From a virus: a DNA stretch of 64,000 nucleotides. The notes under the pieces are model-generated. The model was given only the letters and a program-made list of their open reading frames with translations, was not told the DNA's origin and searched no databases. The number at the start of each line of letters is the position of its first letter. Within the stretch, counting starts at the first letter, position 1. Both the position numbers and the translations under genes were made by a program. Below are positions 1-64,000 of this stretch, piece by piece. Where the stretch lies: IMG/VR virus record IMGVR_UViG_3300010413_001187, positions 1-64,000 of that record; one strand, 5' to 3'.

Positions 1-1374
1 ATGAATATTGAAGGAGTTAAACCTATTCTATTTAGTTTGGAATCAGGAACTATAAAGGTATATGATTCTAGGGACATTACTTATGAAGACACTTTAAATG
101 ACCCAAATGATCCAACATCTATATATGTGGATGGTAAAAGAATCTTACCGGATGAAACTGTTATACCCACAGAAGAGAATAGAGATTATCTGTATATAAC
201 CAGAGAAGATATTATAGATTCAGAAAATATGATAGTTATAAAAGGAGGGTTAAGTACTACCACAAATATAGAAACATTTATACCAATTCCTTGGGCTATA
301 CCTGAGCCAAAGAGCATTAGAAATGTCCCTCATACAAATGTTTGGACTCGTATAGATCAGCCATCATTGCCTTTCAATCTATCTAGCTTAGTGTATAAAA
401 TAAATGGAGAAACTCAAGATACGGAGGTGGTGGGGTCTTTTTATTACAATCCTGGGGTGGCCCAATTACTAAACATTCCTGGAGGAATTGAAATATTTTT
501 TGATCCTGAAGAGGATTTTGATCTAAATACTAGAGTAACTGTTGATATAATACTTAGCTGTTCACCATCCGTTAATAGGTGGGTTTATAGAGAATCGGGT
601 ACGTATTTAGCTGGAACAGAGTATATAAAATTAACTTCTAGTGGAACGGGGGATGCATTATATTATTTTCAGCCAGGAGGACAATTAATAATAGGACCAA
701 ATCCAGTTGGAGAGTGGGAAGTTAATACAGTTAGAGCTATTGTTTCTGAAGACGAAATAATGATATATCCTACTACATATGAGTTTGCTGACGGAGATCC
801 AGTACAATATACATATGATGATTATCCAGTAGAATTGAATTATTATTTTGATATAGTGGATGATTTTAAACCGCCAACATTTCATAATATATACCCTAGC
901 AATGGGACCATAAATATGGGGCGATTTAGATCTATAAGTTTTGAAATAAGAGACGAGGGTTTAGGAATAGACATAAGCACCTTAACTTTGACAGTAAATA
1001 ATTTGGTAGTAATACCACAAGAAGTTTATAAATATAGTGATCAATGGTATTTTGTAAGATGGACTCCAGAATATCCTTATTACTATAATGCAACTATTGA
1101 ATGTTTTGCAACTGTTTCAGATTTGTCTGACGCAAAAAATAGAGCATTCGAGACATGGAGTTTTAGTACTGCAGCTTCTGAGCTGCCTATGATAGATAAT
1201 CCAGAACCTTATTACTGTGCATTTCCAGTGCATCTTAATTCGGATATTCAATTAGATCTTTATGGAAGGGGCGGAGGAATAAGTGAGGATTCTATAGTAT
1301 TTACAGTTGATCAACATGAGTATGAAGTAGAAAAATATCCTAAAATCTATCGATTGAGGGACGAGGAGGATTAA
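1..1374 (+). CDS. Putative virion/tail protein with Ig-like region (5' end may be cut)
   Basis: The frame is open from the first base and reads 457 residues; the ATG at position 1 may be the true start or an internal Met, because nothing upstream is visible. Residues about 290-400 look like a bacterial Ig-like module: a PPTFHNIYPSNG lead-in, then a GLGID turn and alternating hydrophobic strands, as in the recurring Ig-like domains of adhesins and phage tail proteins. No enzyme motif, signal peptide or membrane segment is visible. The next gene starts 1 base after the stop, so the two are probably cotranscribed. The role as a tail or fibre component is inferred from the beta-rich composition and the giant adhesin-like genes that follow. 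Confidence 0.65.
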   Translation: MNIEGVKPILFSLESGTIKVYDSRDITYEDTLNDPNDPTSIYVDGKRILPDETVIPTEENRDYLYITREDIIDSENMIVIKGGLSTTTNIETFIPIPWAIPEPKSIRNVPHTNVWTRIDQPSLPFNLSSLVYKINGETQDTEVVGSFYYNPGVAQLLNIPGGIEIFFDPEEDFDLNTRVTVDIILSCSPSVNRWVYRESGTYLAGTEYIKLTSSGTGDALYYFQPGGQLIIGPNPVGEWEVNTVRAIVSEDEIMIYPTTYEFADGDPVQYTYDDYPVELNYYFDIVDDFKPPTFHNIYPSNGTINMGRFRSISFEIRDEGLGIDISTLTLTVNNLVVIPQEVYKYSDQWYFVRWTPEYPYYYNATIECFATVSDLSDAKNRAFETWSFSTAASELPMIDNPEPYYCAFPVHLNSDIQLDLYGRGGGISEDSIVFTVDQHEYEVEKYPKIYRLRDEED

Positions 1375-1375
1375 A

Positions 1376-2515
1376 ATGCAGATAGGTAAGATAAGTTCTT
1401 ATGATCTGGATAAAGTATTTACAGATTTTTATTATGAACTATCTGGTCATCGCTGGGATTATGTAACCCGTATTATTCATAATCAAGAACAAGTAATACG
1501 ATGTCAACTAAGAGATGATACAGCTAGTCCTAATGCAATTGTGAAGTATTGGAACATGGATGGTACCGAAGCTGCACAGTTTACTGTAGGCTCTGGTGGA
1601 GTACCCTACACTAACATATTGGATATGTCTTGGATTAATGATGAACAGAAGTTTGTCTATATACAACAACAAGCTGATCATTATAAGATTTATAGGTGTG
1701 CTTCCGATGGGGCTGCCCCAGAGTTAATGGTAGATAATTTTAATCCTTCAGAATTTGCTACTTGGACTACATCTTCTGGTAATGCATATGTGGCTATAAC
1801 TACTAGTGATGATGACACATATGTAAAGGTTAGCGGAACTTTATATAGAATTCCTCATTCCCTTACAGACGGTGGTACACAGGATTGGTCTTCTATTTCT
1901 TCTTCATGTTATTCTAATACAGGCGTATTCCATTATGGCAGTGGCTTAGAGTGTTACAATATGCAATATCAAACTGCTTCTGGTCTCGACGGATATATAT
2001 TGTATACTTGGTATGACAATAATATTGATACAGTTTATTTAAGATCCATTAGTGTCAGCGGAAGCAATATTTCTTATGCTTCTACACACTGGGCAATGCT
2101 TGATATACCAGAATATTCAAGTATTCAATATAAAATGTTTTTAAATCAATTAGATTCAGATTCATTGCATTTATTAACTAATTCTTATGTATCTGGTAAT
2201 ACCGTAACGAGTGGAGTAAGTCGTTTAGAGGTATTTAATATAGATGAATCGTTAGCAGCATTCTTGAATGTTAATTCTTCTGATACAGTGATGCCAGCCG
2301 GAATTGGAGCAACGGCAGATATTATAGCAGTGGTGGCTAATTGCTGGGGCACCACACTATCTGGTAAATTAGTACAATTCTGGGTATCTACCGGTGATGG
2401 TGGTGTATATCCAACATATGAATATACTGATGAAAACGGAAGGGCACAAACAACTTTTACTACTGGTGCAGTAGCAGGAGTAAGTAACGTTTCAGTAGTG
2501 GTAAATGAAGTCTAA
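1376..2515 (+). CDS. Putative tail-associated protein with C-terminal Big_1-like domain
   Basis: 379 residues. The N-terminal 290 or so are beta-rich with many Ser, Tyr and Asp residues and a repetitive WINDEQKFVYIQQ-type strand pattern that could be a propeller-like fold; I cannot assign it. The last 90 residues match the bacterial Ig-like domain 1 (invasin/intimin) pattern: an ATADIIAVVAN strand, a SGKLVQFWVSTGDGG strand, a YTDENGRAQTTFTTG segment and a final GVSNVSVVV strand. Such domains act as stalks on surface adhesins and phage fibres. The gene abuts its neighbours on both sides. A structural role is inference; the domain assignment is fairly strong. Confidence 0.65.
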   Translation: MQIGKISSYDLDKVFTDFYYELSGHRWDYVTRIIHNQEQVIRCQLRDDTASPNAIVKYWNMDGTEAAQFTVGSGGVPYTNILDMSWINDEQKFVYIQQQADHYKIYRCASDGAAPELMVDNFNPSEFATWTTSSGNAYVAITTSDDDTYVKVSGTLYRIPHSLTDGGTQDWSSISSSCYSNTGVFHYGSGLECYNMQYQTASGLDGYILYTWYDNNIDTVYLRSISVSGSNISYASTHWAMLDIPEYSSIQYKMFLNQLDSDSLHLLTNSYVSGNTVTSGVSRLEVFNIDESLAAFLNVNSSDTVMPAGIGATADIIAVVANCWGTTLSGKLVQFWVSTGDGGVYPTYEYTDENGRAQTTFTTGAVAGVSNVSVVVNEV

Positions 2516-5500
2516 ATGTCATGTTATTATACGTACAGCGGAGTTGTCAATGCTAGTGGCACACTTATGCCTGATGGTGAAACAACCGTATCAGGGGGCT
2601 GTGCTACATGCTCAGGAAGCCATGTTGTAAATTATACATGGGAATTTATAGTTCCATGCCCTAGTGCCGATTTTTCCCAATATCAAGGATCTCAAACCCC
2701 TAGTAGTATTCCAATAAAAATTAGAGGATCTTCTGACTCTGAAGCGGCAGGTATCACACCATCTGAAATAGGCAGAGGTCTAATTGCGTGGCATAAATTA
2801 GATGATTTAGGCAGTATTCAATATGACTCTTCTTCTAATAATCTGGATGCCACCGTCTATGGTGATGTGACTAATGTCTTAGCTAAGTCTGGGTATGGCA
2901 AACAAGTAGGTTCAGGGCCATATAGTTACATAAATGCTCCCATACCAACTCAATCTGGTAACCAATATATGATATCCTTTTGGATGAAGCCCACCGAATT
3001 ATTAACATCTGGAATAGAGGGTAACAATTTCATATTATTCAAATCTGAGTCATATAATGGAGACGATTTTGATCAGGTGTGGGATTATACAGATGCTTAT
3101 CAATATAGAGGGTGGACTGAAGGTGCTGTTGGTAATGATTTTGTTACTTGTTCTGCTGGACATAACGGAACATATCTTTTGGCTCAAGGAGCATCTAATA
3201 CTAATTGGGTAACTGCTAATTATACGGCTTCCACTTTATATTTTGAAATAGAAAAAACTAAAGAATGGGATATAGAAGTTAAATTTCTTTCTACACATTT
3301 AAATAATAATCAAGCTGTCGGACTAATCTTTACAAATAAATATACTTTAGGAGATCATTGTACCGTTTTATTGCAAGGTGTAGGTGGTGGTAGTTATGAT
3401 TATAGTGACAAATCTCCTACAATGACTAGTAATACCACACCCTCTGGCTGGGCTATAAGTTCTTCTAATAATGATGTAATTGCATTTCAAGTATTTGATG
3501 ATGTAGTGGATTATGATCAATATACGTCATTCTCTTACACTAATTTAACTGGTTATATAGGTAGTTATCAGCCTAATTATTCTTATAGAGTTGTTATATT
3601 TAATGTTAGAACAAATTATTCAGGAAATGCAATCAGAATAGAACTAAGATCAGGCTCAAATTTTACTACTGCAGTTGATTTTGATTATGTTTCTATAGTA
3701 AAACGAAGTGGTAGCACAGCAAATGGCACTCAAACACCCACTGAAGTTACTTTTGATGGAGGACAACATGGTTGTTATATAGCAAAAAATGCTACCAAAT
3801 GGAGTGATTGGATAACTTTTACTTTTGATGAGGCTTCTGATTATCTGGTAATTTTAGATTTGTCTTCGATGAGTCAATTTCCTGTAAGAAATTCTTCTTC
3901 TGACAGTAATGTGGGTGCTTATTATAGAAGTTCTTATGATTCATGGAATTTACAAAATGTAAGTGGTTTTTCATACTCATCAGGTTATGATTATTGGGTT
4001 CAAACTATACAAGTAAGACAGTATACTGCTTCAGGATGGGATTGTACTTCTTCTCTTCCACAATCCATAGCTATAGACTATACAGATTATGAGGAAATAA
4101 TTAATGCTTATAAATGGCAAGCGCCTTATTCAGATGATCGAAAAACACCTAGATCATGGTCCTTTTATGGTAGCACTATGGCCTCACCTGATATAAATGA
4201 CGATGATGACTGGGAAATACTTGATTCTGTAGGCGGTTATTCTGATCCAGGTGTGGGAGAATGGACAGAAACTTTTTCTTTTACAAATCATTCCATTGCA
4301 TATAGACATTACAGATTAAAAGTTACTGAAGTTAATACTATTGGTAGTCCATCATATACTGTACAAATAGCAGAAATAGAATTATATAATTTAGATCCAT
4401 CCAGTTCAGTTGGATATGTTAAGACTAAAACGGCAGATCTTTCGTATGATGATATCATTGATCTTACTATGCCAGATCAATTCACAGGTGAGATCGGTAC
4501 TTATTTATTCCAAATGGTAAAAAGAGGGGACACTATAAAATTTTATTTTAAAGATAATTATGGTTCATCTGTGGAAAAATTAACCCACGAATTTGATTGT
4601 TCATCATGGGGAAACGATATGTTGATAGGATTACAGAGCCGTAATTCTAGTGGTGCATCCCCTTCAGTTCAATTCGATTATTTAAAATTTGGAAAAGGAC
4701 AGAAACCAGTCGATCTGGGTGAGACAACAGAGTCTGGTAGATTAGTGATAGCTTACAATGAATTGGATAATTCAGATGAGATAACTGAAAGAACAGACAG
4801 TAGATTTTGGGGGTACACTGATTATGGTGAACCGGCCTATGGTACAGCAACTTTTTATTGGGATCCTGATACTTGGTATCTGATGCAGTTTGGATTGGAT
4901 CCTGAAAATAATGAGATATGTTGGTGGGTTAATGGCACTAAAGAAAGAGGTATATCAATAGGGACAGGCTCAGTTCCTATACAATCTATAACTTCATTAG
5001 GTATTAATTATTTTGATCCTGCTATGAATGCCCCAAGCGGGTTAGTAATATTAGATGAGGTTTCTCATTGGAATAGATGGTTAAGCGCAGAAGAAATTCT
5101 TAAATTATTGAGCAAATTATCGCAAGCTGCTTGGTTTTATTCTACTGATTATATTCAATCCAGTGAGAATGTTTCAGACTATTATATCACTTTATCTGGT
5201 TCATATTCCCAGTGGGATTGGATACTCCCATATTATATAGGATATACATTACCTGGAGATGATGCTCATGCCTTTAAAGTTGGCATTAGACAAGGAATAG
5301 ATTCTTTGGAAGGTCACGCAGAATTTGATGCTATTAGTTTTAGAATAGAAAAAACTGTCAGATTACATACATGGGAATTAGAGGAAACTGTAGAAAAAAT
5401 AACTAGATGTTCCAGCGGATGGATAGCTAATAATTTGGGTTGTTATTCTTGCCCAGAGCATGCTGCTTGTTTCTGTGATGTGAGGGGGAATATAAGTGTT

Positions 5501-8500
5501 AATCTTATGGAATTTAATTGGCCTTCCACTGATGTCCTTATGTATGAATATTTTGATTTTATAACATTTGAGGAATATATAACATCTATAGATCCAGAAC
5601 CTGACAGTGAGATTACTTTCAGAACTTTAGATATAGTAGGCCCACAAGTTAGTCAATCGGTACCAGAAAATAATGCTAGAATGATACATCCAGAATTCTT
5701 ATGGAGTCCGAATGAAGAACATTCAATATGTCTGCAAGAATATGGTTCAGATATTGTCGGTTATCGTACAAGAGTATGGATTAAACACACTAGACAGGGA
5801 TATAATAGTTATGTAGCTGAGGATAATTTCTCATTTTATACAATGGATTTTACGGATATTAGAACTATATCTAATACAGATTATCTCGGAGTATACTTTA
5901 CTGTATTACCAGAAGACCCTGGAATACACGAATTATTAATAGAATTAACAGCGGTTCCTGATGAGAGTTTAGTATGGAATAATGAACGATATTCCCACGG
6001 ATGGAAAATAGTAAATTTTGAAAATGCAAATATATTTAGAGCTAATGAAGACTTTAGTAGCAAGGTTACCTTAGATTATGCTGATATAGTAGCTTCTGGT
6101 GTGTATGGTTCTTTTACTACATCAGGAATAGATTCGAGTCTAGCACATATTCAAACTGCAGGAATACATTTTGATCCATCATGTGAAGTATATGGTTCTC
6201 AATTGTTAGAGATTAGCACTTCCAGTGGTGTATGGAATACAGAAGAACAGACTGCTCCCTTTGCTTTTTGGACGATCCCAAATAATCCTGCACTAGAGGG
6301 TTGGGAAATAAAGACAGAGGTATATGCCACTAGAACGGGGGATCAGAGACAACAAAGTGCTGGACTGATGGTCACCACAAGAAATAATCCGGATATATTC
6401 TATCAGCTATTATTAACATCTAGTGGTATTTGTGTTGAATCACATGAAACAATAGCTTTTCCACCCACACAAGCAACAGAATTGGAATGGTGGGAGACAG
6501 TATTACTAAGAATTTCTAAAGATGATACTCTATTAAGATTCCATTGGTCCCAAGATGATGAAACGTGGAATGAAGTTTATCCAATTAATAATTATGATAA
6601 GATGACTCCTAATATGACTTCTAATTCTACTCCAGCTCCATATTCTTGTTCAGCTAGCAGTGAATACAGTACAAGCTGGTCACCTTGGAGAGCATTTACA
6701 CCAGGAAACAATGGGTGGCATGGAGTTAGTGGTGCTTCATTTCCTCAGTGGATAAGGTTCAATTTTCCCACTCCCGTGGCTATTTTATTTTATAGATTAC
6801 TGGCTAGAGATGACCCACACTGGGATTGGAGAAATTTTCCTAAGAATTTTTCTTTACAAGGCTATAATGAAACAGAGGAAGAATGGGAAACAATAGACAC
6901 TAGAACAAATGTTTATGACCCAGGCCAGGACTCATGGTATCCAACTAGGGGCTATATGCTAGTGCAAACACCTAAACCCTACAAATCATATAGATTATAT
7001 GTAACTGCTTCTAATAATACAAATGTATGTATACAAGAAATAGAATATATTGGTGGGGGAGAAGTATCTTTTGATTTGGAATCAGATTTATTAGCTGGTC
7101 CGATAGTTATATCCGATAGAAATGTATTTATTCCCTATAAAATAGCTAATCAAACTCCTGTTTTGACTAGTAATTCTGCTCCGTCACCCTATGCAGCTGC
7201 AGCCAGTTCAGAGTATACTGGTAATCAAGGGTATGCATTCAGAGCATGGGACAATGATGGTGCCTACTATAAGTCTTGGATAGCTGATGATGGTGGTAAT
7301 TCTAGTCCAGATTGGGTACGTCTAGACTATGGAAGCAGTAATAAAAAGAGAATAATAGGATATAGACTCAGAGGAACTTATGGAGAAGGAAGTAGTTGGG
7401 CTGGATGGGATCCTGTAGCTTGGCAATTACAGGGGTCTAACAATGCATCAGATTGGTATATTCTAGATACTAGGGATTTCTTACGACGAGCAGCTGAATA
7501 TTATGAAGGAGCATGGTATCCTTACCCAGAAGGAGATTATTTTTGGTTCACAAACACTACTTATTATAGGTACTATAGATTATATGTTAAAGCAACAGGA
7601 ACCAACTTAACCTATTCAGCACCATATTCTGCCACACGAGCAATACAATTCATTGGTGTTACTGAGGATGAAACTTATGAATATATTTCTGCAGAAATTA
7701 CCGCTCAATTTTTATTTGTTAAATTTGAATCTTCATATAGTTCAATAGATGTCGGTATATCTGATGAGGGTTGGGAATTATTATTAGAGGGTAAAAATGC
7801 TTTAAGCTCGCCCGAGAGTTCTATGGATACTAGATTTGAGGAAATTTCCGCTAGTAAATATTATTTATATTACAGTCCACAGGAAGATAAACCTTTATTA
7901 GGCGGTGATCAAGTTTATTTAAGAATTCAAATTGAGGATGAACCAAGTATAAAAATAGATTATACATTAACTGATAATATTACTTTATGGTTAAATGCAG
8001 AAGGATTACCTGATGGACAGATAGCAACAAGCGCTTTTGGTGAGATAGAAGCATCTGGTATTTATACACAATTAGATTATTCAGCTAATAATTACAGGAT
8101 ATATTCTTCTTCTAATAATATTGTGATTTCTTATGATGAAAGGTGGGAAGGGCAGGCTGCTTTTGATAAACCAGCATCTAGCAATCTGTATACACCAGAT
8201 GCAATAAATATTAATGTGGATGATGATAATTGGACATTTCATATGTGGGTTTATCCTAGTGCTGCCTTAAATGGTGAAATAATTAGATTTAAACGAGAAG
8301 ACGAAACTGATGCAGTAAGAATTGATATAAACTCTAGTTACTTCAAATATTATGAGTATGATATTACTGGTAACAATCCTACTCTAATTGGCAGTAGCGG
8401 TCCACATTCTTTTTCTACTGACGAATGGCAACACGTCGCGGTTGTAAAGAAGGATAATTTCTTATATTCGTTCCTAGACGGAAGAAAATCTTTTTATGAT

Positions 8501-9916
8501 TATAATGGCGGTCTATCTACTTCGTCATCTTCTAACACACTACTACAAATAGGTGAATCTATAAACGGATATTTAGATCAAATTATAGTTGAATCAGGAA
8601 CTAGATGGATAGGTGATTTTATATTAAATAGTAAATATGATCAAATAATATCATACAAAATAGTTGATAATTATGATCTAAATATTGATTTTGATATAGA
8701 TATTGATACAGAAGCTCCTGTTGCTTTACCAGTAGAACCATATCATACTTCTTCAGGAATATGTCCTGCATCAGGTATAACTTTTGATGTATTAGATGAT
8801 TTCTCTGGTGTCTATTGGAATAGTCTAATAATAACAATAGATAATATCACAGTATATTCAGGAGGAGCGGATTTAACTGAATTCTATTGGGATCGCGGTT
8901 CTTTGGAATGGCAGACAAGGGGACAAGAAGACGGCGAATGGTTAGGACTGAATGCTGATACTACACGTTCGAGCGGAATAAATCAATTATTATACCCACC
9001 AGGAACAGCATATAGTGGGAGTGGTGCTTGGGGGCGAAGATTTACTTATAATGTTCCTGATCATACAGAAATTCAATACTTTGGCAAAAGAGTTAATGTA
9101 CATATAGAAGGAAACGATAGTATAGGATATTTATCACAATTTGATGAATTAATACCAAATGAGTTCTCTTATGATTATTATTTTGATATGATTTCGAATG
9201 ATAACATAAGATTTGGAAATTTTTGGTTAAACCAGAGGGAGTCTGAGAGAATAGATATTCTAACTGCCCAAGGGCGCTATTTCTTTGTTGATATGTGGGA
9301 CCTAAACTATCCTACAACTGATTTAGTAGAAGAAGAATGTACATTAACTGCTTCAGATGGGGTGCAAACTGTTACGTGTTCTGGTATATGGTTTACAACC
9401 TATTCAGGCATGGGTGGGCTAACTCCTTCTGGAGTTTTGGTGCATCGTATGCATTATAATCCGGAGAATGATTATAATTGGACAGGACACAGGACTATAG
9501 CCTTTACAGTTAGAGCTTATAATGATGATCCTCTTTGTGATGTTTATAATGAACAAACTTATAAGCTAGTTTATGGGTGGGAGATTTACTGGCATCATGC
9601 TGCTAATAAATATGATCCTTTTGATTTTAACAAACATTTGCCAGTATTTGTAGCAGCTAAAACATATGAGTTTGTTCCTTCGCAGTTTGCTCGTTCTTAT
9701 ATGATTTGGACTTCTCCTGGATATCAACAGGATTTTAGAATATTTTTAAAGATCCCACCTAAACCATATGAAGATTTAGGTGTGGGTATTTTGGCACAAA
9801 GCCAATATTTACAATATAGCGAGGATGTCACTGTCGAAGTTGAATGTAGTGATTTGGATGGTAATGAACTCATCTATTCATGGACGTTTACGACAGAAGA
9901 CAAGCCTCAAAATTAA
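2516..9916 (+). CDS. Giant multidomain adhesin-like virion protein (2466 aa)
   Basis: A mosaic of carbohydrate-binding-type beta-sandwich modules. LamG/concanavalin-like segments lie at about residues 88-165, 740-870 and 1896-2035 (the last with the DEWQHVAVVK and GYLDQIIV hallmarks). F5/8 type C (discoidin)-like segments lie at about 525-625, 1362-1520 and 1545-1725, each with a W-x-L-x-G-strand and an RxYRLxV strand near the end. An Ig-like segment starts near 2062 with DTEAPVALPVEP. A cluster of seven Cys lies at about 964-990. No protease or glycosidase active site is evident. The start overlaps nothing and follows the previous stop directly. Likely a tail fibre, baseplate or capsid-decorating adhesin that binds surface glycans; this is inferred from module types, not from homology to a named phage protein. 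Confidence 0.7.
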   Translation: MSCYYTYSGVVNASGTLMPDGETTVSGGCATCSGSHVVNYTWEFIVPCPSADFSQYQGSQTPSSIPIKIRGSSDSEAAGITPSEIGRGLIAWHKLDDLGSIQYDSSSNNLDATVYGDVTNVLAKSGYGKQVGSGPYSYINAPIPTQSGNQYMISFWMKPTELLTSGIEGNNFILFKSESYNGDDFDQVWDYTDAYQYRGWTEGAVGNDFVTCSAGHNGTYLLAQGASNTNWVTANYTASTLYFEIEKTKEWDIEVKFLSTHLNNNQAVGLIFTNKYTLGDHCTVLLQGVGGGSYDYSDKSPTMTSNTTPSGWAISSSNNDVIAFQVFDDVVDYDQYTSFSYTNLTGYIGSYQPNYSYRVVIFNVRTNYSGNAIRIELRSGSNFTTAVDFDYVSIVKRSGSTANGTQTPTEVTFDGGQHGCYIAKNATKWSDWITFTFDEASDYLVILDLSSMSQFPVRNSSSDSNVGAYYRSSYDSWNLQNVSGFSYSSGYDYWVQTIQVRQYTASGWDCTSSLPQSIAIDYTDYEEIINAYKWQAPYSDDRKTPRSWSFYGSTMASPDINDDDDWEILDSVGGYSDPGVGEWTETFSFTNHSIAYRHYRLKVTEVNTIGSPSYTVQIAEIELYNLDPSSSVGYVKTKTADLSYDDIIDLTMPDQFTGEIGTYLFQMVKRGDTIKFYFKDNYGSSVEKLTHEFDCSSWGNDMLIGLQSRNSSGASPSVQFDYLKFGKGQKPVDLGETTESGRLVIAYNELDNSDEITERTDSRFWGYTDYGEPAYGTATFYWDPDTWYLMQFGLDPENNEICWWVNGTKERGISIGTGSVPIQSITSLGINYFDPAMNAPSGLVILDEVSHWNRWLSAEEILKLLSKLSQAAWFYSTDYIQSSENVSDYYITLSGSYSQWDWILPYYIGYTLPGDDAHAFKVGIRQGIDSLEGHAEFDAISFRIEKTVRLHTWELEETVEKITRCSSGWIANNLGCYSCPEHAACFCDVRGNISVNLMEFNWPSTDVLMYEYFDFITFEEYITSIDPEPDSEITFRTLDIVGPQVSQSVPENNARMIHPEFLWSPNEEHSICLQEYGSDIVGYRTRVWIKHTRQGYNSYVAEDNFSFYTMDFTDIRTISNTDYLGVYFTVLPEDPGIHELLIELTAVPDESLVWNNERYSHGWKIVNFENANIFRANEDFSSKVTLDYADIVASGVYGSFTTSGIDSSLAHIQTAGIHFDPSCEVYGSQLLEISTSSGVWNTEEQTAPFAFWTIPNNPALEGWEIKTEVYATRTGDQRQQSAGLMVTTRNNPDIFYQLLLTSSGICVESHETIAFPPTQATELEWWETVLLRISKDDTLLRFHWSQDDETWNEVYPINNYDKMTPNMTSNSTPAPYSCSASSEYSTSWSPWRAFTPGNNGWHGVSGASFPQWIRFNFPTPVAILFYRLLARDDPHWDWRNFPKNFSLQGYNETEEEWETIDTRTNVYDPGQDSWYPTRGYMLVQTPKPYKSYRLYVTASNNTNVCIQEIEYIGGGEVSFDLESDLLAGPIVISDRNVFIPYKIANQTPVLTSNSAPSPYAAAASSEYTGNQGYAFRAWDNDGAYYKSWIADDGGNSSPDWVRLDYGSSNKKRIIGYRLRGTYGEGSSWAGWDPVAWQLQGSNNASDWYILDTRDFLRRAAEYYEGAWYPYPEGDYFWFTNTTYYRYYRLYVKATGTNLTYSAPYSATRAIQFIGVTEDETYEYISAEITAQFLFVKFESSYSSIDVGISDEGWELLLEGKNALSSPESSMDTRFEEISASKYYLYYSPQEDKPLLGGDQVYLRIQIEDEPSIKIDYTLTDNITLWLNAEGLPDGQIATSAFGEIEASGIYTQLDYSANNYRIYSSSNNIVISYDERWEGQAAFDKPASSNLYTPDAININVDDDNWTFHMWVYPSAALNGEIIRFKREDETDAVRIDINSSYFKYYEYDITGNNPTLIGSSGPHSFSTDEWQHVAVVKKDNFLYSFLDGRKSFYDYNGGLSTSSSSNTLLQIGESINGYLDQIIVESGTRWIGDFILNSKYDQIISYKIVDNYDLNIDFDIDIDTEAPVALPVEPYHTSSGICPASGITFDVLDDFSGVYWNSLIITIDNITVYSGGADLTEFYWDRGSLEWQTRGQEDGEWLGLNADTTRSSGINQLLYPPGTAYSGSGAWGRRFTYNVPDHTEIQYFGKRVNVHIEGNDSIGYLSQFDELIPNEFSYDYYFDMISNDNIRFGNFWLNQRESERIDILTAQGRYFFVDMWDLNYPTTDLVEEECTLTASDGVQTVTCSGIWFTTYSGMGGLTPSGVLVHRMHYNPENDYNWTGHRTIAFTVRAYNDDPLCDVYNEQTYKLVYGWEIYWHHAANKYDPFDFNKHLPVFVAAKTYEFVPSQFARSYMIWTSPGYQQDFRIFLKIPPKPYEDLGVGILAQSQYLQYSEDVTVEVECSDLDGNELIYSWTFTTEDKPQN

Positions 9917-9920
9917 CTAG

Positions 9921-9941
9921 CCTGCTTTGTAGTTTAGCAGG
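9921..9941 (+). other. Small stem-loop in the intergenic gap
   Basis: CCTGCT at 9921-9926 pairs with AGCAGG at 9936-9941 across a 9-base loop. It lies in the only sizeable gap of the structural block (9917-9971), just after the stop of the 2466-residue protein and 16 bases before the GGAGGG ribosome binding site (9958-9963) of the next gene. No T-run follows the stem, so it is not a canonical Rho-independent terminator. It could be an RNA-processing or mRNA-stability element. The pairing is seen directly; any function is unknown. Confidence 0.4.
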
Positions 9942-9971
9942 TATCACTATATAATTTGGAGGGTTTATATA

Positions 9972-11603
9972 ATGGCAACGCCGAGATGGGTAGAAATGTA
10001 TACGAACTCAAGCGGAATTGGACTGAGTTCGGACCAAAATTCAGGTCACGTAAATTCCAGTATGTATGGGCGCGGAACCCCTCCAGCTCTTCGTGGTAGC
10101 CTCCCTTCAGAGATACCTATAACATTAGCTTCTGATTCGAATAAACTAAATATTCGTATGCATAATGGGGTTAGTGAGTCCTCTAAAGTATTCACATTAG
10201 CTAGTGGTACCAATCTGGATCCAAGAGTTATTGCTAGAGATATCACAGATCAGATGCATAGAAATCCACCAGTAAATCATGCTGTTTGGACTAGTGCTTA
10301 TTGTTTTTGGAACTATAATGCGTTTGAGCTACGTGGTGGTATATGTGGTTATAATAGTGCAGTAACAATAGATACCACAACTAATAGTGCTCATACGAAA
10401 TTAGGATTCTCTACCGGAGTAACTGAGTACGGGTCTGATAATTTCAGACTATATGGTGGTGGACTAGCAACAGATGGTAAAACAGTAAATACTTGGAGTG
10501 GCTCTATGTCCACAAGTGGTACATGTTTTGCTAGCTCGTGGGATGAATACACAATAGTAGCTGTGAATAATGATGCTGGAACTGGACAAGGCAGTGCAAC
10601 TATTGTTACACATGCGAGCGGAACTTATCCAGGTACCGTTACTTTGGGCGGTGTTTATAATTATACTGAAAGTACCACTTATCATCTTACTGTAACTGTG
10701 AGTGGATCCGCTTCTTATATGAATGGTGTCTTGGATGCGGTTCCAGTTATGGATTGGTATGGAACCGGTGGTGACACAGCTAGCTCTGGAACACAACAAT
10801 TATTATATCCAAACTATCCTTATCCTCTTGGTAACAAGGGAGTATGGGTTAAATTTAGCAATGCTCCTTTCTCCTATCCAGGAGATGCATGGCAGATATT
10901 AGCGAGTGGTATAGTAGCTCCATCTGGTTATAATTATCAATGGGGCTCTGCAATGAGATCAGTCATATGGAGTTCTATAAAAGGAGACACTAGCTGGACT
11001 ATTGTTCCTAATAGTGGTAACACTGCAACATTTGGTAATTATTTCAAAGTTGGACGAAAAGGCATCTATCTATCAGCTAATCAGGATTATAATGTAGCTG
11101 CTGGTGACACACTTAGAGTAAGAGTCCCAGGTCCTATCCCATATAGTTATGATATTTCTTCTATTAATTTAGGTAATATTACTGTCACTACATCATCAAG
11201 AGTATTTACAGTTCGTTTCGATGTGATCGGAGGGGCTGTAGAATTAACTAATATAAAATTCAGCTTATTGAGTAATGGTGGCATGGGATATCATGATGGA
11301 GTAAACACTTCATTTAGATTTGGTACTGTTGGAAGAGGACAATATGCTACAACAACTGATTATGATATAGAATGGAGAAATGATGTTCAAGTAACTGATT
11401 TAGTTCCACCTAAGCCAGAATATTTACATACTATAGTTGCTAATCTCACAGAAGTTTCAACAGCTGATGATTCACAAACAATTGGTATTGATGACTTTGA
11501 TGGTGTTGTTTCAGACTATATCTTTAATGCTATTCAGTTGGGAGCAGACGAGAGTGGACAAAAAACAGTTGTTTATCGCTGTTATTACGACTATACAGAG
11601 TAA
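9972..11603 (+). CDS. Putative structural protein, beta-rich (543 aa)
   Basis: Starts at an ATG eight bases after a strong GGAGGG ribosome binding site (9958-9963). The 543-residue product is rich in Gly, Ser, Thr and Tyr and has a virion-protein look without membrane segments or catalytic motifs. The N-terminal half contains a TTNSAHTKLGF segment reminiscent of phage proteins that bin or sample values against a structural repeat, but I do not recognise a family. A short SSGTQQLLYP stretch near residue 270 resembles the SSGINQLLYP stretch in the preceding giant protein, suggesting shared module ancestry. It is the first gene after the only clear gap in this block, so it may have its own transcription or processing signal. 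Confidence 0.55.
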   Translation: MATPRWVEMYTNSSGIGLSSDQNSGHVNSSMYGRGTPPALRGSLPSEIPITLASDSNKLNIRMHNGVSESSKVFTLASGTNLDPRVIARDITDQMHRNPPVNHAVWTSAYCFWNYNAFELRGGICGYNSAVTIDTTTNSAHTKLGFSTGVTEYGSDNFRLYGGGLATDGKTVNTWSGSMSTSGTCFASSWDEYTIVAVNNDAGTGQGSATIVTHASGTYPGTVTLGGVYNYTESTTYHLTVTVSGSASYMNGVLDAVPVMDWYGTGGDTASSGTQQLLYPNYPYPLGNKGVWVKFSNAPFSYPGDAWQILASGIVAPSGYNYQWGSAMRSVIWSSIKGDTSWTIVPNSGNTATFGNYFKVGRKGIYLSANQDYNVAAGDTLRVRVPGPIPYSYDISSINLGNITVTTSSRVFTVRFDVIGGAVELTNIKFSLLSNGGMGYHDGVNTSFRFGTVGRGQYATTTDYDIEWRNDVQVTDLVPPKPEYLHTIVANLTEVSTADDSQTIGIDDFDGVVSDYIFNAIQLGADESGQKTVVYRCYYDYTE

Positions 11604-11609
11604 AGAACT

Positions 11610-12251
11610 ATGCTAACAAGAACTTATCCTGCGGAATATGATACATTCAGCGGGGATGAAGTTATTATAAATGCTATCCGAGATAAGATAGGTGATCGGT
11701 TAGAATTAAAGAGATACGTACTAGCAGTTGGGTCACAAGAAGTAACAGATTATGTAATGTCAGATGGCACAACTTTCTATGATGCAGATGCTAGATTCTG
11801 GCCTTATCACCTAACTTACTCTGGTACAACATATTCAGGTACAACGAATCCCCAAGTGTTGAACTATCATTATATGCTATTCGAAAATCCTGTAGATTTA
11901 ACAGCTTATGCATCAGATTTTTGGGTTGAGTCCTTCTACCTATCTGATTTTGAGATTTGGACAGCTTTTTTAGCTGTTGATTTGACACCATTGGTACCAG
12001 ATGTTACTTGTATCACAGAGGATATGAATATTGTAAAGGCTGCTTTAGATCTTGTACCATCATTGAGGGCATCTAAAGCCAAATATTTTTATGGTGGCCT
12101 GGAGATCCAAGATAATGATACTACCTTTAGGCAATCTGAATTAAGAAGTGATCCTTTTAAAGATCTGGTTGATAAATTACAAAAAGAATTAGATGATCTT
12201 ATAAATGAATGTAAGACCAGATTATATCAGGGAGGATACAGGATCGAGTAA
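11610..12251 (+). CDS. Hypothetical structural-block protein (213 aa)
   Basis: I do not recognise this 213-residue protein. It begins MLTRTYPAEYDTFSGDEVI, is mixed alpha/beta, and ends in a charged amphipathic helix (about residues 185-205, LVDKLQKELDDLINECK) that could form a coiled coil for oligomerisation. It starts six bases after the preceding stop with only a weak ribosome binding site, so translation is probably coupled. Its last base is shared with the ATG of the next gene (TAATG). Position between virion-type genes suggests a tail or baseplate connector, which is inference from location only. Confidence 0.5.
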   Translation: MLTRTYPAEYDTFSGDEVIINAIRDKIGDRLELKRYVLAVGSQEVTDYVMSDGTTFYDADARFWPYHLTYSGTTYSGTTNPQVLNYHYMLFENPVDLTAYASDFWVESFYLSDFEIWTAFLAVDLTPLVPDVTCITEDMNIVKAALDLVPSLRASKAKYFYGGLEIQDNDTTFRQSELRSDPFKDLVDKLQKELDDLINECKTRLYQGGYRIE

Positions 12252-12643
12252 TGGCAAAAACTCAATGGATAGCACAACGAGAAGACGGCACACCAGTTAG
12301 ATTTGGGTGGGTGGTCAGATATAAAGATGGAACAGTTATGCCAGAATGGGAATTTGATGGTCCATTTAGTCAATTACCTAGACGTAACGAGATAGAGGCT
12401 GTAGCTCTTGTTTTAGATGACCGTTCATGGGTTATAAAAGGAAAAGAACATTATTATGCATCAAAGGGCGAATCTTTTCATGTCGTTTTCAGCAGAGGAA
12501 GGCCAGATCCTAATATGCAAATCCCTAAAATCCGCACACTTGACAACATGTCTATTGGATATTGGGAGGATGGCCGAAGAGTTCAAATTACTGTGGACAC
12601 CCGCACAGGAGAAATGCATGGGCCATATGAAGTACCAGCCTAA
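12251..12643 (+). CDS. Hypothetical small structural-block protein (130 aa)
   Basis: A 130-residue acidic/basic mixed protein with no family I recognise. It opens with MAKTQWIAQREDGTPVRFGWVV-type beta strands, and the short pattern DG-(T/R)-V recurs (GTPVRFGW, DGTVMPEW, DGRRVQIT), so it is probably a small beta-barrel or sandwich. The ATG overlaps the stop of the upstream gene by one base, with GGAGG about 16 bases upstream. It is followed by a strong AAGGAGGT ribosome binding site (12642-12649) that serves the giant gene downstream. Function unknown. Confidence 0.5.
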   Translation: MAKTQWIAQREDGTPVRFGWVVRYKDGTVMPEWEFDGPFSQLPRRNEIEAVALVLDDRSWVIKGKEHYYASKGESFHVVFSRGRPDPNMQIPKIRTLDNMSIGYWEDGRRVQITVDTRTGEMHGPYEVPA

Positions 12644-12655
12644 GGAGGTACTCCC

Positions 12656-15600
12656 ATGCCCGACCTAAAATATCGTATAAAACGAGCCTCAGAACAAAAA
12701 CAATCCGTCTACGAGTATGATACTTTGCCTCCCGGTGTATTAGACGCTATGAAGGAGGCAGGAACTTTCATAGACTCGGATAAGAATATAAAACCACATA
12801 CATGTACTTTTATACAAAGATATCATTGGGATAATAATGATTATTATCTATGTAATATAAGAATACGTTCTAAGAGAACCGATTTAATTTCCAGTGATAT
12901 GAAAAATCAACCTAGAGAGAATCTAGAATATAGATTAGAGACTCTTAAAGCCGCTAGGGATTATGCAGAGCAGCACAAATCAAGTGATATCCAGGCAATT
13001 GAAGATACTTACAATCCTAAAATTAATGAGGCTTCCAAACAAAATATGATGAGTGTGGTAAGGGCTTTGGAGGTTAAGAGGGATTCTGAAATAAATGATA
13101 TTAATACCCAAATAGTGGAGTATGATACTTTAATAAAAAACTTAGAAATTCAATTAGATTCTTTATCTGGATCAATGCAACCAGAGGGGGAGGGGGAATA
13201 CAGAGTATCTGGTGCATTAAAATTAAATAAAGAATCTTTCAGAGTATATGATTCTTATGAAGAAAAATATATTTATCCTGAATTCTCTATAATGTGTTTT
13301 GAATGTAAGCATTGTGATATACATAATGGTAAATCAGCTTATTCGGAATCTGGATTCTCAGAAAGAAATATACAATATCCTAAATGTAATTGTTACACTC
13401 CTAGGGGTGGTATGACAGTTACACACTATAGTGGGGCTTTAAAGACATCTGAGGCTCCTGGTTATTGGGCTGAAAGAGATATACTAACTGCTTATGATCA
13501 ATGGAAGAAAGGGCCTAGTGCAGACTATCTCGGAACTATTCCATCTGTGGTTCCTGCCGTAGATGAAAAATATCCTGAAAACCCAAATCAATTAGGTTTT
13601 ATTTATATGGTATTAAACGCGAGAGCCATTGTAGCATCGTGCTGCTGGTGGGCTGCTGAATCTGTTCTGGTCTATAAGAAAGAATACTTTAGAGCTATTG
13701 ATTTAGCTGTTGCGAAAGCTAAAGCATTAACTGATGCTGGATTACAAGCACCGCAAATGTCCGCTTCTTTAGGAGTAAGTAGTGCTGCAGAATATATATA
13801 TAGAGAGGGAGATTATCCATTTGATGGTATTGGTGATGAGGCTGGGGAAGAAGCAATAAAAAGAGTTTTATTAGGTAGGAATTATGATTGGACTCTTCCA
13901 GAAACTGGTAATAACACGAGAATAATATATGCTTTAGACTCAAAGGTAACAGGAGATCTAACTAAATCAATAAGGGATGAGGATAAAGAAAATTGTGCTG
14001 AATTTCAAGGTATGTGGCATTTTGATAATCCTCTATGGTTTAGTCCAAAAAACTGTGCACATCCAGATTGTAAAGTTAAGTACGAATGGGGTGCCATATG
14101 TAATGGTGGAGGAGCTTTTTCTTTAGCGGATGGCAGAGCATGTCCTTACTATGAAAGTTCTGTATTAGGCCCAGAGAGCGAATCAAAAAAATTATGTCGT
14201 ATGGGACGTATGTATGCTGGAGATTATGTTACAGGCGGAGCTATATTAGAATTGATGTGGTTGGCCAAGGGAGGTTTACCTTGGACTCAAGAGGAATGGG
14301 AATCTACTTGGAGAGTGCCTTATATTTGGACTACAATGCCTTTTAATCCTATTACTGTTTTAATTGATGAAATGAGAGATAAATATGGTAATATGGAGAA
14401 AGTCAGTTTACGTAAAGATTATAGACTCTATGGGCAAAAAACAAATATAAATCTTATAACAGGCTCAATATCAGACAGCCAACCTCCCCCTGTTTTGTTG
14501 CCTGGAGGAACCGTTACCGCACATAATAGATCTCCTGAAGGAGAAGTTAGCAAAGCTGATAGAGTACCGGACTTTCCTACGTTCATTAAACAATTGGAAG
14601 TAAGATCAATGGGTAGTATAAGGATTATATGGCCCAATACTGATTTGAATTCTGTTTTATTGTCTTATGAGCATAGTGAGGATTATATTGATCAACTTAG
14701 AGAAGCCAGTTCAAAATCATATAAGAAAATTATATGGGATATGAATGGGCTCAATACTAATGTGATTGTACAGGGGTCAATAGGCTCATTTAAGAATGGT
14801 TTATATTGTATAAATACGTCTTTCTTGTCAGGAGCTTGGGCTGAAAAACGATTTGATCTGGAAGCTGAATTGCTGAATTTAAATAAATTAGAACCGAAAA
14901 CTCAATATCTATTAAAGGATTTATGGCAAGCATTGATAATGTCTCAATTACCAGATAAGTCACCTATATTATCTGGTGCTCCTTTATTACGTACATATAT
15001 GAACTCTAAAGGTATGTTTATTTTTGAAAATGTAAAATTAAATTGTAGATCAGCTGAGAATTTTATTATGGTGTTTGGTTATACGGCAGAGGGAGTAATA
15101 GATTCAGCATTTATAAAAGTTACACCAGTATTTCGTAGAAGTTATGCTTATCAATCAGAAGCTGAATTAATGACTTCTTGGAAAACAGTTTGGAATGGGA
15201 GACCTTCTTTATTCTTTAATATGCAATCATTATATAATATAGGTGGAGAAAAATCTGATCCTGAGACAGAAATCAGAAGTGAAACTATAGCAATATCTGA
15301 TTATAATGATAAAACTATCTCAATAAGGGACCTTACCACTAAAATAGCTGCTTTAGAAAAGGAGATAGCAGGTTTAGAGAACGAGATAAAGGCTTTGGTT
15401 TCAGAAATCGCTACTTTAACTGGTGCCTCTGCATTAATTAATAAAGCTGAAGAAAGAAGAAATGCTGTAGCTAGGTTAACTGCTATTTTAACACAAAAGA
15501 AAAATGAATTACAAGATGCACGAAATGCTTTAGCTCTAAGACAGGAAGCTGCTGCTACCACAGAAGAACAGACTGAAAGTGAACTATCAACTATAGACAA

Positions 15601-18600
15601 AAGAATAGAATCAATAGATAAAGATATAGAGGATCTTGAGACCAGTTATTATAACAGAAAAAACACTCAAGGACCAGATGCTGATACTTCAGATATTGAG
15701 GCTGATATTAAAAGTAAAAGAGAAGAAAAGGAAAACTTATTAAATAGACAAGCGGAGCTTGAGGCAGAAGAGGCAGACCAAGAAGATACTGATGATGAAG
15801 AAGCAGCAGAAGATGATGAATCACAAGATTATTTAGATTTGGATTTTCCGCCAGGGGATCCTGATAACCAGGAATTAATGTCTGATGAGGATGGGAATGT
15901 AGAAAAGCCTGATTATGATACGGTGACAAGATTATATGTCCCTTTTATGAATTCTAATGAAAATACATGGAGAAATATAGATGCATATAAAAGAATAGAT
16001 GGTCACACAGGAGGGGGACCAGCAGAATCAATTACTCTTGAGATACCACAAGACTCTGGTGTAACTACTTGGAAATATCTTAATGTTTCCCAGCCGATGA
16101 ATTATTCTTTTGATGTTTTTGCACAATATACTTTTACTAGCAAAGCGGCCAAACGCGTAGTTGTTTATTCTACTAGAGAATCCGACATTTCTTCCGGAAA
16201 TAATTTAGGGGTACCATTAACTGATGATATAGGAAAATGGTATGCTCTTTCTACATGCTCTTCTATGATAATACTTGTTATGAATCCAGATATATTTAAT
16301 AATCATACAGAAGCTATGATTTTTAGTCTGAGTGCAAAAGCTATTTATAAATGGAAAAATCAGCAAGGCGAAGAAACAGAGATAGAGAAAGTAATAAAGT
16401 TTGTCCCGATGCATTATTGTCAGGTAGAAAGATCTTTTCCTGGGTATACAGATGGAAAGGATGCAACATTAATAGGCACCAAATCAGCACATGGTACTAC
16501 TGTTGCAAGAGTTGAGATATCAGAGGATATAGAAATTATTGAAAGACCTAATATCGGTAGGCATCCATGGATATATTTTGCAACCCCGGTAACTGAGGAA
16601 ACAGATGTAAAAGAATGGCATAATTATAATAATATATGGTATCCAGAAATTCCTGATAGTGAGCCCACAATATTACCACACCCAGATAATGTTGAATTAT
16701 ATATAGAATTTGCTTATATAGCTGAAATATATGATCATAATGATAGAAATATGACAGAATGGGAAACTGATGAAGCTTCAACAGCCATAGCTTTCAATCA
16801 TCCAAAGGCAGGAATTCAAAGGACAATCTTCTATCATGAAAGTATTGATGAAGAAGGTATTGATGGGTATACTACAGTTCCAATTGGCTCTCATGATATG
16901 GCAACATTATGGCCTTATGCTCGTTACGCGTCACGCGATTATGAAATAAAATATATATGGCGTGACGAAATGAAGAATGTACAGAAAGCTGATCATCCAA
17001 GAAGGGGTGCGAATAAGACTTGTGGCGGTCCTGCTAAAAGGTTTACTTCTTATGCTATTGGTGATCATGATTTGGGAACCGAGTTCCAGCAAGCAGTAAC
17101 ATATAAAGAACGAGCCGATAAGTATGATAGTTTATCTTTTACTGAAAGGGAAGGTCTTAAACTGTCTGGTAAAAATCCAATTGATGGATTTCCGACAGAC
17201 GCAGGCAAACCTTTTGCAGCAGGAGAAAAAAGAGGGTCTTCCTATTATCCATATACTAGGTCAGAACCATATACTGTTTTTGTACCACAAAATAAAGACT
17301 ATATTTGGGATTTCATGTTAATGTGGAGGAATAAATATAGACCAGAAAAAGATAGCACTACACCTCCCCTGGGAAAGGGAAGAATGCTAGCCCCAAAATA
17401 TTGTCAATTAGACACTGGAAACCCCCTTAACAGAGGAGCATCTGATTGGTATAGATACTGGGAGTACAATCCTAAAGACAAGCCAACACAATATTTGGGT
17501 AAATCATTGACGAGAGGACCTGTCTTTCAATTAGAATATAGAGAATATTTTGATGTAGATAATAAAATGGTTTATCTACGGCCATATGTAGCAAGATCTA
17601 ATTATACTAGAAATGCACAATGGATGGTATTGTTAGATAAATTGGTCCCTGAAGATTATGAATTAGAATCTGGAACTATTCAATGGGCTGAGGATTATGA
17701 ACCAGCAGCTGGAGAAATAGGCCATGATAAGTGGGAAGAGTATGTAAAAAATAATCATAGGGCATGGAGTGTGAGAAAAAAATATCCTGCATTTTATGGG
17801 CATTATGGTAAAGCTTCTTATGGTCAATATGTAGATGAATTAAATAGATTACATGATTACGGACTCAGACGAGGCTGGGCTTTTACATTTCCATTAGATC
17901 CAGATAAATTAGAATTTTGGACTATAAACATTGATGATGATGATAAGAAAAAATGCTGTGAACAGGATGATGATATTTGTAAGAAAAACAATCCTTCTTA
18001 TCCAATTTGTGGAGATTGTACAAAGACTGACGCAGAATTAAAAGAAATACCAGGTTTAGAACAAACTCTAAGTAGTCTAAGAAATAAATTAAATGCTAAA
18101 GAACCACCATTAATTTGGACTGAATTACAAGCTATAAGAACCCAAATATATAATGCTGAAGCCAGATTAGCTTGGTTAAAATGTCAGGAAATACCTAAAC
18201 CTCCTTATAATCCTGATGAGGTAGACTATGGTACTTGGACAACTGTAGTTATTAATCTTTATAATTATTGGAAAGACTCTGGTAAAGGATATGATGACTT
18301 AATGATTGAAGTAACCCGTGGTAGATCCTACGGATGGCAAGTTATAATTGAACCAGAATTAAGATTTAGTAAAACCACAGAGTCAGAGGACGTAGCATAT
18401 GAAGAATGTATGAAACAATTTAATGCAGCGATGGATCTAACATTGCGAACAGAACAAAAAGTTAAGGCAACAACGGACGAGATCACTGCATTAGAGGCTG
18501 CACAAGAAAGGTACCCTACAGAGTCTATACTTACTATTGAAAAGATAGCTAGATTAAAATCAATTTTAAAAGATCAAAAAGCTCTTTATTATAAATATTT

Positions 18601-21600
18601 AGATGATTGGGACAAGATAGACTGTCAAGAGCCACTAGGAGACACAGAGGTATCAGAAACATATGTAGCTAAAATTAATACTGATATGACTACGGGCTGT
18701 ACTAGAAAAGATGTAGCCGTCAGAAATATTGATGAATCTGGTAGTTTTATGATCTTGGATAATTATGTTCCAAGTAGTATAACATCTGAAGCTGAAATGG
18801 ATAAAAGGGCTGATGAACAAAAGAGTGTCTATAGAAAATTACAAACGACTTCACAGAGATATTATCGCTATGAACAAAAACCGTTTGGTTATAATTACCC
18901 ATGGAGTCCCTATGACTCACCACCATTATTTGGGAATACAGGTAGAGAATTATTTGTTCTTGAATTATGCACAATAGGCTCAATAATATCTTGGTTACCC
19001 CCAGACGAACAGGATAGTGATACCACGTCTTCAACAACTCTCTCAGAATATACTGGATTGACAGATGTAACTGATGATCCAGATGTGGAGCCAGAGGAGC
19101 CACCAGATCCTGCCGTAGAAATCAGTACGTCTACAGCAACTAGTGCTCCTGCTACAACTCCTAGTTGGTGGACAGGATGGAGGCCAGAAGGACAAGCTAA
19201 GGAAATGGTTACTCTCTTGGCTCCACCCTATGAATGTAGTAGGGCCATAGAACCTCTCTCTTCAGAGGCATATAATCCATTTTATAATTATATATTTAAT
19301 AATTCTATATGGGGAGAGATTGCTCCAGATTTTATTGAGGACCCATCAGCTTATATGAGACCTCCAGATGTCAGAATAATTACAAAATATGATATCAGTC
19401 ATTACGGAGAGCCATATTATAGATCAGATCTAGGTAGATTTACACTTGTTCCTGATGAAGAATCGGGTATGTCCTCTGTTAGAGTTTTGGGTGAAACAGC
19501 ATCATATAGGAATAGTTGTTATGAAAATTTAATAGAAGAAGAAGAGGAGATTGAATTCGAAGAAGTCACTACTTCTGGAACGGAGGAAGGAGAAAAACAA
19601 CCTTGTGATGAAACTAATCCAGATTATCCAGATTGTTATGAAGACTTATGTGATGATGGTTCAATGCCACCTTGTGATGAGCCTTGCGATGAAAATCATC
19701 CTGATTATCCTGATTGTGATGATACTTTGGAATCAGAAAAAGATGCAGCCGCTGAGGGTAATAATATAAAAGCTGAAGACATAAAAGGATTACCATTTAA
19801 AGATGGGGAAGAGATTAGCGTAGGCTTACGATATCCTGGATTTTGTGGCCCATATAATTATGGAAAATTTTTTGTTGGGTATAAATTACAATATAGAAGT
19901 TATCCAGACTCTGGGGAATATAGTTTTTATCCTCACTGGGCGTGGCCTATAGATAATAAAGACATAGTTGAAAGAGGAGTTTCTACAGTAAAATGGTGGA
20001 TGGGGGCAACCACTTCATCAGGAAAATCTATTGAGTCAGTAAATAGAGAGGGTTCATCATTAGCATCAATTTCAGATATTTATGCTGGTCCTTATTTAAG
20101 GAAACAAAAAGTTAATGATGACGGAAGAGAAATTTCTTGTGGTCCAGAATTAACAGATAGCAAAGATCAACACCCGAAAGAAGCGGAAAAATCTTATCAA
20201 GATGCTTATTATGCTATAATTGTTGAATCAGAGAGAATGTTTGATAATTCTTTACGCGCCCCTCTTATATGGGCTAAAAAAATTGATAATCCAAGTTTAA
20301 CTAATCCATTAGGTTTCAAAGTACCAGAAGCTACATATCCAGCACATCAGGTACAGACTGATGGGACTTTAATTCCATGTCGTATTGGTGCAGGGGATGA
20401 AAATAAAACAGATAAATTTAATAATGTTAATTTTAGTGATATTTTTTCAACAGGAAAGCCTGAATTATTGGATGATAAAACTCAAGATTCTTCTTTGCCT
20501 AATCTATTAACCTCATATGATAAAAATGAAGCTGGAGTGTTCCCAGGATTCAGAATACCCTATGTAAATTATAGGTTGTTGGGAAAAGTATTTTCGAATA
20601 CTGAATATGATATAAGTAAAATAAGGTTGGACCGTAAGGCTGGTTATTATGGTTCACATAACCATGTTATTGTAGCTGAAATTTATCTAAAACAATTTGA
20701 AGCTGATGCAATATTCTTAGACTTAGATTTCGTAAGTTTCTTCTCAGAGAATTTAACGAGCACATATTTTACAAGTGCTGTAGACAAAATGGCTGTTCAA
20801 GTAAGTGTAATTGGAACTCCTGCTGACCCGACAGTAACGGCTGGGAAAACAATAAGTAAAGTTTTTGTAAGGCAGATGCCACTGGATACTAATGTAGATT
20901 CTAAAAAAGAAGGCAATACCGGAAGATTAACATTTGATATGGATTTCGTGATCACCAAAGATTTAAAGATAATAATAGAATTGTTTGTTCAAACTGAAAT
21001 AAATAATTTTCTTTATAATAAAAAATCACCTTGGGGGGTTGATAAACCGGACAAAACAACTGATCCACTAGATGAAGTATATTTAGATGCACTTCTGGAT
21101 AAGTTATCTATAGGAACCTTATTACCAGGTAAATGTGCAGAAATAGTCAGAGTCAGAGAAATTGGTTTTATAATTTCTGGAGGAAATGGTTGTAGTGTAA
21201 AGGAAGAAACATATAACTTCTTTGATGAAGCTAAATCTGAATGGTTTATTTCTAAATGGGAAGAAGATGATAAACAAGTGAATAGAAATTATGGTTGGTG
21301 GACTGAATGGGTTGGTGGAGAAGCTTTAGAGCAAGACCCCACAACATTGGAAAAAAATCATGGTAAACGTGGTTCCAGTTTAGAGGGTATACCAGTTAGA
21401 ACTGAAGATGCAGAAAATAAGAAATATGTAACTGGCTATATGAATGATAAAATTAGACAAACTGACGAAAGTTTTAATAAAACAGTTAAAGCTAAAGCTT
21501 ATCCTGATAGATGCCTGGAAATTCCAGAATTACAACAATCTCGATTGAAGATAGAAGCTTGGAACAATATGAATAAAGGAAGCGAAGACGGTGATGGAAC

Positions 21601-22846
21601 AGAGGACACCAATTTACATCCAGCTGAAAGATGGACATATGGTGGAATTTGGACAACTCGGATGGCTGGTCCAGAATGGATGAGTTCGGATCCTAATCCA
21701 ACCAGAGATTTAATATGGTGGCCCGCATTACCATATTATACTGGTGACATAATTCTAAAGGGACGTTATTTTAAATTTGATGAACAATATAAAGACGAAG
21801 CTAAAGTTATGGGAGAGTCTAAATTACCAGACCCTGATGATGAGTTTAATATTCATGCTAATAATTATGAACTTAGAGGCTTTGATGCCCTATTAAGAGT
21901 CATAGAGGAGTGGGAAACAAAAACTTCAGAGGAAAGAAAGACAGCTTTTTATAAAGGTAATGAATCTATAACAATGCCTGGGCGAGAAATGCGAGAGAGT
22001 AATCCTATGGTAGATGCTATTCGTCAAGGAGCTGGAGTAGGGAATCTATCTGCAACAAGACCATATGCTGGTACTAGTTGGGCAGGTTCAGATAGATATA
22101 TAGGAGGAGCTACATTGCAAGGAGCTATGGCTGCGTCAGCGGTACAAGGAATATTGAATAGTATGACTCGTAATTATGTTGTATTTGATAGAAGAGAATA
22201 TGTATATATAGATGAGGTTGGGATAAGCCCCACATTAAAGAGCTGGAAAGAATTACAAAAAAAAGAAGTAATACAGAAAGCTTTATTTGAAAAAGCTCAG
22301 CAACTGTTACCAGAAGATGTAGAAAATTCTGTCTCATTAACAGCAATAGTACCATACCATGATTGGGAAGAATTAATGAAAATAAGTGGAAAAGAATTAA
22401 ATATAGGGAATCAGTCTTTTGATTATGAGCCATTAAATGCGTCTGATCTATCCCAGATAAAAGGATATTTTACAGCTAAATGGAAGAAGTGGGCTTGGGA
22501 AGAAATAGCAAGTTTTACCTTTAGAAACGAAGAAAGTGATCAAATAAAATTTCCTACAAGAAATACAGATGCTTCTGATTGGAGTCAAATTTTGGCTAGA
22601 GAGTGTGGTCAAAGATGGACACATGATAAATATGATGAAGGACAAGTAATACAGGAAGACTGTGAAGATGTGAGTAGTATTGGAAAGGCTGGAAAATGCA
22701 GCGAATCAGAAATGAAATGGACGAAGACATCTTTAGGATGGTCTTCTGACAGGGAAGCAGGTGGAGAGGCTACTAAATGGCCTCCGACAGTGAGTAAGGA
22801 TGCTGGAATAACATTACTTCAACCGGATCCGTGGTGGAGATATTAA
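12656..22846 (+). CDS. Giant virion-associated protein with coiled coils and Cys clusters (3396 aa)
   Basis: The largest gene here, driven by a textbook AAGGAGGT (12642-12649). Helical coiled-coil segments occur near residues 81-175, 878-1010, 1790-1850 and 1915-1990; the second runs into a highly acidic stretch (about 1010-1060). Cysteine clusters lie near 212-252, 445-502, 1767-1789 and 2315-2358. The last contains two copies of a PCDE-x2-PDYPDC motif, and a related NNPSYPICGDC lies at the 1767-1789 cluster. The rest is Tyr/Trp/Pro-rich and probably beta-structured. I see no polymerase, protease or lysin signature. Flanked by adhesin-like genes, it is most likely a tail, fibre or internal virion protein. 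Cys pairs could bind metal or form disulfides. The family is not recognised. Confidence 0.6.
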   Translation: MPDLKYRIKRASEQKQSVYEYDTLPPGVLDAMKEAGTFIDSDKNIKPHTCTFIQRYHWDNNDYYLCNIRIRSKRTDLISSDMKNQPRENLEYRLETLKAARDYAEQHKSSDIQAIEDTYNPKINEASKQNMMSVVRALEVKRDSEINDINTQIVEYDTLIKNLEIQLDSLSGSMQPEGEGEYRVSGALKLNKESFRVYDSYEEKYIYPEFSIMCFECKHCDIHNGKSAYSESGFSERNIQYPKCNCYTPRGGMTVTHYSGALKTSEAPGYWAERDILTAYDQWKKGPSADYLGTIPSVVPAVDEKYPENPNQLGFIYMVLNARAIVASCCWWAAESVLVYKKEYFRAIDLAVAKAKALTDAGLQAPQMSASLGVSSAAEYIYREGDYPFDGIGDEAGEEAIKRVLLGRNYDWTLPETGNNTRIIYALDSKVTGDLTKSIRDEDKENCAEFQGMWHFDNPLWFSPKNCAHPDCKVKYEWGAICNGGGAFSLADGRACPYYESSVLGPESESKKLCRMGRMYAGDYVTGGAILELMWLAKGGLPWTQEEWESTWRVPYIWTTMPFNPITVLIDEMRDKYGNMEKVSLRKDYRLYGQKTNINLITGSISDSQPPPVLLPGGTVTAHNRSPEGEVSKADRVPDFPTFIKQLEVRSMGSIRIIWPNTDLNSVLLSYEHSEDYIDQLREASSKSYKKIIWDMNGLNTNVIVQGSIGSFKNGLYCINTSFLSGAWAEKRFDLEAELLNLNKLEPKTQYLLKDLWQALIMSQLPDKSPILSGAPLLRTYMNSKGMFIFENVKLNCRSAENFIMVFGYTAEGVIDSAFIKVTPVFRRSYAYQSEAELMTSWKTVWNGRPSLFFNMQSLYNIGGEKSDPETEIRSETIAISDYNDKTISIRDLTTKIAALEKEIAGLENEIKALVSEIATLTGASALINKAEERRNAVARLTAILTQKKNELQDARNALALRQEAAATTEEQTESELSTIDKRIESIDKDIEDLETSYYNRKNTQGPDADTSDIEADIKSKREEKENLLNRQAELEAEEADQEDTDDEEAAEDDESQDYLDLDFPPGDPDNQELMSDEDGNVEKPDYDTVTRLYVPFMNSNENTWRNIDAYKRIDGHTGGGPAESITLEIPQDSGVTTWKYLNVSQPMNYSFDVFAQYTFTSKAAKRVVVYSTRESDISSGNNLGVPLTDDIGKWYALSTCSSMIILVMNPDIFNNHTEAMIFSLSAKAIYKWKNQQGEETEIEKVIKFVPMHYCQVERSFPGYTDGKDATLIGTKSAHGTTVARVEISEDIEIIERPNIGRHPWIYFATPVTEETDVKEWHNYNNIWYPEIPDSEPTILPHPDNVELYIEFAYIAEIYDHNDRNMTEWETDEASTAIAFNHPKAGIQRTIFYHESIDEEGIDGYTTVPIGSHDMATLWPYARYASRDYEIKYIWRDEMKNVQKADHPRRGANKTCGGPAKRFTSYAIGDHDLGTEFQQAVTYKERADKYDSLSFTEREGLKLSGKNPIDGFPTDAGKPFAAGEKRGSSYYPYTRSEPYTVFVPQNKDYIWDFMLMWRNKYRPEKDSTTPPLGKGRMLAPKYCQLDTGNPLNRGASDWYRYWEYNPKDKPTQYLGKSLTRGPVFQLEYREYFDVDNKMVYLRPYVARSNYTRNAQWMVLLDKLVPEDYELESGTIQWAEDYEPAAGEIGHDKWEEYVKNNHRAWSVRKKYPAFYGHYGKASYGQYVDELNRLHDYGLRRGWAFTFPLDPDKLEFWTINIDDDDKKKCCEQDDDICKKNNPSYPICGDCTKTDAELKEIPGLEQTLSSLRNKLNAKEPPLIWTELQAIRTQIYNAEARLAWLKCQEIPKPPYNPDEVDYGTWTTVVINLYNYWKDSGKGYDDLMIEVTRGRSYGWQVIIEPELRFSKTTESEDVAYEECMKQFNAAMDLTLRTEQKVKATTDEITALEAAQERYPTESILTIEKIARLKSILKDQKALYYKYLDDWDKIDCQEPLGDTEVSETYVAKINTDMTTGCTRKDVAVRNIDESGSFMILDNYVPSSITSEAEMDKRADEQKSVYRKLQTTSQRYYRYEQKPFGYNYPWSPYDSPPLFGNTGRELFVLELCTIGSIISWLPPDEQDSDTTSSTTLSEYTGLTDVTDDPDVEPEEPPDPAVEISTSTATSAPATTPSWWTGWRPEGQAKEMVTLLAPPYECSRAIEPLSSEAYNPFYNYIFNNSIWGEIAPDFIEDPSAYMRPPDVRIITKYDISHYGEPYYRSDLGRFTLVPDEESGMSSVRVLGETASYRNSCYENLIEEEEEIEFEEVTTSGTEEGEKQPCDETNPDYPDCYEDLCDDGSMPPCDEPCDENHPDYPDCDDTLESEKDAAAEGNNIKAEDIKGLPFKDGEEISVGLRYPGFCGPYNYGKFFVGYKLQYRSYPDSGEYSFYPHWAWPIDNKDIVERGVSTVKWWMGATTSSGKSIESVNREGSSLASISDIYAGPYLRKQKVNDDGREISCGPELTDSKDQHPKEAEKSYQDAYYAIIVESERMFDNSLRAPLIWAKKIDNPSLTNPLGFKVPEATYPAHQVQTDGTLIPCRIGAGDENKTDKFNNVNFSDIFSTGKPELLDDKTQDSSLPNLLTSYDKNEAGVFPGFRIPYVNYRLLGKVFSNTEYDISKIRLDRKAGYYGSHNHVIVAEIYLKQFEADAIFLDLDFVSFFSENLTSTYFTSAVDKMAVQVSVIGTPADPTVTAGKTISKVFVRQMPLDTNVDSKKEGNTGRLTFDMDFVITKDLKIIIELFVQTEINNFLYNKKSPWGVDKPDKTTDPLDEVYLDALLDKLSIGTLLPGKCAEIVRVREIGFIISGGNGCSVKEETYNFFDEAKSEWFISKWEEDDKQVNRNYGWWTEWVGGEALEQDPTTLEKNHGKRGSSLEGIPVRTEDAENKKYVTGYMNDKIRQTDESFNKTVKAKAYPDRCLEIPELQQSRLKIEAWNNMNKGSEDGDGTEDTNLHPAERWTYGGIWTTRMAGPEWMSSDPNPTRDLIWWPALPYYTGDIILKGRYFKFDEQYKDEAKVMGESKLPDPDDEFNIHANNYELRGFDALLRVIEEWETKTSEERKTAFYKGNESITMPGREMRESNPMVDAIRQGAGVGNLSATRPYAGTSWAGSDRYIGGATLQGAMAASAVQGILNSMTRNYVVFDRREYVYIDEVGISPTLKSWKELQKKEVIQKALFEKAQQLLPEDVENSVSLTAIVPYHDWEELMKISGKELNIGNQSFDYEPLNASDLSQIKGYFTAKWKKWAWEEIASFTFRNEESDQIKFPTRNTDASDWSQILARECGQRWTHDKYDEGQVIQEDCEDVSSIGKAGKCSESEMKWTKTSLGWSSDREAGGEATKWPPTVSKDAGITLLQPDPWWRY

Positions 22847-25800
22847 TGGCAACATTAGAATCTACAGCAGCAACTGCTTATGATGTAAATGTTCAAGGAG
22901 AATATAATATATTAAATGACTGTAAATATATAGTCAATAGGGATCGCTGTATCTATGATTCTAATACTGGTTATGAAGTCATATTTACACACGGCTTGCA
23001 GGGATGGGATACTTACACTAATTGGGATGCTATCTATGCTAAACATTTCTTATGGGGTCCAATGACAGCTGGGTCTGGTATGTTAGCTAGATCAGAATCA
23101 TTTGATTTTGATTTTGAAGCAGATTATTTTACTGATTTTGAATTGGATATGCTTATACGATATGATTCTTCTTGGGAAGGTAGAGAGAACTATACAGAGC
23201 TAACGGCTAAATTACAATGGAAAATGGTATCTGATGGATATGCCTGGAGAGAAGACTCTGTTGCAGATTTTACGGTATATCCAGATGGTATTTGGCATAG
23301 ATATAAAATTAATTTATTAGAAGAAGCTAAATGGGTTGGTCGTTGCTATGATTTTAGAGTATCACCTATAGTAGATGGTGTGAAGGATATGGAAGTATTT
23401 ATCAGAAGAATGGCATTCACTTCTGATATTAACTATAGATGTACTTATCCGCCTTGTGCATATAGCTCAGGCTATAAACACCCATGCCCAGCAATAGGGA
23501 CTTATTCTAGAGCATATAGTGATATAAGGAAGAATCACCCAGTTATAACTGATGATACATCTAGGATAGGAGTAAGCATTGATGGTTATCCAGCTCAGTA
23601 TATTGATTTAGATCTTAATTTATGTACTGATCCACATTCTATAGCTCAGAGTATAACTATCAAATTAAATACTTTAAGTTTCGGTGGATATAAATTTGCT
23701 CTATGTACCTATAACGAAATAAATGAAAATTTTTCTATTTATTCTGGCACAGTTGGACAGAATGGCTCAGTAGCTATTTATAGGCCAACTGAGAAAGACG
23801 CAACGATTGAATTAGGCTTTTTTGACGAAAACGGTAATAAACGTTGGTATACTGAACAAGGTATTAATCCAGTTGATGGGTTCCTTCCAGCTTATTATAG
23901 ATTGCCAGCAACCATCCTATATAGGCTACCTAATGCAGATACAGTTACAATAGATTATGATCCTAGCGATCCATTGGTAGAAATAGGACGTAATGATTTA
24001 AGAGATTTGCCTGCTGAAATGTTATTTGAGGAAGGTTGTATAGAAGGATTTTTGATGGTTGATATGTTTGGTAAATGTAGTTATTATGGGACCATAACTA
24101 CATTACAGTATCTTGGAGCGTTAGTTGGTTCAAAAAGCAAAATATTATTATTAAGGCCAGTAGGAGATTATCAGTATGAAATAATATATAGCACCTCAAT
24201 ACTATCCGGAGATAATAAGAGAGGTAGTTTGTACGAGAAATCTATATCCTGGGAGGTTCGTCCTGGAGATGTTTTTGGTTTGTATATGTGCCAGCCTGCA
24301 ATACATAGTGAAGCAGAATACAGAGCTTTACCAGAGCAAATATATAAATTCTCGTGGATTGAAACTAGAATATTTGATCTAACTATTGGTACCACTATCT
24401 CATTTAATGTGAGTAATGTAAAATTTTTTGGATATGAGGGACTCCCTGCTTATGGATTTTCATCAGAAAAGATGCTAGCAATTGGAATAGATGCGGAACT
24501 TAGATGGGAATATGGCGTGAGTCAAGTTGCTCTTATAGGAGAATCGGACAGTGACTTTATAGACGTTGATCTCATGGAATTGGATTCTACAAAAATACAG
24601 GTGAAGTCCTCCGAGGGTAATAGTGAATTAACATCTGCTCCAGATATGGATTTAATGCTAGAATTTCAGAATGATACTGAACAGTTTTATATTGATTTTT
24701 GGTTCCCAGGTTTTATGAAAGATATTTATAAGACTTGTATGAGATTCGAAGACTCACATAATCTTCGAGCTTTTTGTTGGGAAGGATACATGGAGCCAGA
24801 AGTAATAACTACGGCAAGGTTATTATGGGGACAATATTATGCTTATCCAACTGAAGCTTTAAGTGTTGGATCTGAAAAACCATGGATGAGATTAACTTCG
24901 CCGTACTATGTAGCTCTGGATGGAGCCAATGATGTGTCTCAGAGTCTTTATTTGCAATGGAATTATGTAACAAATGATCCGGAAGATAGATATCCAGCTC
25001 TTTCTATCACTGAAGCACAAGATAGAGCATATGACTCTGAATTCAAAATATGGAATAAATTAGAACAAGAATGGTATACTTTTCATACAAGAGCTATGCG
25101 TCTTAATTGTTGGGCATGGAATAATGCTCGTTTTAGAGATATTGAAATATGGACCACATTAAGTGGATCTCATACATTAATACATGCAGTAGATGCGGTA
25201 GGAATAAGTGGTCCAGAAGTCTTTAGCACAGAAAATTATAATATTGTGGATCTTTATGGTGATTTATTTTCTACTAGTAGAATAAGCAGAGCGGAAACAA
25301 CAGATTACACATATGGTTTGGCTTTCTGGTTACAGAGTGATGACATTGCGCTAGCTCCCGTAGGGACAACTCTCAGAAAATTGCAATTAGACGTAAGCGG
25401 GTTGAGGGCTAAGATTAAACAAGTTAAGTTAATACCACAAAAATTGTCGGTTCAAGTAAGGACGGAATCAGGAGAACCATTAACAGAAATATCTAATTTA
25501 AATTGGGCGCTACCATCAGATGGTTCAGAATATACATATGGACCGGCAAAAAAATATAGTATTTGTAATGATACAGGATTCAAAGCCAATCTTATTTTAG
25601 GTATAGCCGATCATTTATCCATAGATCATGCTTGTGTGTTTTCTAGTGATTTGAAAAGTCAAGCTAATATTGATGATCCTCTGCGTGGTATGCCAGCTAA
25701 GTTAATTTCGTCTCCTGACTATCAATATTGTAATCATAAAGCTATAAATTATCATGCTACGGCATATGCAGTTGTAGAAGAATCTCCAGTTAATTGGTAT

Positions 25801-28800
25801 AGTTCGTCTACGAGTGGTATGGTCTGGCAAACATTGACTTCTGGTAATCCTTTTTATGATGTATTAAGATGGAATGAACCAAAAAATCCATATCATGAAG
25901 ATTGGCATGTTTATAATATTGCAAAAGCTGAGGATGTTAGCATAAGTGGTGGTTATTTATCTATGTCAATGTCTTCTAGAACACAAGATGCTGGTACAGA
26001 GTCATGGGATAATCCTACATATTTTATGGAAGTAGATTTAAATTCCACTTTCTTTATAGATTTACAAGTCCCTTCAACTCCTGAACAAATATCTGGAATA
26101 GATGTTTCTACTGGTTTGGTTATGTTTGATAACACGGATCGTACTAAATATATTCGCATAGATAGATATTCTGGCAATGACGCCTCCTCAGTTTCGGGTG
26201 TTGATATACTTCCTTATAAAGCTGTTGTGCCACACGGAGACTATATTAGTTATGGATCCAAATATGATTATACAATAAGCGGTGTGCCAAGGCCTGTAAT
26301 ACCTATTGAATATATTGATCAGCCAATTTTAATAAAAATATCTAAAGAAGCATATAATATATCAGTTGGGTGGCGTTATTCACAATTGGAAGGCCAATTT
26401 ACTACAGTTAGTTCCTTTGACATATCAACCTGGTCTGATCAAATAAGAATAGGAGCTTTTACTGCAGCAATAGATGTTACAGGGGATACTTCACATCTAC
26501 TTGTTGAATCAGCTATTGATTATTTATCATATAAATATAATGATTTTAGATCAACTGATAGGTTTGATTATATTGTTGATTTCAATGAGATAACAACTCA
26601 GACAGGTAGATGGTCTGAGATAAATGCTGAATCAGCTGAAATATTTAGAACAGGACCAGAAGGTCTGAGAATAAAAAGATGGCTTAATGTTGGAGTAGAT
26701 AATTTCTTTGATGAAAATATTTATACTCCTGCTTTAATGACAGAGTGGGGTTCTCCTAATGATTATAGTAATATAAGTATGAGGATTTCTGATTATACTG
26801 AGCGTATGGTTGCTTCAGGTATATTTTCTGTAGGAATGTTAGTTAGAGATCAATCTGCACCTGAAAATTATATAAAATTTGCATTAGGATCTACTGATAA
26901 AGTAAGATTAGATTATACTAATAATGATACAGCTTGGACAGCTCTAAGTAGTGCTGTTAATACTACCTCTGGTATTTGGTTAAAAATGCAAAAGGTAGCT
27001 GGGATCGTTATATCATCTTATTCTTTGGATGGATATAGCTATACGGTTGTATCTGGTATATCAATAAAAGACTGGAACAGTGAATCCGCAACAGAATTAA
27101 TTATATCATCTGATATATTAGAAACTCAGATAGGTGATATAGATTTAGGTGGATCACGTATAGGAGCCACCCATTTAGTCGCTGAGTTTGATCCGCCTAT
27201 TCCTGCTGGTCCTATTTATGGGACACAAGTAGAATTAGAAGATATACAATATTCTAGTAGTACACTAGAGGATTTTTCATCTGAAGTACCAGATTTGTCA
27301 TATTTTATTAAATTCAAGAAACCAAAATCATATACATTAGATCTAGCTGCCATAAAATTCATGCCTAATCTGGAAACAGCAGTTGAATTGGATCATAGCT
27401 TAGCAGTTATTGAATTACCTAAAGCTAATGAACGGTTATATGATAGAGCTGGAGAGCCTAGAGTTATAATAAGTGATGAACAAGGACAATGGTCTGATTC
27501 AGCAAGTTTTCAAGGCTTACCTATGTATGATGCACCCCTATTAGTGTTTGATCTAGGTAGAATTTATGAAATTGGCAGATGTCCATATATGTTTGATAAA
27601 GCTTATGGTAGATTTTCACAATCAAACTACAATTTATTATCAAATGTAGATTGGAATAATACAAGATACGATTATTGTGGATTCGATTATAAATGTGAGT
27701 TAAGTGCCAGTGATGAATGTACCGTATCCCGAACATGGAAACCAATGCATCTTTATAATAAATATGATGATGTGCCGGGATATTATTATCCTGGGACTTG
27801 CAATGGCCAAAGTACTGAAGCAGGAAAGGTGTCCAGAGCATGTCCTTGGTATTCTAGAAATTCCGGAAGGTGGTGGTTACTGGAGAGTAAGGATTATTTA
27901 ACTATCAGTACAAATGTATCTGGATCCGCTGTTTGGTCAATACCTCCTATTCATGCTAATCCTCGTGATTATCCTATAAGTTTAACTGACCAATCATCGT
28001 GGTGGTCTACCTCATATGGACAGATTAGTTGGTCTTATATAACTGATTACGAGGAATATTGTTTGGTTTATAGTTATCCAGGATTGAATATAGGCGGATC
28101 TTTTTATTTTAATGGATATGGTTCTTCCTGGTGGAGACTACCTTCTGATAGGGAATGGACGGCAGGAGATAAATTAGCTTTAGATTTAAGCTTGTTCCAA
28201 CCAGAAAATATTAATTCCATAGAATTAAAGATAGGTAGAGATCCAAAATGTTATTGGCTTTTTACCATCACAGGAACATTGACAGAGGCATGGTCTACAC
28301 ATGAGTTAGAATACAATAATGCTCAGTTGGTTATGAATCAATTTATTGATTTAGAAGAACCATCTTATACGATTAATGATATAGAAAATTATGAAATCGA
28401 TGATTTACCTTATGGTCCAATGCCTTTTGTTAATTTAGGATATGTGGAAGTTACAGTTTCAGGACACGATTATTCTGATATTTATATGAAAAATCTACGT
28501 CATGTAAGAGGTAAATTTTCTAATCAAGGATTATATTTAGGATTAAATGAATCATTATATATTCCAGACTTAGATTTAACAAACACTGGAACTATAGAGT
28601 TTGATTATTACCCCAATGAAATAGCCATGGGGCTGCGACCTGGAGAGCCCAGAGATTTCTTATATTCAGTTATAACTGTAAGTAATGAAAATTCTGGTAT
28701 AGCTATTGTTTTGAATAAGACTTGGGGATGGAACATTTATGCATTCACACCATTACACAAAGAATTATATGGATTCTTACCATCATTAGCGGAAGCACAA

Positions 28801-29331
28801 AGAGTATTACCATCATTAGAATCAGGAAGAAAACCAGGCCCATTCAGTATAATGTTAAGTTGGGCTCCTAATAATTTGCCTGGGCTAGATTATAATGTAG
28901 TTCTGTGGGTTGATAAATTAATGGTTTGTTATGGCACTCTCGCCAGTTTAGGTGAATATTTTGATTCTGATGATATTGAAGTCACATTAGGGAGAGGGGC
29001 GACTGTTTGGGATCCGAATAATCAAGATCGATATGCTGCGTATGCTACATTTTCTAACCTTAAAATTTATAAAAGGGCAGTAGGATCTCCCTATGCTTAT
29101 ATAGACAGTGAATCCTCAGTACCAGAGAATTTATTTGAGCTATCTAGTAATGGTACTGATTGGAAGACTTTTAAAGATGGTGAGCTACCGTTGTATGTAC
29201 ATGGGGTAGAGACTGGTGATTGTGTTGATTTCTGGATGAGAAACAGAAGACCGAAGAACGACATAAAAAAATTACATAAGAGAAGCACAGCTTATCTAGC
29301 TGTCAAATGGGAAGTAACAGGAATTAGTTAA
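22846..29331 (+). CDS. Giant adhesin-like virion protein (2161 aa)
   Basis: I place the start at the ATG that shares one base with the upstream stop (TTAATGG), five bases after GGAGA (22836-22840); a GTG at 22831 would add five residues. Concanavalin/DUF1349-like beta-sandwich regions are suggested at about residues 1018-1228 and 1238-1435 (FSVGMLVRDQSAPENYIKFA-type strands), and a LamG-like region near the C terminus at about 1905-2070. Cys clusters lie near 198-215 and 1610-1670; the second ends in RACPWY and mirrors one in the preceding giant protein. No catalytic motif is visible. Likely a fibre or baseplate adhesin. The function is inferred from module type and neighbours. Confidence 0.6.
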   Translation: MATLESTAATAYDVNVQGEYNILNDCKYIVNRDRCIYDSNTGYEVIFTHGLQGWDTYTNWDAIYAKHFLWGPMTAGSGMLARSESFDFDFEADYFTDFELDMLIRYDSSWEGRENYTELTAKLQWKMVSDGYAWREDSVADFTVYPDGIWHRYKINLLEEAKWVGRCYDFRVSPIVDGVKDMEVFIRRMAFTSDINYRCTYPPCAYSSGYKHPCPAIGTYSRAYSDIRKNHPVITDDTSRIGVSIDGYPAQYIDLDLNLCTDPHSIAQSITIKLNTLSFGGYKFALCTYNEINENFSIYSGTVGQNGSVAIYRPTEKDATIELGFFDENGNKRWYTEQGINPVDGFLPAYYRLPATILYRLPNADTVTIDYDPSDPLVEIGRNDLRDLPAEMLFEEGCIEGFLMVDMFGKCSYYGTITTLQYLGALVGSKSKILLLRPVGDYQYEIIYSTSILSGDNKRGSLYEKSISWEVRPGDVFGLYMCQPAIHSEAEYRALPEQIYKFSWIETRIFDLTIGTTISFNVSNVKFFGYEGLPAYGFSSEKMLAIGIDAELRWEYGVSQVALIGESDSDFIDVDLMELDSTKIQVKSSEGNSELTSAPDMDLMLEFQNDTEQFYIDFWFPGFMKDIYKTCMRFEDSHNLRAFCWEGYMEPEVITTARLLWGQYYAYPTEALSVGSEKPWMRLTSPYYVALDGANDVSQSLYLQWNYVTNDPEDRYPALSITEAQDRAYDSEFKIWNKLEQEWYTFHTRAMRLNCWAWNNARFRDIEIWTTLSGSHTLIHAVDAVGISGPEVFSTENYNIVDLYGDLFSTSRISRAETTDYTYGLAFWLQSDDIALAPVGTTLRKLQLDVSGLRAKIKQVKLIPQKLSVQVRTESGEPLTEISNLNWALPSDGSEYTYGPAKKYSICNDTGFKANLILGIADHLSIDHACVFSSDLKSQANIDDPLRGMPAKLISSPDYQYCNHKAINYHATAYAVVEESPVNWYSSSTSGMVWQTLTSGNPFYDVLRWNEPKNPYHEDWHVYNIAKAEDVSISGGYLSMSMSSRTQDAGTESWDNPTYFMEVDLNSTFFIDLQVPSTPEQISGIDVSTGLVMFDNTDRTKYIRIDRYSGNDASSVSGVDILPYKAVVPHGDYISYGSKYDYTISGVPRPVIPIEYIDQPILIKISKEAYNISVGWRYSQLEGQFTTVSSFDISTWSDQIRIGAFTAAIDVTGDTSHLLVESAIDYLSYKYNDFRSTDRFDYIVDFNEITTQTGRWSEINAESAEIFRTGPEGLRIKRWLNVGVDNFFDENIYTPALMTEWGSPNDYSNISMRISDYTERMVASGIFSVGMLVRDQSAPENYIKFALGSTDKVRLDYTNNDTAWTALSSAVNTTSGIWLKMQKVAGIVISSYSLDGYSYTVVSGISIKDWNSESATELIISSDILETQIGDIDLGGSRIGATHLVAEFDPPIPAGPIYGTQVELEDIQYSSSTLEDFSSEVPDLSYFIKFKKPKSYTLDLAAIKFMPNLETAVELDHSLAVIELPKANERLYDRAGEPRVIISDEQGQWSDSASFQGLPMYDAPLLVFDLGRIYEIGRCPYMFDKAYGRFSQSNYNLLSNVDWNNTRYDYCGFDYKCELSASDECTVSRTWKPMHLYNKYDDVPGYYYPGTCNGQSTEAGKVSRACPWYSRNSGRWWLLESKDYLTISTNVSGSAVWSIPPIHANPRDYPISLTDQSSWWSTSYGQISWSYITDYEEYCLVYSYPGLNIGGSFYFNGYGSSWWRLPSDREWTAGDKLALDLSLFQPENINSIELKIGRDPKCYWLFTITGTLTEAWSTHELEYNNAQLVMNQFIDLEEPSYTINDIENYEIDDLPYGPMPFVNLGYVEVTVSGHDYSDIYMKNLRHVRGKFSNQGLYLGLNESLYIPDLDLTNTGTIEFDYYPNEIAMGLRPGEPRDFLYSVITVSNENSGIAIVLNKTWGWNIYAFTPLHKELYGFLPSLAEAQRVLPSLESGRKPGPFSIMLSWAPNNLPGLDYNVVLWVDKLMVCYGTLASLGEYFDSDDIEVTLGRGATVWDPNNQDRYAAYATFSNLKIYKRAVGSPYAYIDSESSVPENLFELSSNGTDWKTFKDGELPLYVHGVETGDCVDFWMRNRRPKNDIKKLHKRSTAYLAVKWEVTGIS

Positions 29332-31337
29332 TGCCTATTATTGTAGCAACCGAAGATGGTTTAGAAATAGATGGTATTTTGTTAAAGAATGCACAGGAGA
29401 TGCAGCTTTACATAGAAGCTCACTCTCCATCCGCTGTTAATGTTAGCATAGATATGCATCAACCTGCTGATCTTTATGCCTATATAGAGGCCATGTGGAA
29501 AGGCTCACCAACTCCTCTTTATATTTATTTAAATGTTTTAGATGTTTATTTCTATTATCATTTATCAGCTATAATAGATATGCATTCTCCAGAAGATTTA
29601 AACACCTTCATAGGGGCACACCCACCATCTGATCTCCAGGCTATTATAGACAGCCATTTACCTCAAGATTTAGATGTAGATTTGTATGCTGTTCCTTACA
29701 AACGATTGGATATAATTATAGATTGGATTGTTCACCATTCATACCTGGAAGCCACTGTTAAAATGCATTCTCCTTGGCCTATAGATATACCTATAGGAAT
29801 GCATGATCCGGAAGATTTCTTGATTTACATGAATCCAATGTCTTTTCATACATTTATTATACCGTTTCTGGTGGAGCAGACAGGAGAGTTTGACCTGGGC
29901 GCATGGTTAAAATGTGTGACTCCAGGTACATTAGATTTAGAAATCTATATGCATATATGGAGCATGCAACCATTAAGCATAGACTTAAAAATGCATGATA
30001 TACCTTCGTTCAGTGTGTTTACACATGTCTGGACACCAATAAATATAAGTGCATTTTTAGATATGCATTTCCCGAATCCATTAGGAATAGAGGCATGGGC
30101 CGAGCCTGAGCCAGGTTCAGATCTTATTATATATCATGCCTCGCGCCAAATGACTGAGTTTTTTGTAGAGTTTGATACTTGGGATGATTTTACTTTTCTA
30201 TCAGTAAATTTCTATGGGTTTTACGAGAGCTTGATGAATGTTATTTTCACCATGGGAGCCTATCGTAATCTTTCAATTGATTTACCAGGAACTTCAGGAT
30301 ATAGGAATCTCTTTGTAACTATAAGACCCTCTAGTAGAATTATGTCTACATTTATTCCTATATATACCATGGAAATAAAAGATATATTCATTTCTATAAA
30401 TCAAGGGTGGCCGTGTGGGTTTTATTCTACATATTCTTTATTAGAAGTTGTTGCAGGTGTAGCATATTTAAAACCATTAGATATTATTTTCGCGATTATT
30501 GATGGAAGCGGGTATAAGCCCTTAGGCATCTATTTGAATAAAATGTTTTTTGATACTTATTTTGATACCTTAGGAATAAGTCTTTATGTTCCAGAAGAAA
30601 TTACCAGGCCAGAATCAATCATACCGGACTCAACAGAAATTGTTTATGATAATGAATTCTTAGACTTGTACCAAGAAGTATTGCATATAACTTTTCCATG
30701 GCCCCGCTTTAAATTAATTACAGGATTTTCTTCATTTTCAGTGGAACTTTATCCGTTCTACGGTGACAAAATATATAGTCTAGAGATTTATTTGGTTGCT
30801 AATAGACAACAACCCCCAATAATGCCAACGTCTCAGCCTTTACAGGTTGCGACAGATGGTTACGGAGAGACTATATGGCCAGATGTCTTTCAAGTAAAAG
30901 AAATAGAATTGTGGTCTTTGGACCCTCCGGAATTGGTTAGACGAATAGAAGTAATGTTTGATGAACAAGTTAAAGAATACTATTGGGTCTCTCAAGACCA
31001 GAGAGCTTATAGTAAAAATATGTGGGAAAGATGGGCTTTTCTCACAAGAGGTTATCTACCACACGCTGAGTACAGTGGTCAAATTCAATATGAGACACTG
31101 AGAACTCTTAGCTCAATGAAAAGATATTCTACTATAGATGAAGCAGTCAGAGCTATGCTAGCTGGCTTCCTATATAGTGACGCAAAAACTGTCTCCGTAT
31201 CATTATTAGCTTCTGGTGGTTATAATAATATGAAAATATTCATGGATATATGGGGATGGAATCGATTAAAAAATCTAAACATCAGTTTGTGGCCTGTTAA
31301 AACATCTGATTTATCTATAGAATTACAAGCAGTATAA
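29331..31337 (+). CDS. Putative structural protein with 12-residue His/Pro repeats (668 aa)
   Basis: The ATG shares a base with the preceding stop. The N-terminal 260 residues carry a degenerate repeat of pattern (A/M/S)H-x-P-x-(D/A)-L-x3-I-(D/G). Its histidines fall at 31, 43, 85, 97, 109, 146, 158, 208, 222 and 246, most neighbouring pairs being 12 apart. The strict alternation suggests a beta-solenoid or stacked-strand fibre. The C-terminal half (about 480-668) is non-repetitive and contains a helical stretch near 560-620. No enzyme motif or transmembrane segment is seen. It closes the structural block; a clamp-led replication operon begins 10 bases later. Function unknown; a fibre or tail-associated protein is a guess from position. 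Confidence 0.55.
   Translation: MPIIVATEDGLEIDGILLKNAQEMQLYIEAHSPSAVNVSIDMHQPADLYAYIEAMWKGSPTPLYIYLNVLDVYFYYHLSAIIDMHSPEDLNTFIGAHPPSDLQAIIDSHLPQDLDVDLYAVPYKRLDIIIDWIVHHSYLEATVKMHSPWPIDIPIGMHDPEDFLIYMNPMSFHTFIIPFLVEQTGEFDLGAWLKCVTPGTLDLEIYMHIWSMQPLSIDLKMHDIPSFSVFTHVWTPINISAFLDMHFPNPLGIEAWAEPEPGSDLIIYHASRQMTEFFVEFDTWDDFTFLSVNFYGFYESLMNVIFTMGAYRNLSIDLPGTSGYRNLFVTIRPSSRIMSTFIPIYTMEIKDIFISINQGWPCGFYSTYSLLEVVAGVAYLKPLDIIFAIIDGSGYKPLGIYLNKMFFDTYFDTLGISLYVPEEITRPESIIPDSTEIVYDNEFLDLYQEVLHITFPWPRFKLITGFSSFSVELYPFYGDKIYSLEIYLVANRQQPPIMPTSQPLQVATDGYGETIWPDVFQVKEIELWSLDPPELVRRIEVMFDEQVKEYYWVSQDQRAYSKNMWERWAFLTRGYLPHAEYSGQIQYETLRTLSSMKRYSTIDEAVRAMLAGFLYSDAKTVSVSLLASGGYNNMKIFMDIWGWNRLKNLNISLWPVKTSDLSIELQAV
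29418..30101 (+). repeat. Coding region of degenerate 12-residue H-x-P-x-D-L repeats
   Basis: Within the 668-residue protein, units such as MHSPEDLNTFIG, AHPPSDLQAIID and MHDPEDFLIYMN follow one another at 12-residue (36-base) spacing. There are interruptions where the period becomes 14, 24, 37, 42 or 50. The DNA has diverged, so this is an old protein-level repeat and not a recent tandem duplication. The anchors are the His at position 2, Pro at 4, an acidic or small residue at 6, Leu/Ile at 7 and Ile near 11. Confidence 0.6.
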
Positions 31338-31346
31338 GGGTGAAAC

Positions 31347-32519
31347 ATGCATATAGTTGTACCTACGGCTGATCTTGTTCATATATTGTCAAGATTACAG
31401 CCTATAAAGTCTGTTAAAACGTCTGGAGGTCTATTTGCCATATATACTATGGAAGCTCAAGACGGAAAACTCAGACTGATCGCTGGCGATGGTGCTAGTT
31501 TTACTGCTACCACCGAAATATTTGCTAAAGTGAAGGTTCCTGGTAGAATTAGCATAAATGGAACAGACTTTCAGACTGCTATGCTGAAGATCATTCCTGT
31601 TGGTAAAGGTATAGCAGGGTCAGATAACATAGAAATGAAAGTGGAAGGAACCAAACTTAGAATAAAAACTAAAACAACTTATAGTGATACAAATGCAGAA
31701 ATAAAACAAACAAGAGATTTTACGTTAGTAAAGGCTAAACTCTCCCCTAAGGATGATGAATTACCTTCTGGCTACCATTTGAGTATTCCTGGACAATACA
31801 TGGCTCAGATATTTAAAGTAATGACTAAAATGATATCTGCCTATACTTCAGATATTGCTGGGTTATCAGGAGTTATGATGAAAATTGAGGGAGGTAAACT
31901 ACTATTTGTAGTCTCTGATGGAGTGAGGTTATTAGAGATCGAATGCCCTTATCAAATTCAATCTTCTGATTTCTTTGTAATATTACATAAAATGACATGT
32001 TCTTTAATTCAATCTTTGATCAGTCAAGGTGAACAAGTAGAAATATATTCTAGCCAGAGCAGAATAAAATTCATAACAGAACAAGATGGTCTTAAAACCA
32101 CTCTGTTAGCATCATTAATTCCAGCTGGATTCCCAGATTATTCTAGTCTATTCACAGCAATTGGGCCAACTATAACAGTTGATTCCAAAATCTTTAGAGA
32201 TAATATAATGAATGTACGAAGAGCTTTGGATGATGAAACCTATAGAGTAAAAATAGAATTTAATGGAAAAACCATGTCATTAAACAACGCGCATGCGAGC
32301 AGTCATTTAACCTTTTCTAATGAAAATATTCCGGTTAGTTACACAAATGGTGAGAAGTTTTCTCTATTAATAAATGCTTTCTTACTAGAAAGCTTATTGA
32401 GTTTAATGGGAAAAGTAGACTTAAATTTGGTGGTACCAGAAAATGATAAGCCTATCATAATGTCTGCTTCGATTGATGATATTAAATTAAGATCAGCATT
32501 AGGTGTTGCTATAGAGTAG
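31347..32519 (+). CDS. dnaN: DNA polymerase III beta subunit-like sliding clamp
   Basis: 390 residues, close to the usual 365-380 of bacterial beta clamps, with the expected three repeated domains. Family landmarks are visible in order: LRLIAGDGASFTATTE in domain I, LLFVVSDGVRLLEIE in domain II, and AGFPDYSSLF followed by NGEKFSLLINAFLLESLLSLM in domain III. The ring tethers the replicative polymerase and other partners to DNA. It heads a run of replication genes and is nine bases upstream of the next one. It starts at ATG after AAGGGTG. A phage-encoded clamp implies a partner polymerase elsewhere in the genome or use of the host polymerase. The C terminus is the most diverged part. Confidence 0.9.
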   Translation: MHIVVPTADLVHILSRLQPIKSVKTSGGLFAIYTMEAQDGKLRLIAGDGASFTATTEIFAKVKVPGRISINGTDFQTAMLKIIPVGKGIAGSDNIEMKVEGTKLRIKTKTTYSDTNAEIKQTRDFTLVKAKLSPKDDELPSGYHLSIPGQYMAQIFKVMTKMISAYTSDIAGLSGVMMKIEGGKLLFVVSDGVRLLEIECPYQIQSSDFFVILHKMTCSLIQSLISQGEQVEIYSSQSRIKFITEQDGLKTTLLASLIPAGFPDYSSLFTAIGPTITVDSKIFRDNIMNVRRALDDETYRVKIEFNGKTMSLNNAHASSHLTFSNENIPVSYTNGEKFSLLINAFLLESLLSLMGKVDLNLVVPENDKPIIMSASIDDIKLRSALGVAIE

Positions 32520-32527
32520 GAGTAATA

Positions 32528-33199
32528 ATGCCCAAGAAAAGAAAACCAGACCTTTTTAGTGAAGAAGACCAAGAAAGACAAGCTATAGATTTTCTCAGGA
32601 ATAGAGGGTACGGGGTTTTTAAAATAGGAAATATACCGGATAGAGAAGAGGCGGAGGCTGTTAAGAGATTAAGAGCTATAGGATATAAGGTAGAGCATAT
32701 CAAAGACGCTTTAGTAAAAATAGATACAAAACAAATTTCTTCTGTAGATGATATAGCAATATATTTCCATGAGATGTTAAGAAGACATAATAAGATATAT
32801 TTTGATAGAAACAAACTTATTGATAAAGAGTCTAGAGCAATAGATAGAAGTATATTGAACCATCTTATAAACTGGAGGGTAGAAGAGGGTGAAGTATCTT
32901 TACAAGAAGCCATATCAGAAGTGTTTATTATGATTGATGTATTATTTGAGAAAGCTACTACATGGAACATAACAGTGAAAAGTATAGGCATATTGAGCAT
33001 CTTGAATAATAAACCTTTTGTTCTAAGTTTATTTAGAGAAGCCAGACTAAAACAAGATTCAGAATTAAGATTTAGTATTGATAGACAGATAGAAAAGAAA
33101 GACAAAGACAGTTATTTTGATTTATTAGATAGATCACGAGAGGCTATGATATCTATTAAGGGTACGGTTTCTAAGAAACCTAGAAAAATAAAAACATAG
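32528..33199 (+). CDS. Hypothetical protein in replication operon (223 aa)
   Basis: I do not recognise this protein. It is highly charged and mostly helical, begins MPKKRKPDLFSEEDQERQA and ends in a Lys/Arg-rich tail (KKPRKIKT), which would suit nucleic acid binding. It follows the clamp gene by eight bases with GGAG five bases before the ATG, and precedes RecA by eight bases. The context (clamp, this gene, RecA, nuclease, helicase) makes a replication or recombination accessory role such as a loader or mediator plausible. That is inference from neighbours only; no motif such as a Walker box or zinc finger is visible. Confidence 0.55.
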   Translation: MPKKRKPDLFSEEDQERQAIDFLRNRGYGVFKIGNIPDREEAEAVKRLRAIGYKVEHIKDALVKIDTKQISSVDDIAIYFHEMLRRHNKIYFDRNKLIDKESRAIDRSILNHLINWRVEEGEVSLQEAISEVFIMIDVLFEKATTWNITVKSIGILSILNNKPFVLSLFREARLKQDSELRFSIDRQIEKKDKDSYFDLLDRSREAMISIKGTVSKKPRKIKT

Positions 33200-33207
33200 G
33201 AGATCTA

Positions 33208-34431
33208 ATGGCTAGAGGTAAGAAAAAAGAGGAACCAAAGAAAGAGAAAAAGAAAGAAGAAAAGGGAGAGGAAATAATTACTCCTGAACAACATTTTCAA
33301 ATGGCTGCTGCAGCGGCAGCAACCAACTTTTCTGATGCATTTCAAGCATTCATATATGAATCGGATAAACTTAAGCAACACTATTATGATACAGGTTCTG
33401 TCAGTTTAAATACGGCTTTGGGTGGTTATGGTGTACCACAAGGCAGGATAGTGGAAATATGGGGACCAACTGGCGGAGGAAAGACTAGCTTAGCTTTAGA
33501 GATTGCTTGGCATATCCAAAACATTACTAATAAGGGTGTAGTATTTGTGGATATTGAGCATAAATTTGACACAGATTTATTTGATCAATGGAAAGGTGGA
33601 TTTAATCGTAATATGACCTATTACATAGAACCATGGACAGGTGAACAAGCATTAGATGTCATTAAATCATTTCTGCAATCTCCTGGGGTTGGGGCTATCA
33701 TTTTAGATAGTGTTGGCGCGTTAATGCCAGCAGCGTTTATGGATGGTGAATCTAATCAAATGGCACAACAAGCTAGTTTAATCAGAGATAAACTACCTAC
33801 CATTACAGCTTTAGCTTCAAGGGCAGGAGTGACTATCTTGGCAGTAAACCAGGTTAGAGCTAAACTGGAGTTAATACAAAATAAAGGCGGTAAGCAGCCT
33901 AGAGGTAGGTTCAGATTAAAGAAAACTGGTGGTTATGCTTTAGAACATTGGATTTGTGTCTCTATGTATATGGATAAAAATAGTTCAAAAACTTTTGAGG
34001 CAAAAGAAAAAGGATTATTAACAGACGGTATTAGAGATTTAGGACATTGGGCTAAAATTTACATAGAAAAGAATCATGCTGGGCCAACGTTATTAAAAGA
34101 ATTGGATCTATGCTTAATGTATGGTTATGGATTTGATATGTTTGCAGACTTGGTGGATAGAGCAGTATCTGTTGGTATAATTGTAAAAAGTGGGGCATGG
34201 TATGCTATTGATGATATAAAAATACAAGGATTATCTAATTTTATTGAAGCATTACGTACGAGACCAGATCTTAAAGAGAAAATAATCACAGAAATGAAAA
34301 CTATGCAATTAGCATCTATAAATACTCAAGATTTGGGCACTGTAGATACAGCAAATTCTATAGGTGGAGCAGAGGGAATAGAAATAGATGAAACTTCTGT
34401 GACTACTGAAATGGTTATAGCAAATGACTAA
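33208..34431 (+). CDS. recA: RecA-family recombinase
   Basis: 407 residues. The RecA core has Walker A GPTGGGKTS at residues 86-94, the DIEHKFD motif (catalytic Glu 117, equivalent to DAEHALD of bacterial RecA), Walker B IILDS at 164-168, the loop region after ALMPAAFMDG, and VNQVRAKL as the switch motif. GGYALEHW follows as the GG-x-A-L segment. It should form filaments on ssDNA and catalyse strand exchange for recombination-dependent replication and repair. The N terminus carries an unusual Lys/Glu-rich extension (residues 3-25) followed by an Ala run. The start is at ATG after GGAG. The last 8 bases overlap the nuclease gene, pointing to coupled translation. Confidence 0.9.
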   Translation: MARGKKKEEPKKEKKKEEKGEEIITPEQHFQMAAAAAATNFSDAFQAFIYESDKLKQHYYDTGSVSLNTALGGYGVPQGRIVEIWGPTGGGKTSLALEIAWHIQNITNKGVVFVDIEHKFDTDLFDQWKGGFNRNMTYYIEPWTGEQALDVIKSFLQSPGVGAIILDSVGALMPAAFMDGESNQMAQQASLIRDKLPTITALASRAGVTILAVNQVRAKLELIQNKGGKQPRGRFRLKKTGGYALEHWICVSMYMDKNSSKTFEAKEKGLLTDGIRDLGHWAKIYIEKNHAGPTLLKELDLCLMYGYGFDMFADLVDRAVSVGIIVKSGAWYAIDDIKIQGLSNFIEALRTRPDLKEKIITEMKTMQLASINTQDLGTVDTANSIGGAEGIEIDETSVTTEMVIAND

Positions 34432-34786
34432 TTTTGAATCGGTTATAAAAAAACAGTTAAAGGAATTATTTCCTCACGCTGGATTAAAAGAGCAGTACCA
34501 TATCAAGAAAAAAGGTATGGATCTTTATTTTGATTTTTATTTACCTCATATAAACTTATTGATAGAGTGCCAGGGAGAACAACATTATAAATTCATATCA
34601 CATTTTCATGCAGATAAAAAAGATTTCCAATCTTATCAATACAGAGATGAATTGAAAAAAGAATGGGCTGAGGAAAATGAAAAATTATTGTTGGAAATAA
34701 AATATGATGATATACCATCCAATAAAAGTAATTTATTTTGGAAAATAAATAAGGTAATAGAGCATGCTAGAAAAGGAACATCTTAG
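34424..34786 (+). CDS. Small PD-(D/E)XK-type nuclease
   Basis: 120 residues with the core of a restriction-endonuclease fold: Asp37 in FDFYLP, then a strand leading to Glu48-x-Gln50 in IECQGEQHY, with Gln53-His54. This D...E-x-Q-G-x-Q-H pattern is known from Vsr/DUF559-like and some homing-type endonucleases in which Gln replaces the usual Lys. Metal-dependent DNA cleavage is therefore likely, but the substrate is unknown. It overlaps recA by 8 bases and the next gene by 23, so it is probably cotranslated with a recombination function such as end or junction processing. A free-standing homing endonuclease is the alternative; its stable position inside the replication operon argues mildly against that. 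Confidence 0.7.
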   Translation: MTNFESVIKKQLKELFPHAGLKEQYHIKKKGMDLYFDFYLPHINLLIECQGEQHYKFISHFHADKKDFQSYQYRDELKKEWAEENEKLLLEIKYDDIPSNKSNLFWKINKVIEHARKGTS

Positions 34787-35243
34787 ATCATTTTTAGATG
34801 AATTCTTACAATATTATCCAGATCCATATGGGCTAGTGGCTAAAAGTTATACTCCAGATTTTTTAGTCTCACTTGGTATTCAACCCTATCAGCAACTAAT
34901 TGTAATCGCTGATGCTCTAGCACAGTTCGTTGCTCATATAAGGTTCTATGGGAACCAGAAATATTCTGAGTTGTCTGTACTGAAGAGTCAGTTCGAAAAA
35001 CAACTGGCCATCACGGTGTCGGATATCTCAGCTCAAGAAAAGATAACTGATCGAACACCCAGCCAGTTCAGGTTTGCAAAAGCTCTGAAAGCAAATCCTA
35101 CACTGTCTGATTTATATGATCGTATAATAGAACTAGAAAAACAAGCTAGATTATATGATTATATGCCTGATGCCATTAGAGAACATTTGAACATTATTAA
35201 ATTAGAAATAAAAACGAGACAAGAACAAAGGAATTTTGATTAA
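34764..35243 (+). CDS. Hypothetical helical protein between nuclease and helicase (159 aa)
   Basis: I do not recognise a family. The product is predominantly helical by composition, with an extended charged C-terminal helix (about residues 125-157). It starts inside the nuclease gene (23-base overlap) and its stop shares a base with the helicase start (TTAATGG). Being wedged between RecA/nuclease and DnaB, it could be a helicase loader or recombination mediator, functions that phages often encode next to their helicase and that diverge beyond recognition. No sequence motif supports this, so treat it as a hypothesis. Confidence 0.55.
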   Translation: MLEKEHLRSFLDEFLQYYPDPYGLVAKSYTPDFLVSLGIQPYQQLIVIADALAQFVAHIRFYGNQKYSELSVLKSQFEKQLAITVSDISAQEKITDRTPSQFRFAKALKANPTLSDLYDRIIELEKQARLYDYMPDAIREHLNIIKLEIKTRQEQRNFD

Positions 35244-36688
35244 TGGATAGCTTGCACGCTGAAAGAGCTATACTAGCTAGTGTCTTACAAAAACCTGATC
35301 TATTGATAGATCTAGATATAGATGGTCGCACCAAGCTAACAACATTTCGATCTCCTGTTAATCGGACTATTCTGTCTGTTATAGTTAAACTATATAACGA
35401 TGGATACAGAGTTTTTGATAGAGAGCTATTATATAATAAAACTCTTATGTATCCTTCAGAAGGATATGATTTTCAACAGCTTCAACTATATATTAATTCC
35501 CTTTTTAATTCGGACATTAGTAGTGTAAATTTTCATAAATATCTGGATGAAATAACAGAGGCTTATTTAAAAGAAGAAACTAAAAATATCTTAGTCACAA
35601 ATTTACAGGCTCTAAATGAGAAGGGAATAACAACATCTACTAGTAATTTAGTGGAAAACGTTCAAACCCAATTATATGAATTAAGGGCGGGAATTAATAG
35701 ATCTGATGACCCAAGAGATATAACTAAGGGCATAGGAGAAGTAATATATAAAAGATTAGAGGGAGGAGATTCTAATTATGGTATTCCAACAGGTATTAGT
35801 TTATTAGACGATGCTACCTTAGGCTATCTACCAAAGAAATTTTATTTTGTCTCTGCTAGGCCAGGTGAAGGTAAATCAGCTTTTTTATTACAAAGTGCGG
35901 CCCACGCTGTATTTTTTGCTAAACGTAATAGAACCAGAGTACTTTATTTAGATACAGAAATTTCTGAAGAAGAATTTCAAATGAGATTGATAGGTCATAT
36001 TGCTGGTGTAAATGTTCTTGATATAATGAAGGGAGATTGGGCTACAGATAAAAGAACTTCAGATAATATAAACTATGCAATACAATTAGTACAAAATGTT
36101 GGTGGATTATACCACAAATATATACCTGGATTTACTCATGGCCAAGTAATAAATTTTATGAAGAAGTTTGTTTATAATGAGGGCGTCGGAATGGTAATTG
36201 TTGACTATCTAAAGATGCCTAGTGGCGGTGGGGACCAGGAAGAACGTTGGCAAAAGATTGGTGACCTGTCCAGAGCCTTAAAAGATCATGCTGGTTTGCT
36301 GGATATACCTGTTATCACAGCTTTACAGCAGAATAAGAAAGGAATAGATCAAAGCCGCGTTACAGCTGATGCTAATGCAGAAAGTGACGATCCATTTAAA
36401 GAAGCTGATGGTCAATTTGCATTGAATTGGAAGACAGCAAAAGAAATAAATGAAGAAGGAATAGAAGCTGGAACTCATAGATTACAGATTCTAAAGGGTA
36501 GATATTTCAGAACAAACTGGAGTGGTATAAATCTTAGATTCATAGGATATTGCATGAGATTTTTACCAGCTCAAATGCAAGCATTGGAGGACAGACCGGA
36601 TGATGCAACAGCCTATGTATCAGAGGAAGGCGCACACAAACAATTACCGGAGGCGTTCATTGACTACGCAGGGCCTCTCAGAGCCTAG
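35243..36688 (+). CDS. dnaB: Replicative DNA helicase, DnaB family
   Basis: 481 residues, the usual length. The N-terminal domain begins with AERAILASVLQKPDLL, the characteristic DnaB opening. The RecA-like motor has Walker A SARPGEGKS (204-212), LYLDTEIS after it, Walker B MVIVD (317-321) followed by YLKMPSGGG, and the TALQQNKK sensor segment. It should form a hexamer that unwinds DNA at the fork 5' to 3' using ATP. A linker helix separates the domains at about 150-175. It overlaps the primase gene, the standard phage helicase-primase arrangement. AAGGA lies ten bases upstream of the ATG. Confidence 0.9.
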   Translation: MDSLHAERAILASVLQKPDLLIDLDIDGRTKLTTFRSPVNRTILSVIVKLYNDGYRVFDRELLYNKTLMYPSEGYDFQQLQLYINSLFNSDISSVNFHKYLDEITEAYLKEETKNILVTNLQALNEKGITTSTSNLVENVQTQLYELRAGINRSDDPRDITKGIGEVIYKRLEGGDSNYGIPTGISLLDDATLGYLPKKFYFVSARPGEGKSAFLLQSAAHAVFFAKRNRTRVLYLDTEISEEEFQMRLIGHIAGVNVLDIMKGDWATDKRTSDNINYAIQLVQNVGGLYHKYIPGFTHGQVINFMKKFVYNEGVGMVIVDYLKMPSGGGDQEERWQKIGDLSRALKDHAGLLDIPVITALQQNKKGIDQSRVTADANAESDDPFKEADGQFALNWKTAKEINEEGIEAGTHRLQILKGRYFRTNWSGINLRFIGYCMRFLPAQMQALEDRPDDATAYVSEEGAHKQLPEAFIDYAGPLRA

Positions 36689-37685
36689 AATTGATAGAGA
36701 TTTGGTTGATTATATCAAGCAGATTGCTGATCCTATTTCTATTGCCTATAGTTTAGGGATATCTCTTGATAAGAGGAATAGAGCAGCATGTCCTATTCAT
36801 GGTGGAGATAATAGAACAGCATTCTCTATAGACGAAAAGACAGGCAGATGGGCTTGTTTTTCTCATGGTTGCCATAATGGACGTAGTGACATGGTAGGAT
36901 TAGTAATGCTTATGAGAAGATGTACTTTTGTAGAAGCTATACAATTCATGGCTGCAGTGGTTGGTGTTAATTTAGAAGCAGATCATGATGAAGAAATAAC
37001 TAAAGCATTATTAAAAAAAGACACAAACGATTTTATAAGAAGATCTAGTAACTCGCGTGCAGATGATGAATTATCATTTAAGTTCGAGGAAGAAATCTAT
37101 TATATGCAACAATATAGAACTGATTATTTTTATAAACAAGGATATTCAAAAGCTATTTTAGATTATTTTGAGGTAGGACACGGCAAAGACAGATTCGGTA
37201 TACCTAGAGAATACTTCCCCCTCAGAAATAAAGATGGTATGATTGTTGCTATGGATGGAAGAAGGACAGATGGTGACGGTGAGCCACGATATTCCATATG
37301 GCCACCAGGATTTAATAAAGGATCCATATTGTACCATTATGATAGAGCAAAAGATTATATACAGACATTTAAAAATATATTATTAATCGTAGAAGGTTAT
37401 AAAGCTTGTTGGTCTATGGTACAGGCTGGCTTTATGAATACAGTCGCAGCAATGGGTGCTGGATTAACAAAAGAACAACCTAGATTAATATTAGAGAACA
37501 TTAATATAGAGAAAGTTGTCTTAATATTTGACGGCGATGAAGCGGGTAGAAATGCCACTGTTAGAAATAAAAGAGAATTGGGACATATATGTAATATTGA
37601 ATCAATACATATGCCAGATGATCAAGATCCTAGCACATTAGACATACAAACCCTTAGACAATTAATTTATAAATATATTCAGTAG
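36660..37685 (+). CDS. dnaG: DNA primase, DnaG family
   Basis: I choose a TTG at 36660 because GGAGG (36649-36653) lies six bases upstream and it shortens the overlap with dnaB to 29 bases; an in-frame ATG at 36600 would add 20 residues. From the TTG the product is 341 residues. A CHC2-type zinc finger uses Cys44, His47, Cys66 and Cys71 (the last pair spaced by four, not two). The TOPRIM domain shows LLIVEGYKA and VVLIFDGDEAGRNA, with the catalytic Glu and the Asp-x-Asp. It should lay down RNA primers together with the adjacent DnaB. It is shorter than cellular DnaG (about 580) and lacks the C-terminal helicase-binding domain, as in many phage primases. Confidence 0.85.
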   Translation: MTTQGLSEPRIDRDLVDYIKQIADPISIAYSLGISLDKRNRAACPIHGGDNRTAFSIDEKTGRWACFSHGCHNGRSDMVGLVMLMRRCTFVEAIQFMAAVVGVNLEADHDEEITKALLKKDTNDFIRRSSNSRADDELSFKFEEEIYYMQQYRTDYFYKQGYSKAILDYFEVGHGKDRFGIPREYFPLRNKDGMIVAMDGRRTDGDGEPRYSIWPPGFNKGSILYHYDRAKDYIQTFKNILLIVEGYKACWSMVQAGFMNTVAAMGAGLTKEQPRLILENINIEKVVLIFDGDEAGRNATVRNKRELGHICNIESIHMPDDQDPSTLDIQTLRQLIYKYIQ

Positions 37686-37694
37686 GAGAAGAAA

Positions 37695-38366
37695 ATGGAA
37701 TACGAAGTGGTGAATCAAAATTATCAGCCACAACAAGAGATGTATACGCCTGATGGTCAGACGTATGTACCTAATCAAGATCAATCGGGGTATCAACAAC
37801 CACCCCAGGCACCGCCACAGTCATATCCACAAGGGGCTCCTCAAGCGGCACCGCCTCAGGCACCGCCTCAGGCACCGCCTCAGGCACCTCCTCAACAGCA
37901 GCCTGGGTATCAAACGCCTCAACAGCATTATCAACAAAATCCCCAGGCGTATGGCAGTGGGCAACCTCAAGGTTATCAGGCACCCCCTGTACAAAAAAGA
38001 CCAACTCAGAGCGGGCAACCAGTACAAAGTACTAATTTAGTTATCCTTGAAGGTTATATGAATAATATCAATCACCGTGTATTACCTAGTGGCACTAGTC
38101 GTTTGGGTTTTCATGTGATTATAGAGGTTCCGGTATTTCAACAAGGACAACAACAAGTAAATCCACAAACGGGACAACCTGTAACCAGAGATGTAAAATA
38201 TAGATGTCAAGCTTGGGGCAATGTAGCTGATGGTCTAGCACAATGGCCTGAAGGTACGCCTGTAAAAATTACTGGATCTCTAAATAGATGGAGCATGCAA
38301 GATACTAATACTGGTCAAACAATATGGTATACCGATGTGAAAGTAAATAGATATGATATATTGTAA
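37695..38366 (+). CDS. ssb: Single-stranded DNA-binding protein with N-terminal Pro/Gln-rich arm
   Basis: 223 residues. The C-terminal half (about 113-223) reads as an SSB OB-fold: TNLVILEGYMNNINHRVL for strand 1, RYRCQAWGN-type core (KYRCQAWGNVADGL), then EGTPVKITGSLNRWS and a closing YTDVKVNRYDIL. The first 110 residues are disordered Pro/Gln/Ala/Tyr sequence with APPQ repeats. In typical SSB the OB-fold is first and the disordered tail with an acidic tip is last, so this architecture is reversed and no acidic tip is present. It coats ssDNA at the fork. GGAG precedes the ATG and the gene sits between primase and DnaJ. Confidence 0.8.
   Translation: MEYEVVNQNYQPQQEMYTPDGQTYVPNQDQSGYQQPPQAPPQSYPQGAPQAAPPQAPPQAPPQAPPQQQPGYQTPQQHYQQNPQAYGSGQPQGYQAPPVQKRPTQSGQPVQSTNLVILEGYMNNINHRVLPSGTSRLGFHVIIEVPVFQQGQQQVNPQTGQPVTRDVKYRCQAWGNVADGLAQWPEGTPVKITGSLNRWSMQDTNTGQTIWYTDVKVNRYDIL
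37848..37895 (+). repeat. 12-bp tandem repeat encoding APPQ units
   Basis: Units beginning GCACCGCCTCAG start at 37848, 37860 and 37872, with a fourth, degenerate unit (GCACCTCCTCAA) at 37884. The period is exactly 12 bases, so the frame is kept and the ssb N-terminal arm gains or loses four residues per unit. The stretch is much richer in G+C than its surroundings. Near-identity of the units suggests recent slippage or selection on the DNA itself. Confidence 0.85.
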
Positions 38367-38382
38367 TTGGAGTTAATTTTTA

Positions 38383-39159
38383 ATGGATCCATATGAGATT
38401 TTGGGTGTCTCAAAAAATGCTTCACCAGAAGAGATTAAAAAAGCCTACAGGAGATTAGCATTAGAGACACATCCCGATAGAAATAAAGGGGATAAACAGG
38501 CTGAAGAAAAATTTAAAGAAATAGGGCGCGCTTGGGAGATACTTTCTGATCCTAAAAAGAAAGCCGAGTATGATAATCCAGGTGCGCCTTTTGGTTTTTC
38601 TTTTTCTTTTGGATTTGATTCTATTTTTAATAGACCACCACCTCCCCCACCACCACGAAGGGGAACAATTGTTGGTAGGCCTGTTCAATTAACAGTAGAT
38701 GTATCAGTTTTCGATATTCTTTTACAAAATACCCTACATATAAAATACAAAAAATTGGTACCATGTGTTTCATGTGAAGGCCATGGGGCCGATCTTAAAC
38801 AATGTACTAAATGTGGTGGTTATGGATTAGTGAGAGAGGTGCAAGAGCGCGGAAGACAGCGGATGATAAGAGATTATCCCTGTGATGAATGTGGCCAGAG
38901 AGGGTTTGTTCAAGAGTTTGCTTGTGAAGACTGTAAAGGAACAGGATTAACTACAGCTGAAATAGATTTTACTTTTGCTTTAACCTCTGGAAAATCAGAA
39001 TATGTAATTCCAGACGAAGGAAATCATGGTCCATATGGTGGACCTCCAGGAGCTTTGATATTACAAGTGAATATAGTATATCCAGAATCACAGAAAATTA
39101 ATGAAGAGGCTAAGAAACATATAAAAGAAGCAATGGATATAATATATAAGAAGGAGTAA
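38383..39159 (+). CDS. dnaJ: DnaJ-like co-chaperone, C-terminally short
   Basis: 258 residues. A J domain fills residues 1-70 with HPD at 30-32 (needed to stimulate Hsp70 ATPase), then a Gly/Phe-rich and poly-Pro linker (about 72-95). After part of the substrate-binding domain comes a zinc-binding region with four C-x2-C motifs (CVSC, CTKC, CDEC, CEDC; about 127-190). Cellular DnaJ has about 375 residues; here the second substrate-binding and dimerisation domain is largely missing. It would recruit host DnaK, perhaps to remodel replication complexes as with lambda or to fold the giant virion proteins. It lies between ssb and a RuvC-like gene with GGAG upstream. Confidence 0.85.
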
Positions 39160-39162
39160 ATT

Positions 39163-39720
39163 TTGGAAAGAGTTCTAGCAATAGATGGGGCTCTAAATCA
39201 TAGTGGATGGGCGATATTAGAGGATACAGGAAAGGGCAAAGATGAAATAATAGCAAAACAATATGGTATTATAAAGCCTAAAGCTACAATGTCTTTGGGA
39301 TTTAAGCTATTTTATATTCGCACAGAACTTAACAGCCTATTCAATAAATATAAGCCCACTATAATAGTTTTTGAAGATACTTATGCAGGTAAAAATGCTA
39401 AGACAAACGCTAGATTAAATAATGCAAAGGGAGTTTTTTATGTAACAGCATATGAATTACTTAAAGGTAATGAACCAGCGTATGTTAGTTCAGTAGAAGC
39501 TCGTAGATGTCTTGGCTTTAAGAATAATAAAAATGAACCATATGAGTTTTTCAAAAAAATGTATGGTTTAAAAGAGTCTTTTGAAAAAGCTAATGATATT
39601 ACAGATGCTATGACAGTGGGTTTTTGGTATTTATATGATAAAAATGGAGACTGTGCTTCTAATAAAAAAGAAAAAAAGAAGAAGTCTACTAAACAGAGAT
39701 CAACCAAAAAGAAGAGATGA
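39163..39720 (+). CDS. RuvC-like Holliday junction resolvase
   Basis: Starts at TTG, six bases after AAGGAG (39151-39156). The 185-residue product has an RNase H-like RuvC pattern: Asp8 in LAIDGALNHSGWAI, Glu71 in IIVFEDTYAGKN, and an Asp-rich DITDAM motif near residue 150 that supplies the last metal ligand. Such enzymes cut four-way junctions symmetrically, resolving recombination intermediates before packaging. The final 25 residues are a Lys-rich tail not found in cellular RuvC and likely to bind DNA. The position after RecA, DnaB, DnaG and SSB genes fits. Alternative: another RNase H-fold nuclease with different structure specificity. Confidence 0.8.
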   Translation: MERVLAIDGALNHSGWAILEDTGKGKDEIIAKQYGIIKPKATMSLGFKLFYIRTELNSLFNKYKPTIIVFEDTYAGKNAKTNARLNNAKGVFYVTAYELLKGNEPAYVSSVEARRCLGFKNNKNEPYEFFKKMYGLKESFEKANDITDAMTVGFWYLYDKNGDCASNKKEKKKKSTKQRSTKKKR

Positions 39721-39962
39721 ATGAGCTAGATCAGTATATAACCTCATATAATAAAAGTAGAAAACGAGAAAAATCTGGTAGGACTATTGGATTGTGGCTT
39801 ACAGGCGGTGAAAGAATAATAGGAGAACTTGTGAGGCATGAGACTAATAAATTATATGTTAAAGACTGGTTAGACCATGGTATAGAGAAAGAAATCCATA
39901 GAGCGACAGTAGCGAGATTCATGATTATAATAGAGGGAGGAATGGATGGAAAAGAAGAGTAG
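39717..39962 (+). CDS. Small possibly Sm/Hfq-like protein (81 aa)
   Basis: ATGA overlap with the upstream resolvase gene. After a basic N terminus (residues 1-22), the region 23-72 follows the strand order of an Sm fold: GRTIGLWLTGGERIIGEL (strands 1-2 with the Gly-Glu turn typical of an Sm1 motif), then NKLYVKDWLD and EIHRATVARFMII as an Sm2-like segment. This resembles Hfq-type proteins, which bind RNA as rings, but the Sm2 Tyr-Lys-His triad of Hfq is not present. The match is weak and structural; a different small beta-barrel is possible. The last 17 bases overlap the first glycosyltransferase gene. Confidence 0.5.
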   Translation: MNELDQYITSYNKSRKREKSGRTIGLWLTGGERIIGELVRHETNKLYVKDWLDHGIEKEIHRATVARFMIIIEGGMDGKEE

Positions 39963-41379
39963 CAATATGATGCGTGGAACATCAATAGTAACACCAGCGG
40001 GAGTACCGATTAGGTCTTTTAATACGCAGGTAGCAGAAGGTACACCGATGGTGGATATGGAATCAACCAAAGAAGATCCAGGAAAGAAAATCAGACTGGT
40101 TTATTATGGTGATGCTCCTAGTGTAGCAACAGGGTTTGGGAAGGTATCTAAAAATATTCTAGGACCTTTATATCAGACTGGCAAATATGAGATATTTTGT
40201 TTTGGAGTAAATTATATGGGAGTCCCGCATCCTTTCCCATTTCAAATTTACCCTATGTTACCTAATCCTCAAGGGGATCCATATGGAAGAGAAAAAGTTA
40301 AACAAATAATTCCACAAATGGAATTTGATTTATTGTTTATGTTACAAGACTCATTTATTATGACTTTCATACCAGATCTGGTAAATGATCTTAAAAGAAG
40401 AGGAAAACCATTCCGCTCAGTAGTCTATTTTCCTATAGATGGTGAGCCGGAAGCAGATTGGATAGAAGCTATGTCACATGCAGATGTTTGTGTGACATAT
40501 ACAGAATTTGGGCGAAAACAATGTATAACTAAATACCCACCCATAGCAGAAAAATTACAAATCATACCTCATGGTATAAGCTTAAAAGAATTTTATCCTA
40601 AACCACCAGAAGAAATAAAAAGGATGAGAGAATTTTATTTTGGCTCACATGCTAACAAGTTTATAGTGATGAATGTAAATAGAAATCAGCAAAGAAAAGA
40701 TATTCCTAGATCAATGGTGGCATTCAGAGAATTTAAAAAACAATGTCCTAATAGCCTATACTATTTACATTGTGCAGAAAAAGATGTTGGTTGGGACCTT
40801 AGGAAGGTGGCACGTAATATTGGATTGGTCGTTGGCGAGGATATTATGTTCCCTAAAAATTTTAATGTAAATACAGGGGTACCTGTTTCAGTCGTTAATG
40901 ATTTATATAATTGTTGCGATGTTGTCATAAGTACTTGCGTTGGCGAGGGCTGGGGTTTAAGCTCAGTTGAAGCTATGGCTACTGGTACCCCAGCAATTTT
41001 TCCGGATAATACATCTTTGACAGAGATTTTTGCTGATGGAAGAGGATTCTTGTGTAGAAGTGGAGACACTCCAAACTTCTGGACTTTTATGACAATGGAT
41101 AATGACGTGGCTAGACCCCTAGCTAATATCAATGATTTGGTTAAATACCTGAAAAGATTATACGAAAAACCTGATATAGGTAGGAAGATGGCACAAAAAT
41201 CTCTTAGATGGGTACAGGATAATCTACAGTGGGAAAAGAATATAGTTCCACGGTTTGATAATATATTGATGCAATTATATAATGATCTAAAAAATCCTAA
41301 ACAGCATGATAGATTGCCTGGAGAAACACCTGTTAAAGAAGCGGCATCAAAGGGATGGAAGCAAGGAGAGATGATATAA
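39946..41379 (+). CDS. Glycosyltransferase, GT4-like (GT-B fold)
   Basis: 477 residues. The ATG follows GGGAGG by five bases. Residues 1-45 are a low-complexity lead; the GT-B N-terminal domain begins with RLVYYGDAPSVATGFGKVS. The C-terminal nucleotide-sugar-binding domain contains CVGEGWGLSSVEAMATGTPAIF, written here in parts: GEGWGLSS then VEAMATG, the E-x7-E donor-binding motif of GT4 enzymes. It should transfer a sugar from a nucleotide donor to an acceptor glycan or protein in the host cytoplasm. It is the first gene of the sugar island and overlaps its neighbours on both sides, so the whole island is probably one operon with the replication genes. Donor and acceptor unknown. Confidence 0.85.
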   Translation: MEKKSSNMMRGTSIVTPAGVPIRSFNTQVAEGTPMVDMESTKEDPGKKIRLVYYGDAPSVATGFGKVSKNILGPLYQTGKYEIFCFGVNYMGVPHPFPFQIYPMLPNPQGDPYGREKVKQIIPQMEFDLLFMLQDSFIMTFIPDLVNDLKRRGKPFRSVVYFPIDGEPEADWIEAMSHADVCVTYTEFGRKQCITKYPPIAEKLQIIPHGISLKEFYPKPPEEIKRMREFYFGSHANKFIVMNVNRNQQRKDIPRSMVAFREFKKQCPNSLYYLHCAEKDVGWDLRKVARNIGLVVGEDIMFPKNFNVNTGVPVSVVNDLYNCCDVVISTCVGEGWGLSSVEAMATGTPAIFPDNTSLTEIFADGRGFLCRSGDTPNFWTFMTMDNDVARPLANINDLVKYLKRLYEKPDIGRKMAQKSLRWVQDNLQWEKNIVPRFDNILMQLYNDLKNPKQHDRLPGETPVKEAASKGWKQGEMI

Positions 41380-42539
41380 TGACAGATGACACAAACAGAA
41401 TAAAAGTAGAATTAAAGGGATTAAAGATTGTCTCATGTGTTTTTGATGGATCTGGGTATGGGCAGGGTGTAAGAAATTGGATAAAAGGACTACATTCTTT
41501 TAATATTCCGATGTATATTCAACCAGTTTCTTTTGAACGCGATAGACCAGATTTAGGTGAAGATTTTGAGTTATTAGATGGGTTAGCCAGAACTCAAAGA
41601 CCATGCGATGTAAATTTTGTTCGTCTAAGCCCAGAAATAGCTATCAATTTCTTGGATCCATCTATGATAAATATCTGTAGTTGTGCTTGGGAGACTACTA
41701 AGTTAGACAAACATTGGGTGGATTGTTGTAATAAATTTGATGCTGTTTTTGTTGAAAGTAAATGGTTGGTACAGGTATTTAAATCATCGGGGGTTCAGGT
41801 TCCTGTATATTGTGTTCCTAATATGGTAGATACGTCATTATTTAAAATAAAAACAGAGCCTAATTTGGATAAGACCTATGTGTTTTATTCTATTCAACAA
41901 TGGATCGAAAGAAAAAATGGGCTAGGGTTATTGAAAGCATATTTCAATGCATTCTCACCAGCTGATGATGTACTATTGGTATTAAAAACATATATGACAC
42001 GGGTAGAAGCTAATATAGAACAAGGACAAAAGATAAAAGAAGATATAGAGCATATAAAAAGAAGTCTTAATATGGACAAAGAATTCCCTCCTATTTATTT
42101 AGTCACAGATAAACTAATGACTGATGATTTGATTCGAATGCATGAAGAATGTGATTGCTATGTACTATTTGATCGTGGTGAGGGGTTTGGTTTGCCATAT
42201 ATGGATGCGGCAGCAGCTGCAAATCCTATTATAAGAACAGATTTTGGTGGCACAGGAGAATTTTTAAACTCTAACAATTCATATGGTACTCGTTGTCAAC
42301 CAACTTTTGTTTGTAATATGGAATGGTCCCCATATTATAGGGGAGATCAGTTATGGGCTGAACCTGATATAGTTCATGGCGCTAGTTTAATGAGACATGT
42401 TTTTGAGAACAGAGAAGAAGCCTTTAAAAAAGGCAGGCAAGCCAGAGAAGATATGGAAACAAAATTTAATAGGGATATAATTACTCAGCGTTTATTGAAT
42501 GCTATATCAGATTTATTGAGATCTAAAAGGGGTGGATAA
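41379..42539 (+). CDS. Glycosyltransferase, GT4-like
   Basis: I start at the ATG that overlaps the previous stop (TATAATGAC), with AAGGAGAG eight bases upstream; an ATG at 41355 is in frame but lacks a good site. The product has 386 residues. The N-terminal half is Rossmann-like with GSGYGQGVRNWIKGL. The donor-binding half has YVLFDRGEGFGLPYMDAAAA, where the second acidic residue of the usual E-x7-E motif is Asp, followed by IIRTDFGGTGEFL. Predicted to be a retaining GT-B sugar transferase working with its neighbours in glycan assembly. Substrate not determinable. Confidence 0.82.
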   Translation: MTDDTNRIKVELKGLKIVSCVFDGSGYGQGVRNWIKGLHSFNIPMYIQPVSFERDRPDLGEDFELLDGLARTQRPCDVNFVRLSPEIAINFLDPSMINICSCAWETTKLDKHWVDCCNKFDAVFVESKWLVQVFKSSGVQVPVYCVPNMVDTSLFKIKTEPNLDKTYVFYSIQQWIERKNGLGLLKAYFNAFSPADDVLLVLKTYMTRVEANIEQGQKIKEDIEHIKRSLNMDKEFPPIYLVTDKLMTDDLIRMHEECDCYVLFDRGEGFGLPYMDAAAAANPIIRTDFGGTGEFLNSNNSYGTRCQPTFVCNMEWSPYYRGDQLWAEPDIVHGASLMRHVFENREEAFKKGRQAREDMETKFNRDIITQRLLNAISDLLRSKRGG

Positions 42540-43441
42540 TGCCTCGCGCTATACCGATACCTGATAGGATTTCTGTAATCATAGCTATACATAATAGAGC
42601 TAATTTATTACGTTATGGTCTAATGGGAATATATGATCAATTTTTAATCAATGATGGCAGAATAGATGTTGAACTAAATATAGCTGATGATGGATCCACA
42701 GATGATCTAGACGATCTTTTAGAACAAGTTAGTGGTGAATATGAATGGGTTGTTAATAAATATACAACAAGTCCATTAGACGAAAGATTTTTTCGCAGAT
42801 TCAATTGTCCAGCGGCTAAATATAATTTTTTAGTAGCCGCGAGTTCTGAACCATTTATATTGAAAATAGATCCAGAATTTGTTTTAATAACGAAGGGTTT
42901 TGTAGAAGATTGTTTGATTCAATTAAACAGTGGAGCCTTCATGCCATATTTTTTGATGCCATACCCATATCATGTTTATGATTTTAAATATTCCTCATTA
43001 GAAGATATTAAAGAAAAATACAAAGATCATGTATATGAAACACACATAAGCCCACAAACTGCACATTACAATAATGTTTATTATGCTTGTATGTTTAGAC
43101 GAAAAGCATTTATACAGCTTGGAGGGATAGAGATGCTGTTTTTAGATGGCATAGGTAGTGAAGATGATCATTTTCTTGATCAATGGAGAAGGCATTATGG
43201 TAATTATGTTGAAACTCTAATGGGACATAAAGGCATTCATCTCTGGCATGGAGAGTGGGGTAAGGGAGTACCACAGGAATTATACGGATGGGTAAATAAG
43301 AACGCTTCCCTAAGAAAAGATCTTGATAAAATTCTTCCCAATAAAGGTGATTTTGCTTCAATAAAATTTCCATTAATACATAAACAAACATGGGAAGACG
43401 GAAAAAAACTAGAAGGTAAATATTGGAGAGTAGATATATAA
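42539..43441 (+). CDS. Glycosyltransferase family 2-like (GT-A fold)
   Basis: 300 residues. A GT2 N terminus is clear: ISVIIAIHNRANLLRYGL then the ADDGSTDDL nucleotide-binding motif (residues 49-57). The metal-binding acidic motif appears as LKIDPEF near residue 106. The C-terminal part has GIGSEDDHFLDQWRR, resembling the ED-x-D acceptor/catalytic region of GT-A enzymes. Inverting sugar transfer is expected. The gene starts at TAATG, sharing a base with the previous stop, with an AGGGG site upstream. Donor and acceptor unknown. Confidence 0.8.
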   Translation: MPRAIPIPDRISVIIAIHNRANLLRYGLMGIYDQFLINDGRIDVELNIADDGSTDDLDDLLEQVSGEYEWVVNKYTTSPLDERFFRRFNCPAAKYNFLVAASSEPFILKIDPEFVLITKGFVEDCLIQLNSGAFMPYFLMPYPYHVYDFKYSSLEDIKEKYKDHVYETHISPQTAHYNNVYYACMFRRKAFIQLGGIEMLFLDGIGSEDDHFLDQWRRHYGNYVETLMGHKGIHLWHGEWGKGVPQELYGWVNKNASLRKDLDKILPNKGDFASIKFPLIHKQTWEDGKKLEGKYWRVDI

Positions 43442-44373
43442 TGAATATAGCAGCACTTGGCCCCAATTATTCGGATTTGGGGCTTAGCACAATAATAGAT
43501 GGATTATTAGATTTAGGACACAAAGTATATGATGTAGGTGGTGGGGGATTGAATTATATGGAACCATTTACACAGGAATCACCAAAAATTGATTTCTATA
43601 TGATGGCAGATACTGATAATTTACGTGGTATGAGAGAACAATCAGATGTACCAAAGGTTATAGCACATTTACATGATAGGTGGACGGACTATATATCAGT
43701 TCCAGACAGCCCAATTAAATATCCTAACATGGCTGAAGCTATATTTGATATAATGTTCTATCGTGATTATGACGGCAGTCTGGGGGATGATGTATATCCG
43801 ATGGAGTTTGGTATTGAACGCAGATTTAATGAGGCATGTCAAAATATGATCCCTTTCCCTAATAGAGAGTTTGATATTTCTTTCTATGGCACTAGAGCGA
43901 CTGCCCAGCGGTGGATGATTCTAGATGATCTAGCTAAAATGTTCAAATGTGATTTTGGTGATCAATTAAAATTTAAGGAACCAGATGATTACTGGTCCAA
44001 ATGGGTTAATGGTAGATATGTACATGCCCCTAAGTATTATGAAGCAATGATGAATTCTAAGATGGTGTTTTGTGGGCTAGGGGCTGGGGCTAGTTGCGGA
44101 AGAACTTATGAAGCTTACGCGGCGGGCTGTGTGCCACTAATACAAAGGTATCCGTCAGAGATAATTCAATTAGTCTCTTTTGAAGACGGACGAAATTGCA
44201 TACTTTGGTCTACTGCAGATGAATTAAAATCAAAAATAAAAGAATGGTTATCAAGTCCTTATGATCTAGTAAAATTAGCAAATTCTTGTTATGTCTTTGG
44301 ACAGGAGAATTTGCTCTCAAGGCATAGAGCCCAATATATGCTTGATAAGATGTATGAAAGAGAAGTTATATGA
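43441..44373 (+). CDS. Glycosyltransferase, CgeB/GT1-like
   Basis: Start set at the ATG right after the previous stop, ten bases from GGAGAG (43425-43430); an in-frame ATG at 43423 would overlap more. 310 residues. The sequence opens MNIAALGPNYSDLGLSTIIDGL and carries FCGLGAGASCGRTYEAYAAGC followed by VPLIQRYPSE. That is the glycine-rich and Glu-containing C-terminal motif of CgeB-like GT-B enzymes, proteins whose family members act on surface or spore glycans. The middle segment EFDISFYGTRATAQRW matches the inter-domain strand of that family. Position among other transferases supports a glycan role. Substrate unknown. Confidence 0.75.
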   Translation: MNIAALGPNYSDLGLSTIIDGLLDLGHKVYDVGGGGLNYMEPFTQESPKIDFYMMADTDNLRGMREQSDVPKVIAHLHDRWTDYISVPDSPIKYPNMAEAIFDIMFYRDYDGSLGDDVYPMEFGIERRFNEACQNMIPFPNREFDISFYGTRATAQRWMILDDLAKMFKCDFGDQLKFKEPDDYWSKWVNGRYVHAPKYYEAMMNSKMVFCGLGAGASCGRTYEAYAAGCVPLIQRYPSEIIQLVSFEDGRNCILWSTADELKSKIKEWLSSPYDLVKLANSCYVFGQENLLSRHRAQYMLDKMYEREVI

Positions 44374-45170
44374 AATTATCTTTAGTTATGGCTTCCAGCA
44401 ACAGTGATTTTGGTAATATTATATTTAGAGACCCTGAGCCAGCTGTTCCCACGCCTGAGCATAAAAGATTGGAATTGTGTATCTATACTTTGCACGAAGC
44501 TTTTAAGGCGGTAGATTATGAAGTTGTGTTTATTGAATGGAATAGACTAGAGCATAGAAAACCATACAGGGAATATGATTTCATGCAGCACCCTAGAATT
44601 CGTGTTATAGAAATTCCTAAATCTTTTAGTGAAAAAGTATTAGGTACAGACTTACAATTCCATGAGATGTGGGCCAAGAATATAGGGATACGAAGAGCTG
44701 TGGGTGAATATATATTAGGTACTAATATAGATGTATTATGGCTGTATCCTTTTAAAGAGAGCTTTTTAGAGAGTTGGCCTATGGTTGCCTGGAGATGGAG
44801 TGTATATCATCCAGTACTAGATCTGGGAAAGGATATGGATTCACTTAGGAACTATTGTTTTAATGACCGTAACAGATTAGATCATGATAGAAATAGTAAT
44901 GGAGATTTTACATTATTACATAAAGAAGGATGGGAGAGATTACAGGGCTATTCCATAACTCTAGAAGGATGGGCAGGGCAGGATATGTGGATGGTAAAAA
45001 GGGCATCTGATTTCTATCAACGTCTTTACGAACTTCCATTTCCTATATTTCACATACGTCATCCAGGAGCGCCACTCGCTTCATCATATGGTGTAACTAA
45101 TATCTCTCCTGATTGGGGAGCACCAAAAGAGGATTTTTCTGAATGGATAAATGGAGAACAAATCAAATGA
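44370..45170 (+). CDS. Glycosyltransferase-like protein, GT-A type
   Basis: 266 residues, starting in an ATGA overlap with the upstream gene. The opening MKLSLVMASSNSDFG resembles GT-A transferases that begin with a VV-x-S-x(N/S) strand. A possible DxD-like motif lies in LGTNIDVLW (about residue 122), and GWAGQDMWMVKRASDF near the C terminus resembles the acceptor-side motif of GalT-like GT2/GT7-type proteins. The family assignment is weaker than for the neighbouring transferases. It probably adds one sugar of the same glycan; substrate unknown. The last 4 bases overlap the nucleotidyltransferase gene. Confidence 0.65.
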   Translation: MKLSLVMASSNSDFGNIIFRDPEPAVPTPEHKRLELCIYTLHEAFKAVDYEVVFIEWNRLEHRKPYREYDFMQHPRIRVIEIPKSFSEKVLGTDLQFHEMWAKNIGIRRAVGEYILGTNIDVLWLYPFKESFLESWPMVAWRWSVYHPVLDLGKDMDSLRNYCFNDRNRLDHDRNSNGDFTLLHKEGWERLQGYSITLEGWAGQDMWMVKRASDFYQRLYELPFPIFHIRHPGAPLASSYGVTNISPDWGAPKEDFSEWINGEQIK

Positions 45171-45739
45171 TAATGGATCTATTGGATATAACATCAGTAG
45201 TAGCTGCACATGAGATGTGTAAGAATGCAGCAAGATATAGACCAGAGATGGGAAGGAAAGGTATTGTTGGTTTACTATCTGGAGCATGGGATTTATTTCA
45301 TTATAGTCATCTGAGAGCTATACAACAGGCTAGACGGCTATGTGATTTTCTTTTAATAGGGGTTGGCACAGACCGGTTAGTTGGAGAGAATAAAGGTCTT
45401 TTAAGGCCTATAATAGTACAGGAACAGAGATTAGCTATTGTAGCTAGTCTGAAAGAAGTAGACATAGCTTTCCTGATGGACAGTGAGTTTGATTATGGTG
45501 AGGTGGCTCTATCACTAGTAGTACCTTATAATGGCGTAATGTTTAAATCCAAAGAATGGTTAGATCAATTAGAAGCTATTCCAGGGTTTGATGAGACTGC
45601 TGGATATGATCCTGGATATAATAAAACTGTCGAAGTAAACCGAATAGGTAATGTTATAATCTTAGATCGAGGGCCTATTAGTACTTCTAGTATAATCTCT
45701 GGGATATGTAAAAGATTAGAGGAATATAAATGCATATAG
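45167..45739 (+). CDS. Cytidylyltransferase-like nucleotidyltransferase (HIGH superfamily)
   Basis: Start at the ATGA overlap (45167), nine bases after GGAGA; an ATG at 45143 is in frame but inside the previous gene. 190 residues. The core is GLLSGAWDLFHYSHLRAI, where HYSH stands for the H-x-G-H nucleotide-binding motif with Gly replaced by Ser, then LIGVGTDRLVGENKG, a RPIIVQEQR segment and KEVDIAFLMD. This matches RfaE2/HldE- and TagD-type enzymes that join CTP or ATP to a phosphorylated sugar or polyol. It could activate a sugar for the glycosyltransferases upstream. The precise substrate is not readable, and the Gly-to-Ser change is unusual. Confidence 0.75.
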   Translation: MIMDLLDITSVVAAHEMCKNAARYRPEMGRKGIVGLLSGAWDLFHYSHLRAIQQARRLCDFLLIGVGTDRLVGENKGLLRPIIVQEQRLAIVASLKEVDIAFLMDSEFDYGEVALSLVVPYNGVMFKSKEWLDQLEAIPGFDETAGYDPGYNKTVEVNRIGNVIILDRGPISTSSIISGICKRLEEYKCI

Positions 45740-46401
45740 TTACCGAACATCCCATAGCTCTAGATTCTAATGACCATCTGAAACCATGGGGAGCCATTCA
45801 GGATTATGGAGACCCTACTAATTTATGTAATTATATGATTACTGAATGGCCAGATAAAAAAACTTTATTAGATTTAGGCACAGCAAACGGTTCAGTAGTT
45901 GCTGGTGCAACATTTATGGGCTATGATGCTTATGGTATAGAAGGATCAGATGCTGCTCGAAAAGGACAAGGAGAGTCTGAGCCATGGGGGATTTATTATA
46001 ATACTAGACTATTCAATGCCGATTTACGCTATCCATTTTATCTTTATAAGACTATGCAGGGATATTTCAATAGAAGATGTGATATACATTATGAAACATA
46101 TGATCTTCTATGCACATTTTCGTTAATTACAGCTTGGGATGTCATGGAACATCTAACTGAGGACACGATTGATGTCACCATGAATAATATAGCTAGGCAT
46201 AGCCATAGAGGTACATTCTTCTTAGCTACTATCCAGTTTGATAATGTTGGTAATAAACTATATCACCATCTACTCAAGCATAGAGAGTGGTGGTTGGCTA
46301 AATTTGCAGAATTTGGATTTAAAAATAAAGGATTTTGTGGTGCTCATGAATTAATGCGTGGGGTTCCACAGCCAAATAGATTTTGGTTTGAAAAAGAATA
46401 A
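45730..46401 (+). CDS. SAM-dependent methyltransferase, class I
   Basis: 223 residues, overlapping the upstream gene by 10 bases, with GAGG seven bases before the ATG. Motif I LLDLGTANGS and a following acidic EGSD form the SAM-binding Rossmann core; AWDVMEHL is the motif IV region. The N-terminal signature HPIALDSNDHLKPWG is shared with the next gene (KPIALESEDHLHPAG), marking the two as paralogues. Probably O- or N-methylates a sugar of the glycan, given the neighbours; the acceptor is unknown. No membrane segment is seen. Confidence 0.8.
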   Translation: MHIVTEHPIALDSNDHLKPWGAIQDYGDPTNLCNYMITEWPDKKTLLDLGTANGSVVAGATFMGYDAYGIEGSDAARKGQGESEPWGIYYNTRLFNADLRYPFYLYKTMQGYFNRRCDIHYETYDLLCTFSLITAWDVMEHLTEDTIDVTMNNIARHSHRGTFFLATIQFDNVGNKLYHHLLKHREWWLAKFAEFGFKNKGFCGAHELMRGVPQPNRFWFEKE

Positions 46402-46422
46402 TTTAATTTTTAGGGACTATTT

Positions 46423-47040
46423 ATGAGAATAATTACTAATAAACCTATTGCTTTAGAGTCGGAGGACCATTTGCATCCTGCTGGTGCTCTTGATGACAGG
46501 TGGGTAAATGGCAAAGAGTTTTGGTCTATGTTTAAAGAGGAATTCGGAGGTGGATTTAAAATATTAGACCTTGGTACAGGTGTTGGTCAGATAGTTATTA
46601 GTGGGATTGAAGCTGGGTATGATATATATGGAATTGATGGAACGGATGCCTGTTTAGCTCTGAATACATGGAAGAAGTATCATGGTACTCGACTCTTTTT
46701 AGCAGATGTCACTGAGCCATTTACTATTGTAGACTGGAGTGCAGAGATTATAAAATTCGATTTTATAACTCTCTTTGATTTTCTGGAGCATATTCCAGAA
46801 GAAAAATTAGGTGTATTAATAACTAATATTAAGAAACATTTAAAGAAAGGTGGAACTCTCTTAGGAACTGTAGCACATGATCCAACCCAACGCCAGCATG
46901 TAACTAATTATATTCGTGCTTGGTGGTTGGAGCTATTTGCTAAATATGGATTTGTTGACAAAGGGCACCACGAGATGCTCACAATAGTAAGAAAGGATTC
47001 TATACCAAAGAAACATTTTTGGATGCAATGGGAGGCATAA
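46423..47040 (+). CDS. SAM-dependent methyltransferase, class I (paralogue of upstream gene)
   Basis: 205 residues; 21 bases separate it from its paralogue, one of the larger gaps in the island. Motif I is ILDLGTGVGQ, the adenosine-binding acid is in GIDGTDA, and TLFDFLEHIPEEK with HLKKGGTLLGTV gives the class I motif order. The shared opening pattern P-I-A-L-x-S-x-D-H-L-x-P with the preceding gene, together with the W-W-L-x2-F-A-x-(F/Y)-G-F end region in both, shows a tandem duplication followed by divergence. Likely a second methylation position or sugar. Substrate unknown. Confidence 0.8.
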   Translation: MRIITNKPIALESEDHLHPAGALDDRWVNGKEFWSMFKEEFGGGFKILDLGTGVGQIVISGIEAGYDIYGIDGTDACLALNTWKKYHGTRLFLADVTEPFTIVDWSAEIIKFDFITLFDFLEHIPEEKLGVLITNIKKHLKKGGTLLGTVAHDPTQRQHVTNYIRAWWLELFAKYGFVDKGHHEMLTIVRKDSIPKKHFWMQWEA

Positions 47041-47801
47041 TGGATCTAAAATTTTATAGGAAGGAAATGGAGAAAAAATTCTGGTCTAAATTTAATGAAT
47101 TAGAGTGGATAAGTAACATAGAAGGAACTAATTCTCCCCGAATACAGCATCTAGTTAATCTAGCTGTATCATGCTTGCCGGAAGGAGAGGCATATTTTGA
47201 GGTAGGATGTTTAAATGGATCTTCATTAGACTCGGCAAATAGAGGAAATGAAGATAAAATAAAATATGCTATGGATATAGAGATCCAGGGTCAGATGCAT
47301 AATCTGATCAGAACCATGCCTAACTTGCATTTTATGCATGGAGATTTTTTTACAGCGGATTTAAATACTTTTTTGAAGCATCCTGTTGGTGTATATTATT
47401 ATGATGCAAACCATGATTACAAACCCACTATGGATGCCCTAGAAAAAATAATTCCCTTTCTAGCTGATAAAGCAATAATATTCATGGATGATATACATGG
47501 ATACAGTCGTGTATATAATGCATGGAGAGACTTCATGAGATCTCACTCAGAACAATTTACTATTGTACATGAGTTCTGGACCGAGGACGAGTTTATCTCG
47601 TGCTCATATGGCTATAAGGAAGGCTGGTGGGATGGATTTGCTATAGCTGAATATCAGAAAGAATTTGAAAGACATGATGAAAATATAGAAGGTATAGCTA
47701 TAGCTAGATATCATAGAATAGGAGACTATAGACATAAACCGAAGGTTTTATACCCAGAAGAATTGAAATATATTCATGGCAAAGAGGAGGTTCCTATATA
47801 A
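47040..47801 (+). CDS. SAM-dependent methyltransferase (Methyltransf_24-like)
   Basis: The ATG at 47040 overlaps the previous stop and follows GGAGG by four bases; a start at 47019 is less likely. 253 residues. The core shows AYFEVGCLNGSSLDSA (motif I), YAMDIEI, then GVYYYDANHDYKPTMDAL and IIFMDDIHGY, with the D-x-N/A-H-x-Y metal-site-like pattern of the Methyltransf_24 family. Members methylate sugars and small molecules in surface-polysaccharide and antibiotic clusters. It lies between two other methyltransferases and a GT17-like transferase. Acceptor unknown. Confidence 0.75.
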   Translation: MDLKFYRKEMEKKFWSKFNELEWISNIEGTNSPRIQHLVNLAVSCLPEGEAYFEVGCLNGSSLDSANRGNEDKIKYAMDIEIQGQMHNLIRTMPNLHFMHGDFFTADLNTFLKHPVGVYYYDANHDYKPTMDALEKIIPFLADKAIIFMDDIHGYSRVYNAWRDFMRSHSEQFTIVHEFWTEDEFISCSYGYKEGWWDGFAIAEYQKEFERHDENIEGIAIARYHRIGDYRHKPKVLYPEELKYIHGKEEVPI

Positions 47802-48709
47802 TGAATATCATTTGTACATTCCCATTCTCTGAAGCATATGAGTTGGATATTCTATTACTGAAATTTAATTTGGAAAACAATTGGGTTTCTGAGTGGATAA
47901 TAGCAGAAAATGATTATACTTTCATGGGACAACCTAAAGGATTCAGTTTAAAAAGATTATTGAACGAGGATGAAAGATTTATTCCATTTAGAAATAAAAT
48001 AACAGTTATAGAGAAAAGTATTAATCTGAAATTAAGTGGTAAGGAGGGAGACTTTTCAATAGGGCATAATCAACGTAATTCTGTAAAAGATTACATAGTC
48101 GATAAACATCCTGATGGAACTAGAGTTATTGTGTGTGATATAGATCAGGCTTATGATTTTGAGGGAGGTTTAAGAACCAAGTCAATGCTTGATTTCTTAA
48201 CTCAATATAAGGACCAAGCTATATCCTTTCCTATTATGAAGTTTTGGTACGACATAGATAATTTTGGACACTATCTCAGGCAACATTGTATCAAACCAAT
48301 AGAGCATATAAAAAGAAGAGATGGTATTGTTTACTCTGAATCTCCAGGGGCCAGATTTCATGCTCTAGATTATAACCTTAATCAATTTACTATATTCGAA
48401 TATACTTTTTGTTATTCTAAGAAAGATATAATGAGAAAGCTTGATACCTACGGACATTTTCCTTTCAATGAGTATGATGTAAATATAGCTCTAAAATGTA
48501 ATCATTGGATCAGACGAAGTCAAGTAGGAGACGTATGCCCTCCCCCTAGTAAAGAACATAATCCATGGTTTGAAATGGTGGAACTAAATTATGGTAATGC
48601 ACCACAGTATGTTTTAGAGAATTTTGATTTATTAAAAACAAAGAATGTTGATCTAAATTATAAAGAAAATAGAAAAGAACATTATCCTCAGTATTTTAGG
48701 AGAGACTAA
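47801..48709 (+). CDS. Glycosyltransferase family 17-like, copy 1
   Basis: 302 residues. The opening MNIICTFPFSEAYELDILLL, then WIIAENDYTF and KGF, matches the GT17 layout (beta-1,4-mannosyl-glycoprotein N-acetylglucosaminyltransferase type), in which a D-x-F-x-F/Y-x-E-x-(D/H)-x-L-x-I-R-L-like start is followed by ES/EN-x-T-F. DID at 113-115 would be the DxD metal-nucleotide motif. It shares 64 of its first 120 residues, ungapped by my hand count, with the copy at 51588-52487. GAGGAGG precedes the ATG. It forms a two-gene cassette with the following epimerase, repeated 4 kb downstream. Donor and acceptor unknown. Confidence 0.75.
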   Translation: MNIICTFPFSEAYELDILLLKFNLENNWVSEWIIAENDYTFMGQPKGFSLKRLLNEDERFIPFRNKITVIEKSINLKLSGKEGDFSIGHNQRNSVKDYIVDKHPDGTRVIVCDIDQAYDFEGGLRTKSMLDFLTQYKDQAISFPIMKFWYDIDNFGHYLRQHCIKPIEHIKRRDGIVYSESPGARFHALDYNLNQFTIFEYTFCYSKKDIMRKLDTYGHFPFNEYDVNIALKCNHWIRRSQVGDVCPPPSKEHNPWFEMVELNYGNAPQYVLENFDLLKTKNVDLNYKENRKEHYPQYFRRD

Positions 48710-49710
48710 TGAAAGCAATTGTATTAGGAGGTGCAGGGTATATAGGATCCGTATTGTGTCCGGTTTTATTATATAAGGATTGGGATGTAGTAATCTTTGA
48801 CAGATTTTTCTTTGGCCGACCAACTATGTCTAATGGGATTGAATTAGTGCAAGGTGATATTAGATCAATAAATGCAAATCTCTTTGATGACGTAGAGTTA
48901 GTTATTGATTTAGCCGGTATGTCTAATGATCCTTCTGCAGATTTAGATCCTAAGATAACGAAAGATATTCATTATAGTACTGTAAAGGCTGCTAAGAAAG
49001 CTAAGTCTAAAAGAGTCTCTAGATACATATATGCTTCATCTTGCAGTGTATATGGACATGGGGAAGAAAAGCTACTTAAAGAAACCTCCCCAACTAATCC
49101 AGTATCTCTATATGCTAAGACAAAATTAAAAGCAGAGCAGGATTTATTAGCATTATCAGACAAATCTTTCTGTGTTACAATTTTACGTAATGCCACTGTC
49201 TATGGACTTTCACCACGCATGAGATTTGATTTAGTAGTAAATCTAATGACTCTTACAGCATGGCAAAAAGGACGTATTTATATTATGGGTGGAGGGGCTC
49301 AGTGGAGACCATTGATACATGTCGAAGATGTGGCTAGAGCTTTTATGCTAATTGCTGATAAACCTGTGACTCAGGTACTTAGTCAAATTTTTAATGTAGG
49401 GTTTGATGACCAGAATTATCAGATCATGGATATTGCTAAACTAATAAAGAGAGTTATGCCAACTGTTGAATTGGAAGTAATACCAGAGGATGCTGATAAA
49501 AGAACTTATAATGTTAGTTTTGAAAAATTAAGAAGACTAGGACTAATTGCTAGAAATGATGTTGAAAAAGGGATTCGTGAGATAAAACAAGCTTTGGAGG
49601 AGGGTCTAATCTCTGATACAATAAAAACTAGAACAGTAAAATATTATCAATATCTAATCGAAGCAGATAAACTATTAGATGAAGTAAAATATAAGGGGAA
49701 ATTATTCTAA
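48709..49710 (+). CDS. NAD(P)-dependent sugar epimerase/dehydratase family (SDR), copy 1
   Basis: 333 residues. Rossmann motif VLGGAGYIGSV at the N terminus, a DLAG strand, then YASSCSVYG and the catalytic Y-x3-K in SLYAKTK, followed by LRNATVYG and WRPLIHVEDVARAF. This is an extended SDR acting on nucleotide sugars (epimerase or reductase). The serine-rich SSCSVYG replaces the TDEVYG of 4,6-dehydratases, so dehydratase activity is not supported. The C terminus has an unusual R-T-V-K-Y-Y-Q-Y helix shared with its paralogue at 52497-53516. Linked to a GT17-like gene upstream and a sugar aminotransferase downstream. Confidence 0.85.
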   Translation: MKAIVLGGAGYIGSVLCPVLLYKDWDVVIFDRFFFGRPTMSNGIELVQGDIRSINANLFDDVELVIDLAGMSNDPSADLDPKITKDIHYSTVKAAKKAKSKRVSRYIYASSCSVYGHGEEKLLKETSPTNPVSLYAKTKLKAEQDLLALSDKSFCVTILRNATVYGLSPRMRFDLVVNLMTLTAWQKGRIYIMGGGAQWRPLIHVEDVARAFMLIADKPVTQVLSQIFNVGFDDQNYQIMDIAKLIKRVMPTVELEVIPEDADKRTYNVSFEKLRRLGLIARNDVEKGIREIKQALEEGLISDTIKTRTVKYYQYLIEADKLLDEVKYKGKLF

Positions 49711-50861
49711 TGCAAGTTCCATTTTATAGACACAATGTTGGGGAAAAAGAAATAGAGGCTGTTAATGATGTACTACGATCAGTCTTTCTAACAACGGGCG
49801 AAGTAACAAAAGAGTTTGAAGAAAAGTTTGCTAGATATCTTCGAGTAGATTATGTTATAGGTGTATCAAGTTGTACTGAAGCTATGTTTTTACTTCTAAA
49901 AGCCCATGATATAGGTGAGGGAGATTTTGTAATAACAACTCCACTTAGTTTTATTGCAACAGCTAATGCAATAATCCACACGGGAGCCATTCCAAAATTT
50001 GTCGATGTTGATTACCGTACAGGCAATATGGATCTTCGTCAAGTTGGATATGAGATAGATCGTTATAGGGGAGATAAGGATTCTCAGGGTTATGCAGCTG
50101 TCATGCCGGTACATCTATATGGCCATATGGTTGATATGTATAGACTTGAACAGATAGCTGCTAGACATGGTTTAATTGTTATAGAAGATGCCGCGCATTC
50201 TATTGAGGCTACGGATGAAAATGGGCACGGACCAGCCTGTTTTAGTGTTGGAGCTTGTTTTAGTTTTTATGCAACAAAGAATATAACATGCGGAGAGGGC
50301 GGGGCAATAGCAACTAATTATTATAGTTTAGACCCACAACTAAGACAAATGCGCCTTCACGGTATGACTAAGGGCGCAGCGGACAGGTATAATAAAAAAT
50401 ATACTCATTATGATATGTTAACAATGGGCTATAAATCCAATATGACAAATATTCAAGCTGCTATGCTTTTAAATCAATTAGATCATATAGAGGAAAGATT
50501 GAAACTACGTGAATCAATATGTAAAAAATATGAAGAGGCATTCAAGCCAATAGATGGGATAGATTTCCCTAAAGTTTTGCCTGATTATAGAAGCGCTAGG
50601 CACCTATTCACCATTTGGGTAGACCCACACAGACGCGATACAATATTGCATAGATTACAAGATGCAGGAATTGGAGTATCTGTTCATTTTAGACCTATTC
50701 ATTTAATGGAATATTATAAAGATCGATTCGGGTATAGAAGGGGAGACTTTCCTGTGGCAGAGCGTATTGGCGATTCAACTATTACTCTCCCATTGTATCC
50801 TACTCTAACTGATATTGAAGTAGAATATGTAATTGAACAGACAATTAAGGCAGTAAAATGA
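49710..50861 (+). CDS. Sugar aminotransferase, DegT/DnrJ/EryC1/StrS family
   Basis: 383 residues, typical length. The PLP lysine is Lys190 in SFYATKNITCGEGG; Asp160 and His163 sit in IEDAAHSIEA; the first PLP-phosphate contact region is SSCTEAMFLLL; and PLSFIATANAIIHTGA and VMPVHLYGH complete the family signature. It converts a nucleotide-linked 3- or 4-keto sugar to the amino sugar using glutamate. An acetyltransferase downstream (53522-54220) could acylate the product. The keto substrate would need a dehydratase that I do not see in the window. The ATG overlaps the previous stop. Confidence 0.88.
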   Translation: MQVPFYRHNVGEKEIEAVNDVLRSVFLTTGEVTKEFEEKFARYLRVDYVIGVSSCTEAMFLLLKAHDIGEGDFVITTPLSFIATANAIIHTGAIPKFVDVDYRTGNMDLRQVGYEIDRYRGDKDSQGYAAVMPVHLYGHMVDMYRLEQIAARHGLIVIEDAAHSIEATDENGHGPACFSVGACFSFYATKNITCGEGGAIATNYYSLDPQLRQMRLHGMTKGAADRYNKKYTHYDMLTMGYKSNMTNIQAAMLLNQLDHIEERLKLRESICKKYEEAFKPIDGIDFPKVLPDYRSARHLFTIWVDPHRRDTILHRLQDAGIGVSVHFRPIHLMEYYKDRFGYRRGDFPVAERIGDSTITLPLYPTLTDIEVEYVIEQTIKAVK

Positions 50862-51601
50862 CAATAGTTATACCCATCATAACCATACCACGTAGTGGAA
50901 CACATTTCACGAATGAAATTATTCGACAATATAGTTTGCTTAAGAATCAACGATTTATTAAATTCTTTTCATCTTATGCTGGTGGCATATCAGAATCTTT
51001 TTGTCAACGGGGGCTAGAAGATATAAAAGGCGAGATAAATGAATATATAGATGATTCTGAATATTTTACTTTTCTAGGCCATTGGTCATATGATGAATCT
51101 TTATATGAATTTTTTAGACAATTTAAACCAATCTTTGTTTACAGGAATCCTTTAGATGTTGCAGTATCATATCTTGAAGGAGCATATAGTCTTAAACTTG
51201 TAGATCCTGTAGCTGGTTTATTAAAACTACATGAGCACAAAATCTCAGCTTATTATAAATTTTTGAGAGGCATCCCGCATATAGATCATCCATGGGCTCG
51301 TGGGTTCAGACAGATATTTGAAGATAGATTGGCTTGGTTAGATAAAGAACTTCTTATTATAAGATATGAAGACCTTCTGCTTAATCCTGATACAATAGCT
51401 AAAAAATTATCTAGATATTTGGGCCTTGAACTTGAAGGTACTATAATTGCTATAAAGAATGCTACTCATAATCCTGATAGTATTACACTAAGGAACGGCG
51501 AAATAGGGGATTGGAAATCTTGTATGCCGCCTGAAATGCAAGAGATATATATTAAAGAGATAGGAGATATTATTGAGGAGTTGGGATATGAATATAATTG
51601 A
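50858..51601 (+). CDS. PAPS-dependent sulfotransferase (Sulfotransfer_1-like)
   Basis: 247 residues, ATGA overlap with the aminotransferase gene. The N-terminal phosphosulfate-binding loop IPRSGTHFTNE (Pro11-His16) matches PKSGTTW-type loops that bind the 5'-phosphosulfate of PAPS. IFVYRNPLDVAVSYLEG provides Arg96 and Ser104 for the 3'-phosphate. IIRYEDLLLNP and KKLSRYLGLEL are the conserved C-terminal family segments. A sulfate group would be placed on a hydroxyl or amine of a sugar or small molecule. An APS kinase gene 3.5 kb downstream can supply PAPS. Acceptor unknown; Trp/Lys usual in the loop are Arg and Phe here. Confidence 0.85.
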   Translation: MTIVIPIITIPRSGTHFTNEIIRQYSLLKNQRFIKFFSSYAGGISESFCQRGLEDIKGEINEYIDDSEYFTFLGHWSYDESLYEFFRQFKPIFVYRNPLDVAVSYLEGAYSLKLVDPVAGLLKLHEHKISAYYKFLRGIPHIDHPWARGFRQIFEDRLAWLDKELLIIRYEDLLLNPDTIAKKLSRYLGLELEGTIIAIKNATHNPDSITLRNGEIGDWKSCMPPEMQEIYIKEIGDIIEELGYEYN

Positions 51602-52487
51602 TACATTTCCTTATTCTGAGCCTCATGAGCTAGATATATTATTGATTAAATTTCACCTAGAAGACGCTGGTGTTAATAAATGGATTATATGTGAGAATGA
51701 TTATACTTTTAGAAATCAATATAAAGGTTTTACTTTGATAAGTAGTTTAGATACTGATTCTAGATTTGATAAATTTAGAGATAAGATAATTGTGATAGAA
51801 AAATCGTACTCATCCACTGTCAATGATTTATCGGATGATTTTAAGATAGGAAACAAACAAAGAAAATTTGGACAAGATTATATTGATAATAATTTTGATG
51901 ATGATACATGGGTAATAATATCTGATGTGGATGAAAGTTTCGATTTTAATGATCAGAGAAGTGCTAATCGTATTTATGATGTTCTTGAAAGAGATAGGGA
52001 TCAGTCGCTTTATTATTTTTCTAGACGTAGATATTGGTATGATTTTAATAATTATGCTTTTATCTTATATCACTTTCCTATTATGTCTTTAAGTAAAGCT
52101 AGAGGTAATTTGCTTAATCATTCTCATAAGAAACTATATCCATACAACTTAGACACACCTGTAGGTTTTGAGTATTCATTCTGTTTTAGTTTAGAACACA
52201 TAATCAGGAAACTAGATACTTATGGTCATATTGGTTATACAAGAGAGGATGTTGAATTAGCCTTGAAGTTGAATTGTTGGATGCTGAAATCTTACAAGAA
52301 AGAAAGGTTACGAAGCCCTCAATATTATATAGATAATAATAGCTTGCAATGTTGGTTTGAAACAATAGAATTAACTGACAATAATTCCCCGGCCTACGTA
52401 AGAGAGAATTTGGAATGGTTAAAGACTAATGTAGTGGATAAGAATTATATTAATAATAGAAAGGTAGAGTACCCAGAATATTTTTAG
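51588..52487 (+). CDS. Glycosyltransferase family 17-like, copy 2
   Basis: I choose the ATG at 51588, seven bases after GAGGAG, over a TTG at 51573 because it restores the MNII-x-TFP(F/Y)SE opening of its paralogue. 299 residues. WIICENDYTF, DVD at 113-115 and LDTYGHIGYTREDVELALKL correspond to copy 1 position for position. Together with the next gene it repeats the GT17-epimerase pair found at 47801-49710. It overlaps the sulfotransferase by 14 bases. Predicted cytoplasmic glycosyl transfer; donor and acceptor unknown. Confidence 0.75.
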   Translation: MNIIDTFPYSEPHELDILLIKFHLEDAGVNKWIICENDYTFRNQYKGFTLISSLDTDSRFDKFRDKIIVIEKSYSSTVNDLSDDFKIGNKQRKFGQDYIDNNFDDDTWVIISDVDESFDFNDQRSANRIYDVLERDRDQSLYYFSRRRYWYDFNNYAFILYHFPIMSLSKARGNLLNHSHKKLYPYNLDTPVGFEYSFCFSLEHIIRKLDTYGHIGYTREDVELALKLNCWMLKSYKKERLRSPQYYIDNNSLQCWFETIELTDNNSPAYVRENLEWLKTNVVDKNYINNRKVEYPEYF

Positions 52488-52496
52488 GGAGTTATT

Positions 52497-53516
52497 ATGA
52501 AAATTTTGGTTTTAGGAGGGGCTGGTTATATTGGGGTGCCTCTAATTAAACGGCTTCTCGATGAAGGTGATATAGTTATATTAAAAGATAGATTCTTATA
52601 TGGGCGCGATAGTCTATTATGCTTAAAAGATTATGCTAATTTGTATGTAGAAAAAACTGATGTGAGAGATGTGCATCATTCTTGGTTTAATAAAGTAGAT
52701 GCAGTAGTTGATCTGGCTTCTCTTACTGGGGATCCAGCTTCTAATTTGGTACCTGAGGCTACTAAAGATTTTCATTTGGCTACGGGAAATGTACTACAAA
52801 TGTCTAAAAAGATGGGTATATCCAGATATGTTTATGCCTCTTCATGTAGTGTATATGGCGCAGCAAACTTGGATATAGTTAATGAAACTTCTCCTGTTAA
52901 TCCTGTTTCGCTGTATGCCAGGACTAAACTAGAAGCTGAGAAATTAGTTATGGGACAATCCACAGATGAATTGGGAGTAGTTTGTTTACGTAATAGTACT
53001 ATATATGGGCTCGCACCACGTATGCGCTTTGATCTGGTAGTGAATATCATGGCTCTTAATGCTTGGCAATATGGAAGAGTCGATGTACATGGTGGTGGAA
53101 CACAATGGAGGCCATTTATTCACGTAGAGGACACCGCTAGAGCATTTTTGCTCGCGACTAAAGCTCCTCATGCGGTTGTTAAAGATAAGATATTTAATGT
53201 GGGTGATAACGAGCATAATTATCGCATTATTGATATAGCTAATATAATAAAAAGTATGAGACCCAGTACCGAAATCATTATCCACAGGGACACAGAGGAC
53301 CATAGAACGTATAATGTTAAGTTTGATCTAATAGAACAGGAGTTAGGCTTTAAAGCAATATTGGGAATTCAAGATGGGGTCTCAGAGATTTGGAATGCTT
53401 TGGATAATGGACTGGATTATAATGATATTAGAACTAGTAACGTTAAGTATCTAGAGCATCTTTTACAATTGGAATCTTTTATAGATAAACTAAAATATAA
53501 AGGCAGAATTTTATAA
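52497..53516 (+). CDS. NAD(P)-dependent sugar epimerase/dehydratase family (SDR), copy 2
   Basis: 339 residues, AGGGAG before the ATG. VLGGAGYIGVPL, YASSCSVYG, SLYARTK (Y-x3-K), LRNSTIYG and WRPFIHVEDTARAFLL reproduce the first copy at 48709-49710 almost motif for motif, including the C-terminal T-S-N-V-K-Y helix and K-Y-K-G-R-I-L end. Duplicates that remain intact imply two different nucleotide-sugar substrates or a selected dosage effect. As in copy 1, SSCSVYG argues against 4,6-dehydratase activity. Confidence 0.85.
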   Translation: MKILVLGGAGYIGVPLIKRLLDEGDIVILKDRFLYGRDSLLCLKDYANLYVEKTDVRDVHHSWFNKVDAVVDLASLTGDPASNLVPEATKDFHLATGNVLQMSKKMGISRYVYASSCSVYGAANLDIVNETSPVNPVSLYARTKLEAEKLVMGQSTDELGVVCLRNSTIYGLAPRMRFDLVVNIMALNAWQYGRVDVHGGGTQWRPFIHVEDTARAFLLATKAPHAVVKDKIFNVGDNEHNYRIIDIANIIKSMRPSTEIIIHRDTEDHRTYNVKFDLIEQELGFKAILGIQDGVSEIWNALDNGLDYNDIRTSNVKYLEHLLQLESFIDKLKYKGRIL

Positions 53517-53521
53517 GTAAT

Positions 53522-54220
53522 ATGGTTGATAAAATATTTAAAAAAGACGAATGGCTAACTAATATATTAGAGTACGATGTTTATAATATTGATTATGATA
53601 GCATTAAACATTATAAAAAGGAATTAGTGCTACCCTATTCTGCTTTATATTGTATTAAAATCCCTAATAATGATGTAATTACTACAATCACATTAATTAA
53701 TTCTGGCTTTGAATACATATGCAATAATATAGTTTTTGAATTAGTGGAGCATTCAATCGTTCAGAATAATACAGGGATTAATATATGTCCTTACTCTGCT
53801 AAAATGCAGTCTGATATCTTATGGACTGCTGGAAAAAGTTTTTCTTTTAGTCGATTTCATAAGGATCAAAAAATACCAGAGTATAAAGCTAATAAGATAT
53901 ATCAAGAATGGATAAAAAATCATATTGAAGGAAAGAGAGGGGATGGGTTATTGGTAGCAGAAAAAGACGGAATCACAGTAGGTTTCTTGGCTACAATATC
54001 AACTGAAAACTATGTTTCTATTGATTTGATATGTGTTAATAGTGATTACCAAAAACTAGGAGTAGCGTCATCATTGGTAAGTTTTTTTATTGAAACTGTT
54101 TATGGCAAAAAGATAAGAGTAGAAACGCAATCAAGCAATATACCTGCTATAAAATTATATGAAAAATATAACTTTAAGATAAAAGAAACTTTTAATGTTT
54201 TTCATTTTCATAAATTTTAA
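53522..54220 (+). CDS. GNAT N-acetyltransferase, WecD-like
   Basis: 232 residues, near the 224 of WecD-type (dTDP-4-amino-4,6-dideoxygalactose) acetyltransferases. The N-terminal half has the partially degenerate first GNAT-like lobe typical of that group. The C-terminal lobe has ISTENYVSIDLICVNSDY, acetyl-CoA motif A in YQKLGVASSLVSFFIE (Q-x2-G-x-A), then AIKLYEKYNF. It would acetylate the amino group made by the DegT aminotransferase at 49710-50861. A weak ribosome site precedes the ATG. The chemistry is probable; the sugar is unknown. Confidence 0.75.
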   Translation: MVDKIFKKDEWLTNILEYDVYNIDYDSIKHYKKELVLPYSALYCIKIPNNDVITTITLINSGFEYICNNIVFELVEHSIVQNNTGINICPYSAKMQSDILWTAGKSFSFSRFHKDQKIPEYKANKIYQEWIKNHIEGKRGDGLLVAEKDGITVGFLATISTENYVSIDLICVNSDYQKLGVASSLVSFFIETVYGKKIRVETQSSNIPAIKLYEKYNFKIKETFNVFHFHKF

Positions 54221-54241
54221 TAAATGTGTAGGAGACAAGAC

Positions 54242-54985
54242 ATGAAAGATAAGATAAATTCATTGTTGGGCCAAGATATGATTATACTTAAGCATTCAGA
54301 TAATTCTATTGTTGGTGAGTTAAACCGAAGATCACCATTAGAGGAATGTCCGACTATGTTAGAATTACTTAATTTAATAAAAGACTTTCCAGGTGTAGGA
54401 GAGTATTATGAGGCACATGTACTATTCGTCTTGGCTTGTTATAATATAGTAGCATTGACTGGATCCAAGACCATAGTAGAAGTTGGCACCTTACATGGTT
54501 TATCTTCTAGTGCCTTTATGCGGGCTTTAGGAGACAGCGGGCATCTTATAAGTTTTGATCCCAATATGAGCGAAATAGTTTGGGATTGGATGCCATCAAA
54601 TTATGAGGATTTATGGACCAGATACACTATGACTGGTCAAGCTGGCTATAATGCAGTAAAGGATAGATTAGATGAAGAATATATAGACTTATTATTTATT
54701 GATGCTGCACATGATTACAATGATACACAACAATTGTTGAATGGTTATTGGCTTAATAAGATCCGCCCTGGTGGTTATATAGCATTAGATGATTGCACCC
54801 CTCAGTTTCAAGCTGAAGTAAACTATGATCAAATACCAGAACATCTTTATGAACGAGGGAATCTTAATTATGGAGTATTAAGAGCATTACTAGAATTTAC
54901 AAAAAGAAATAATGATCGTATAGAGTATGCTTTCATAATTAATACTGTACGTTCTACTGGCTTTGGTGTAATTAAATTACGGTAA
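54242..54985 (+). CDS. SAM-dependent methyltransferase (Methyltransf_24-like)
   Basis: Start at the ATG six bases after GGAGA (54231-54235); an in-frame ATG at 54224 would lack a site. 247 residues. TIVEVGTLHGLSSSAFM is motif I, GHLISFDPN the ribose-binding acid, and YIDLLFIDAAHDYNDTQQLL with RPGGYIALDDCTP the metal-site region of this family. Related in kind to the gene at 47040-47801. A sugar methylation role is inferred from the island. The interval to the next confident gene (54986-55113) holds only a possible 36-residue reading frame. Confidence 0.75.
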   Translation: MKDKINSLLGQDMIILKHSDNSIVGELNRRSPLEECPTMLELLNLIKDFPGVGEYYEAHVLFVLACYNIVALTGSKTIVEVGTLHGLSSSAFMRALGDSGHLISFDPNMSEIVWDWMPSNYEDLWTRYTMTGQAGYNAVKDRLDEEYIDLLFIDAAHDYNDTQQLLNGYWLNKIRPGGYIALDDCTPQFQAEVNYDQIPEHLYERGNLNYGVLRALLEFTKRNNDRIEYAFIINTVRSTGFGVIKLR

Positions 54986-54989
54986 TACT

Positions 54990-55100
54990 ATGCAGAGATT
55001 AAATCAACCTATTGTATACACTAGACGATTCTATTCTTACAGTCCTTTTTACCATAGTGAATATTTTTTAAATGTACGATATGAAGAGCTACTTTATTAG
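54990..55100 (+). CDS. Possible 36-residue ORF
   Basis: ATG at 54990, four bases after the methyltransferase stop, reads 36 residues (MQRLNQPIVYTRRFYSYSPF and on) to TAG at 55098. The product is Tyr/Arg-rich and has no recognisable motif. The ribosome binding site is poor (only GGT upstream). In its favour: it fills the only long gap in this part of a very dense operon and its stop lies just before the APS kinase start. It may equally be a non-coding leader. Confidence 0.3.
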   Translation: MQRLNQPIVYTRRFYSYSPFYHSEYFLNVRYEELLY

Positions 55101-55113
55101 AGGTATGTTCATA

Positions 55114-55647
55114 ATGACAGGTAAGCATGAACAAGTTAAATTATTTGGTAATGTTATTTGGTTATATGGTATGTCTGGTGCCGGTAAGACTACACTAGGC
55201 ACTAGACTCGCAAAAGATTTGAACTATATGTTCATTGATAGTGATTATTTTAGACAGGTGCGATGGATCAAACCTGATTTTACTCCTAAAGGTAGACGTA
55301 AATATCAGAATGAACTAAGAAATGAGGTTGCTAGACTACAATTATCTTTTAGTCCAGGTATAGTAGTAGCTTCAATAACTCCATATACAGATATGAGAGA
55401 AAAGAACAGAAGAGTCTTTGGTAAAGAATATCTTGAAGTACTTCTGAAGTGTGATATTGATACTCTTATTCAAAGAGATCCAAAAGGCTTATATAAGCGG
55501 GCAATGGAAGGAGATTTATTTAATTTCACTGGGCTTACGGACTCATTTGAGGAGGGTGAGCCCCACTTAATAGTGTACACAAATGATGGAGAAGATCTAT
55601 CATATAAAATTTTATTAGAAAATGTGAGGAAATGGTTAAATGTGTAG
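55114..55647 (+). CDS. cysC: Adenylylsulfate (APS) kinase
   Basis: Converts adenosine 5'-phosphosulfate plus ATP to PAPS, the sulfate donor of the sulfotransferases beside it. From the ATG at 55114 (AGAGG ten bases upstream) it has 177 residues with the P-loop GMSGAGKTT at 19-27, DSDYFRQ for the DGD-x2-R motif, a VVASITPYTDMR segment matching the ISPY-x3-R motif, and the diagnostic RDPKGLYKRAMEGDLFNFTG. In-frame ATGs at 55072, 55081 and 55105 would add up to 14 residues. No ATP sulfurylase is in the window, so APS presumably comes from the host. This is one of the firmest calls in the island. Confidence 0.9.
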   Translation: MTGKHEQVKLFGNVIWLYGMSGAGKTTLGTRLAKDLNYMFIDSDYFRQVRWIKPDFTPKGRRKYQNELRNEVARLQLSFSPGIVVASITPYTDMREKNRRVFGKEYLEVLLKCDIDTLIQRDPKGLYKRAMEGDLFNFTGLTDSFEEGEPHLIVYTNDGEDLSYKILLENVRKWLNV

Positions 55648-55804
55648 TAGATGTAATTTTAATCCAAATGTTAGAGAAGATTTACCGCCTGTGCATATGC
55701 CTAATGGGGATCTAATATATAAGATATTAAAAGAAAAATCAAAACAAATTATGGACGAATGGGATAGACAAGATATGATTGAAAGAGAGAAGTATGTCGA
55801 TTAA
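55640..55804 (+). CDS. Small CxxC protein (54 aa)
   Basis: A 54-residue frame starting at ATG 55640, eight bases after a GAGGAA site and overlapping the APS kinase stop by 8 bases, ending at TAA 55804. It opens MCSRCNFNPNVREDLPPVHM, with Cys2 and Cys5 forming one C-x2-C and a potential His19, then a charged helix. It overlaps the next sulfotransferase start by 11 bases. The good site and snug fit in a dense operon make it credible. Function unknown; a half zinc-site that dimerises is possible. Confidence 0.55.
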   Translation: MCSRCNFNPNVREDLPPVHMPNGDLIYKILKEKSKQIMDEWDRQDMIEREKYVD

Positions 55805-56531
55805 AGTAATACATTGGAGTGAAGCATCATTAAATGATGTATTACTCTTTCATCATTTACCTAAAACTGCTGGTACTGCTGTGTCATCAGCACTTGAAGG
55901 GCTCTATGGCGCTGAGTATTATAGATGGTTTCATGGGCCAGCTGGGGCTTTAAAGACATTGGTGGATGGACACTCATTAAAAGCTTTGGGCGGGCATTTT
56001 CATTTGAGCCATCCACTTGCTGCGCAGATTGATGCACAAGTAATTATGATTACTCTTATCAGAGACCCAGTTGATCGAGTCATCTCTAATTTTTATTATT
56101 TACGTGCTAATGAAAAACATCATCTTTACGAATTAGCTAATGCATATTCATTGGAGGAAGCACTAAATAAAGGTCTTGCTAAAAAATTACAGATAGATAA
56201 TGAAATAGTCAGAATGCTATCTACAGCGGATCCAAAGAATTCCTTAGGCACAGCTTTTAGAAGTGCAAAAGAAACTATTAATTCGTATACCTTTTTTGGT
56301 CTACAGGAACAGACAAGAATGCTTCAATTGTTAATAAATAGAGTTTTCAACATTGAGCATTTTAAAATACCTGTAATGACAACTTATACAGCTAGGCCCA
56401 AGAAAGAAGAAGTAGATCCCGGCTTGATAGAGTTGATAAAGAAATATAATCAGTATGATGTAGAACTATATGAATATGCAAAAGAAATATATAATAGAAA
56501 ATTGGAAAAAGAATGGAGATTGAAACGTTAA
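55794..56531 (+). CDS. Sulfotransferase, HS2ST-like (Sulfotransfer_2), copy 1
   Basis: Start at ATG 55794 after a GAGAG-rich stretch; a TTG at 55779 is in frame. 245 residues. The PAPS 5'-loop FHHLPKTAGTAVSSAL (PKTAGT at 23-28) and the 3'-phosphate motif ITLIRDPVDRVISNFYYL (Arg90, Ser98) are hallmarks of the family that includes heparan sulfate 2-O-sulfotransferase. Between them lie WFHGPAGAL and GGHFHLSHP, conserved with the next gene. Two genes downstream of APS kinase, it probably uses the PAPS made there. It likely sulfates a sugar hydroxyl; acceptor unknown. Confidence 0.85.
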   Translation: MSIKVIHWSEASLNDVLLFHHLPKTAGTAVSSALEGLYGAEYYRWFHGPAGALKTLVDGHSLKALGGHFHLSHPLAAQIDAQVIMITLIRDPVDRVISNFYYLRANEKHHLYELANAYSLEEALNKGLAKKLQIDNEIVRMLSTADPKNSLGTAFRSAKETINSYTFFGLQEQTRMLQLLINRVFNIEHFKIPVMTTYTARPKKEEVDPGLIELIKKYNQYDVELYEYAKEIYNRKLEKEWRLKR

Positions 56532-57250
56532 CAAATATTATTCCATGGGATAAAGCATCATCAGATGATTTTCTTTTATTCCATCATATACCGAAGACTG
56601 CAGGAACAGCTTTATCGGCTGCCTTGCGCCGGTACTATGGGCCTGAGAACTATCATTGGTTTCACGGTCCTAGTGGTGCTCTGGATGCTATTTATGAGGG
56701 CACTGAATTACGAGCTGTGGGGGGTCATTTCGATTTAAATCATCGTTTATTAGATATGATACAAACTCCAATGATTTTAATCACAATCTTCAGAGAACCC
56801 GTCGAAAGAGTAATTTCATCATATTACTATTTAAAGAATAATGGTAAACATAATTTACATGAGTTAGCTATGAGATTCAGTTTAGAAGATATTTTTGATA
56901 AAAAATGGGCTCGGCGGCTACAAATGGAAAACCAAATGGTCCGCACGGTGTCTAATATAGAGTATAGACGATGGGCTGATCCTGTGTCGGGGGCTAAAGA
57001 AAATATTTTGAAATATACCTTTTTTGGATTACAAGATGATTTAGACACTTTCGAACAGCTATTCAATTCTAAATTTAATACCACAGACCTACAGATACTA
57101 AGATCCAAAAAGAAATATGAAACCCCTAAACCAGATGAACTCGATGCAAGAACTTTAGAATTAATTAAAATGAATAATAAAGATGATATATGTTTGTATG
57201 AATATATACAAGAAGTCTATTTACAGAAAATAAAAGAAGACTGGATATGA
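56513..57250 (+). CDS. Sulfotransferase, HS2ST-like (Sulfotransfer_2), copy 2
   Basis: 245 residues, overlapping copy 1 by 19 bases. PKTAGT at 27-32, ITIFREPVERVISSYYYL (Arg94, Ser102), WFHGPSGAL and VGGHFDLNH align with copy 1 throughout, so it arose by tandem duplication. Both PAPS-binding loops are intact, which suggests activity on a different position or acceptor and not decay. The C terminus of each ends in a charged helix with a Y-x-Y-x2-E pattern. Weak GGAAAAAG upstream of the ATG; translation is probably coupled to copy 1. Confidence 0.85.
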   Translation: MEIETLTNIIPWDKASSDDFLLFHHIPKTAGTALSAALRRYYGPENYHWFHGPSGALDAIYEGTELRAVGGHFDLNHRLLDMIQTPMILITIFREPVERVISSYYYLKNNGKHNLHELAMRFSLEDIFDKKWARRLQMENQMVRTVSNIEYRRWADPVSGAKENILKYTFFGLQDDLDTFEQLFNSKFNTTDLQILRSKKKYETPKPDELDARTLELIKMNNKDDICLYEYIQEVYLQKIKEDWI

Positions 57251-57291
57251 AGGTAAAAGTAAGAGATAGAGGAATTTATGGAGACAGAATA

Positions 57292-57690
57292 ATGAAAAGA
57301 AGAAATTTTTTAGTCGGAGCTTTGATAGGGCTTTCATCAATATTTACAGTAAAGAAATCATCAGCATATAATACTCCAGGTTTATGTTTGGAAAACATTG
57401 TTGGCGAGATAAATAAATATGGATACAAAGTCGATAGTGAACATAGAGACCAGAAACTAGAAGAAATTAGTTTTTGTCAAACACATAAAGAATTTACTGA
57501 AGATATTGTAAGGGTTTGGAAAGTTACTAATATTCATAATAGAGAACCTATGTTTTATGTTCAAAAATTTATTTTTGGCACTAACATGGATGGAAATTTA
57601 TATAATTTGAATACTCAATGTTATCTGACTGATAATTGGAAGAAAGAACTATATACTTTAATCAATATGCAGCCAGAAAGGTTATGTTAA
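57292..57690 (+). CDS. Exported protein with Tat-like signal peptide (132 aa)
   Basis: I start at the ATG at 57292, seven bases after GGAGA; an in-frame ATG at 57247 would bury the signal. The first residues MKRRNFLVGALIGLSS carry a twin-arginine motif (R-R-x-F-L) followed by a hydrophobic core and an S-S-A cleavage-like site near residue 25, the layout of a Tat signal peptide. The mature part (about 107 residues) has three Cys and no family I recognise. Export by the host Tat pathway would place it in the periplasm or outside. Tat substrates fold before export, often around a cofactor. Function unknown; a surface-glycan role is only suggested by location. Confidence 0.6.
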   Translation: MKRRNFLVGALIGLSSIFTVKKSSAYNTPGLCLENIVGEINKYGYKVDSEHRDQKLEEISFCQTHKEFTEDIVRVWKVTNIHNREPMFYVQKFIFGTNMDGNLYNLNTQCYLTDNWKKELYTLINMQPERLC

Positions 57691-58211
57691 TGCCGACTGC
57701 TGAAGCAAGACAAAGTTTAGCAAAATATTGTCAAGGTAATGGAATAGATGTTGGATATGGTGGTATTGCTATAACTCCCAATACAATAAATCTTGATTTG
57801 CCGGAAAAGAAACAACATGGTGGGAATGATCCACAACATTTATTTGGCAATGGCAAAGAATTATATTGGTTCAAGGATGAAGTTCTTGATTATGTTTATT
57901 CATCCCATCTATTAGAGAATTTCTATATACCAGAGATGCATGAGTTTTTAAAGGAATGGTTTCGAGTATTAAAACCAGGAGGCTTAATCATATTATATCT
58001 ACCTGATCAGAAAGTCTATGAAGAACATTGTCGTAAGGCAGGGGCGAATCATAATCCCGCTCACAAGTACAAAGAACTAAGCTTAGAATGGTTTATAGAA
58101 AGTGTAATAAAACCATTGAATAAAGAAATAGAAGTATATAAATTAGACATTATATATAAGAATCCTAACGCTGGTAAATTTTCGTTCGAGTTAGTCTTAA
58201 GAAAAGGTTAA
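57690..58211 (+). CDS. SAM-dependent methyltransferase (Methyltransf_11-like)
   Basis: The ATG shares a base with the previous stop and lies eight bases after AAAGG; an upstream in-frame ATG at 57684 is closer to the site and one at 57636 lies inside the previous gene. 174 residues. GNGIDVGYGG is motif I, NLDL the ribose acid region, VYSSHLLENF the motif IV region, and EWFRVLKPGGLIILYLPD the classic post-II and III region. Shorter than most family members. Target unknown, probably a small molecule or sugar given the setting. Confidence 0.75.
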   Translation: MPTAEARQSLAKYCQGNGIDVGYGGIAITPNTINLDLPEKKQHGGNDPQHLFGNGKELYWFKDEVLDYVYSSHLLENFYIPEMHEFLKEWFRVLKPGGLIILYLPDQKVYEEHCRKAGANHNPAHKYKELSLEWFIESVIKPLNKEIEVYKLDIIYKNPNAGKFSFELVLRKG

Positions 58212-58216
58212 TCACG

Positions 58217-58399
58217 ATGTTACAAAAATTATTGAGAAAGCTATTTTATTGGAAAAGATGTAATAAGTGTGGCAGTATAAATACATATGTGGAATACAGA
58301 CCCATAATAGGCTATCAAGTTGGTAAGCCATACGAATACATAGAGAAAACTTTAATTTGTAGAGACTGTCATGACATTTACCAAAAAGATTTATGGTAA
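58217..58399 (+). CDS. Small zinc-ribbon protein (60 aa)
   Basis: 60 residues with Cys15/Cys18 (RCNKCGS) and Cys48/Cys51 (ICRDCHD), a four-Cys zinc ribbon, behind a basic amphipathic start. AAAAGG lies about nine bases before the ATG. Ribbons this size often bind nucleic acid or act as protein adaptors. It overlaps the ORF start upstream of the next gene but ends before its likely ATG. Function unknown; zinc binding is a fair inference from the Cys spacing. Confidence 0.65.
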   Translation: MLQKLLRKLFYWKRCNKCGSINTYVEYRPIIGYQVGKPYEYIEKTLICRDCHDIYQKDLW

Positions 58400-58410
58400 A
58401 GGGGATAGAA

Positions 58411-58710
58411 ATGGGAGAGAAGAAAAGTTTATTAGAATTGAATGACGAAGTAAATGAGGGAATAGAGATTGCCAAAGAAGCAGCGGGCGAAGATGAAGAA
58501 TTATTAGAGACAATATATACATTAGAGCGTGCTTGGAATAAGTTACTAGGACAAATTATTATTATGTCTGTTGGTTTAACAGCTATGAAATATAGAGAAG
58601 ATGAGCAAATAAGAGAATTGTTACGAATATATAAAAGGAAAATTGGTGGCTTAACTCTGTTTAGTGATTGGATGAAAGATGATCCTAACAAAAAGCCTCC
58701 AAAAAATTAG
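58411..58710 (+). CDS. Hypothetical helical protein (99 aa)
   Basis: I use the ATG at 58411, seven bases after AAGGGG; one at 58393 would overlap the preceding gene. The 99 residues are strongly helical and acidic in the first half (SLLELNDEVNEGIEIAKEAA), with a short hydrophobic stretch (LLGQIIIMSVGLTAM) that is probably a buried helix and not a membrane span, and a Pro/Lys-rich end. I recognise no family. It sits between the zinc ribbon and an epimerase. Confidence 0.5.
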   Translation: MGEKKSLLELNDEVNEGIEIAKEAAGEDEELLETIYTLERAWNKLLGQIIIMSVGLTAMKYREDEQIRELLRIYKRKIGGLTLFSDWMKDDPNKKPPKN

Positions 58711-58719
58711 GAGCGGCAA

Positions 58720-59778
58720 ATGAAAATATTGATTACTGGTGGGGCTGGGTATATAGGCTCAGTATTAGTTAAGAAATTATTAGAGTGGAAACCTATATCT
58801 CTTGATGCTTTGGTTAATACTGGTAATGGTATTAGATGGTCTAGCCCTATAGAAAAAATAACAGTAGTAGATAATCTTATTCGTAAACAAAATGTCTTGG
58901 GCGAGTTCGTAACTGATTCAAGATTCGAATTCATCAAAACAAATATAGATTCCTTTTTCACTTATCAAGGTGATATGCACCCGTTCCATAAAGGCGATGA
59001 GATAGACGTTACTGAGTTAGCTTGTTTTTATGATGTCGTCATTCCTCTAGCTGGAATTGTAGGTGCTCCTAGATGTCAAGAAGAGCAAGAACTCAGTTGG
59101 AAATATAATAGGATATGGATTTTTGAGTTAATAAAAGAATTGGAAGAACATGCACCTGTGCCTCCTAAAGTTATATTCCCATGTACTAATTCAGGTTATG
59201 GATCAAGACCAGACGGCGCAATGATTACTGAAGAGGACCCATTAAGACCTGTTTCTGCTTATGGTAGATCAAAGGTAGCAGCAGAAAAAGATATATTAAG
59301 CTATGGGGGAATTAGTTTGAGGCTGGCCACAGTTATGGGCTGGTCTCCATGTATGCGTCTGGATCTATTAGTTAATGACTTTGTATGGCAAGCTGTTAAA
59401 CGAAGAAACATAGTTCTCTTTGAAAAACATTTCAAGAGAAATTATATTCATGTAGAAGATGTCGCGCAAGCTTTTATTCTAGCTATAGAAAAATATTATC
59501 AGATGGGTGGACAATCTTTCAATGTTGGTCTATCTAGTGCGAACTTATCTAAAGAAGAGTTGTCTAAAAAGATAGCTGAACATATAGAGTTGCATATAAT
59601 TGATGCCCCTCTGATGGAGGATCCAGATAAGAGGGATTACATAGTTAGTAATGAGAAGATAGAAGCATTGGGGTTTAAACCTAGATGGGATATTGATTCA
59701 ACTATTGAACAACTTATTAAATTTTATCAAACTGTTGGATTAGATTCAGCAAATATATTTTATGAGAATTGGAAGTAA
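58720..59778 (+). CDS. NAD(P)-dependent epimerase/dehydratase (extended SDR)
   Basis: 352 residues; AGGAG precedes the ATG. ILITGGAGYIGSVLV is the cofactor motif; LAGIVGAPRCQEE, PCTNSGYGS and SAYGRSK (Y-x3-K) the active-site region; and RNYIHVEDVAQAFILA the family end segment. A large insertion after the first strand (about residues 25-75) distinguishes it from the two paired epimerases upstream. It probably acts on a nucleotide sugar as epimerase or reductase. It lacks the TDEVYG dehydratase motif. Neighbours are small Cys proteins and a GDP-fucose-synthase-like gene. Confidence 0.82.
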   Translation: MKILITGGAGYIGSVLVKKLLEWKPISLDALVNTGNGIRWSSPIEKITVVDNLIRKQNVLGEFVTDSRFEFIKTNIDSFFTYQGDMHPFHKGDEIDVTELACFYDVVIPLAGIVGAPRCQEEQELSWKYNRIWIFELIKELEEHAPVPPKVIFPCTNSGYGSRPDGAMITEEDPLRPVSAYGRSKVAAEKDILSYGGISLRLATVMGWSPCMRLDLLVNDFVWQAVKRRNIVLFEKHFKRNYIHVEDVAQAFILAIEKYYQMGGQSFNVGLSSANLSKEELSKKIAEHIELHIIDAPLMEDPDKRDYIVSNEKIEALGFKPRWDIDSTIEQLIKFYQTVGLDSANIFYENWK

Positions 59779-59781
59779 ATT

Positions 59782-60030
59782 ATGAAGATTAAATCTTGTT
59801 TATGTGTTCACGCAGAACGTATTTATGTGGAATACCTTGGAGCCACCTTATTAGACATGGAACATGTTACGTGTTATTGTAAAGGTGAGCCACGTAAGGT
59901 AAATGTAAAACATTGTGATAAATGTGAAATAGAAATAGAGGATGAAACAGATGACGACTTTCCACGATGGGCGAAAAGTAAGATTAAAGCCTCTTACAGA
60001 AAACACTTCATTGAGAATAGTGGAGAATAA
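59782..60030 (+). CDS. Small Cys-rich protein (82 aa)
   Basis: 82 residues with Cys at 6, 8, 31, 33, 45 and 48; the last two form HCDKCE, a C-x2-C preceded by His. The C-terminal part is charged and helical. The pattern C-x-C...C-x-C...C-x2-C suggests one zinc site with extra ligands or a metal cluster. It starts three bases after the epimerase stop. No family recognised. The following gene overlaps it in another frame by about 80 bases. Confidence 0.55.
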   Translation: MKIKSCLCVHAERIYVEYLGATLLDMEHVTCYCKGEPRKVNVKHCDKCEIEIEDETDDDFPRWAKSKIKASYRKHFIENSGE

Positions 60031-60220
60031 ATCTCTACTTTGTAAAACATGTATATTAGGTGAAGAGATTAGAAGTAATACTGTATTATGCAATCTAAAT
60101 CCAGAACAAAGAGAGGTAAAAGCCACAGGGTTTTGTGGACAAGGCGTGTGGGTAATTGATGGCGAAATAATGGATTTCAAAGAGGCATGGAGTCATATTA
60201 ACAAGGAGGATAAATGTTAG
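59951..60220 (+). CDS. Small four-Cys protein (89 aa)
   Basis: The ATG at 59951 lies nine bases after AGAGG (59937-59941), better placed than the ATG at 59942, though later GTG/TTG starts (60020, 60011) cannot be excluded. From 59951 it is 89 residues with Cys31-x2-Cys34, Cys47 and Cys62 (TGFCGQGVWV), a zinc-finger-like set that falls wholly after the overlap with the upstream gene. That suggests the shorter forms may be the true product. Function unknown. Confidence 0.5.
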   Translation: MTTFHDGRKVRLKPLTENTSLRIVENKSLLCKTCILGEEIRSNTVLCNLNPEQREVKATGFCGQGVWVIDGEIMDFKEAWSHINKEDKC

Positions 60221-61206
60221 CGAGGTACAAGAGAGGAATTCCCTATAATAAAAGAATATTGGTAACCGGTGATCGGGGCTTTTTAGCACATCATTTAATT
60301 CCAGAATTAGAAAATAAATACCCAAGAGCAGATATAGTAAAACCACAGGGACGAAAATTTTTTGATCTAACCAGACAAGAACAAGTTGAAGCTATGTTTA
60401 AGTCTATGACAGAAGAAGGATATGTATCAGAAATATGGAATCTTGCTGCACTCTCTGGTGGTATAGAAGATAATAGAAATAGACCAGCCCAATATTATTA
60501 TCAAAATCTTATGATCACAACAAATATATTAGAAACAGCAACTGTTTTTAAGGCTCGTAGATTAGTTCAATTCATGGGCGGATGCTCCTATCCTAACAAG
60601 GAGGGTGAAGATTTATTTACCGAAGAAATGATGTGGGAGGGCCGTCCAGTTGGTACCTCAGCTGGCTATAGTATGGCAAAGAAAATGTCAATTATAGCCG
60701 CTGAGGTTTATGAACAACAATTCGGAATAAATACAACAGTATTAATTCCTACAAATATGATTGGTGAGTGGGATAATTTTCATCCTGTAGAATCTCATGT
60801 CGTTCCTGGATTAATTGCTAGATTTATAGAGTCAAGGGAAGAGGGATATAAAACTGTTTCTGTATGGGGCAGTGGCAAGCCTGTCAGGGATTTTATTTAT
60901 GCTGGGGATGTGGCTAAAATTGCAGTGGAAATAATTCCTAAATATAAAAAGGTTGGTCCTATTAATATATCTACAGGTAAGGGAACATCTATCGCTGAAT
61001 TAGCTGAGATTATTATGAAAGCTGTAGGATTTGATGGTACAATACATTTTGATAGAAGTAAACCAGACGGTCAAATGCATAAAGTTCTTGATAATACTAA
61101 GATGATGAATGCCATTGAAGAATTTGCATTTACCTCTGTAGAAGAGGCTGTGGGGAGGACAGTAGAATGGTGCGAGAGGCGGATAATGACCAAGAAGCAA
61201 CCCTAG
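60214..61206 (+). CDS. GDP-L-fucose synthase-like epimerase/reductase
   Basis: 330 residues with AAGGAGG before the ATG. RILVTGDRGFLAHHL is the NADP-binding motif. GGCSYPNKEGEDLFTEE and GYSMAKKMSIIAAE carry the Cys and Y-x3-K of the GDP-fucose synthetase group. VWGSGKPVRDFIYAGDVA and FDRSKPDGQMHKVLDNTKM match the conserved WGsGkP-R-(E/D)F and SKPDG-x3-K motifs of Fcl/WcaG. Such enzymes turn GDP-4-keto-6-deoxymannose into GDP-L-fucose. The matching GDP-mannose 4,6-dehydratase is not in the window, so the substrate would come from the host or another phage gene, or the enzyme may use another keto sugar. Confidence 0.82.
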   Translation: MLARYKRGIPYNKRILVTGDRGFLAHHLIPELENKYPRADIVKPQGRKFFDLTRQEQVEAMFKSMTEEGYVSEIWNLAALSGGIEDNRNRPAQYYYQNLMITTNILETATVFKARRLVQFMGGCSYPNKEGEDLFTEEMMWEGRPVGTSAGYSMAKKMSIIAAEVYEQQFGINTTVLIPTNMIGEWDNFHPVESHVVPGLIARFIESREEGYKTVSVWGSGKPVRDFIYAGDVAKIAVEIIPKYKKVGPINISTGKGTSIAELAEIIMKAVGFDGTIHFDRSKPDGQMHKVLDNTKMMNAIEEFAFTSVEEAVGRTVEWCERRIMTKKQP

Positions 61207-61448
61207 ACTATATATTAGATAGATTCAAAACTAATAAACACATGAGAATAAGTTTAACACAGGACATTACTGGTCTTGCCAACGATGTACATCCAGAATA
61301 TTTATTAGCTTTAATTAGAAGTGCTTGGAAGTCCTGGGAAGAAAAGAAAAAATCTAACATAGCAAAAACTATTGCTGGGCCAATGTATTATGACTCTTTT
61401 TTAGAGATTATGGAGAATGATGTTAGCGACGAAGTTAAAGGCGCATAA
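61167..61448 (+). CDS. Hypothetical protein (93 aa)
   Basis: 93 residues, overlapping the fucose-synthase-like gene by 40 bases, but with a strong GGGGAGG (61152-61158) eight bases before the ATG, which supports it. The sequence is mostly helical, with ITGLANDVHPEYLLALIRSAWKSW in the middle in parts (ITGLANDVHPEYLL, IRSAWKSW). No motif recognised. It overlaps the next gene by 32 bases, continuing the coupled pattern. Confidence 0.5.
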   Translation: MVREADNDQEATLDYILDRFKTNKHMRISLTQDITGLANDVHPEYLLALIRSAWKSWEEKKKSNIAKTIAGPMYYDSFLEIMENDVSDEVKGA

Positions 61449-61914
61449 AGAATATATATCTTATTTTTTCAGACATAAATACTGGGTATATATAGAAGGA
61501 AAAAAGTTAGGGCTCCCAAGATGGAGATTATTAGTTCATGACTTATCTAAACTAAGGCCTTCCGAATGGTTTGGTTATGTTAATTGGAAGTATAGTCAAA
61601 TAATTAATGAAGGTGGGGGAACTAATAAGAACAATAGAGGCTATGGAAGAAGCTGGCACCTTCATTATCTTAGGAATCCACATCATTATCAGCATTGGTT
61701 GTATATTGATGATCAAACCGGAGAGTGTTATCCTGTGGAGATGCCAGATATTTATAGAAGAGAGATGCTTGCAGACTGGTCATCTGCTGGAATAGTGAGG
61801 TTTGGCAAACCAGGTTTATGGGAATATTATCAAGCTAATGAAGAGATTCTGAGGAAACTCATTCACCCACAGACCTTGGGATGGTTAGAAAAGGAGATTA
61901 AACATGGTGGATAG
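61417..61914 (+). CDS. DUF5662-like protein
   Basis: 165 residues. The layout matches the DUF5662 group found in phages and bacteria: an N-terminal helix with HKEY and HKYWVY, LVHDLSKLRPSEW (a His-Asp-x-Ser-Lys motif), then WHLHYLRNPHHYQHW with several His and the downstream MADW-like MLADWSSAG. The paired His/Asp residues resemble an HD-type metal site, which suggests phosphohydrolase activity, but the family has no established function. It overlaps both neighbours. Confidence is moderate because the family was recognised by motif memory only. Confidence 0.6.
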   Translation: MMLATKLKAHKEYISYFFRHKYWVYIEGKKLGLPRWRLLVHDLSKLRPSEWFGYVNWKYSQIINEGGGTNKNNRGYGRSWHLHYLRNPHHYQHWLYIDDQTGECYPVEMPDIYRREMLADWSSAGIVRFGKPGLWEYYQANEEILRKLIHPQTLGWLEKEIKHGG

Positions 61915-62875
61915 AATAAGTTTAGAAAGAGGACTAAATCATCATGCTATAATAGGAAGTAATGGATTTATAGGTAGTGCACTAAAACGCTATGCTGATA
62001 CACATTATTCTGAACAATTCTTAAGTAAATGGCACGGAATAACTAGAGAAAATTATATGGGGTATAGAGGTAATCGTTTTAATAGAGTTATTTGGGCCGC
62101 TGGTAACCCGTCTAAGGAATATTGTCAAGAAAATCCTGAAAGATGTATGTATGATAATGCTTATATGGTACTGGAGGCTCTGAAAGATTTTCCTGCATAT
62201 CAGTTTATATATATATCTAGCCAAGCGGTATACACTGGTGAACAAAGAGAAGACTCCTTCATTGATATAGCTAAACTAGATACATATGGCTTATCCAAAT
62301 ATGTAGGTGAACTAATGGTGAAAGATTTTTGTGGATCGCATCAGATTGATTATATTATTATTAGGCCAAACGGTTTTACTGGGCCTGGATTAAAGAAAAA
62401 TATAGTTCATGAAATAGCTACAGGATATACCTTAAAGAAGACATGGGACAGTCGAGCACAATATATACATGTAGATACTTTTGCAGATATAGTATTATTT
62501 TTGACATTTAATCGTTATTTAGATTATAAAATACTTAACGTTGCTCCGCCTGATGTTTTAACCCCCGTAGATATTGCTCGTATACTTAACAAAGATCTAA
62601 CACAGATTAAACAACCTTCTAACGGTAATGTGAGGCACACAGATGCCGTTATGGATGTAACAAAAATGTTTAATCTTTTAAACAAGTATAAAAGATCAAT
62701 CCCAACTAGTGAAAGAGCAGTGAGGTTATGGAATGAACCAGCTGAAGTATCAATGTCTGTTTTGCGGGGTCCAATGGGGGAATCCTGCCGCGGGAGAGGA
62801 TCAGATATCGCATGGAATTTGTCCCGTGTGCGTTCGAATAAACCACACGGAATTAATACGGAAACACCAGATTAA
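61904..62875 (+). CDS. NAD-dependent epimerase/reductase family protein (SDR)
   Basis: 323 residues. AIIGSNGFIGSALKRY is the cofactor motif, VIWAAGNPSKEY the strand-4 region, FIYISSQAVYTG and DTYGLSK the Ser and Y-x3-K active site, and IIIRPNGFTGPGL and YIHVDTFADIVLFL the later family segments. Shorter insert regions make it closest to RmlD/WcaG-type reductases. The last 45 or so residues (after SERAVRLWNEP) look unlike the family and are encoded where another, well-conserved small gene runs in a different frame, so the tail may be an overprinted extension or the result of a frameshift. Confidence 0.75.
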   Translation: MVDRISLERGLNHHAIIGSNGFIGSALKRYADTHYSEQFLSKWHGITRENYMGYRGNRFNRVIWAAGNPSKEYCQENPERCMYDNAYMVLEALKDFPAYQFIYISSQAVYTGEQREDSFIDIAKLDTYGLSKYVGELMVKDFCGSHQIDYIIIRPNGFTGPGLKKNIVHEIATGYTLKKTWDSRAQYIHVDTFADIVLFLTFNRYLDYKILNVAPPDVLTPVDIARILNKDLTQIKQPSNGNVRHTDAVMDVTKMFNLLNKYKRSIPTSERAVRLWNEPAEVSMSVLRGPMGESCRGRGSDIAWNLSRVRSNKPHGINTETPD

Positions 62876-63029
62876 AGGAGGCTACGAAGATTGTTTTGCA
62901 AGAGGCTACGAAGATTGTACAGAGGAAGAATGCCTGTATAGATTAGCCTGTCAAAAAGCACATATTCAGGAATGGCAAGGAACAGTAATAGATGGTAGCG
63001 GAGACGGAAAAATTTATCCCATCTTTTAA
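62733..63029 (+). CDS. Small zinc-ribbon protein (98 aa)
   Basis: ATG at 62733, seven bases after GAGG (in GTGAGGTTATGGA). Cys8/Cys11 (QCLFCGVQW) and Cys30/Cys33 in QISHGICPVC form a four-Cys ribbon. The ISHG-(I/L)-CP-x-C motif recurs in small phage and bacterial proteins, so I believe this frame is coding. More Cys follow (DCFARGYEDCTEEECLYRLAC), with a short internal repeat GYEDCFARGYEDC. It overlaps the epimerase end by 143 bases in another frame and the RNase HII start by 38. Function unknown; adaptor or nucleic acid binding is possible. Confidence 0.65.
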   Translation: MNQLKYQCLFCGVQWGNPAAGEDQISHGICPVCVRINHTELIRKHQIKGGYEDCFARGYEDCTEEECLYRLACQKAHIQEWQGTVIDGSGDGKIYPIF

Positions 63030-63633
63030 GAGGGAAACGCAATTAGCAAAAGAAGGCTATAATCTAATAGCCGGTGTAGATGAAGCTGGTTTAGGGCCTT
63101 TGGCTGGACCGGTGGTGGCTGCAGCGGTATCTTTTGATTTGTCTAATTTCAAGAAAATAAAAAATCTAAATGATTCAAAACAATTAACAGAAAAACAAAG
63201 AGAAGAATTATTTCCAATCATCTATAATGAGGCTAAGAGTATTGGAGTCGGAATAATTTCAGTTAAAATTATAGACATTATCAATATATATTGGGCTGGT
63301 AGGCAAGCCATGATCGAAGCAATTAAAAATATGTACTTAGCACCAGATTATTTATTGATAGATGGGAATAAACCCCTTAAAATAGATATAGCACAAGAAA
63401 GTATAGTAAAAGGAGACAGTAAAGTATTATCTATAGCCGCAGCTAGTATTATAGCTAAGGTTACACGAGATAGACTTATGATAAAATATCATGAAGTATA
63501 TCCCGAATATGATTTTATAAATAATAAAGGATACAGAACACCTAAACATTTAGCTGCACTGGAAGAATACGGAATCACTCCTATTCATAGACGCAGTTAT
63601 AAAGATGTACAAAGGTGTATGGAGGCACAATGA
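62992..63633 (+). CDS. rnhB: Ribonuclease HII
   Basis: 213 residues. Catalytic Asp30-Glu31 lie in GVDEAGLGPLAGPVVAAAV, the third acid in LLIDGNKPL near residue 122, and the fourth in IAKVTRDRLM; LNDSKQLTEKQREEL and SIAAASIIAKV are family signatures. RNase HII cleaves RNA in RNA-DNA hybrids and at single ribonucleotides, helping remove primers. The GRG motif next to the active site reads GLG here: the Arg that contacts the junction ribonucleotide in characterised enzymes is Leu. It overlaps the next gene by 4 bases. Primer removal behind the phage primase is the likely role. Confidence 0.88.
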   Translation: MVAETEKFIPSFKRETQLAKEGYNLIAGVDEAGLGPLAGPVVAAAVSFDLSNFKKIKNLNDSKQLTEKQREELFPIIYNEAKSIGVGIISVKIIDIINIYWAGRQAMIEAIKNMYLAPDYLLIDGNKPLKIDIAQESIVKGDSKVLSIAAASIIAKVTRDRLMIKYHEVYPEYDFINNKGYRTPKHLAALEEYGITPIHRRSYKDVQRCMEAQ

Positions 63634-64000
63634 TAGAAAGAAAATGGGGTTGGAAGAAAGATTTACCTGATCCTAGAGATCCTAAGTATAGGGCACCAAG
63701 AATAGCTATCCCGGCACATGTCGATCTAAGGAGCGGTTGTTCACCTGTAGAAGACCAAGGAAATCTAGGAAGTTGTACAGCAAACGCTTTAGCTGGAGCA
63801 TTAGAGTTTTTAGAAATTAAAAACAAAGTTCCTTTCAAAGATTTTAGCAGATTAATGTTATATTTTGCTGAGAGAGAACAAGAGGGTACAATACATGAAG
63901 ATGGTGGTGCCATGCTTCGTACTGGAGTTAAAGTCTTAGAGCAACAAGGAGTATGTTACGAAACTACATGGCCATACCTCATCGAAAATTTTGATGTCAA
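63630..64000 (+). CDS. Papain-like C1 family cysteine peptidase, 3' end beyond window
   Basis: Starts at ATG 63630 (ATGA overlap with RNase HII, GGAGG four bases upstream) and stays open to the window end, giving 123 residues. The sequence VDLRSGCSPVEDQGNLGSC carries the oxyanion Gln43 and nucleophile Cys49 of the C1A papain fold, in a Q-G-x-x-G-S-C setting, followed by a helix TANALAGALEFLE and GAMLRTGVKVLEQQGV, the typical run toward the substrate cleft. His and Asn of the catalytic set lie outside the window. No signal peptide is visible. Possible roles: virion protein maturation or degrading host proteins; neither can be chosen here. Confidence 0.75.
   Translation, partial: MIERKWGWKKDLPDPRDPKYRAPRIAIPAHVDLRSGCSPVEDQGNLGSCTANALAGALEFLEIKNKVPFKDFSRLMLYFAEREQEGTIHEDGGAMLRTGVKVLEQQGVCYETTWPYLIENFDV

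Follow-up and report, generated by a model that had tools for sequence, protein, structure and literature searches.

The window, 64,000 bases comprising positions 1 to 64,000 of the 66,130-base IMG/VR record IMGVR_UViG_3300010413_001187, contains a block of glycan and sulfation genes at 39946-62875, in which 30 ORFs lie on a single (+) strand. With the first possible start taken for every ORF, neighbouring ORFs overlap or lie no more than 21 bases apart at 26 of the 29 junctions, and the widest gap was 181 bases, in agreement with the unbroken one-strand island of a preliminary description. Pfam matches within the block comprise glycosyltransferases (GTs), five SDRs, an aminotransferase, an acetyltransferase, five methyltransferases, an APS kinase and three sulfotransferases. 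The features are listed below, with identities to orthologs in two related IMG/VR contigs, G019 (211 kb) and G001 (545 kb).

39946..41379, +, GT1, group-1/GT4-type glycosyltransferase, lineage core gene (PF00534, 38.7 bits; phrog_2170, 155 bits; 63-69% in G019 and G001)
41355..42539, +, GT2, group-1-type glycosyltransferase, lineage core gene (PF00534, 26.3 bits, cut-off 26.4; 59-60% in both)
42539..43441, +, GT3, family-2-type glycosyltransferase (PF00535, 23.0 bits, cut-off 23.3; 38% in both)
43423..44373, +, GT4, Glyco_trans_1_2-type glycosyltransferase (PF13524, 34.1 bits; 41-42% in both)
44370..45170, +, GT5, conserved protein, candidate GT (43% ortholog in G001)
45143..45739, +, HIGH-type nucleotidyltransferase, nearest RfaE domain II (PF01467, 37 bits, cut-off 21; TIGR02199, 59.7, under cut-off)
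45730..47040, +, MT1 and MT2 (from 46423), paralogous methyltransferases (PF13489, 31.4 and 53.2 bits; 33% mutual identity)
47019..47801, +, MT3 methyltransferase (PF13578, 33.9 bits; 50% in G001)
47801..49710, +, GT17a and SDR1 (from 48709), first copy of a two-gene unit (PF04724, 24.3 bits, cut-off 26; PF01370, 130 bits)
49710..50861, +, DegT-type sugar aminotransferase, nearest PseC (PF01041, 362 bits; TIGR03588, 319, cut-off 423.5)
50858..51601, +, ST1, Sulfotransfer_1-type sulfotransferase (PF00685, 61.6 bits)
51573..53516, +, GT17b and SDR2 (from 52497), second copy of the unit (PF04724, 28.1 bits; PF01370, 128.8 bits)
53522..54220, +, GNAT acetyltransferase (PF00583, 44.1 bits)
54224..54985, +, MT4 methyltransferase (PF13578, 55.1 bits; 31-34% in both)
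55072..55647, +, APS kinase, predicted PAPS synthesis (PF01583, 80.1 bits, cut-off 21.1; PDB 2yvu, 2.7e-23)
55779..57250, +, ST2 and ST3 (from 56513), paralogous Sulfotransfer_2-type sulfotransferases (PF03567, 44.7 and 36.4 bits)
57636..58211, +, MT5 methyltransferase (PF08241, 38.5 bits; 43% in G019)
58720..59778, +, SDR3 nucleotide-sugar enzyme (PF01370, 83.6 bits; 39-55% in both)
60214..61206, +, SDR4, GDP-L-fucose-synthase-like (NF047922, 224 bits, cut-off 500; 49-52% in both)
61417..62875, +, DUF5662 protein and SDR5 (from 61904) (PF18907, 100 bits; PF01370, 57 bits)
after 62875, before the HddC-like gene, RNase HII, then a papain-like peptidase
64675-65472 of the record, HddC-like nucleotidyltransferase (under equivalog cut-off)
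65586-66128 of the record, HddA-like kinase, truncated by the record end (under equivalog cut-off)

Gene content of the island

The SDRs, methyltransferases, HIGH nucleotidyltransferase, DegT aminotransferase, GNAT acetyltransferase and sulfation genes of the preliminary description were all matched by Pfam, confirming its observation of a glycan gene block in phage DNA. Six of its seven GTs have a Pfam family match, and against the curated cut-offs three score above (those at 39946, 43423 and 51573) and three just below (41355, 42539 and 47801). The seventh, GT5, gave no worthwhile match in Pfam, PHROG or PDB sequences, and the count therefore becomes six GTs and one candidate; against the GT3 profile its probability was 0.7%, and its structure model (mean pLDDT 31) was too low for use. 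The end assigned to the island at 62875 did not hold, as the gene series runs on to the end of the record, which is a fragment; a closed island was rejected on the HddC-like and HddA-like heptose genes found farther on. These two genes occur in the record and in both relatives, joined in G001 by an adjacent GmhA-like gene, and all score under their equivalog cut-offs, as do the sugar enzymes generally.

Three pairs within the island are internal duplications: the GT17-SDR unit, in which the second copies are 43% (GT17) and 45% (SDR) identical to the first, MT1/MT2 and ST2/ST3. These duplications, the heptose branch past the window and the gene order common to huge phages were absent from the preliminary description.

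Conservation across huge phages

G019 and G001 are colinear with the window over its full length, and G001 carries terminase and portal genes, which places the island in a phage and excludes the bacterial chromosome that the preliminary description had named as a possible refutation. Both relatives have fifteen of the island genes, among them the APS kinase and a sulfotransferase, with their order largely kept, and the island's first half is also visible in a fourth contig, of 260 kb. The order common to the three phages surpassed all of 100,000 shuffles, and is not chance. Median identity to the relatives was 39-41% for the island and 43-47% for the replication genes, with GT1, GT2, SDR4, DUF5662 and HddA the best-kept island proteins (49-69%). 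The DUF5662 gene and SDR5 are adjacent in all three phages, while several other island genes differ between relatives. Recent import of the island is not supported, because its GC3 (0.255) is near that of the backbone (0.230) and its orthologs are colinear. The best reading of these sequences is that the island is probably an old, inherited phage module.

Its neighbours are replication genes, not head genes, and GT1 directly follows the replication genes in all relatives; the GT1 relatives in S-CBS4 and TJE1 lie close to head or terminase genes. The giant proteins encoded upstream of the island are also conserved in G019 and G001. Just one of them, 2516-9916, gave a PHROG match, to a "tail protein", and a structure model of 9972-11603 (mean pLDDT 29) was too low for use.

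The sulfation genes

ST1, ST2 and ST3 all exceed the Pfam cut-off of 22, and the APS kinase matches a known APS kinase, PDB 2yvu. These proteins keep PAPS-binding motifs that look intact. ST2 and ST3 are 46% identical, and ST2 matches heparan sulfate 6-O-sulfotransferase at 2.9e-6. All three phages in which the whole island is visible (the window's, G019 and G001) have an APS kinase and a sulfotransferase. In G019 the genes for ST1, the APS kinase, an enzyme of ST2/ST3 type and MT5 directly follow one another, such that a sulfotransferase lies on either side of the kinase. The APS kinase is 45-48% identical in the two relatives; the sulfotransferases are the least conserved of the common island genes (23-30%, with ST1 at 30% in G019). 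In the unrelated contig L110, an APS kinase and a TPR-sulfotransferase come immediately after tail-fibre-like genes.

Among phages with GT1, sulfation is not general, because PF01583 and PF03567 were each found in one of 18 GT1-sharing records, G001 both times, G019 not being among the 18. A GT2 search gave ten loci, of which four had GT2 at 56-60%: G019 and G001, with the sulfation set; L207, with the beginning of a sulfotransferase at the edge of the examined stretch; and L206, which ends just past GT2. The examined stretches of the other six (27-38%) held no sulfation genes. With tblastn against 50,697 phage records, ST1, ST2 and GT17b had no match and the APS kinase five weak ones; three proteins of the backbone likewise had no relative in the phage records covered. 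No relative was found with ST2 alone among viral contigs, with the ST2/ST3 alignment among viral or genome contigs, or with the window's APS kinase as a single query; relatives of the kinase were recovered only with a two-sequence alignment. The ATP sulfurylase family PF01747 was found in none of seven records, and host-made APS is therefore assumed.

Lipid-linked export and polymerisation

With several GT and nucleotide-sugar genes in a phage genome, the island is a phage-borne LPS-type glycan cluster; neither the flippase nor the initiating transferase of a Wzx/Wzy-type O-antigen or exopolysaccharide locus was found in it. The flippase family PF01943 and the polyprenyl-phosphate sugar transferase family PF02397 were each found in none of seven records, both large relatives included. 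In hydropathy profiles, each of the 55 ORFs of the record had at most a single 19-residue segment over 1.6; the 232 ORFs of the 211-kb contig had three at most; and of the 864 ORFs of the 545-kb contig a single one exceeded three, with five segments and likeness to an ABC-importer permease. Hence no multi-spanning polymerase or initiating-transferase candidate emerged from hydropathy in the record, G019 or G001. The preliminary description had seen no multi-spanning protein, flippase, polymerase or polyprenyl-phosphate transferase, and had named Wzx/Wzy/WbaP-type genes just outside the window as a refutation; its account stands, with none found in the rest of the record or in either relative.

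Discussion

The preferred reading, to which we give a probability of about one half, is that the island is part of a module for glycan synthesis and sulfation carried throughout a lineage of huge tailed phages, acting on a soluble acceptor, most likely their own virion proteins. A soluble acceptor is the likeliest because no gene for a lipid-carrier transferase, flippase or polymerase was found. The interpretation in the preliminary description is partly supported, in the phage location and the absence of export and polymerisation genes; its acceptor is a prediction. In the predicted order of steps, firstly, phage enzymes would make activated sugars, putatively through a D-glycero-D-manno-heptose-type branch using HddA and HddC (and GmhA in G001), with further steps by the SDRs and, in the window's phage, an amino sugar through DegT and GNAT. 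Secondly, GT1, GT2 and the other GTs would build an oligosaccharide in the cytoplasm, which the methyltransferases and acetyltransferase may then alter. Thirdly, the APS kinase would convert host-made APS to PAPS, from which two kinds of sulfotransferase would put sulfate on the glycan. Finally, the phage's tail or capsid proteins are the best candidates for the acceptor, giving particles with a negatively charged, sulfated coat. The head or terminase genes near GT1 relatives, the tail-fibre-like genes before the L110 pair and the glycans reported on mycobacteriophage particles favour this reading. Against it count the replication genes beside the island, the low equivalog scores of the sugar enzymes, the lack of a PF01747 match, the weak conservation of the sulfotransferases and the missing sulfation genes of more distant GT1 carriers. 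The full version, in which huge phages make a heptose-containing, methylated, sulfated oligosaccharide and fix it on virion proteins, is put forward tentatively. If true, it would provide a counterpart, among viruses of bacteria, to the giant viruses that glycosylate themselves, and would give phage cysC genes a role outside sulfur assimilation.

The module might instead reshape the surface of the infected host, be it LPS, capsule or a surface glycoprotein, through the host's lipid carrier and export, thereby blocking rival phages or shielding the cell. The gene set is like an O-antigen locus, and similar cyanophage clusters are labelled LPS genes in the available text of PMC3037559, but the missing export and polymerisation candidates in the record, G019 and G001, and the little that a lytic huge phage would presumably gain late in infection, make this unlikely.

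A role for the GTs and sulfotransferases in hypermodifying phage DNA bases, as a counter to restriction, would suit the replication genes directly before GT1, and the accessible part of PMC10829341 cites Iyer 2013 on phage systems for base glycosylation and sulfation. Yet PF00303 (thymidylate synthase/hydroxymethylase) is absent from G001 and G019, although it matched G006 and nine of 14 controls; PF12851 and PF18723 matched none of the phage contigs, but none of the controls either, and so carry no weight. A base also needs few sugars, whereas the present set has no fewer than six GTs, along with five SDRs and genes for heptose, and such a role is quite improbable.

The 62 cysC genes of freshwater phages have been interpreted as auxiliary metabolic genes, as the available portion of PMC10914622 describes, and the APS kinase and sugar enzymes could likewise shift host pools, with cysC serving assimilatory sulfate reduction beside incidental neighbours. 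This is very doubtful, given three sulfotransferases beside the APS kinase, one on each side of it in G019, and no PF01747 ATP sulfurylase in the seven records. That the island might be transient cargo or "stuffer" DNA that does nothing for the phage, an idea raised for cyanophage LPS clusters (PMC3037559, in its available text) and compatible with the genes that vary between relatives, is scarcely credible when the core genes are intact and ordered, have diverged about as far as the replication genes, and have a GC3 near the backbone's.

Clusters of sugar genes in phages are long familiar, and the available text of PMC3037559 raises the question of whether the cyanophage ones function at all or are stuffer. 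That a module stays largely in order and intact-looking among phages whose proteins have come to differ at roughly every second residue argues for use. Moreover, phage APS kinase, read as a sulfur-assimilation gene (PMC10914622, available text), is here tied to adjacent sulfotransferases. Under the virion-glycan reading, a sulfated coat could affect adsorption, sticking to surfaces or particles, and host recognition.

Among known systems, the LPS clusters of the cyanophages P-SSM2, S-SSM7 and S-SM2 are likewise long sugar-gene clusters in large phages, with some genes common to several phages and function unknown, and the word "sulfotransferase" does not appear in the available text (PMC3037559); here, by contrast, the cluster has a fixed place behind GT1-GT2 and includes an APS kinase and sulfotransferases. 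The freshwater cysC/cysH phages share an APS kinase, and those with cysC have larger genomes, but theirs is interpreted as sulfur assimilation, with no "sulfotransferase" in the available text (PMC10914622), whereas here it lies amid sulfotransferases. Moraphages, whose genomes reach 307 kb, are large too; they have several core GTs, and some carry DnaJ, while the accessible part of PMC12619734 contains none of the terms "sulfotransfer", "heptose" and "epimerase". Mycobacteriophages, for which the same available text reports glycans on capsid and tail tube, correspond to the plan proposed here, in which the phage encodes the GTs and the acceptor is a soluble part of the virion. The present system differs from theirs in being known from genes alone, and in having many more enzymes plus predicted sulfation. 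Chloroviruses and mimivirus, giant viruses of eukaryotes, have their own sugar synthesis and capsid glycosylation; here, the virus is a tailed phage, with a predicted sulfation step. Both phage glycan clusters and phage cysC had been described before, and it is their conserved combination with sulfotransferases that is new.

Results

The source of the window is a phage of the huge kind. Searching with the glycosyltransferase GT1, aligned to three isolate homologs, identified two contigs (GT1 identity 66% and 69%) that both match the window's order of structural block end, clamp, RecA, helicase, primase, SSB, DnaJ, RuvC and GT1-GT2, and an alignment of two APS kinases, used as query, added a 211-kb contig, G019. 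In piecewise comparison the entire window, including its 2466-, 3396- and 2166-residue proteins, was colinear with ~150-210 kb of G019 and, in the contig G001 (545 kb), with ~251-165 kb. On G001 a portal gene comes after one for the terminase large subunit (99 bits). Three backbone proteins of the window had no relative among 50,697 phage records. The best conserved window protein, at 71-75% in both relatives, is a candidate main structural protein matching neither PHROGs nor Pfam.

Features of the window and its 66,130-base IMG/VR virus record (window, bases 1-64000)
9972-11603: best conserved protein
39946-62875, + strand: thirty ORFs; at 26 of the 29 junctions neighbours overlap or lie no more than 21 bases apart
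44370-45170: GT5, a glycosyltransferase call
50858: sulfotransferase ST1, weakly matching cytosolic sulfotransferases (0.001)
55779: sulfotransferase ST2, matching heparan sulfate 6-O-sulfotransferase (2.9e-6)
56513: sulfotransferase ST3
57247-57690: product of 147 residues that starts in a twin-arginine-like way (KRRNFL) and contains a hydrophobic stretch, possibly exported
61417-62875: DUF5662 gene and sugar enzyme SDR5, adjoining in all three phages
63615-64379 (L001 1616-2380): papain-like cysteine protease (PF00112, 72.5 bits), without a match in G001 or G019

The gene list of the preliminary description was upheld by Pfam overall, the exception being one of seven glycosyltransferases, GT5, which neither Pfam nor PHROGs nor PDB sequences supported; three of the others scored above the curated cut-off and three slightly below. 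The APS kinase and all three sulfotransferases exceeded it. The island is not a closed block ending at 62875, as sugar genes continue to the end of the record: RNase HII and the peptidase are followed by a sugar-1-phosphate nucleotidyltransferase whose nearest models are HddC and a mannose-1-phosphate guanylyltransferase. Last comes a GHMP kinase, HddA-like and truncated by the record's end. As all heptose-branch scores lie below equivalog cut-offs, the sugar's identity is a suggestion only.

Within the stretches compared, 19 of 27 island genes had matches in G019 and 23 of 27 in G001, representing fewer distinct loci (about 17 and 18, by our count) because the paralogs MT1/MT2, GT17a/b, SDR1-3 and ST2/ST3 each match one shared locus. 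Fifteen are common to both relatives: GT1-GT4, the HIGH-type nucleotidyltransferase, SDR3, SDR4, SDR5, HddC, HddA, MT1/MT2-type and MT4-type methyltransferases, the APS kinase, an ST2/ST3-type sulfotransferase and DUF5662, the last among the best conserved island products (55-59% identity). The DegT aminotransferase and GNAT acetyltransferase were not found in these stretches of either relative. Using hand-compiled gene lists that included RNase HII and small unknown genes, the longest colinear runs were 18 of 20 shared genes (G019) and 15 of 23 (G001), neither length being reached in 100,000 shuffles. ST1, APS kinase, a Sulfotransfer_2 enzyme and MT5 are consecutive in G019; GmhA, HddA and HddC lie close together in G001, where several ORFs read as putative homing endonucleases break up the island. 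Many such putative endonucleases occur across 155-208 kb (L012, L093-L095).

A fourth contig, L207 (259,732 bases), carries GT1-GT5, MT4, MT3 and GT17 as well as the beginning of a sulfotransferase gene, and the more distant L010 and L011 keep GT1-GT2 with other sugar-type genes behind, judging ORFs by eye. Overall, GT1-GT2 appear to be core genes of the lineage, and the region that follows appears to be a lasting site of glycan genes. The island itself appears to have grown by duplication: identities are 33% for MT1/MT2, 43% for GT17a/b, 45% for SDR1/SDR2 and 46% for ST2/ST3, with GT17-SDR duplicated as a two-gene unit. A small tree built from six sulfotransferases placed ST2 and ST3 as sisters (support 0.985), suggesting duplication after the split from the relatives in the tree.

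The APS kinase P-loop (GxSGxGKTTLG), RDPKGLY and FTG blocks are kept in all four sequences compared. ST2 and ST3 retain KTAGT and R(D/E)PVxRVIS, and ST1 has PRSGT, YRNPLD and GEIGDWK; the first motif deviates in some relatives' copies.

The predicted absence of a lipid-linked export set held in the record, G001 and G019, the latter two providing a fair test. Firstly, a crude hydropathy scan found no multi-spanning protein among the 55 ORFs of the record, itself a fragment. Secondly, at most three hydrophobic segments occurred in G019's 232 ORFs, and one of G001's 864 had five, at an apparent ABC importer locus; the scanned pieces omit G001 200,501-221,239 (read as L012) and G019 188,986-195,000 (read as L108). 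Thirdly, PF01943 and PF02397 were each found in none of seven records, the control genomes being positive in 13 and 9 of 14. At ~530-535 kb of G001 (L185 9199-13425), genes for a substrate-binding protein, permease and ATPase look by eye like a nitrate/sulfonate/taurine-type importer.

Discussion

The genes, their order, the intact-looking enzymes and the missing export set are the observed parts of a mechanism in which host APS would be converted to PAPS, and nucleotide sugars made, including heptose and, in the window's phage, an amino sugar. Glycosyltransferases would assemble a glycan in the cytoplasm, which would be methylated, acetylated and sulfated before being moved onto a soluble acceptor. 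Virion proteins are the favoured candidate acceptor, on three grounds. Firstly, GT1 relatives have head genes as neighbours in S-CBS4 and lie near the terminase in TJE1; in S-EIVl the relative instead follows the primase. Secondly, in L110 (IMGVR_UViG_3300044683_000179, 3680-10507) a TPR-sulfotransferase (Sulfotransfer_3, 126 bits) and APS kinase (209 bits) come directly after genes we read as tail-fibre-like from their NPHxVTxxQVG repeats, possibly a second, independent case of phage sulfation. Thirdly, virion glycosylation is described for mycobacteriophages in PMC12619734. However, the island adjoins replication genes, which counts against virion proteins and would suit DNA modification as well. 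Synechococcus phage S-EIVl (L007 719-2185) also has an annotated sulfate adenylyltransferase.

LPS-type clusters, cysC and sulfotransferase genes were each already known from phages, and phrog_3347 is named galactose-3-O-sulfotransferase. No report of a conserved phage glycan module with APS kinase and sulfotransferases was found in the open literature searched. As far as that literature shows, what is new relative to these known systems is the conserved placement of an APS kinase and sulfotransferases inside such a module.

Follow-up and report, generated by a model that had tools for sequence, protein, structure and literature searches.

An APS kinase and three PAPS-type sulfotransferases in a phage glycan-gene island: a putative sulfation module

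The window analysed here, 64,000 nucleotides of a 66,130-base linear IMG/VR record from a virus of microbes, probably encodes a glycan-sulfation module in which an APS kinase supplies PAPS and three sulfotransferases consume it. The four proteins belong to the expected families with their PAPS-site motifs kept, their genes lie together in a glycan island, and the linkage of kinase and sulfotransferase genes recurs in other viral contigs. Together with the absence of sulfotransferases from random viral contigs, these observations support the original prediction of a set that both makes the sulfate donor and transfers sulfate.

All four sulfation genes were found on the plus strand where they had been predicted, enclosed by a glycan-gene island of about 39.9–62.9 kb, in line with the proposed interleaving with sugar genes. 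The island adjoins replication genes. The label of a huge phage is not shown, as the record has only 66,130 bases and is linear and probably a fragment. The island is organized as follows:

39946–47801, +, first half of the glycan island, mostly overlapping ORFs
47801–48709, +, GT17-like glycosyltransferase (PF04724, 1.9e-5, just under the Pfam cut-off)
48709–49710, +, NAD-dependent sugar epimerase/dehydratase (PF01370, E = 1.1e-37)
49710–50861, +, DegT/PseC-like sugar aminotransferase (PF01041, E = 3.6e-108)
50858–51601, +, PAPS-dependent sulfotransferase of the Sulfotransfer_1 (PF00685) type, 247 aa
51573–52487, +, GT17-like glycosyltransferase related to the 47801 copy (PF04724, 1.5e-6)
52497–53516, +, NAD-dependent sugar epimerase/dehydratase (PF01370, 3e-37)
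53522–54220, +, GNAT acetyltransferase, WecD-like (amino-sugar N-acetyltransferase; PF00583, 2.8e-11)
54224–54985, +, methyltransferase (PF13578, 1.6e-14)
55114–55647, +, APS kinase (PF01583), divergent, 177 aa
55794–56531, +, Sulfotransfer_2 (PF03567) enzyme 1, HS6ST/HS2ST-like, 245 aa
56513–57250, +, Sulfotransfer_2 (PF03567) enzyme 2, tandem paralogue (Pfam and alignment to 55794)
57636–62875, +, sugar genes farther downstream: methyltransferase at 57636; epimerases at 58720, 60214, and 61904

The first half of the island (39946–47801) contains two GT4-like ORFs, one weak GT2-like and one other glycosyltransferase-like ORF, an RfaE2-like nucleotidyltransferase (45143), and three methyltransferases. 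Further along, the ORF of the 50858 sulfotransferase shares 4 bases with the aminotransferase ORF that precedes it, and the two tandem transferase ORFs overlap by 19 bases and encode proteins that align with 46% identity. Alternative upstream starts exist for the kinase (ATG at 55072, giving 191 aa) and for the first tandem transferase (TTG at 55779, giving 250 aa). The acetyltransferase reaches 68 bits against NF008212, under the cut-off, and the aminotransferase scores 318.9 bits against TIGR03588 (PseC), under its cut-off of 423.5. The latter is 53% identical to a protein in a Desulfobacterales MAG, which by sequence similarity may offer a weak hint of the host and no more; the 7.6-kb MAG contig carrying this best relative has no sulfation genes. 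Elsewhere in the window, the viral-contig matches of RecA are only 23% identical, and a 2166-aa ORF (22831–29331) had no match in phage records.

The 55114 gene product was confirmed as an APS kinase by PF01583 (E = 1.9e-22; 80.4 bits against a gathering cut-off of 21.1), and its best PDB match is the archaeal APS kinase 2yvu (2.3e-23), with shikimate kinases at 1e-5. It is identical to 59 other viral APS kinases at every column invariant among them in the alignment, and retains the P-loop GMSGAGKTT, D-S-D..R, R61, P90, R95, RDPKGLY, and FTG. A chance P-loop kinase was considered and ruled out: the APS kinase score far exceeds that for shikimate kinase, and all residues invariant in APS kinases are present. 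The protein nevertheless falls under the NCBI APS-kinase equivalog cut-off (TIGR00455, 92.1 versus 138.7 bits), which linked kinases of other viral contigs pass (for example 266.7 bits at locus L015). At residue 43, Ser replaces the near-invariant Gly of D-G-D, and in the ENIRR helix Y64 stands for Asn (0.86-conserved) and E67 for Arg (0.93-conserved). Asn is likewise missing at the position of Y64 in the archaeal APS kinases with solved structures, and 55114 has an Asn two residues on. All key loops had been described as looking intact; this holds for the P-loop, for PRSGTH/PKTAGT, and for R-x7-S, but slightly overstates the case for the kinase, given the substitutions at positions 43, 64, and 67. 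Because the kinase is divergent and under the TIGR00455 cut-off, its substrate is only inferred, and the synthesis of PAPS from APS and ATP is an inference without activity data.

The assignment of the transferases to PAPS-dependent families was also borne out. The 50858 protein matches PF00685 (E = 1e-16; 61.6 bits against a cut-off of 22), with a 5'-PSB motif PRSGTH and a 3'-PB motif R96-x7-S104, and its profile (A4) matches solved sulfotransferases down to 1.5e-17. The tandem proteins 55794 and 56513 match PF03567 (E = 2.1e-11 and 8.2e-9; 44.8 and 36.4 bits against a cut-off of 22) and carry PKTAGTA and R90-x7-S98; K24, R90, and S98 are invariant across 11 aligned viral Sulfotransfer_2 sequences. 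AlphaFold models were of low confidence (mean pLDDT 58 and 52). The best Foldseek matches of the 50858 model are SULTs bound to PAPS or PAP (E = 8e-5), and the top matches of the 55794 model (pLDDT 58) are HS6ST and HS2ST, most of them PAP-bound (E = 6e-5 to 8e-4). Sequence profiles and, within the limits of these models, Foldseek thus agree in grouping the transferases with PAPS enzymes.

The tandem pair had been called HS2ST-like. The PAPS-sulfotransferase family is correct, but the pair is nearer to heparan sulfate 6-O- than to 2-O-sulfotransferase: matches to the HS6ST3 structure 5t03 reach E = 2.9e-6 with a single sequence and 1.2e-9 with a profile, versus 0.05 and 1.6e-7 for the heparan 2-O-sulfotransferase. 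The fold and PAPS-site motifs are common to the pair and the heparan sulfate 6-O-/2-O-sulfotransferases; however, the phage proteins are only about 20% identical to these enzymes and shorter, and there is no evidence of a glycosaminoglycan acceptor.

Strict single-protein scans found no close relative of the window transferases in the phage record collection or viral contigs, searches of single window proteins against viral contigs gave no matches, and the tandem-pair alignment had no match in viral contigs or in one genome per prokaryote species. The exact gene set is therefore a singleton in those collections. Although neither the set nor close transferase relatives were found there, the pairing of kinase and transferase recurs in other viral contigs.

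Relatives of the 55114 kinase are encoded on 124 viral contigs. Half of the kinase-bearing viral records (25 of 50) contain a sulfotransferase over the Pfam cut-off, PF00685 in 10 and PF03567 in 17, whereas each family was found in 0 of 50 random viral contigs. These control contigs, 1.49 Mb in total, are shorter than the kinase-bearing records, and we therefore place weight on the comparison within records. Sulfotransferase density is 22.4 per Mb up to 10 kb from the kinase versus 2.9 per Mb in the remainder of those records, a 7.8-fold ratio (P about 4e-9; 1.4e-8 with near-identical records merged). Counting any sulfotransferase match, 26 records qualify, and in 20 of them the match lies within 10 kb of the kinase versus 7.3 expected (P about 2e-8); among records over 60 kb, 14 of 20 have a sulfotransferase near the kinase versus 4.2 expected (P about 9e-7). 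By locus, 29 of 80 have a sulfotransferase within 10 kb; when the kinases are clustered at 95% identity, these loci fall into 21 of the 56 clusters. All but one of the 29 nearby sulfotransferases share the strand of the kinase, and the two ORFs overlap or abut at loci L025, L063, L073, L084, L086, and L026. Neighboring genes encode epimerases, glycosyltransferases, and methyltransferases. Locus L065 combines a sulfotransferase with CysD, a CysNC fusion, and a TauE-type transporter, and at L061 CysD-CysNC lies amid phage tail/baseplate-type genes. The linkage could stem in part from both genes occupying common cargo islands. The APS kinase of the 462-kb uncultured phage LR756500 has no recognizable glycan or sulfotransferase neighbors among the ORFs inspected, so some phage cysC lies outside such a module.

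In the mechanism we propose, the APS kinase would phosphorylate host-made APS to PAPS and maintain the donor pool through infection. One SULT/Sulfotransfer_1-type and two HS6ST-like enzymes would then transfer sulfate to hydroxyls or amines of the sugars that the surrounding phage gene products are predicted to build, aminate, acetylate, methylate, and transfer. APS as the substrate, a limiting supply of PAPS, and a glycan as the acceptor are all inferred; the sulfated product is inferred to be most likely a decoration of phage surface proteins or of the host envelope. As predicted, no ATP sulfurylase is present (PF01747 is absent from the whole record), and the whole record, which may be a fragment, has no CysD/CysH-type protein (PF01507).

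The divergence of 55114 (92 bits versus 138.7; N to Y64, R to E67) and its place among sugar genes would also suit a kinase acting on another nucleotide conjugate, leaving the island without a PAPS source. A precedent is Cj1415, an APS-kinase homologue that acts on CDP-phosphoramidate in capsule modification. Cj1415-1418 of Campylobacter jejuni produce CDP-phosphoramidate 3'-phosphate (PMC11800397). We consider this unlikely for 55114: no glutamine-kinase-like, CDP-glutamine-hydrolase-like, or MeOPN partner (Cj1416-1418) was found among the island ORFs scanned, the nucleotidyltransferase at 45143 resembles RfaE2, the island contains three PAPS-type sulfotransferases, the closest solved relatives are archaeal APS kinases, and the kinase–transferase linkage recurs in viral contigs. 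Sulfation of hypermodified phage DNA bases, rather than of protein or envelope glycans, seems very unlikely. Modification of phage bases by glycosyltransferases and sulfotransferases is mentioned in PMC10829341 with reference to Iyer et al. 2013, and the adjoining replication genes would fit, but the genes around the module, for epimerases, DegT, GNAT, and an RfaE2-like protein, are of nucleotide-sugar and amino-sugar types. No TET/JBP base-hydroxylating or dNMP-hydroxymethylase match was found among the proteins scanned, although this is weak evidence because the record is a fragment.

Phage cysC has been placed in assimilatory sulfate reduction (PMC10914622, PMC9529941), which would make 55114 an auxiliary metabolic gene feeding PAPS to host CysH and cysteine synthesis during infection. 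For this module, we find such a role highly improbable. Just 3 of the 50 records with the kinase have a PF01507 match over its cut-off, the two inspected being CysD beside a CysNC fusion and not CysH, and the family is missing from the window's own record; sulfotransferases, by comparison, occur in half of the kinase-bearing records, often adjacent to the kinase. The linkage thus favors PAPS supply for sulfation over the published assimilation reading.

In viral ecology, phage cysC is currently counted as a sulfur-cycling gene, while the sulfotransferases of phages are described as unexplained. Their linkage unites these two orphans in one testable function, sulfation, and this reading shifts their meaning for sulfur-cycle estimates. 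We hold it an even question whether much of the catalogued phage cysC serves not sulfur assimilation but the supply of donor to a recurrent sulfation system. Such a system, which in some phages would include complete sulfate activation by CysD-CysNC, would decorate glycans on the surface of phage or host and may alter receptor recognition, superinfection, or defence recognition. If confirmed, phages would both supply the donor for sulfate esters and attach them, a modification of host surface or virion that we did not find described for phages in the literature searched.

APS kinase genes on phages are not new in themselves. A viral cysC clade has been reported (PMC9529941), and a count of 62 cysC versus 167 cysH in phages (PMC10914622), with significantly larger genomes for cysC phages, tempers the contrast drawn with cysH, since it documents phage cysC in numbers. 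Unlike the present reading, these reports assign cysC to assimilatory sulfate reduction, and "sulfotransferase" is absent from the main text of PMC10914622. Conversely, Sulfotransfer_3 proteins are described in OM43 phages and Synechococcus phage S-SRM01 with a function that 'remains unclear'; in the accessible part of that source (PMC10580990), no accompanying donor-making gene is reported. Among bacteria, cluster VI of C. jejuni HS:19 comprises cysD, cysN, a permease, cysC, a sulphotransferase, and a glycosyltransferase (PMC8743553). It resembles the window in having cysC beside a sulphotransferase and a glycosyltransferase, in its case near a capsule locus, and surface-polysaccharide sulfation has been proposed for it (PMC8743553); it differs in lying on a bacterial chromosome and including a sulfurylase and a transporter, and its function is likewise only proposed. 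In the synthesis of the rhizobial Nod factor, NodPQ makes PAPS and NodH transfers the sulfate (PMC6192434). There, as in the window, a PAPS-making activity is co-encoded with a glycan-decorating PAPS sulfotransferase, and viral locus L065 follows the same logic with CysD, CysNC, and a sulfotransferase. NodPQ and NodH are bacterial symbiosis genes, whereas the window belongs to a phage record, has three transferases of two families, and provides an APS kinase alone without the sulfurylase that viral loci L065 and L061 do have. By this analogy, the window set can be regarded as a new, phage variant of NodPQ/NodH-like modules.

The source record is a linear IMG/VR virus record of 66,130 bases, of which the window covers positions 1–64000. 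The window's replication genes are of phage type (sliding clamp, UvsX/RecA-like recombinase, DnaB-like helicase, primase, and SSB). Ahead of them lie very long ORFs that match few known families or none. Gene-family matches delineate a glycan-gene island, inside which sit all four genes reported for sulfation:

~39.9 to 62.9 kb, all on one strand: glycan-gene island, by gene-family matches
50858–51601: Sulfotransfer_1 protein, by Pfam
55114–55647: APS kinase, PF01583, 80.4 bits
55794–56531 and 56513–57250: Sulfotransfer_2 pair, by Pfam, 46% identical to each other

Overlapping or abutting ORFs form the majority within the first two thirds of the island, whose glycosyltransferases are GT4-, GT2-, and GT17-like. 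Alongside these stand five ORFs of the epimerase family, several methyltransferases, and single genes for a PseC/DegT-type aminotransferase, a WecD-like acetyltransferase, and an RfaE2-like nucleotidyltransferase. Three of the epimerase-family ORFs, 0.4–0.7 kb apart with small ORFs in the gaps, occupy positions 58720–62875, and one small ORF of this stretch (61417–61914) matches DUF5662. The very long ORFs of the window span 2516–9916 (2466 aa), 12656–22846 (3396 aa), and 22831–29331 (2166 aa). Scans of two of the three gave weak family matches or none, and ORF 2516–9916 has an F5/8 type C match below cut-off. It is possible that these three proteins are sulfation acceptors or receptor-binding proteins.

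Pfam bears out each of the four genes in the original prediction, which had proposed one APS kinase and three PAPS-type sulfotransferases. The protein encoded at 55114 is an APS kinase by family, with its substrate inferred from sequence alone. Among solved structures its best match is the archaeal APS kinase 2yvu (E = 2.3e-23), with shikimate kinases appearing as later matches only at 1e-5; the TIGR00455 equivalog cut-off is not reached. The key loops had been described as intact throughout the set. This holds for the transferases at 50858, 55794, and 56513, whose PAPS motifs (5′ loop and R-x7-S) are unbroken, but overstates the case slightly for the kinase. An alignment against 59 viral APS kinases, all distinct, shows the kinase retaining every residue that is invariant among them, with S, Y, and E substituted at positions that are mostly G43, N64, and R67 in those proteins.

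The tandem transferases at 55794 and 56513 had been called HS2ST-like, and the family relationship stands; profile searches, however, rank heparan 6-O-sulfotransferase first and 2-O-sulfotransferase after it. The group of the 50858 protein is related by profile search to tyrosyl-protein and cytosolic sulfotransferases. AlphaFold models of the transferases are weak (pLDDT 58 and 52), but Foldseek searches with them still rank HS6ST/HS2ST, along with SULTs carrying bound PAP or PAPS, at the top of the PDB matches.

A viral APS kinase profile searched against IMG/VR contigs identified 124 with a relative, and the best 80 of these 124 were kept. A sulfotransferase above a Pfam cut-off occurs in 25 of 50 records drawn from the kinase-relative contigs, and neither sulfotransferase family was found in 50 random viral contigs (1.49 Mb). 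The position test was run within the same kinase-bearing records, comparing sequence ≤10 kb from the kinase with sequence elsewhere: 21 sulfotransferase genes fall in 0.94 Mb near the kinase versus 15 in the remaining 5.19 Mb, corresponding to densities of 22.4 versus 2.9 per Mb (P = 4e-9; P = 1.4e-8 after merging near-identical records). A sulfotransferase lies ≤10 kb from the kinase in 20 of 26 match-bearing records, against 7.3 expected. The nearest transferase shares the strand of the kinase in 28 of 29 cases among the best 80 of 124 loci, and in several loci from different kinase clusters the two ORFs overlap or abut. Epimerases, glycosyltransferases, methyltransferases, UDP-sugar dehydrogenases, DegT, and NeuB recur around the linked pairs, and a large-terminase match is present in 14 of 30 records tested. 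This wider kinase–sulfotransferase pattern across viral contigs is of greater interest than the set in the window.

PF01507, the fold shared by CysH and CysD, is rare in kinase-bearing records (3 of 50 over cut-off), and in both cases read the protein is CysD beside a CysNC fusion:

L065: sulfotransferase, CysD (above equivalog cut-off), CysNC (above cut-off), and TauE-type transporter
L061, 7737–10567: CysD and CysNC fusion genes of a phage contig, flanked on one side by tail/baseplate-type genes and on the other by a clamp-loader-like gene

Distant relatives of four epimerase/aminotransferase genes of the window are present in L065; the L061 record lacks a sulfotransferase family match.

Several viral APS kinases have unusual architectures. 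A C-terminal HAD-like domain is fused to the kinases of L015 (9923–10870), L016, L033, L072, and L026, an assignment based on a weak PF00702 match in L015 and an IDFDGVIH motif. An HxGH nucleotidyltransferase domain is fused N-terminally in L011 (9581–10549) and C-terminally in L019 (10001–10909). The kinases of L063, L081, L086, L020, and L026 bear an N-terminal hydrophobic segment, which suggests membrane anchoring, and L067, L082, and L083 have long ORFs of 555–633 aa containing an APS kinase domain that are likely CysNC fusions.

The four-gene set is real, and PAPS making and glycan sulfation are supported as the best reading of the observed families, motifs, island, and linkage, in keeping with the proposal that donor supply and use are encoded together. 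APS would most likely be supplied by host ATP sulfurylase, since none was found in the source record (66,130 bases), as anticipated. The phage kinase would convert APS, its inferred substrate, to PAPS, and the three phage transferases would pass sulfate to glycans that the phage builds or modifies, an inferred acceptor; PAPS limitation is likewise inferred.

Phage cysC has already been reported and assigned to assimilatory sulfate reduction (PMC10914622; PMC9529941), with 62 cysC and 167 cysH counted in phages (PMC10914622). Phage sulfotransferases have also been reported, their function being given as 'unclear' (PMC10580990). No paper joining phage cysC to sulfotransferases was found in the searched literature, which was mostly without subscription papers. 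Cj1415 is an APS-kinase homologue. It functions in CDP-phosphoramidate synthesis (PMC11800397). Bacterial precedent for combining sulfate activation with a sulfotransferase is provided by NodPQ/NodH (PMC6192434) and, as a second case, by the C. jejuni HS:19 cluster (PMC8743553).
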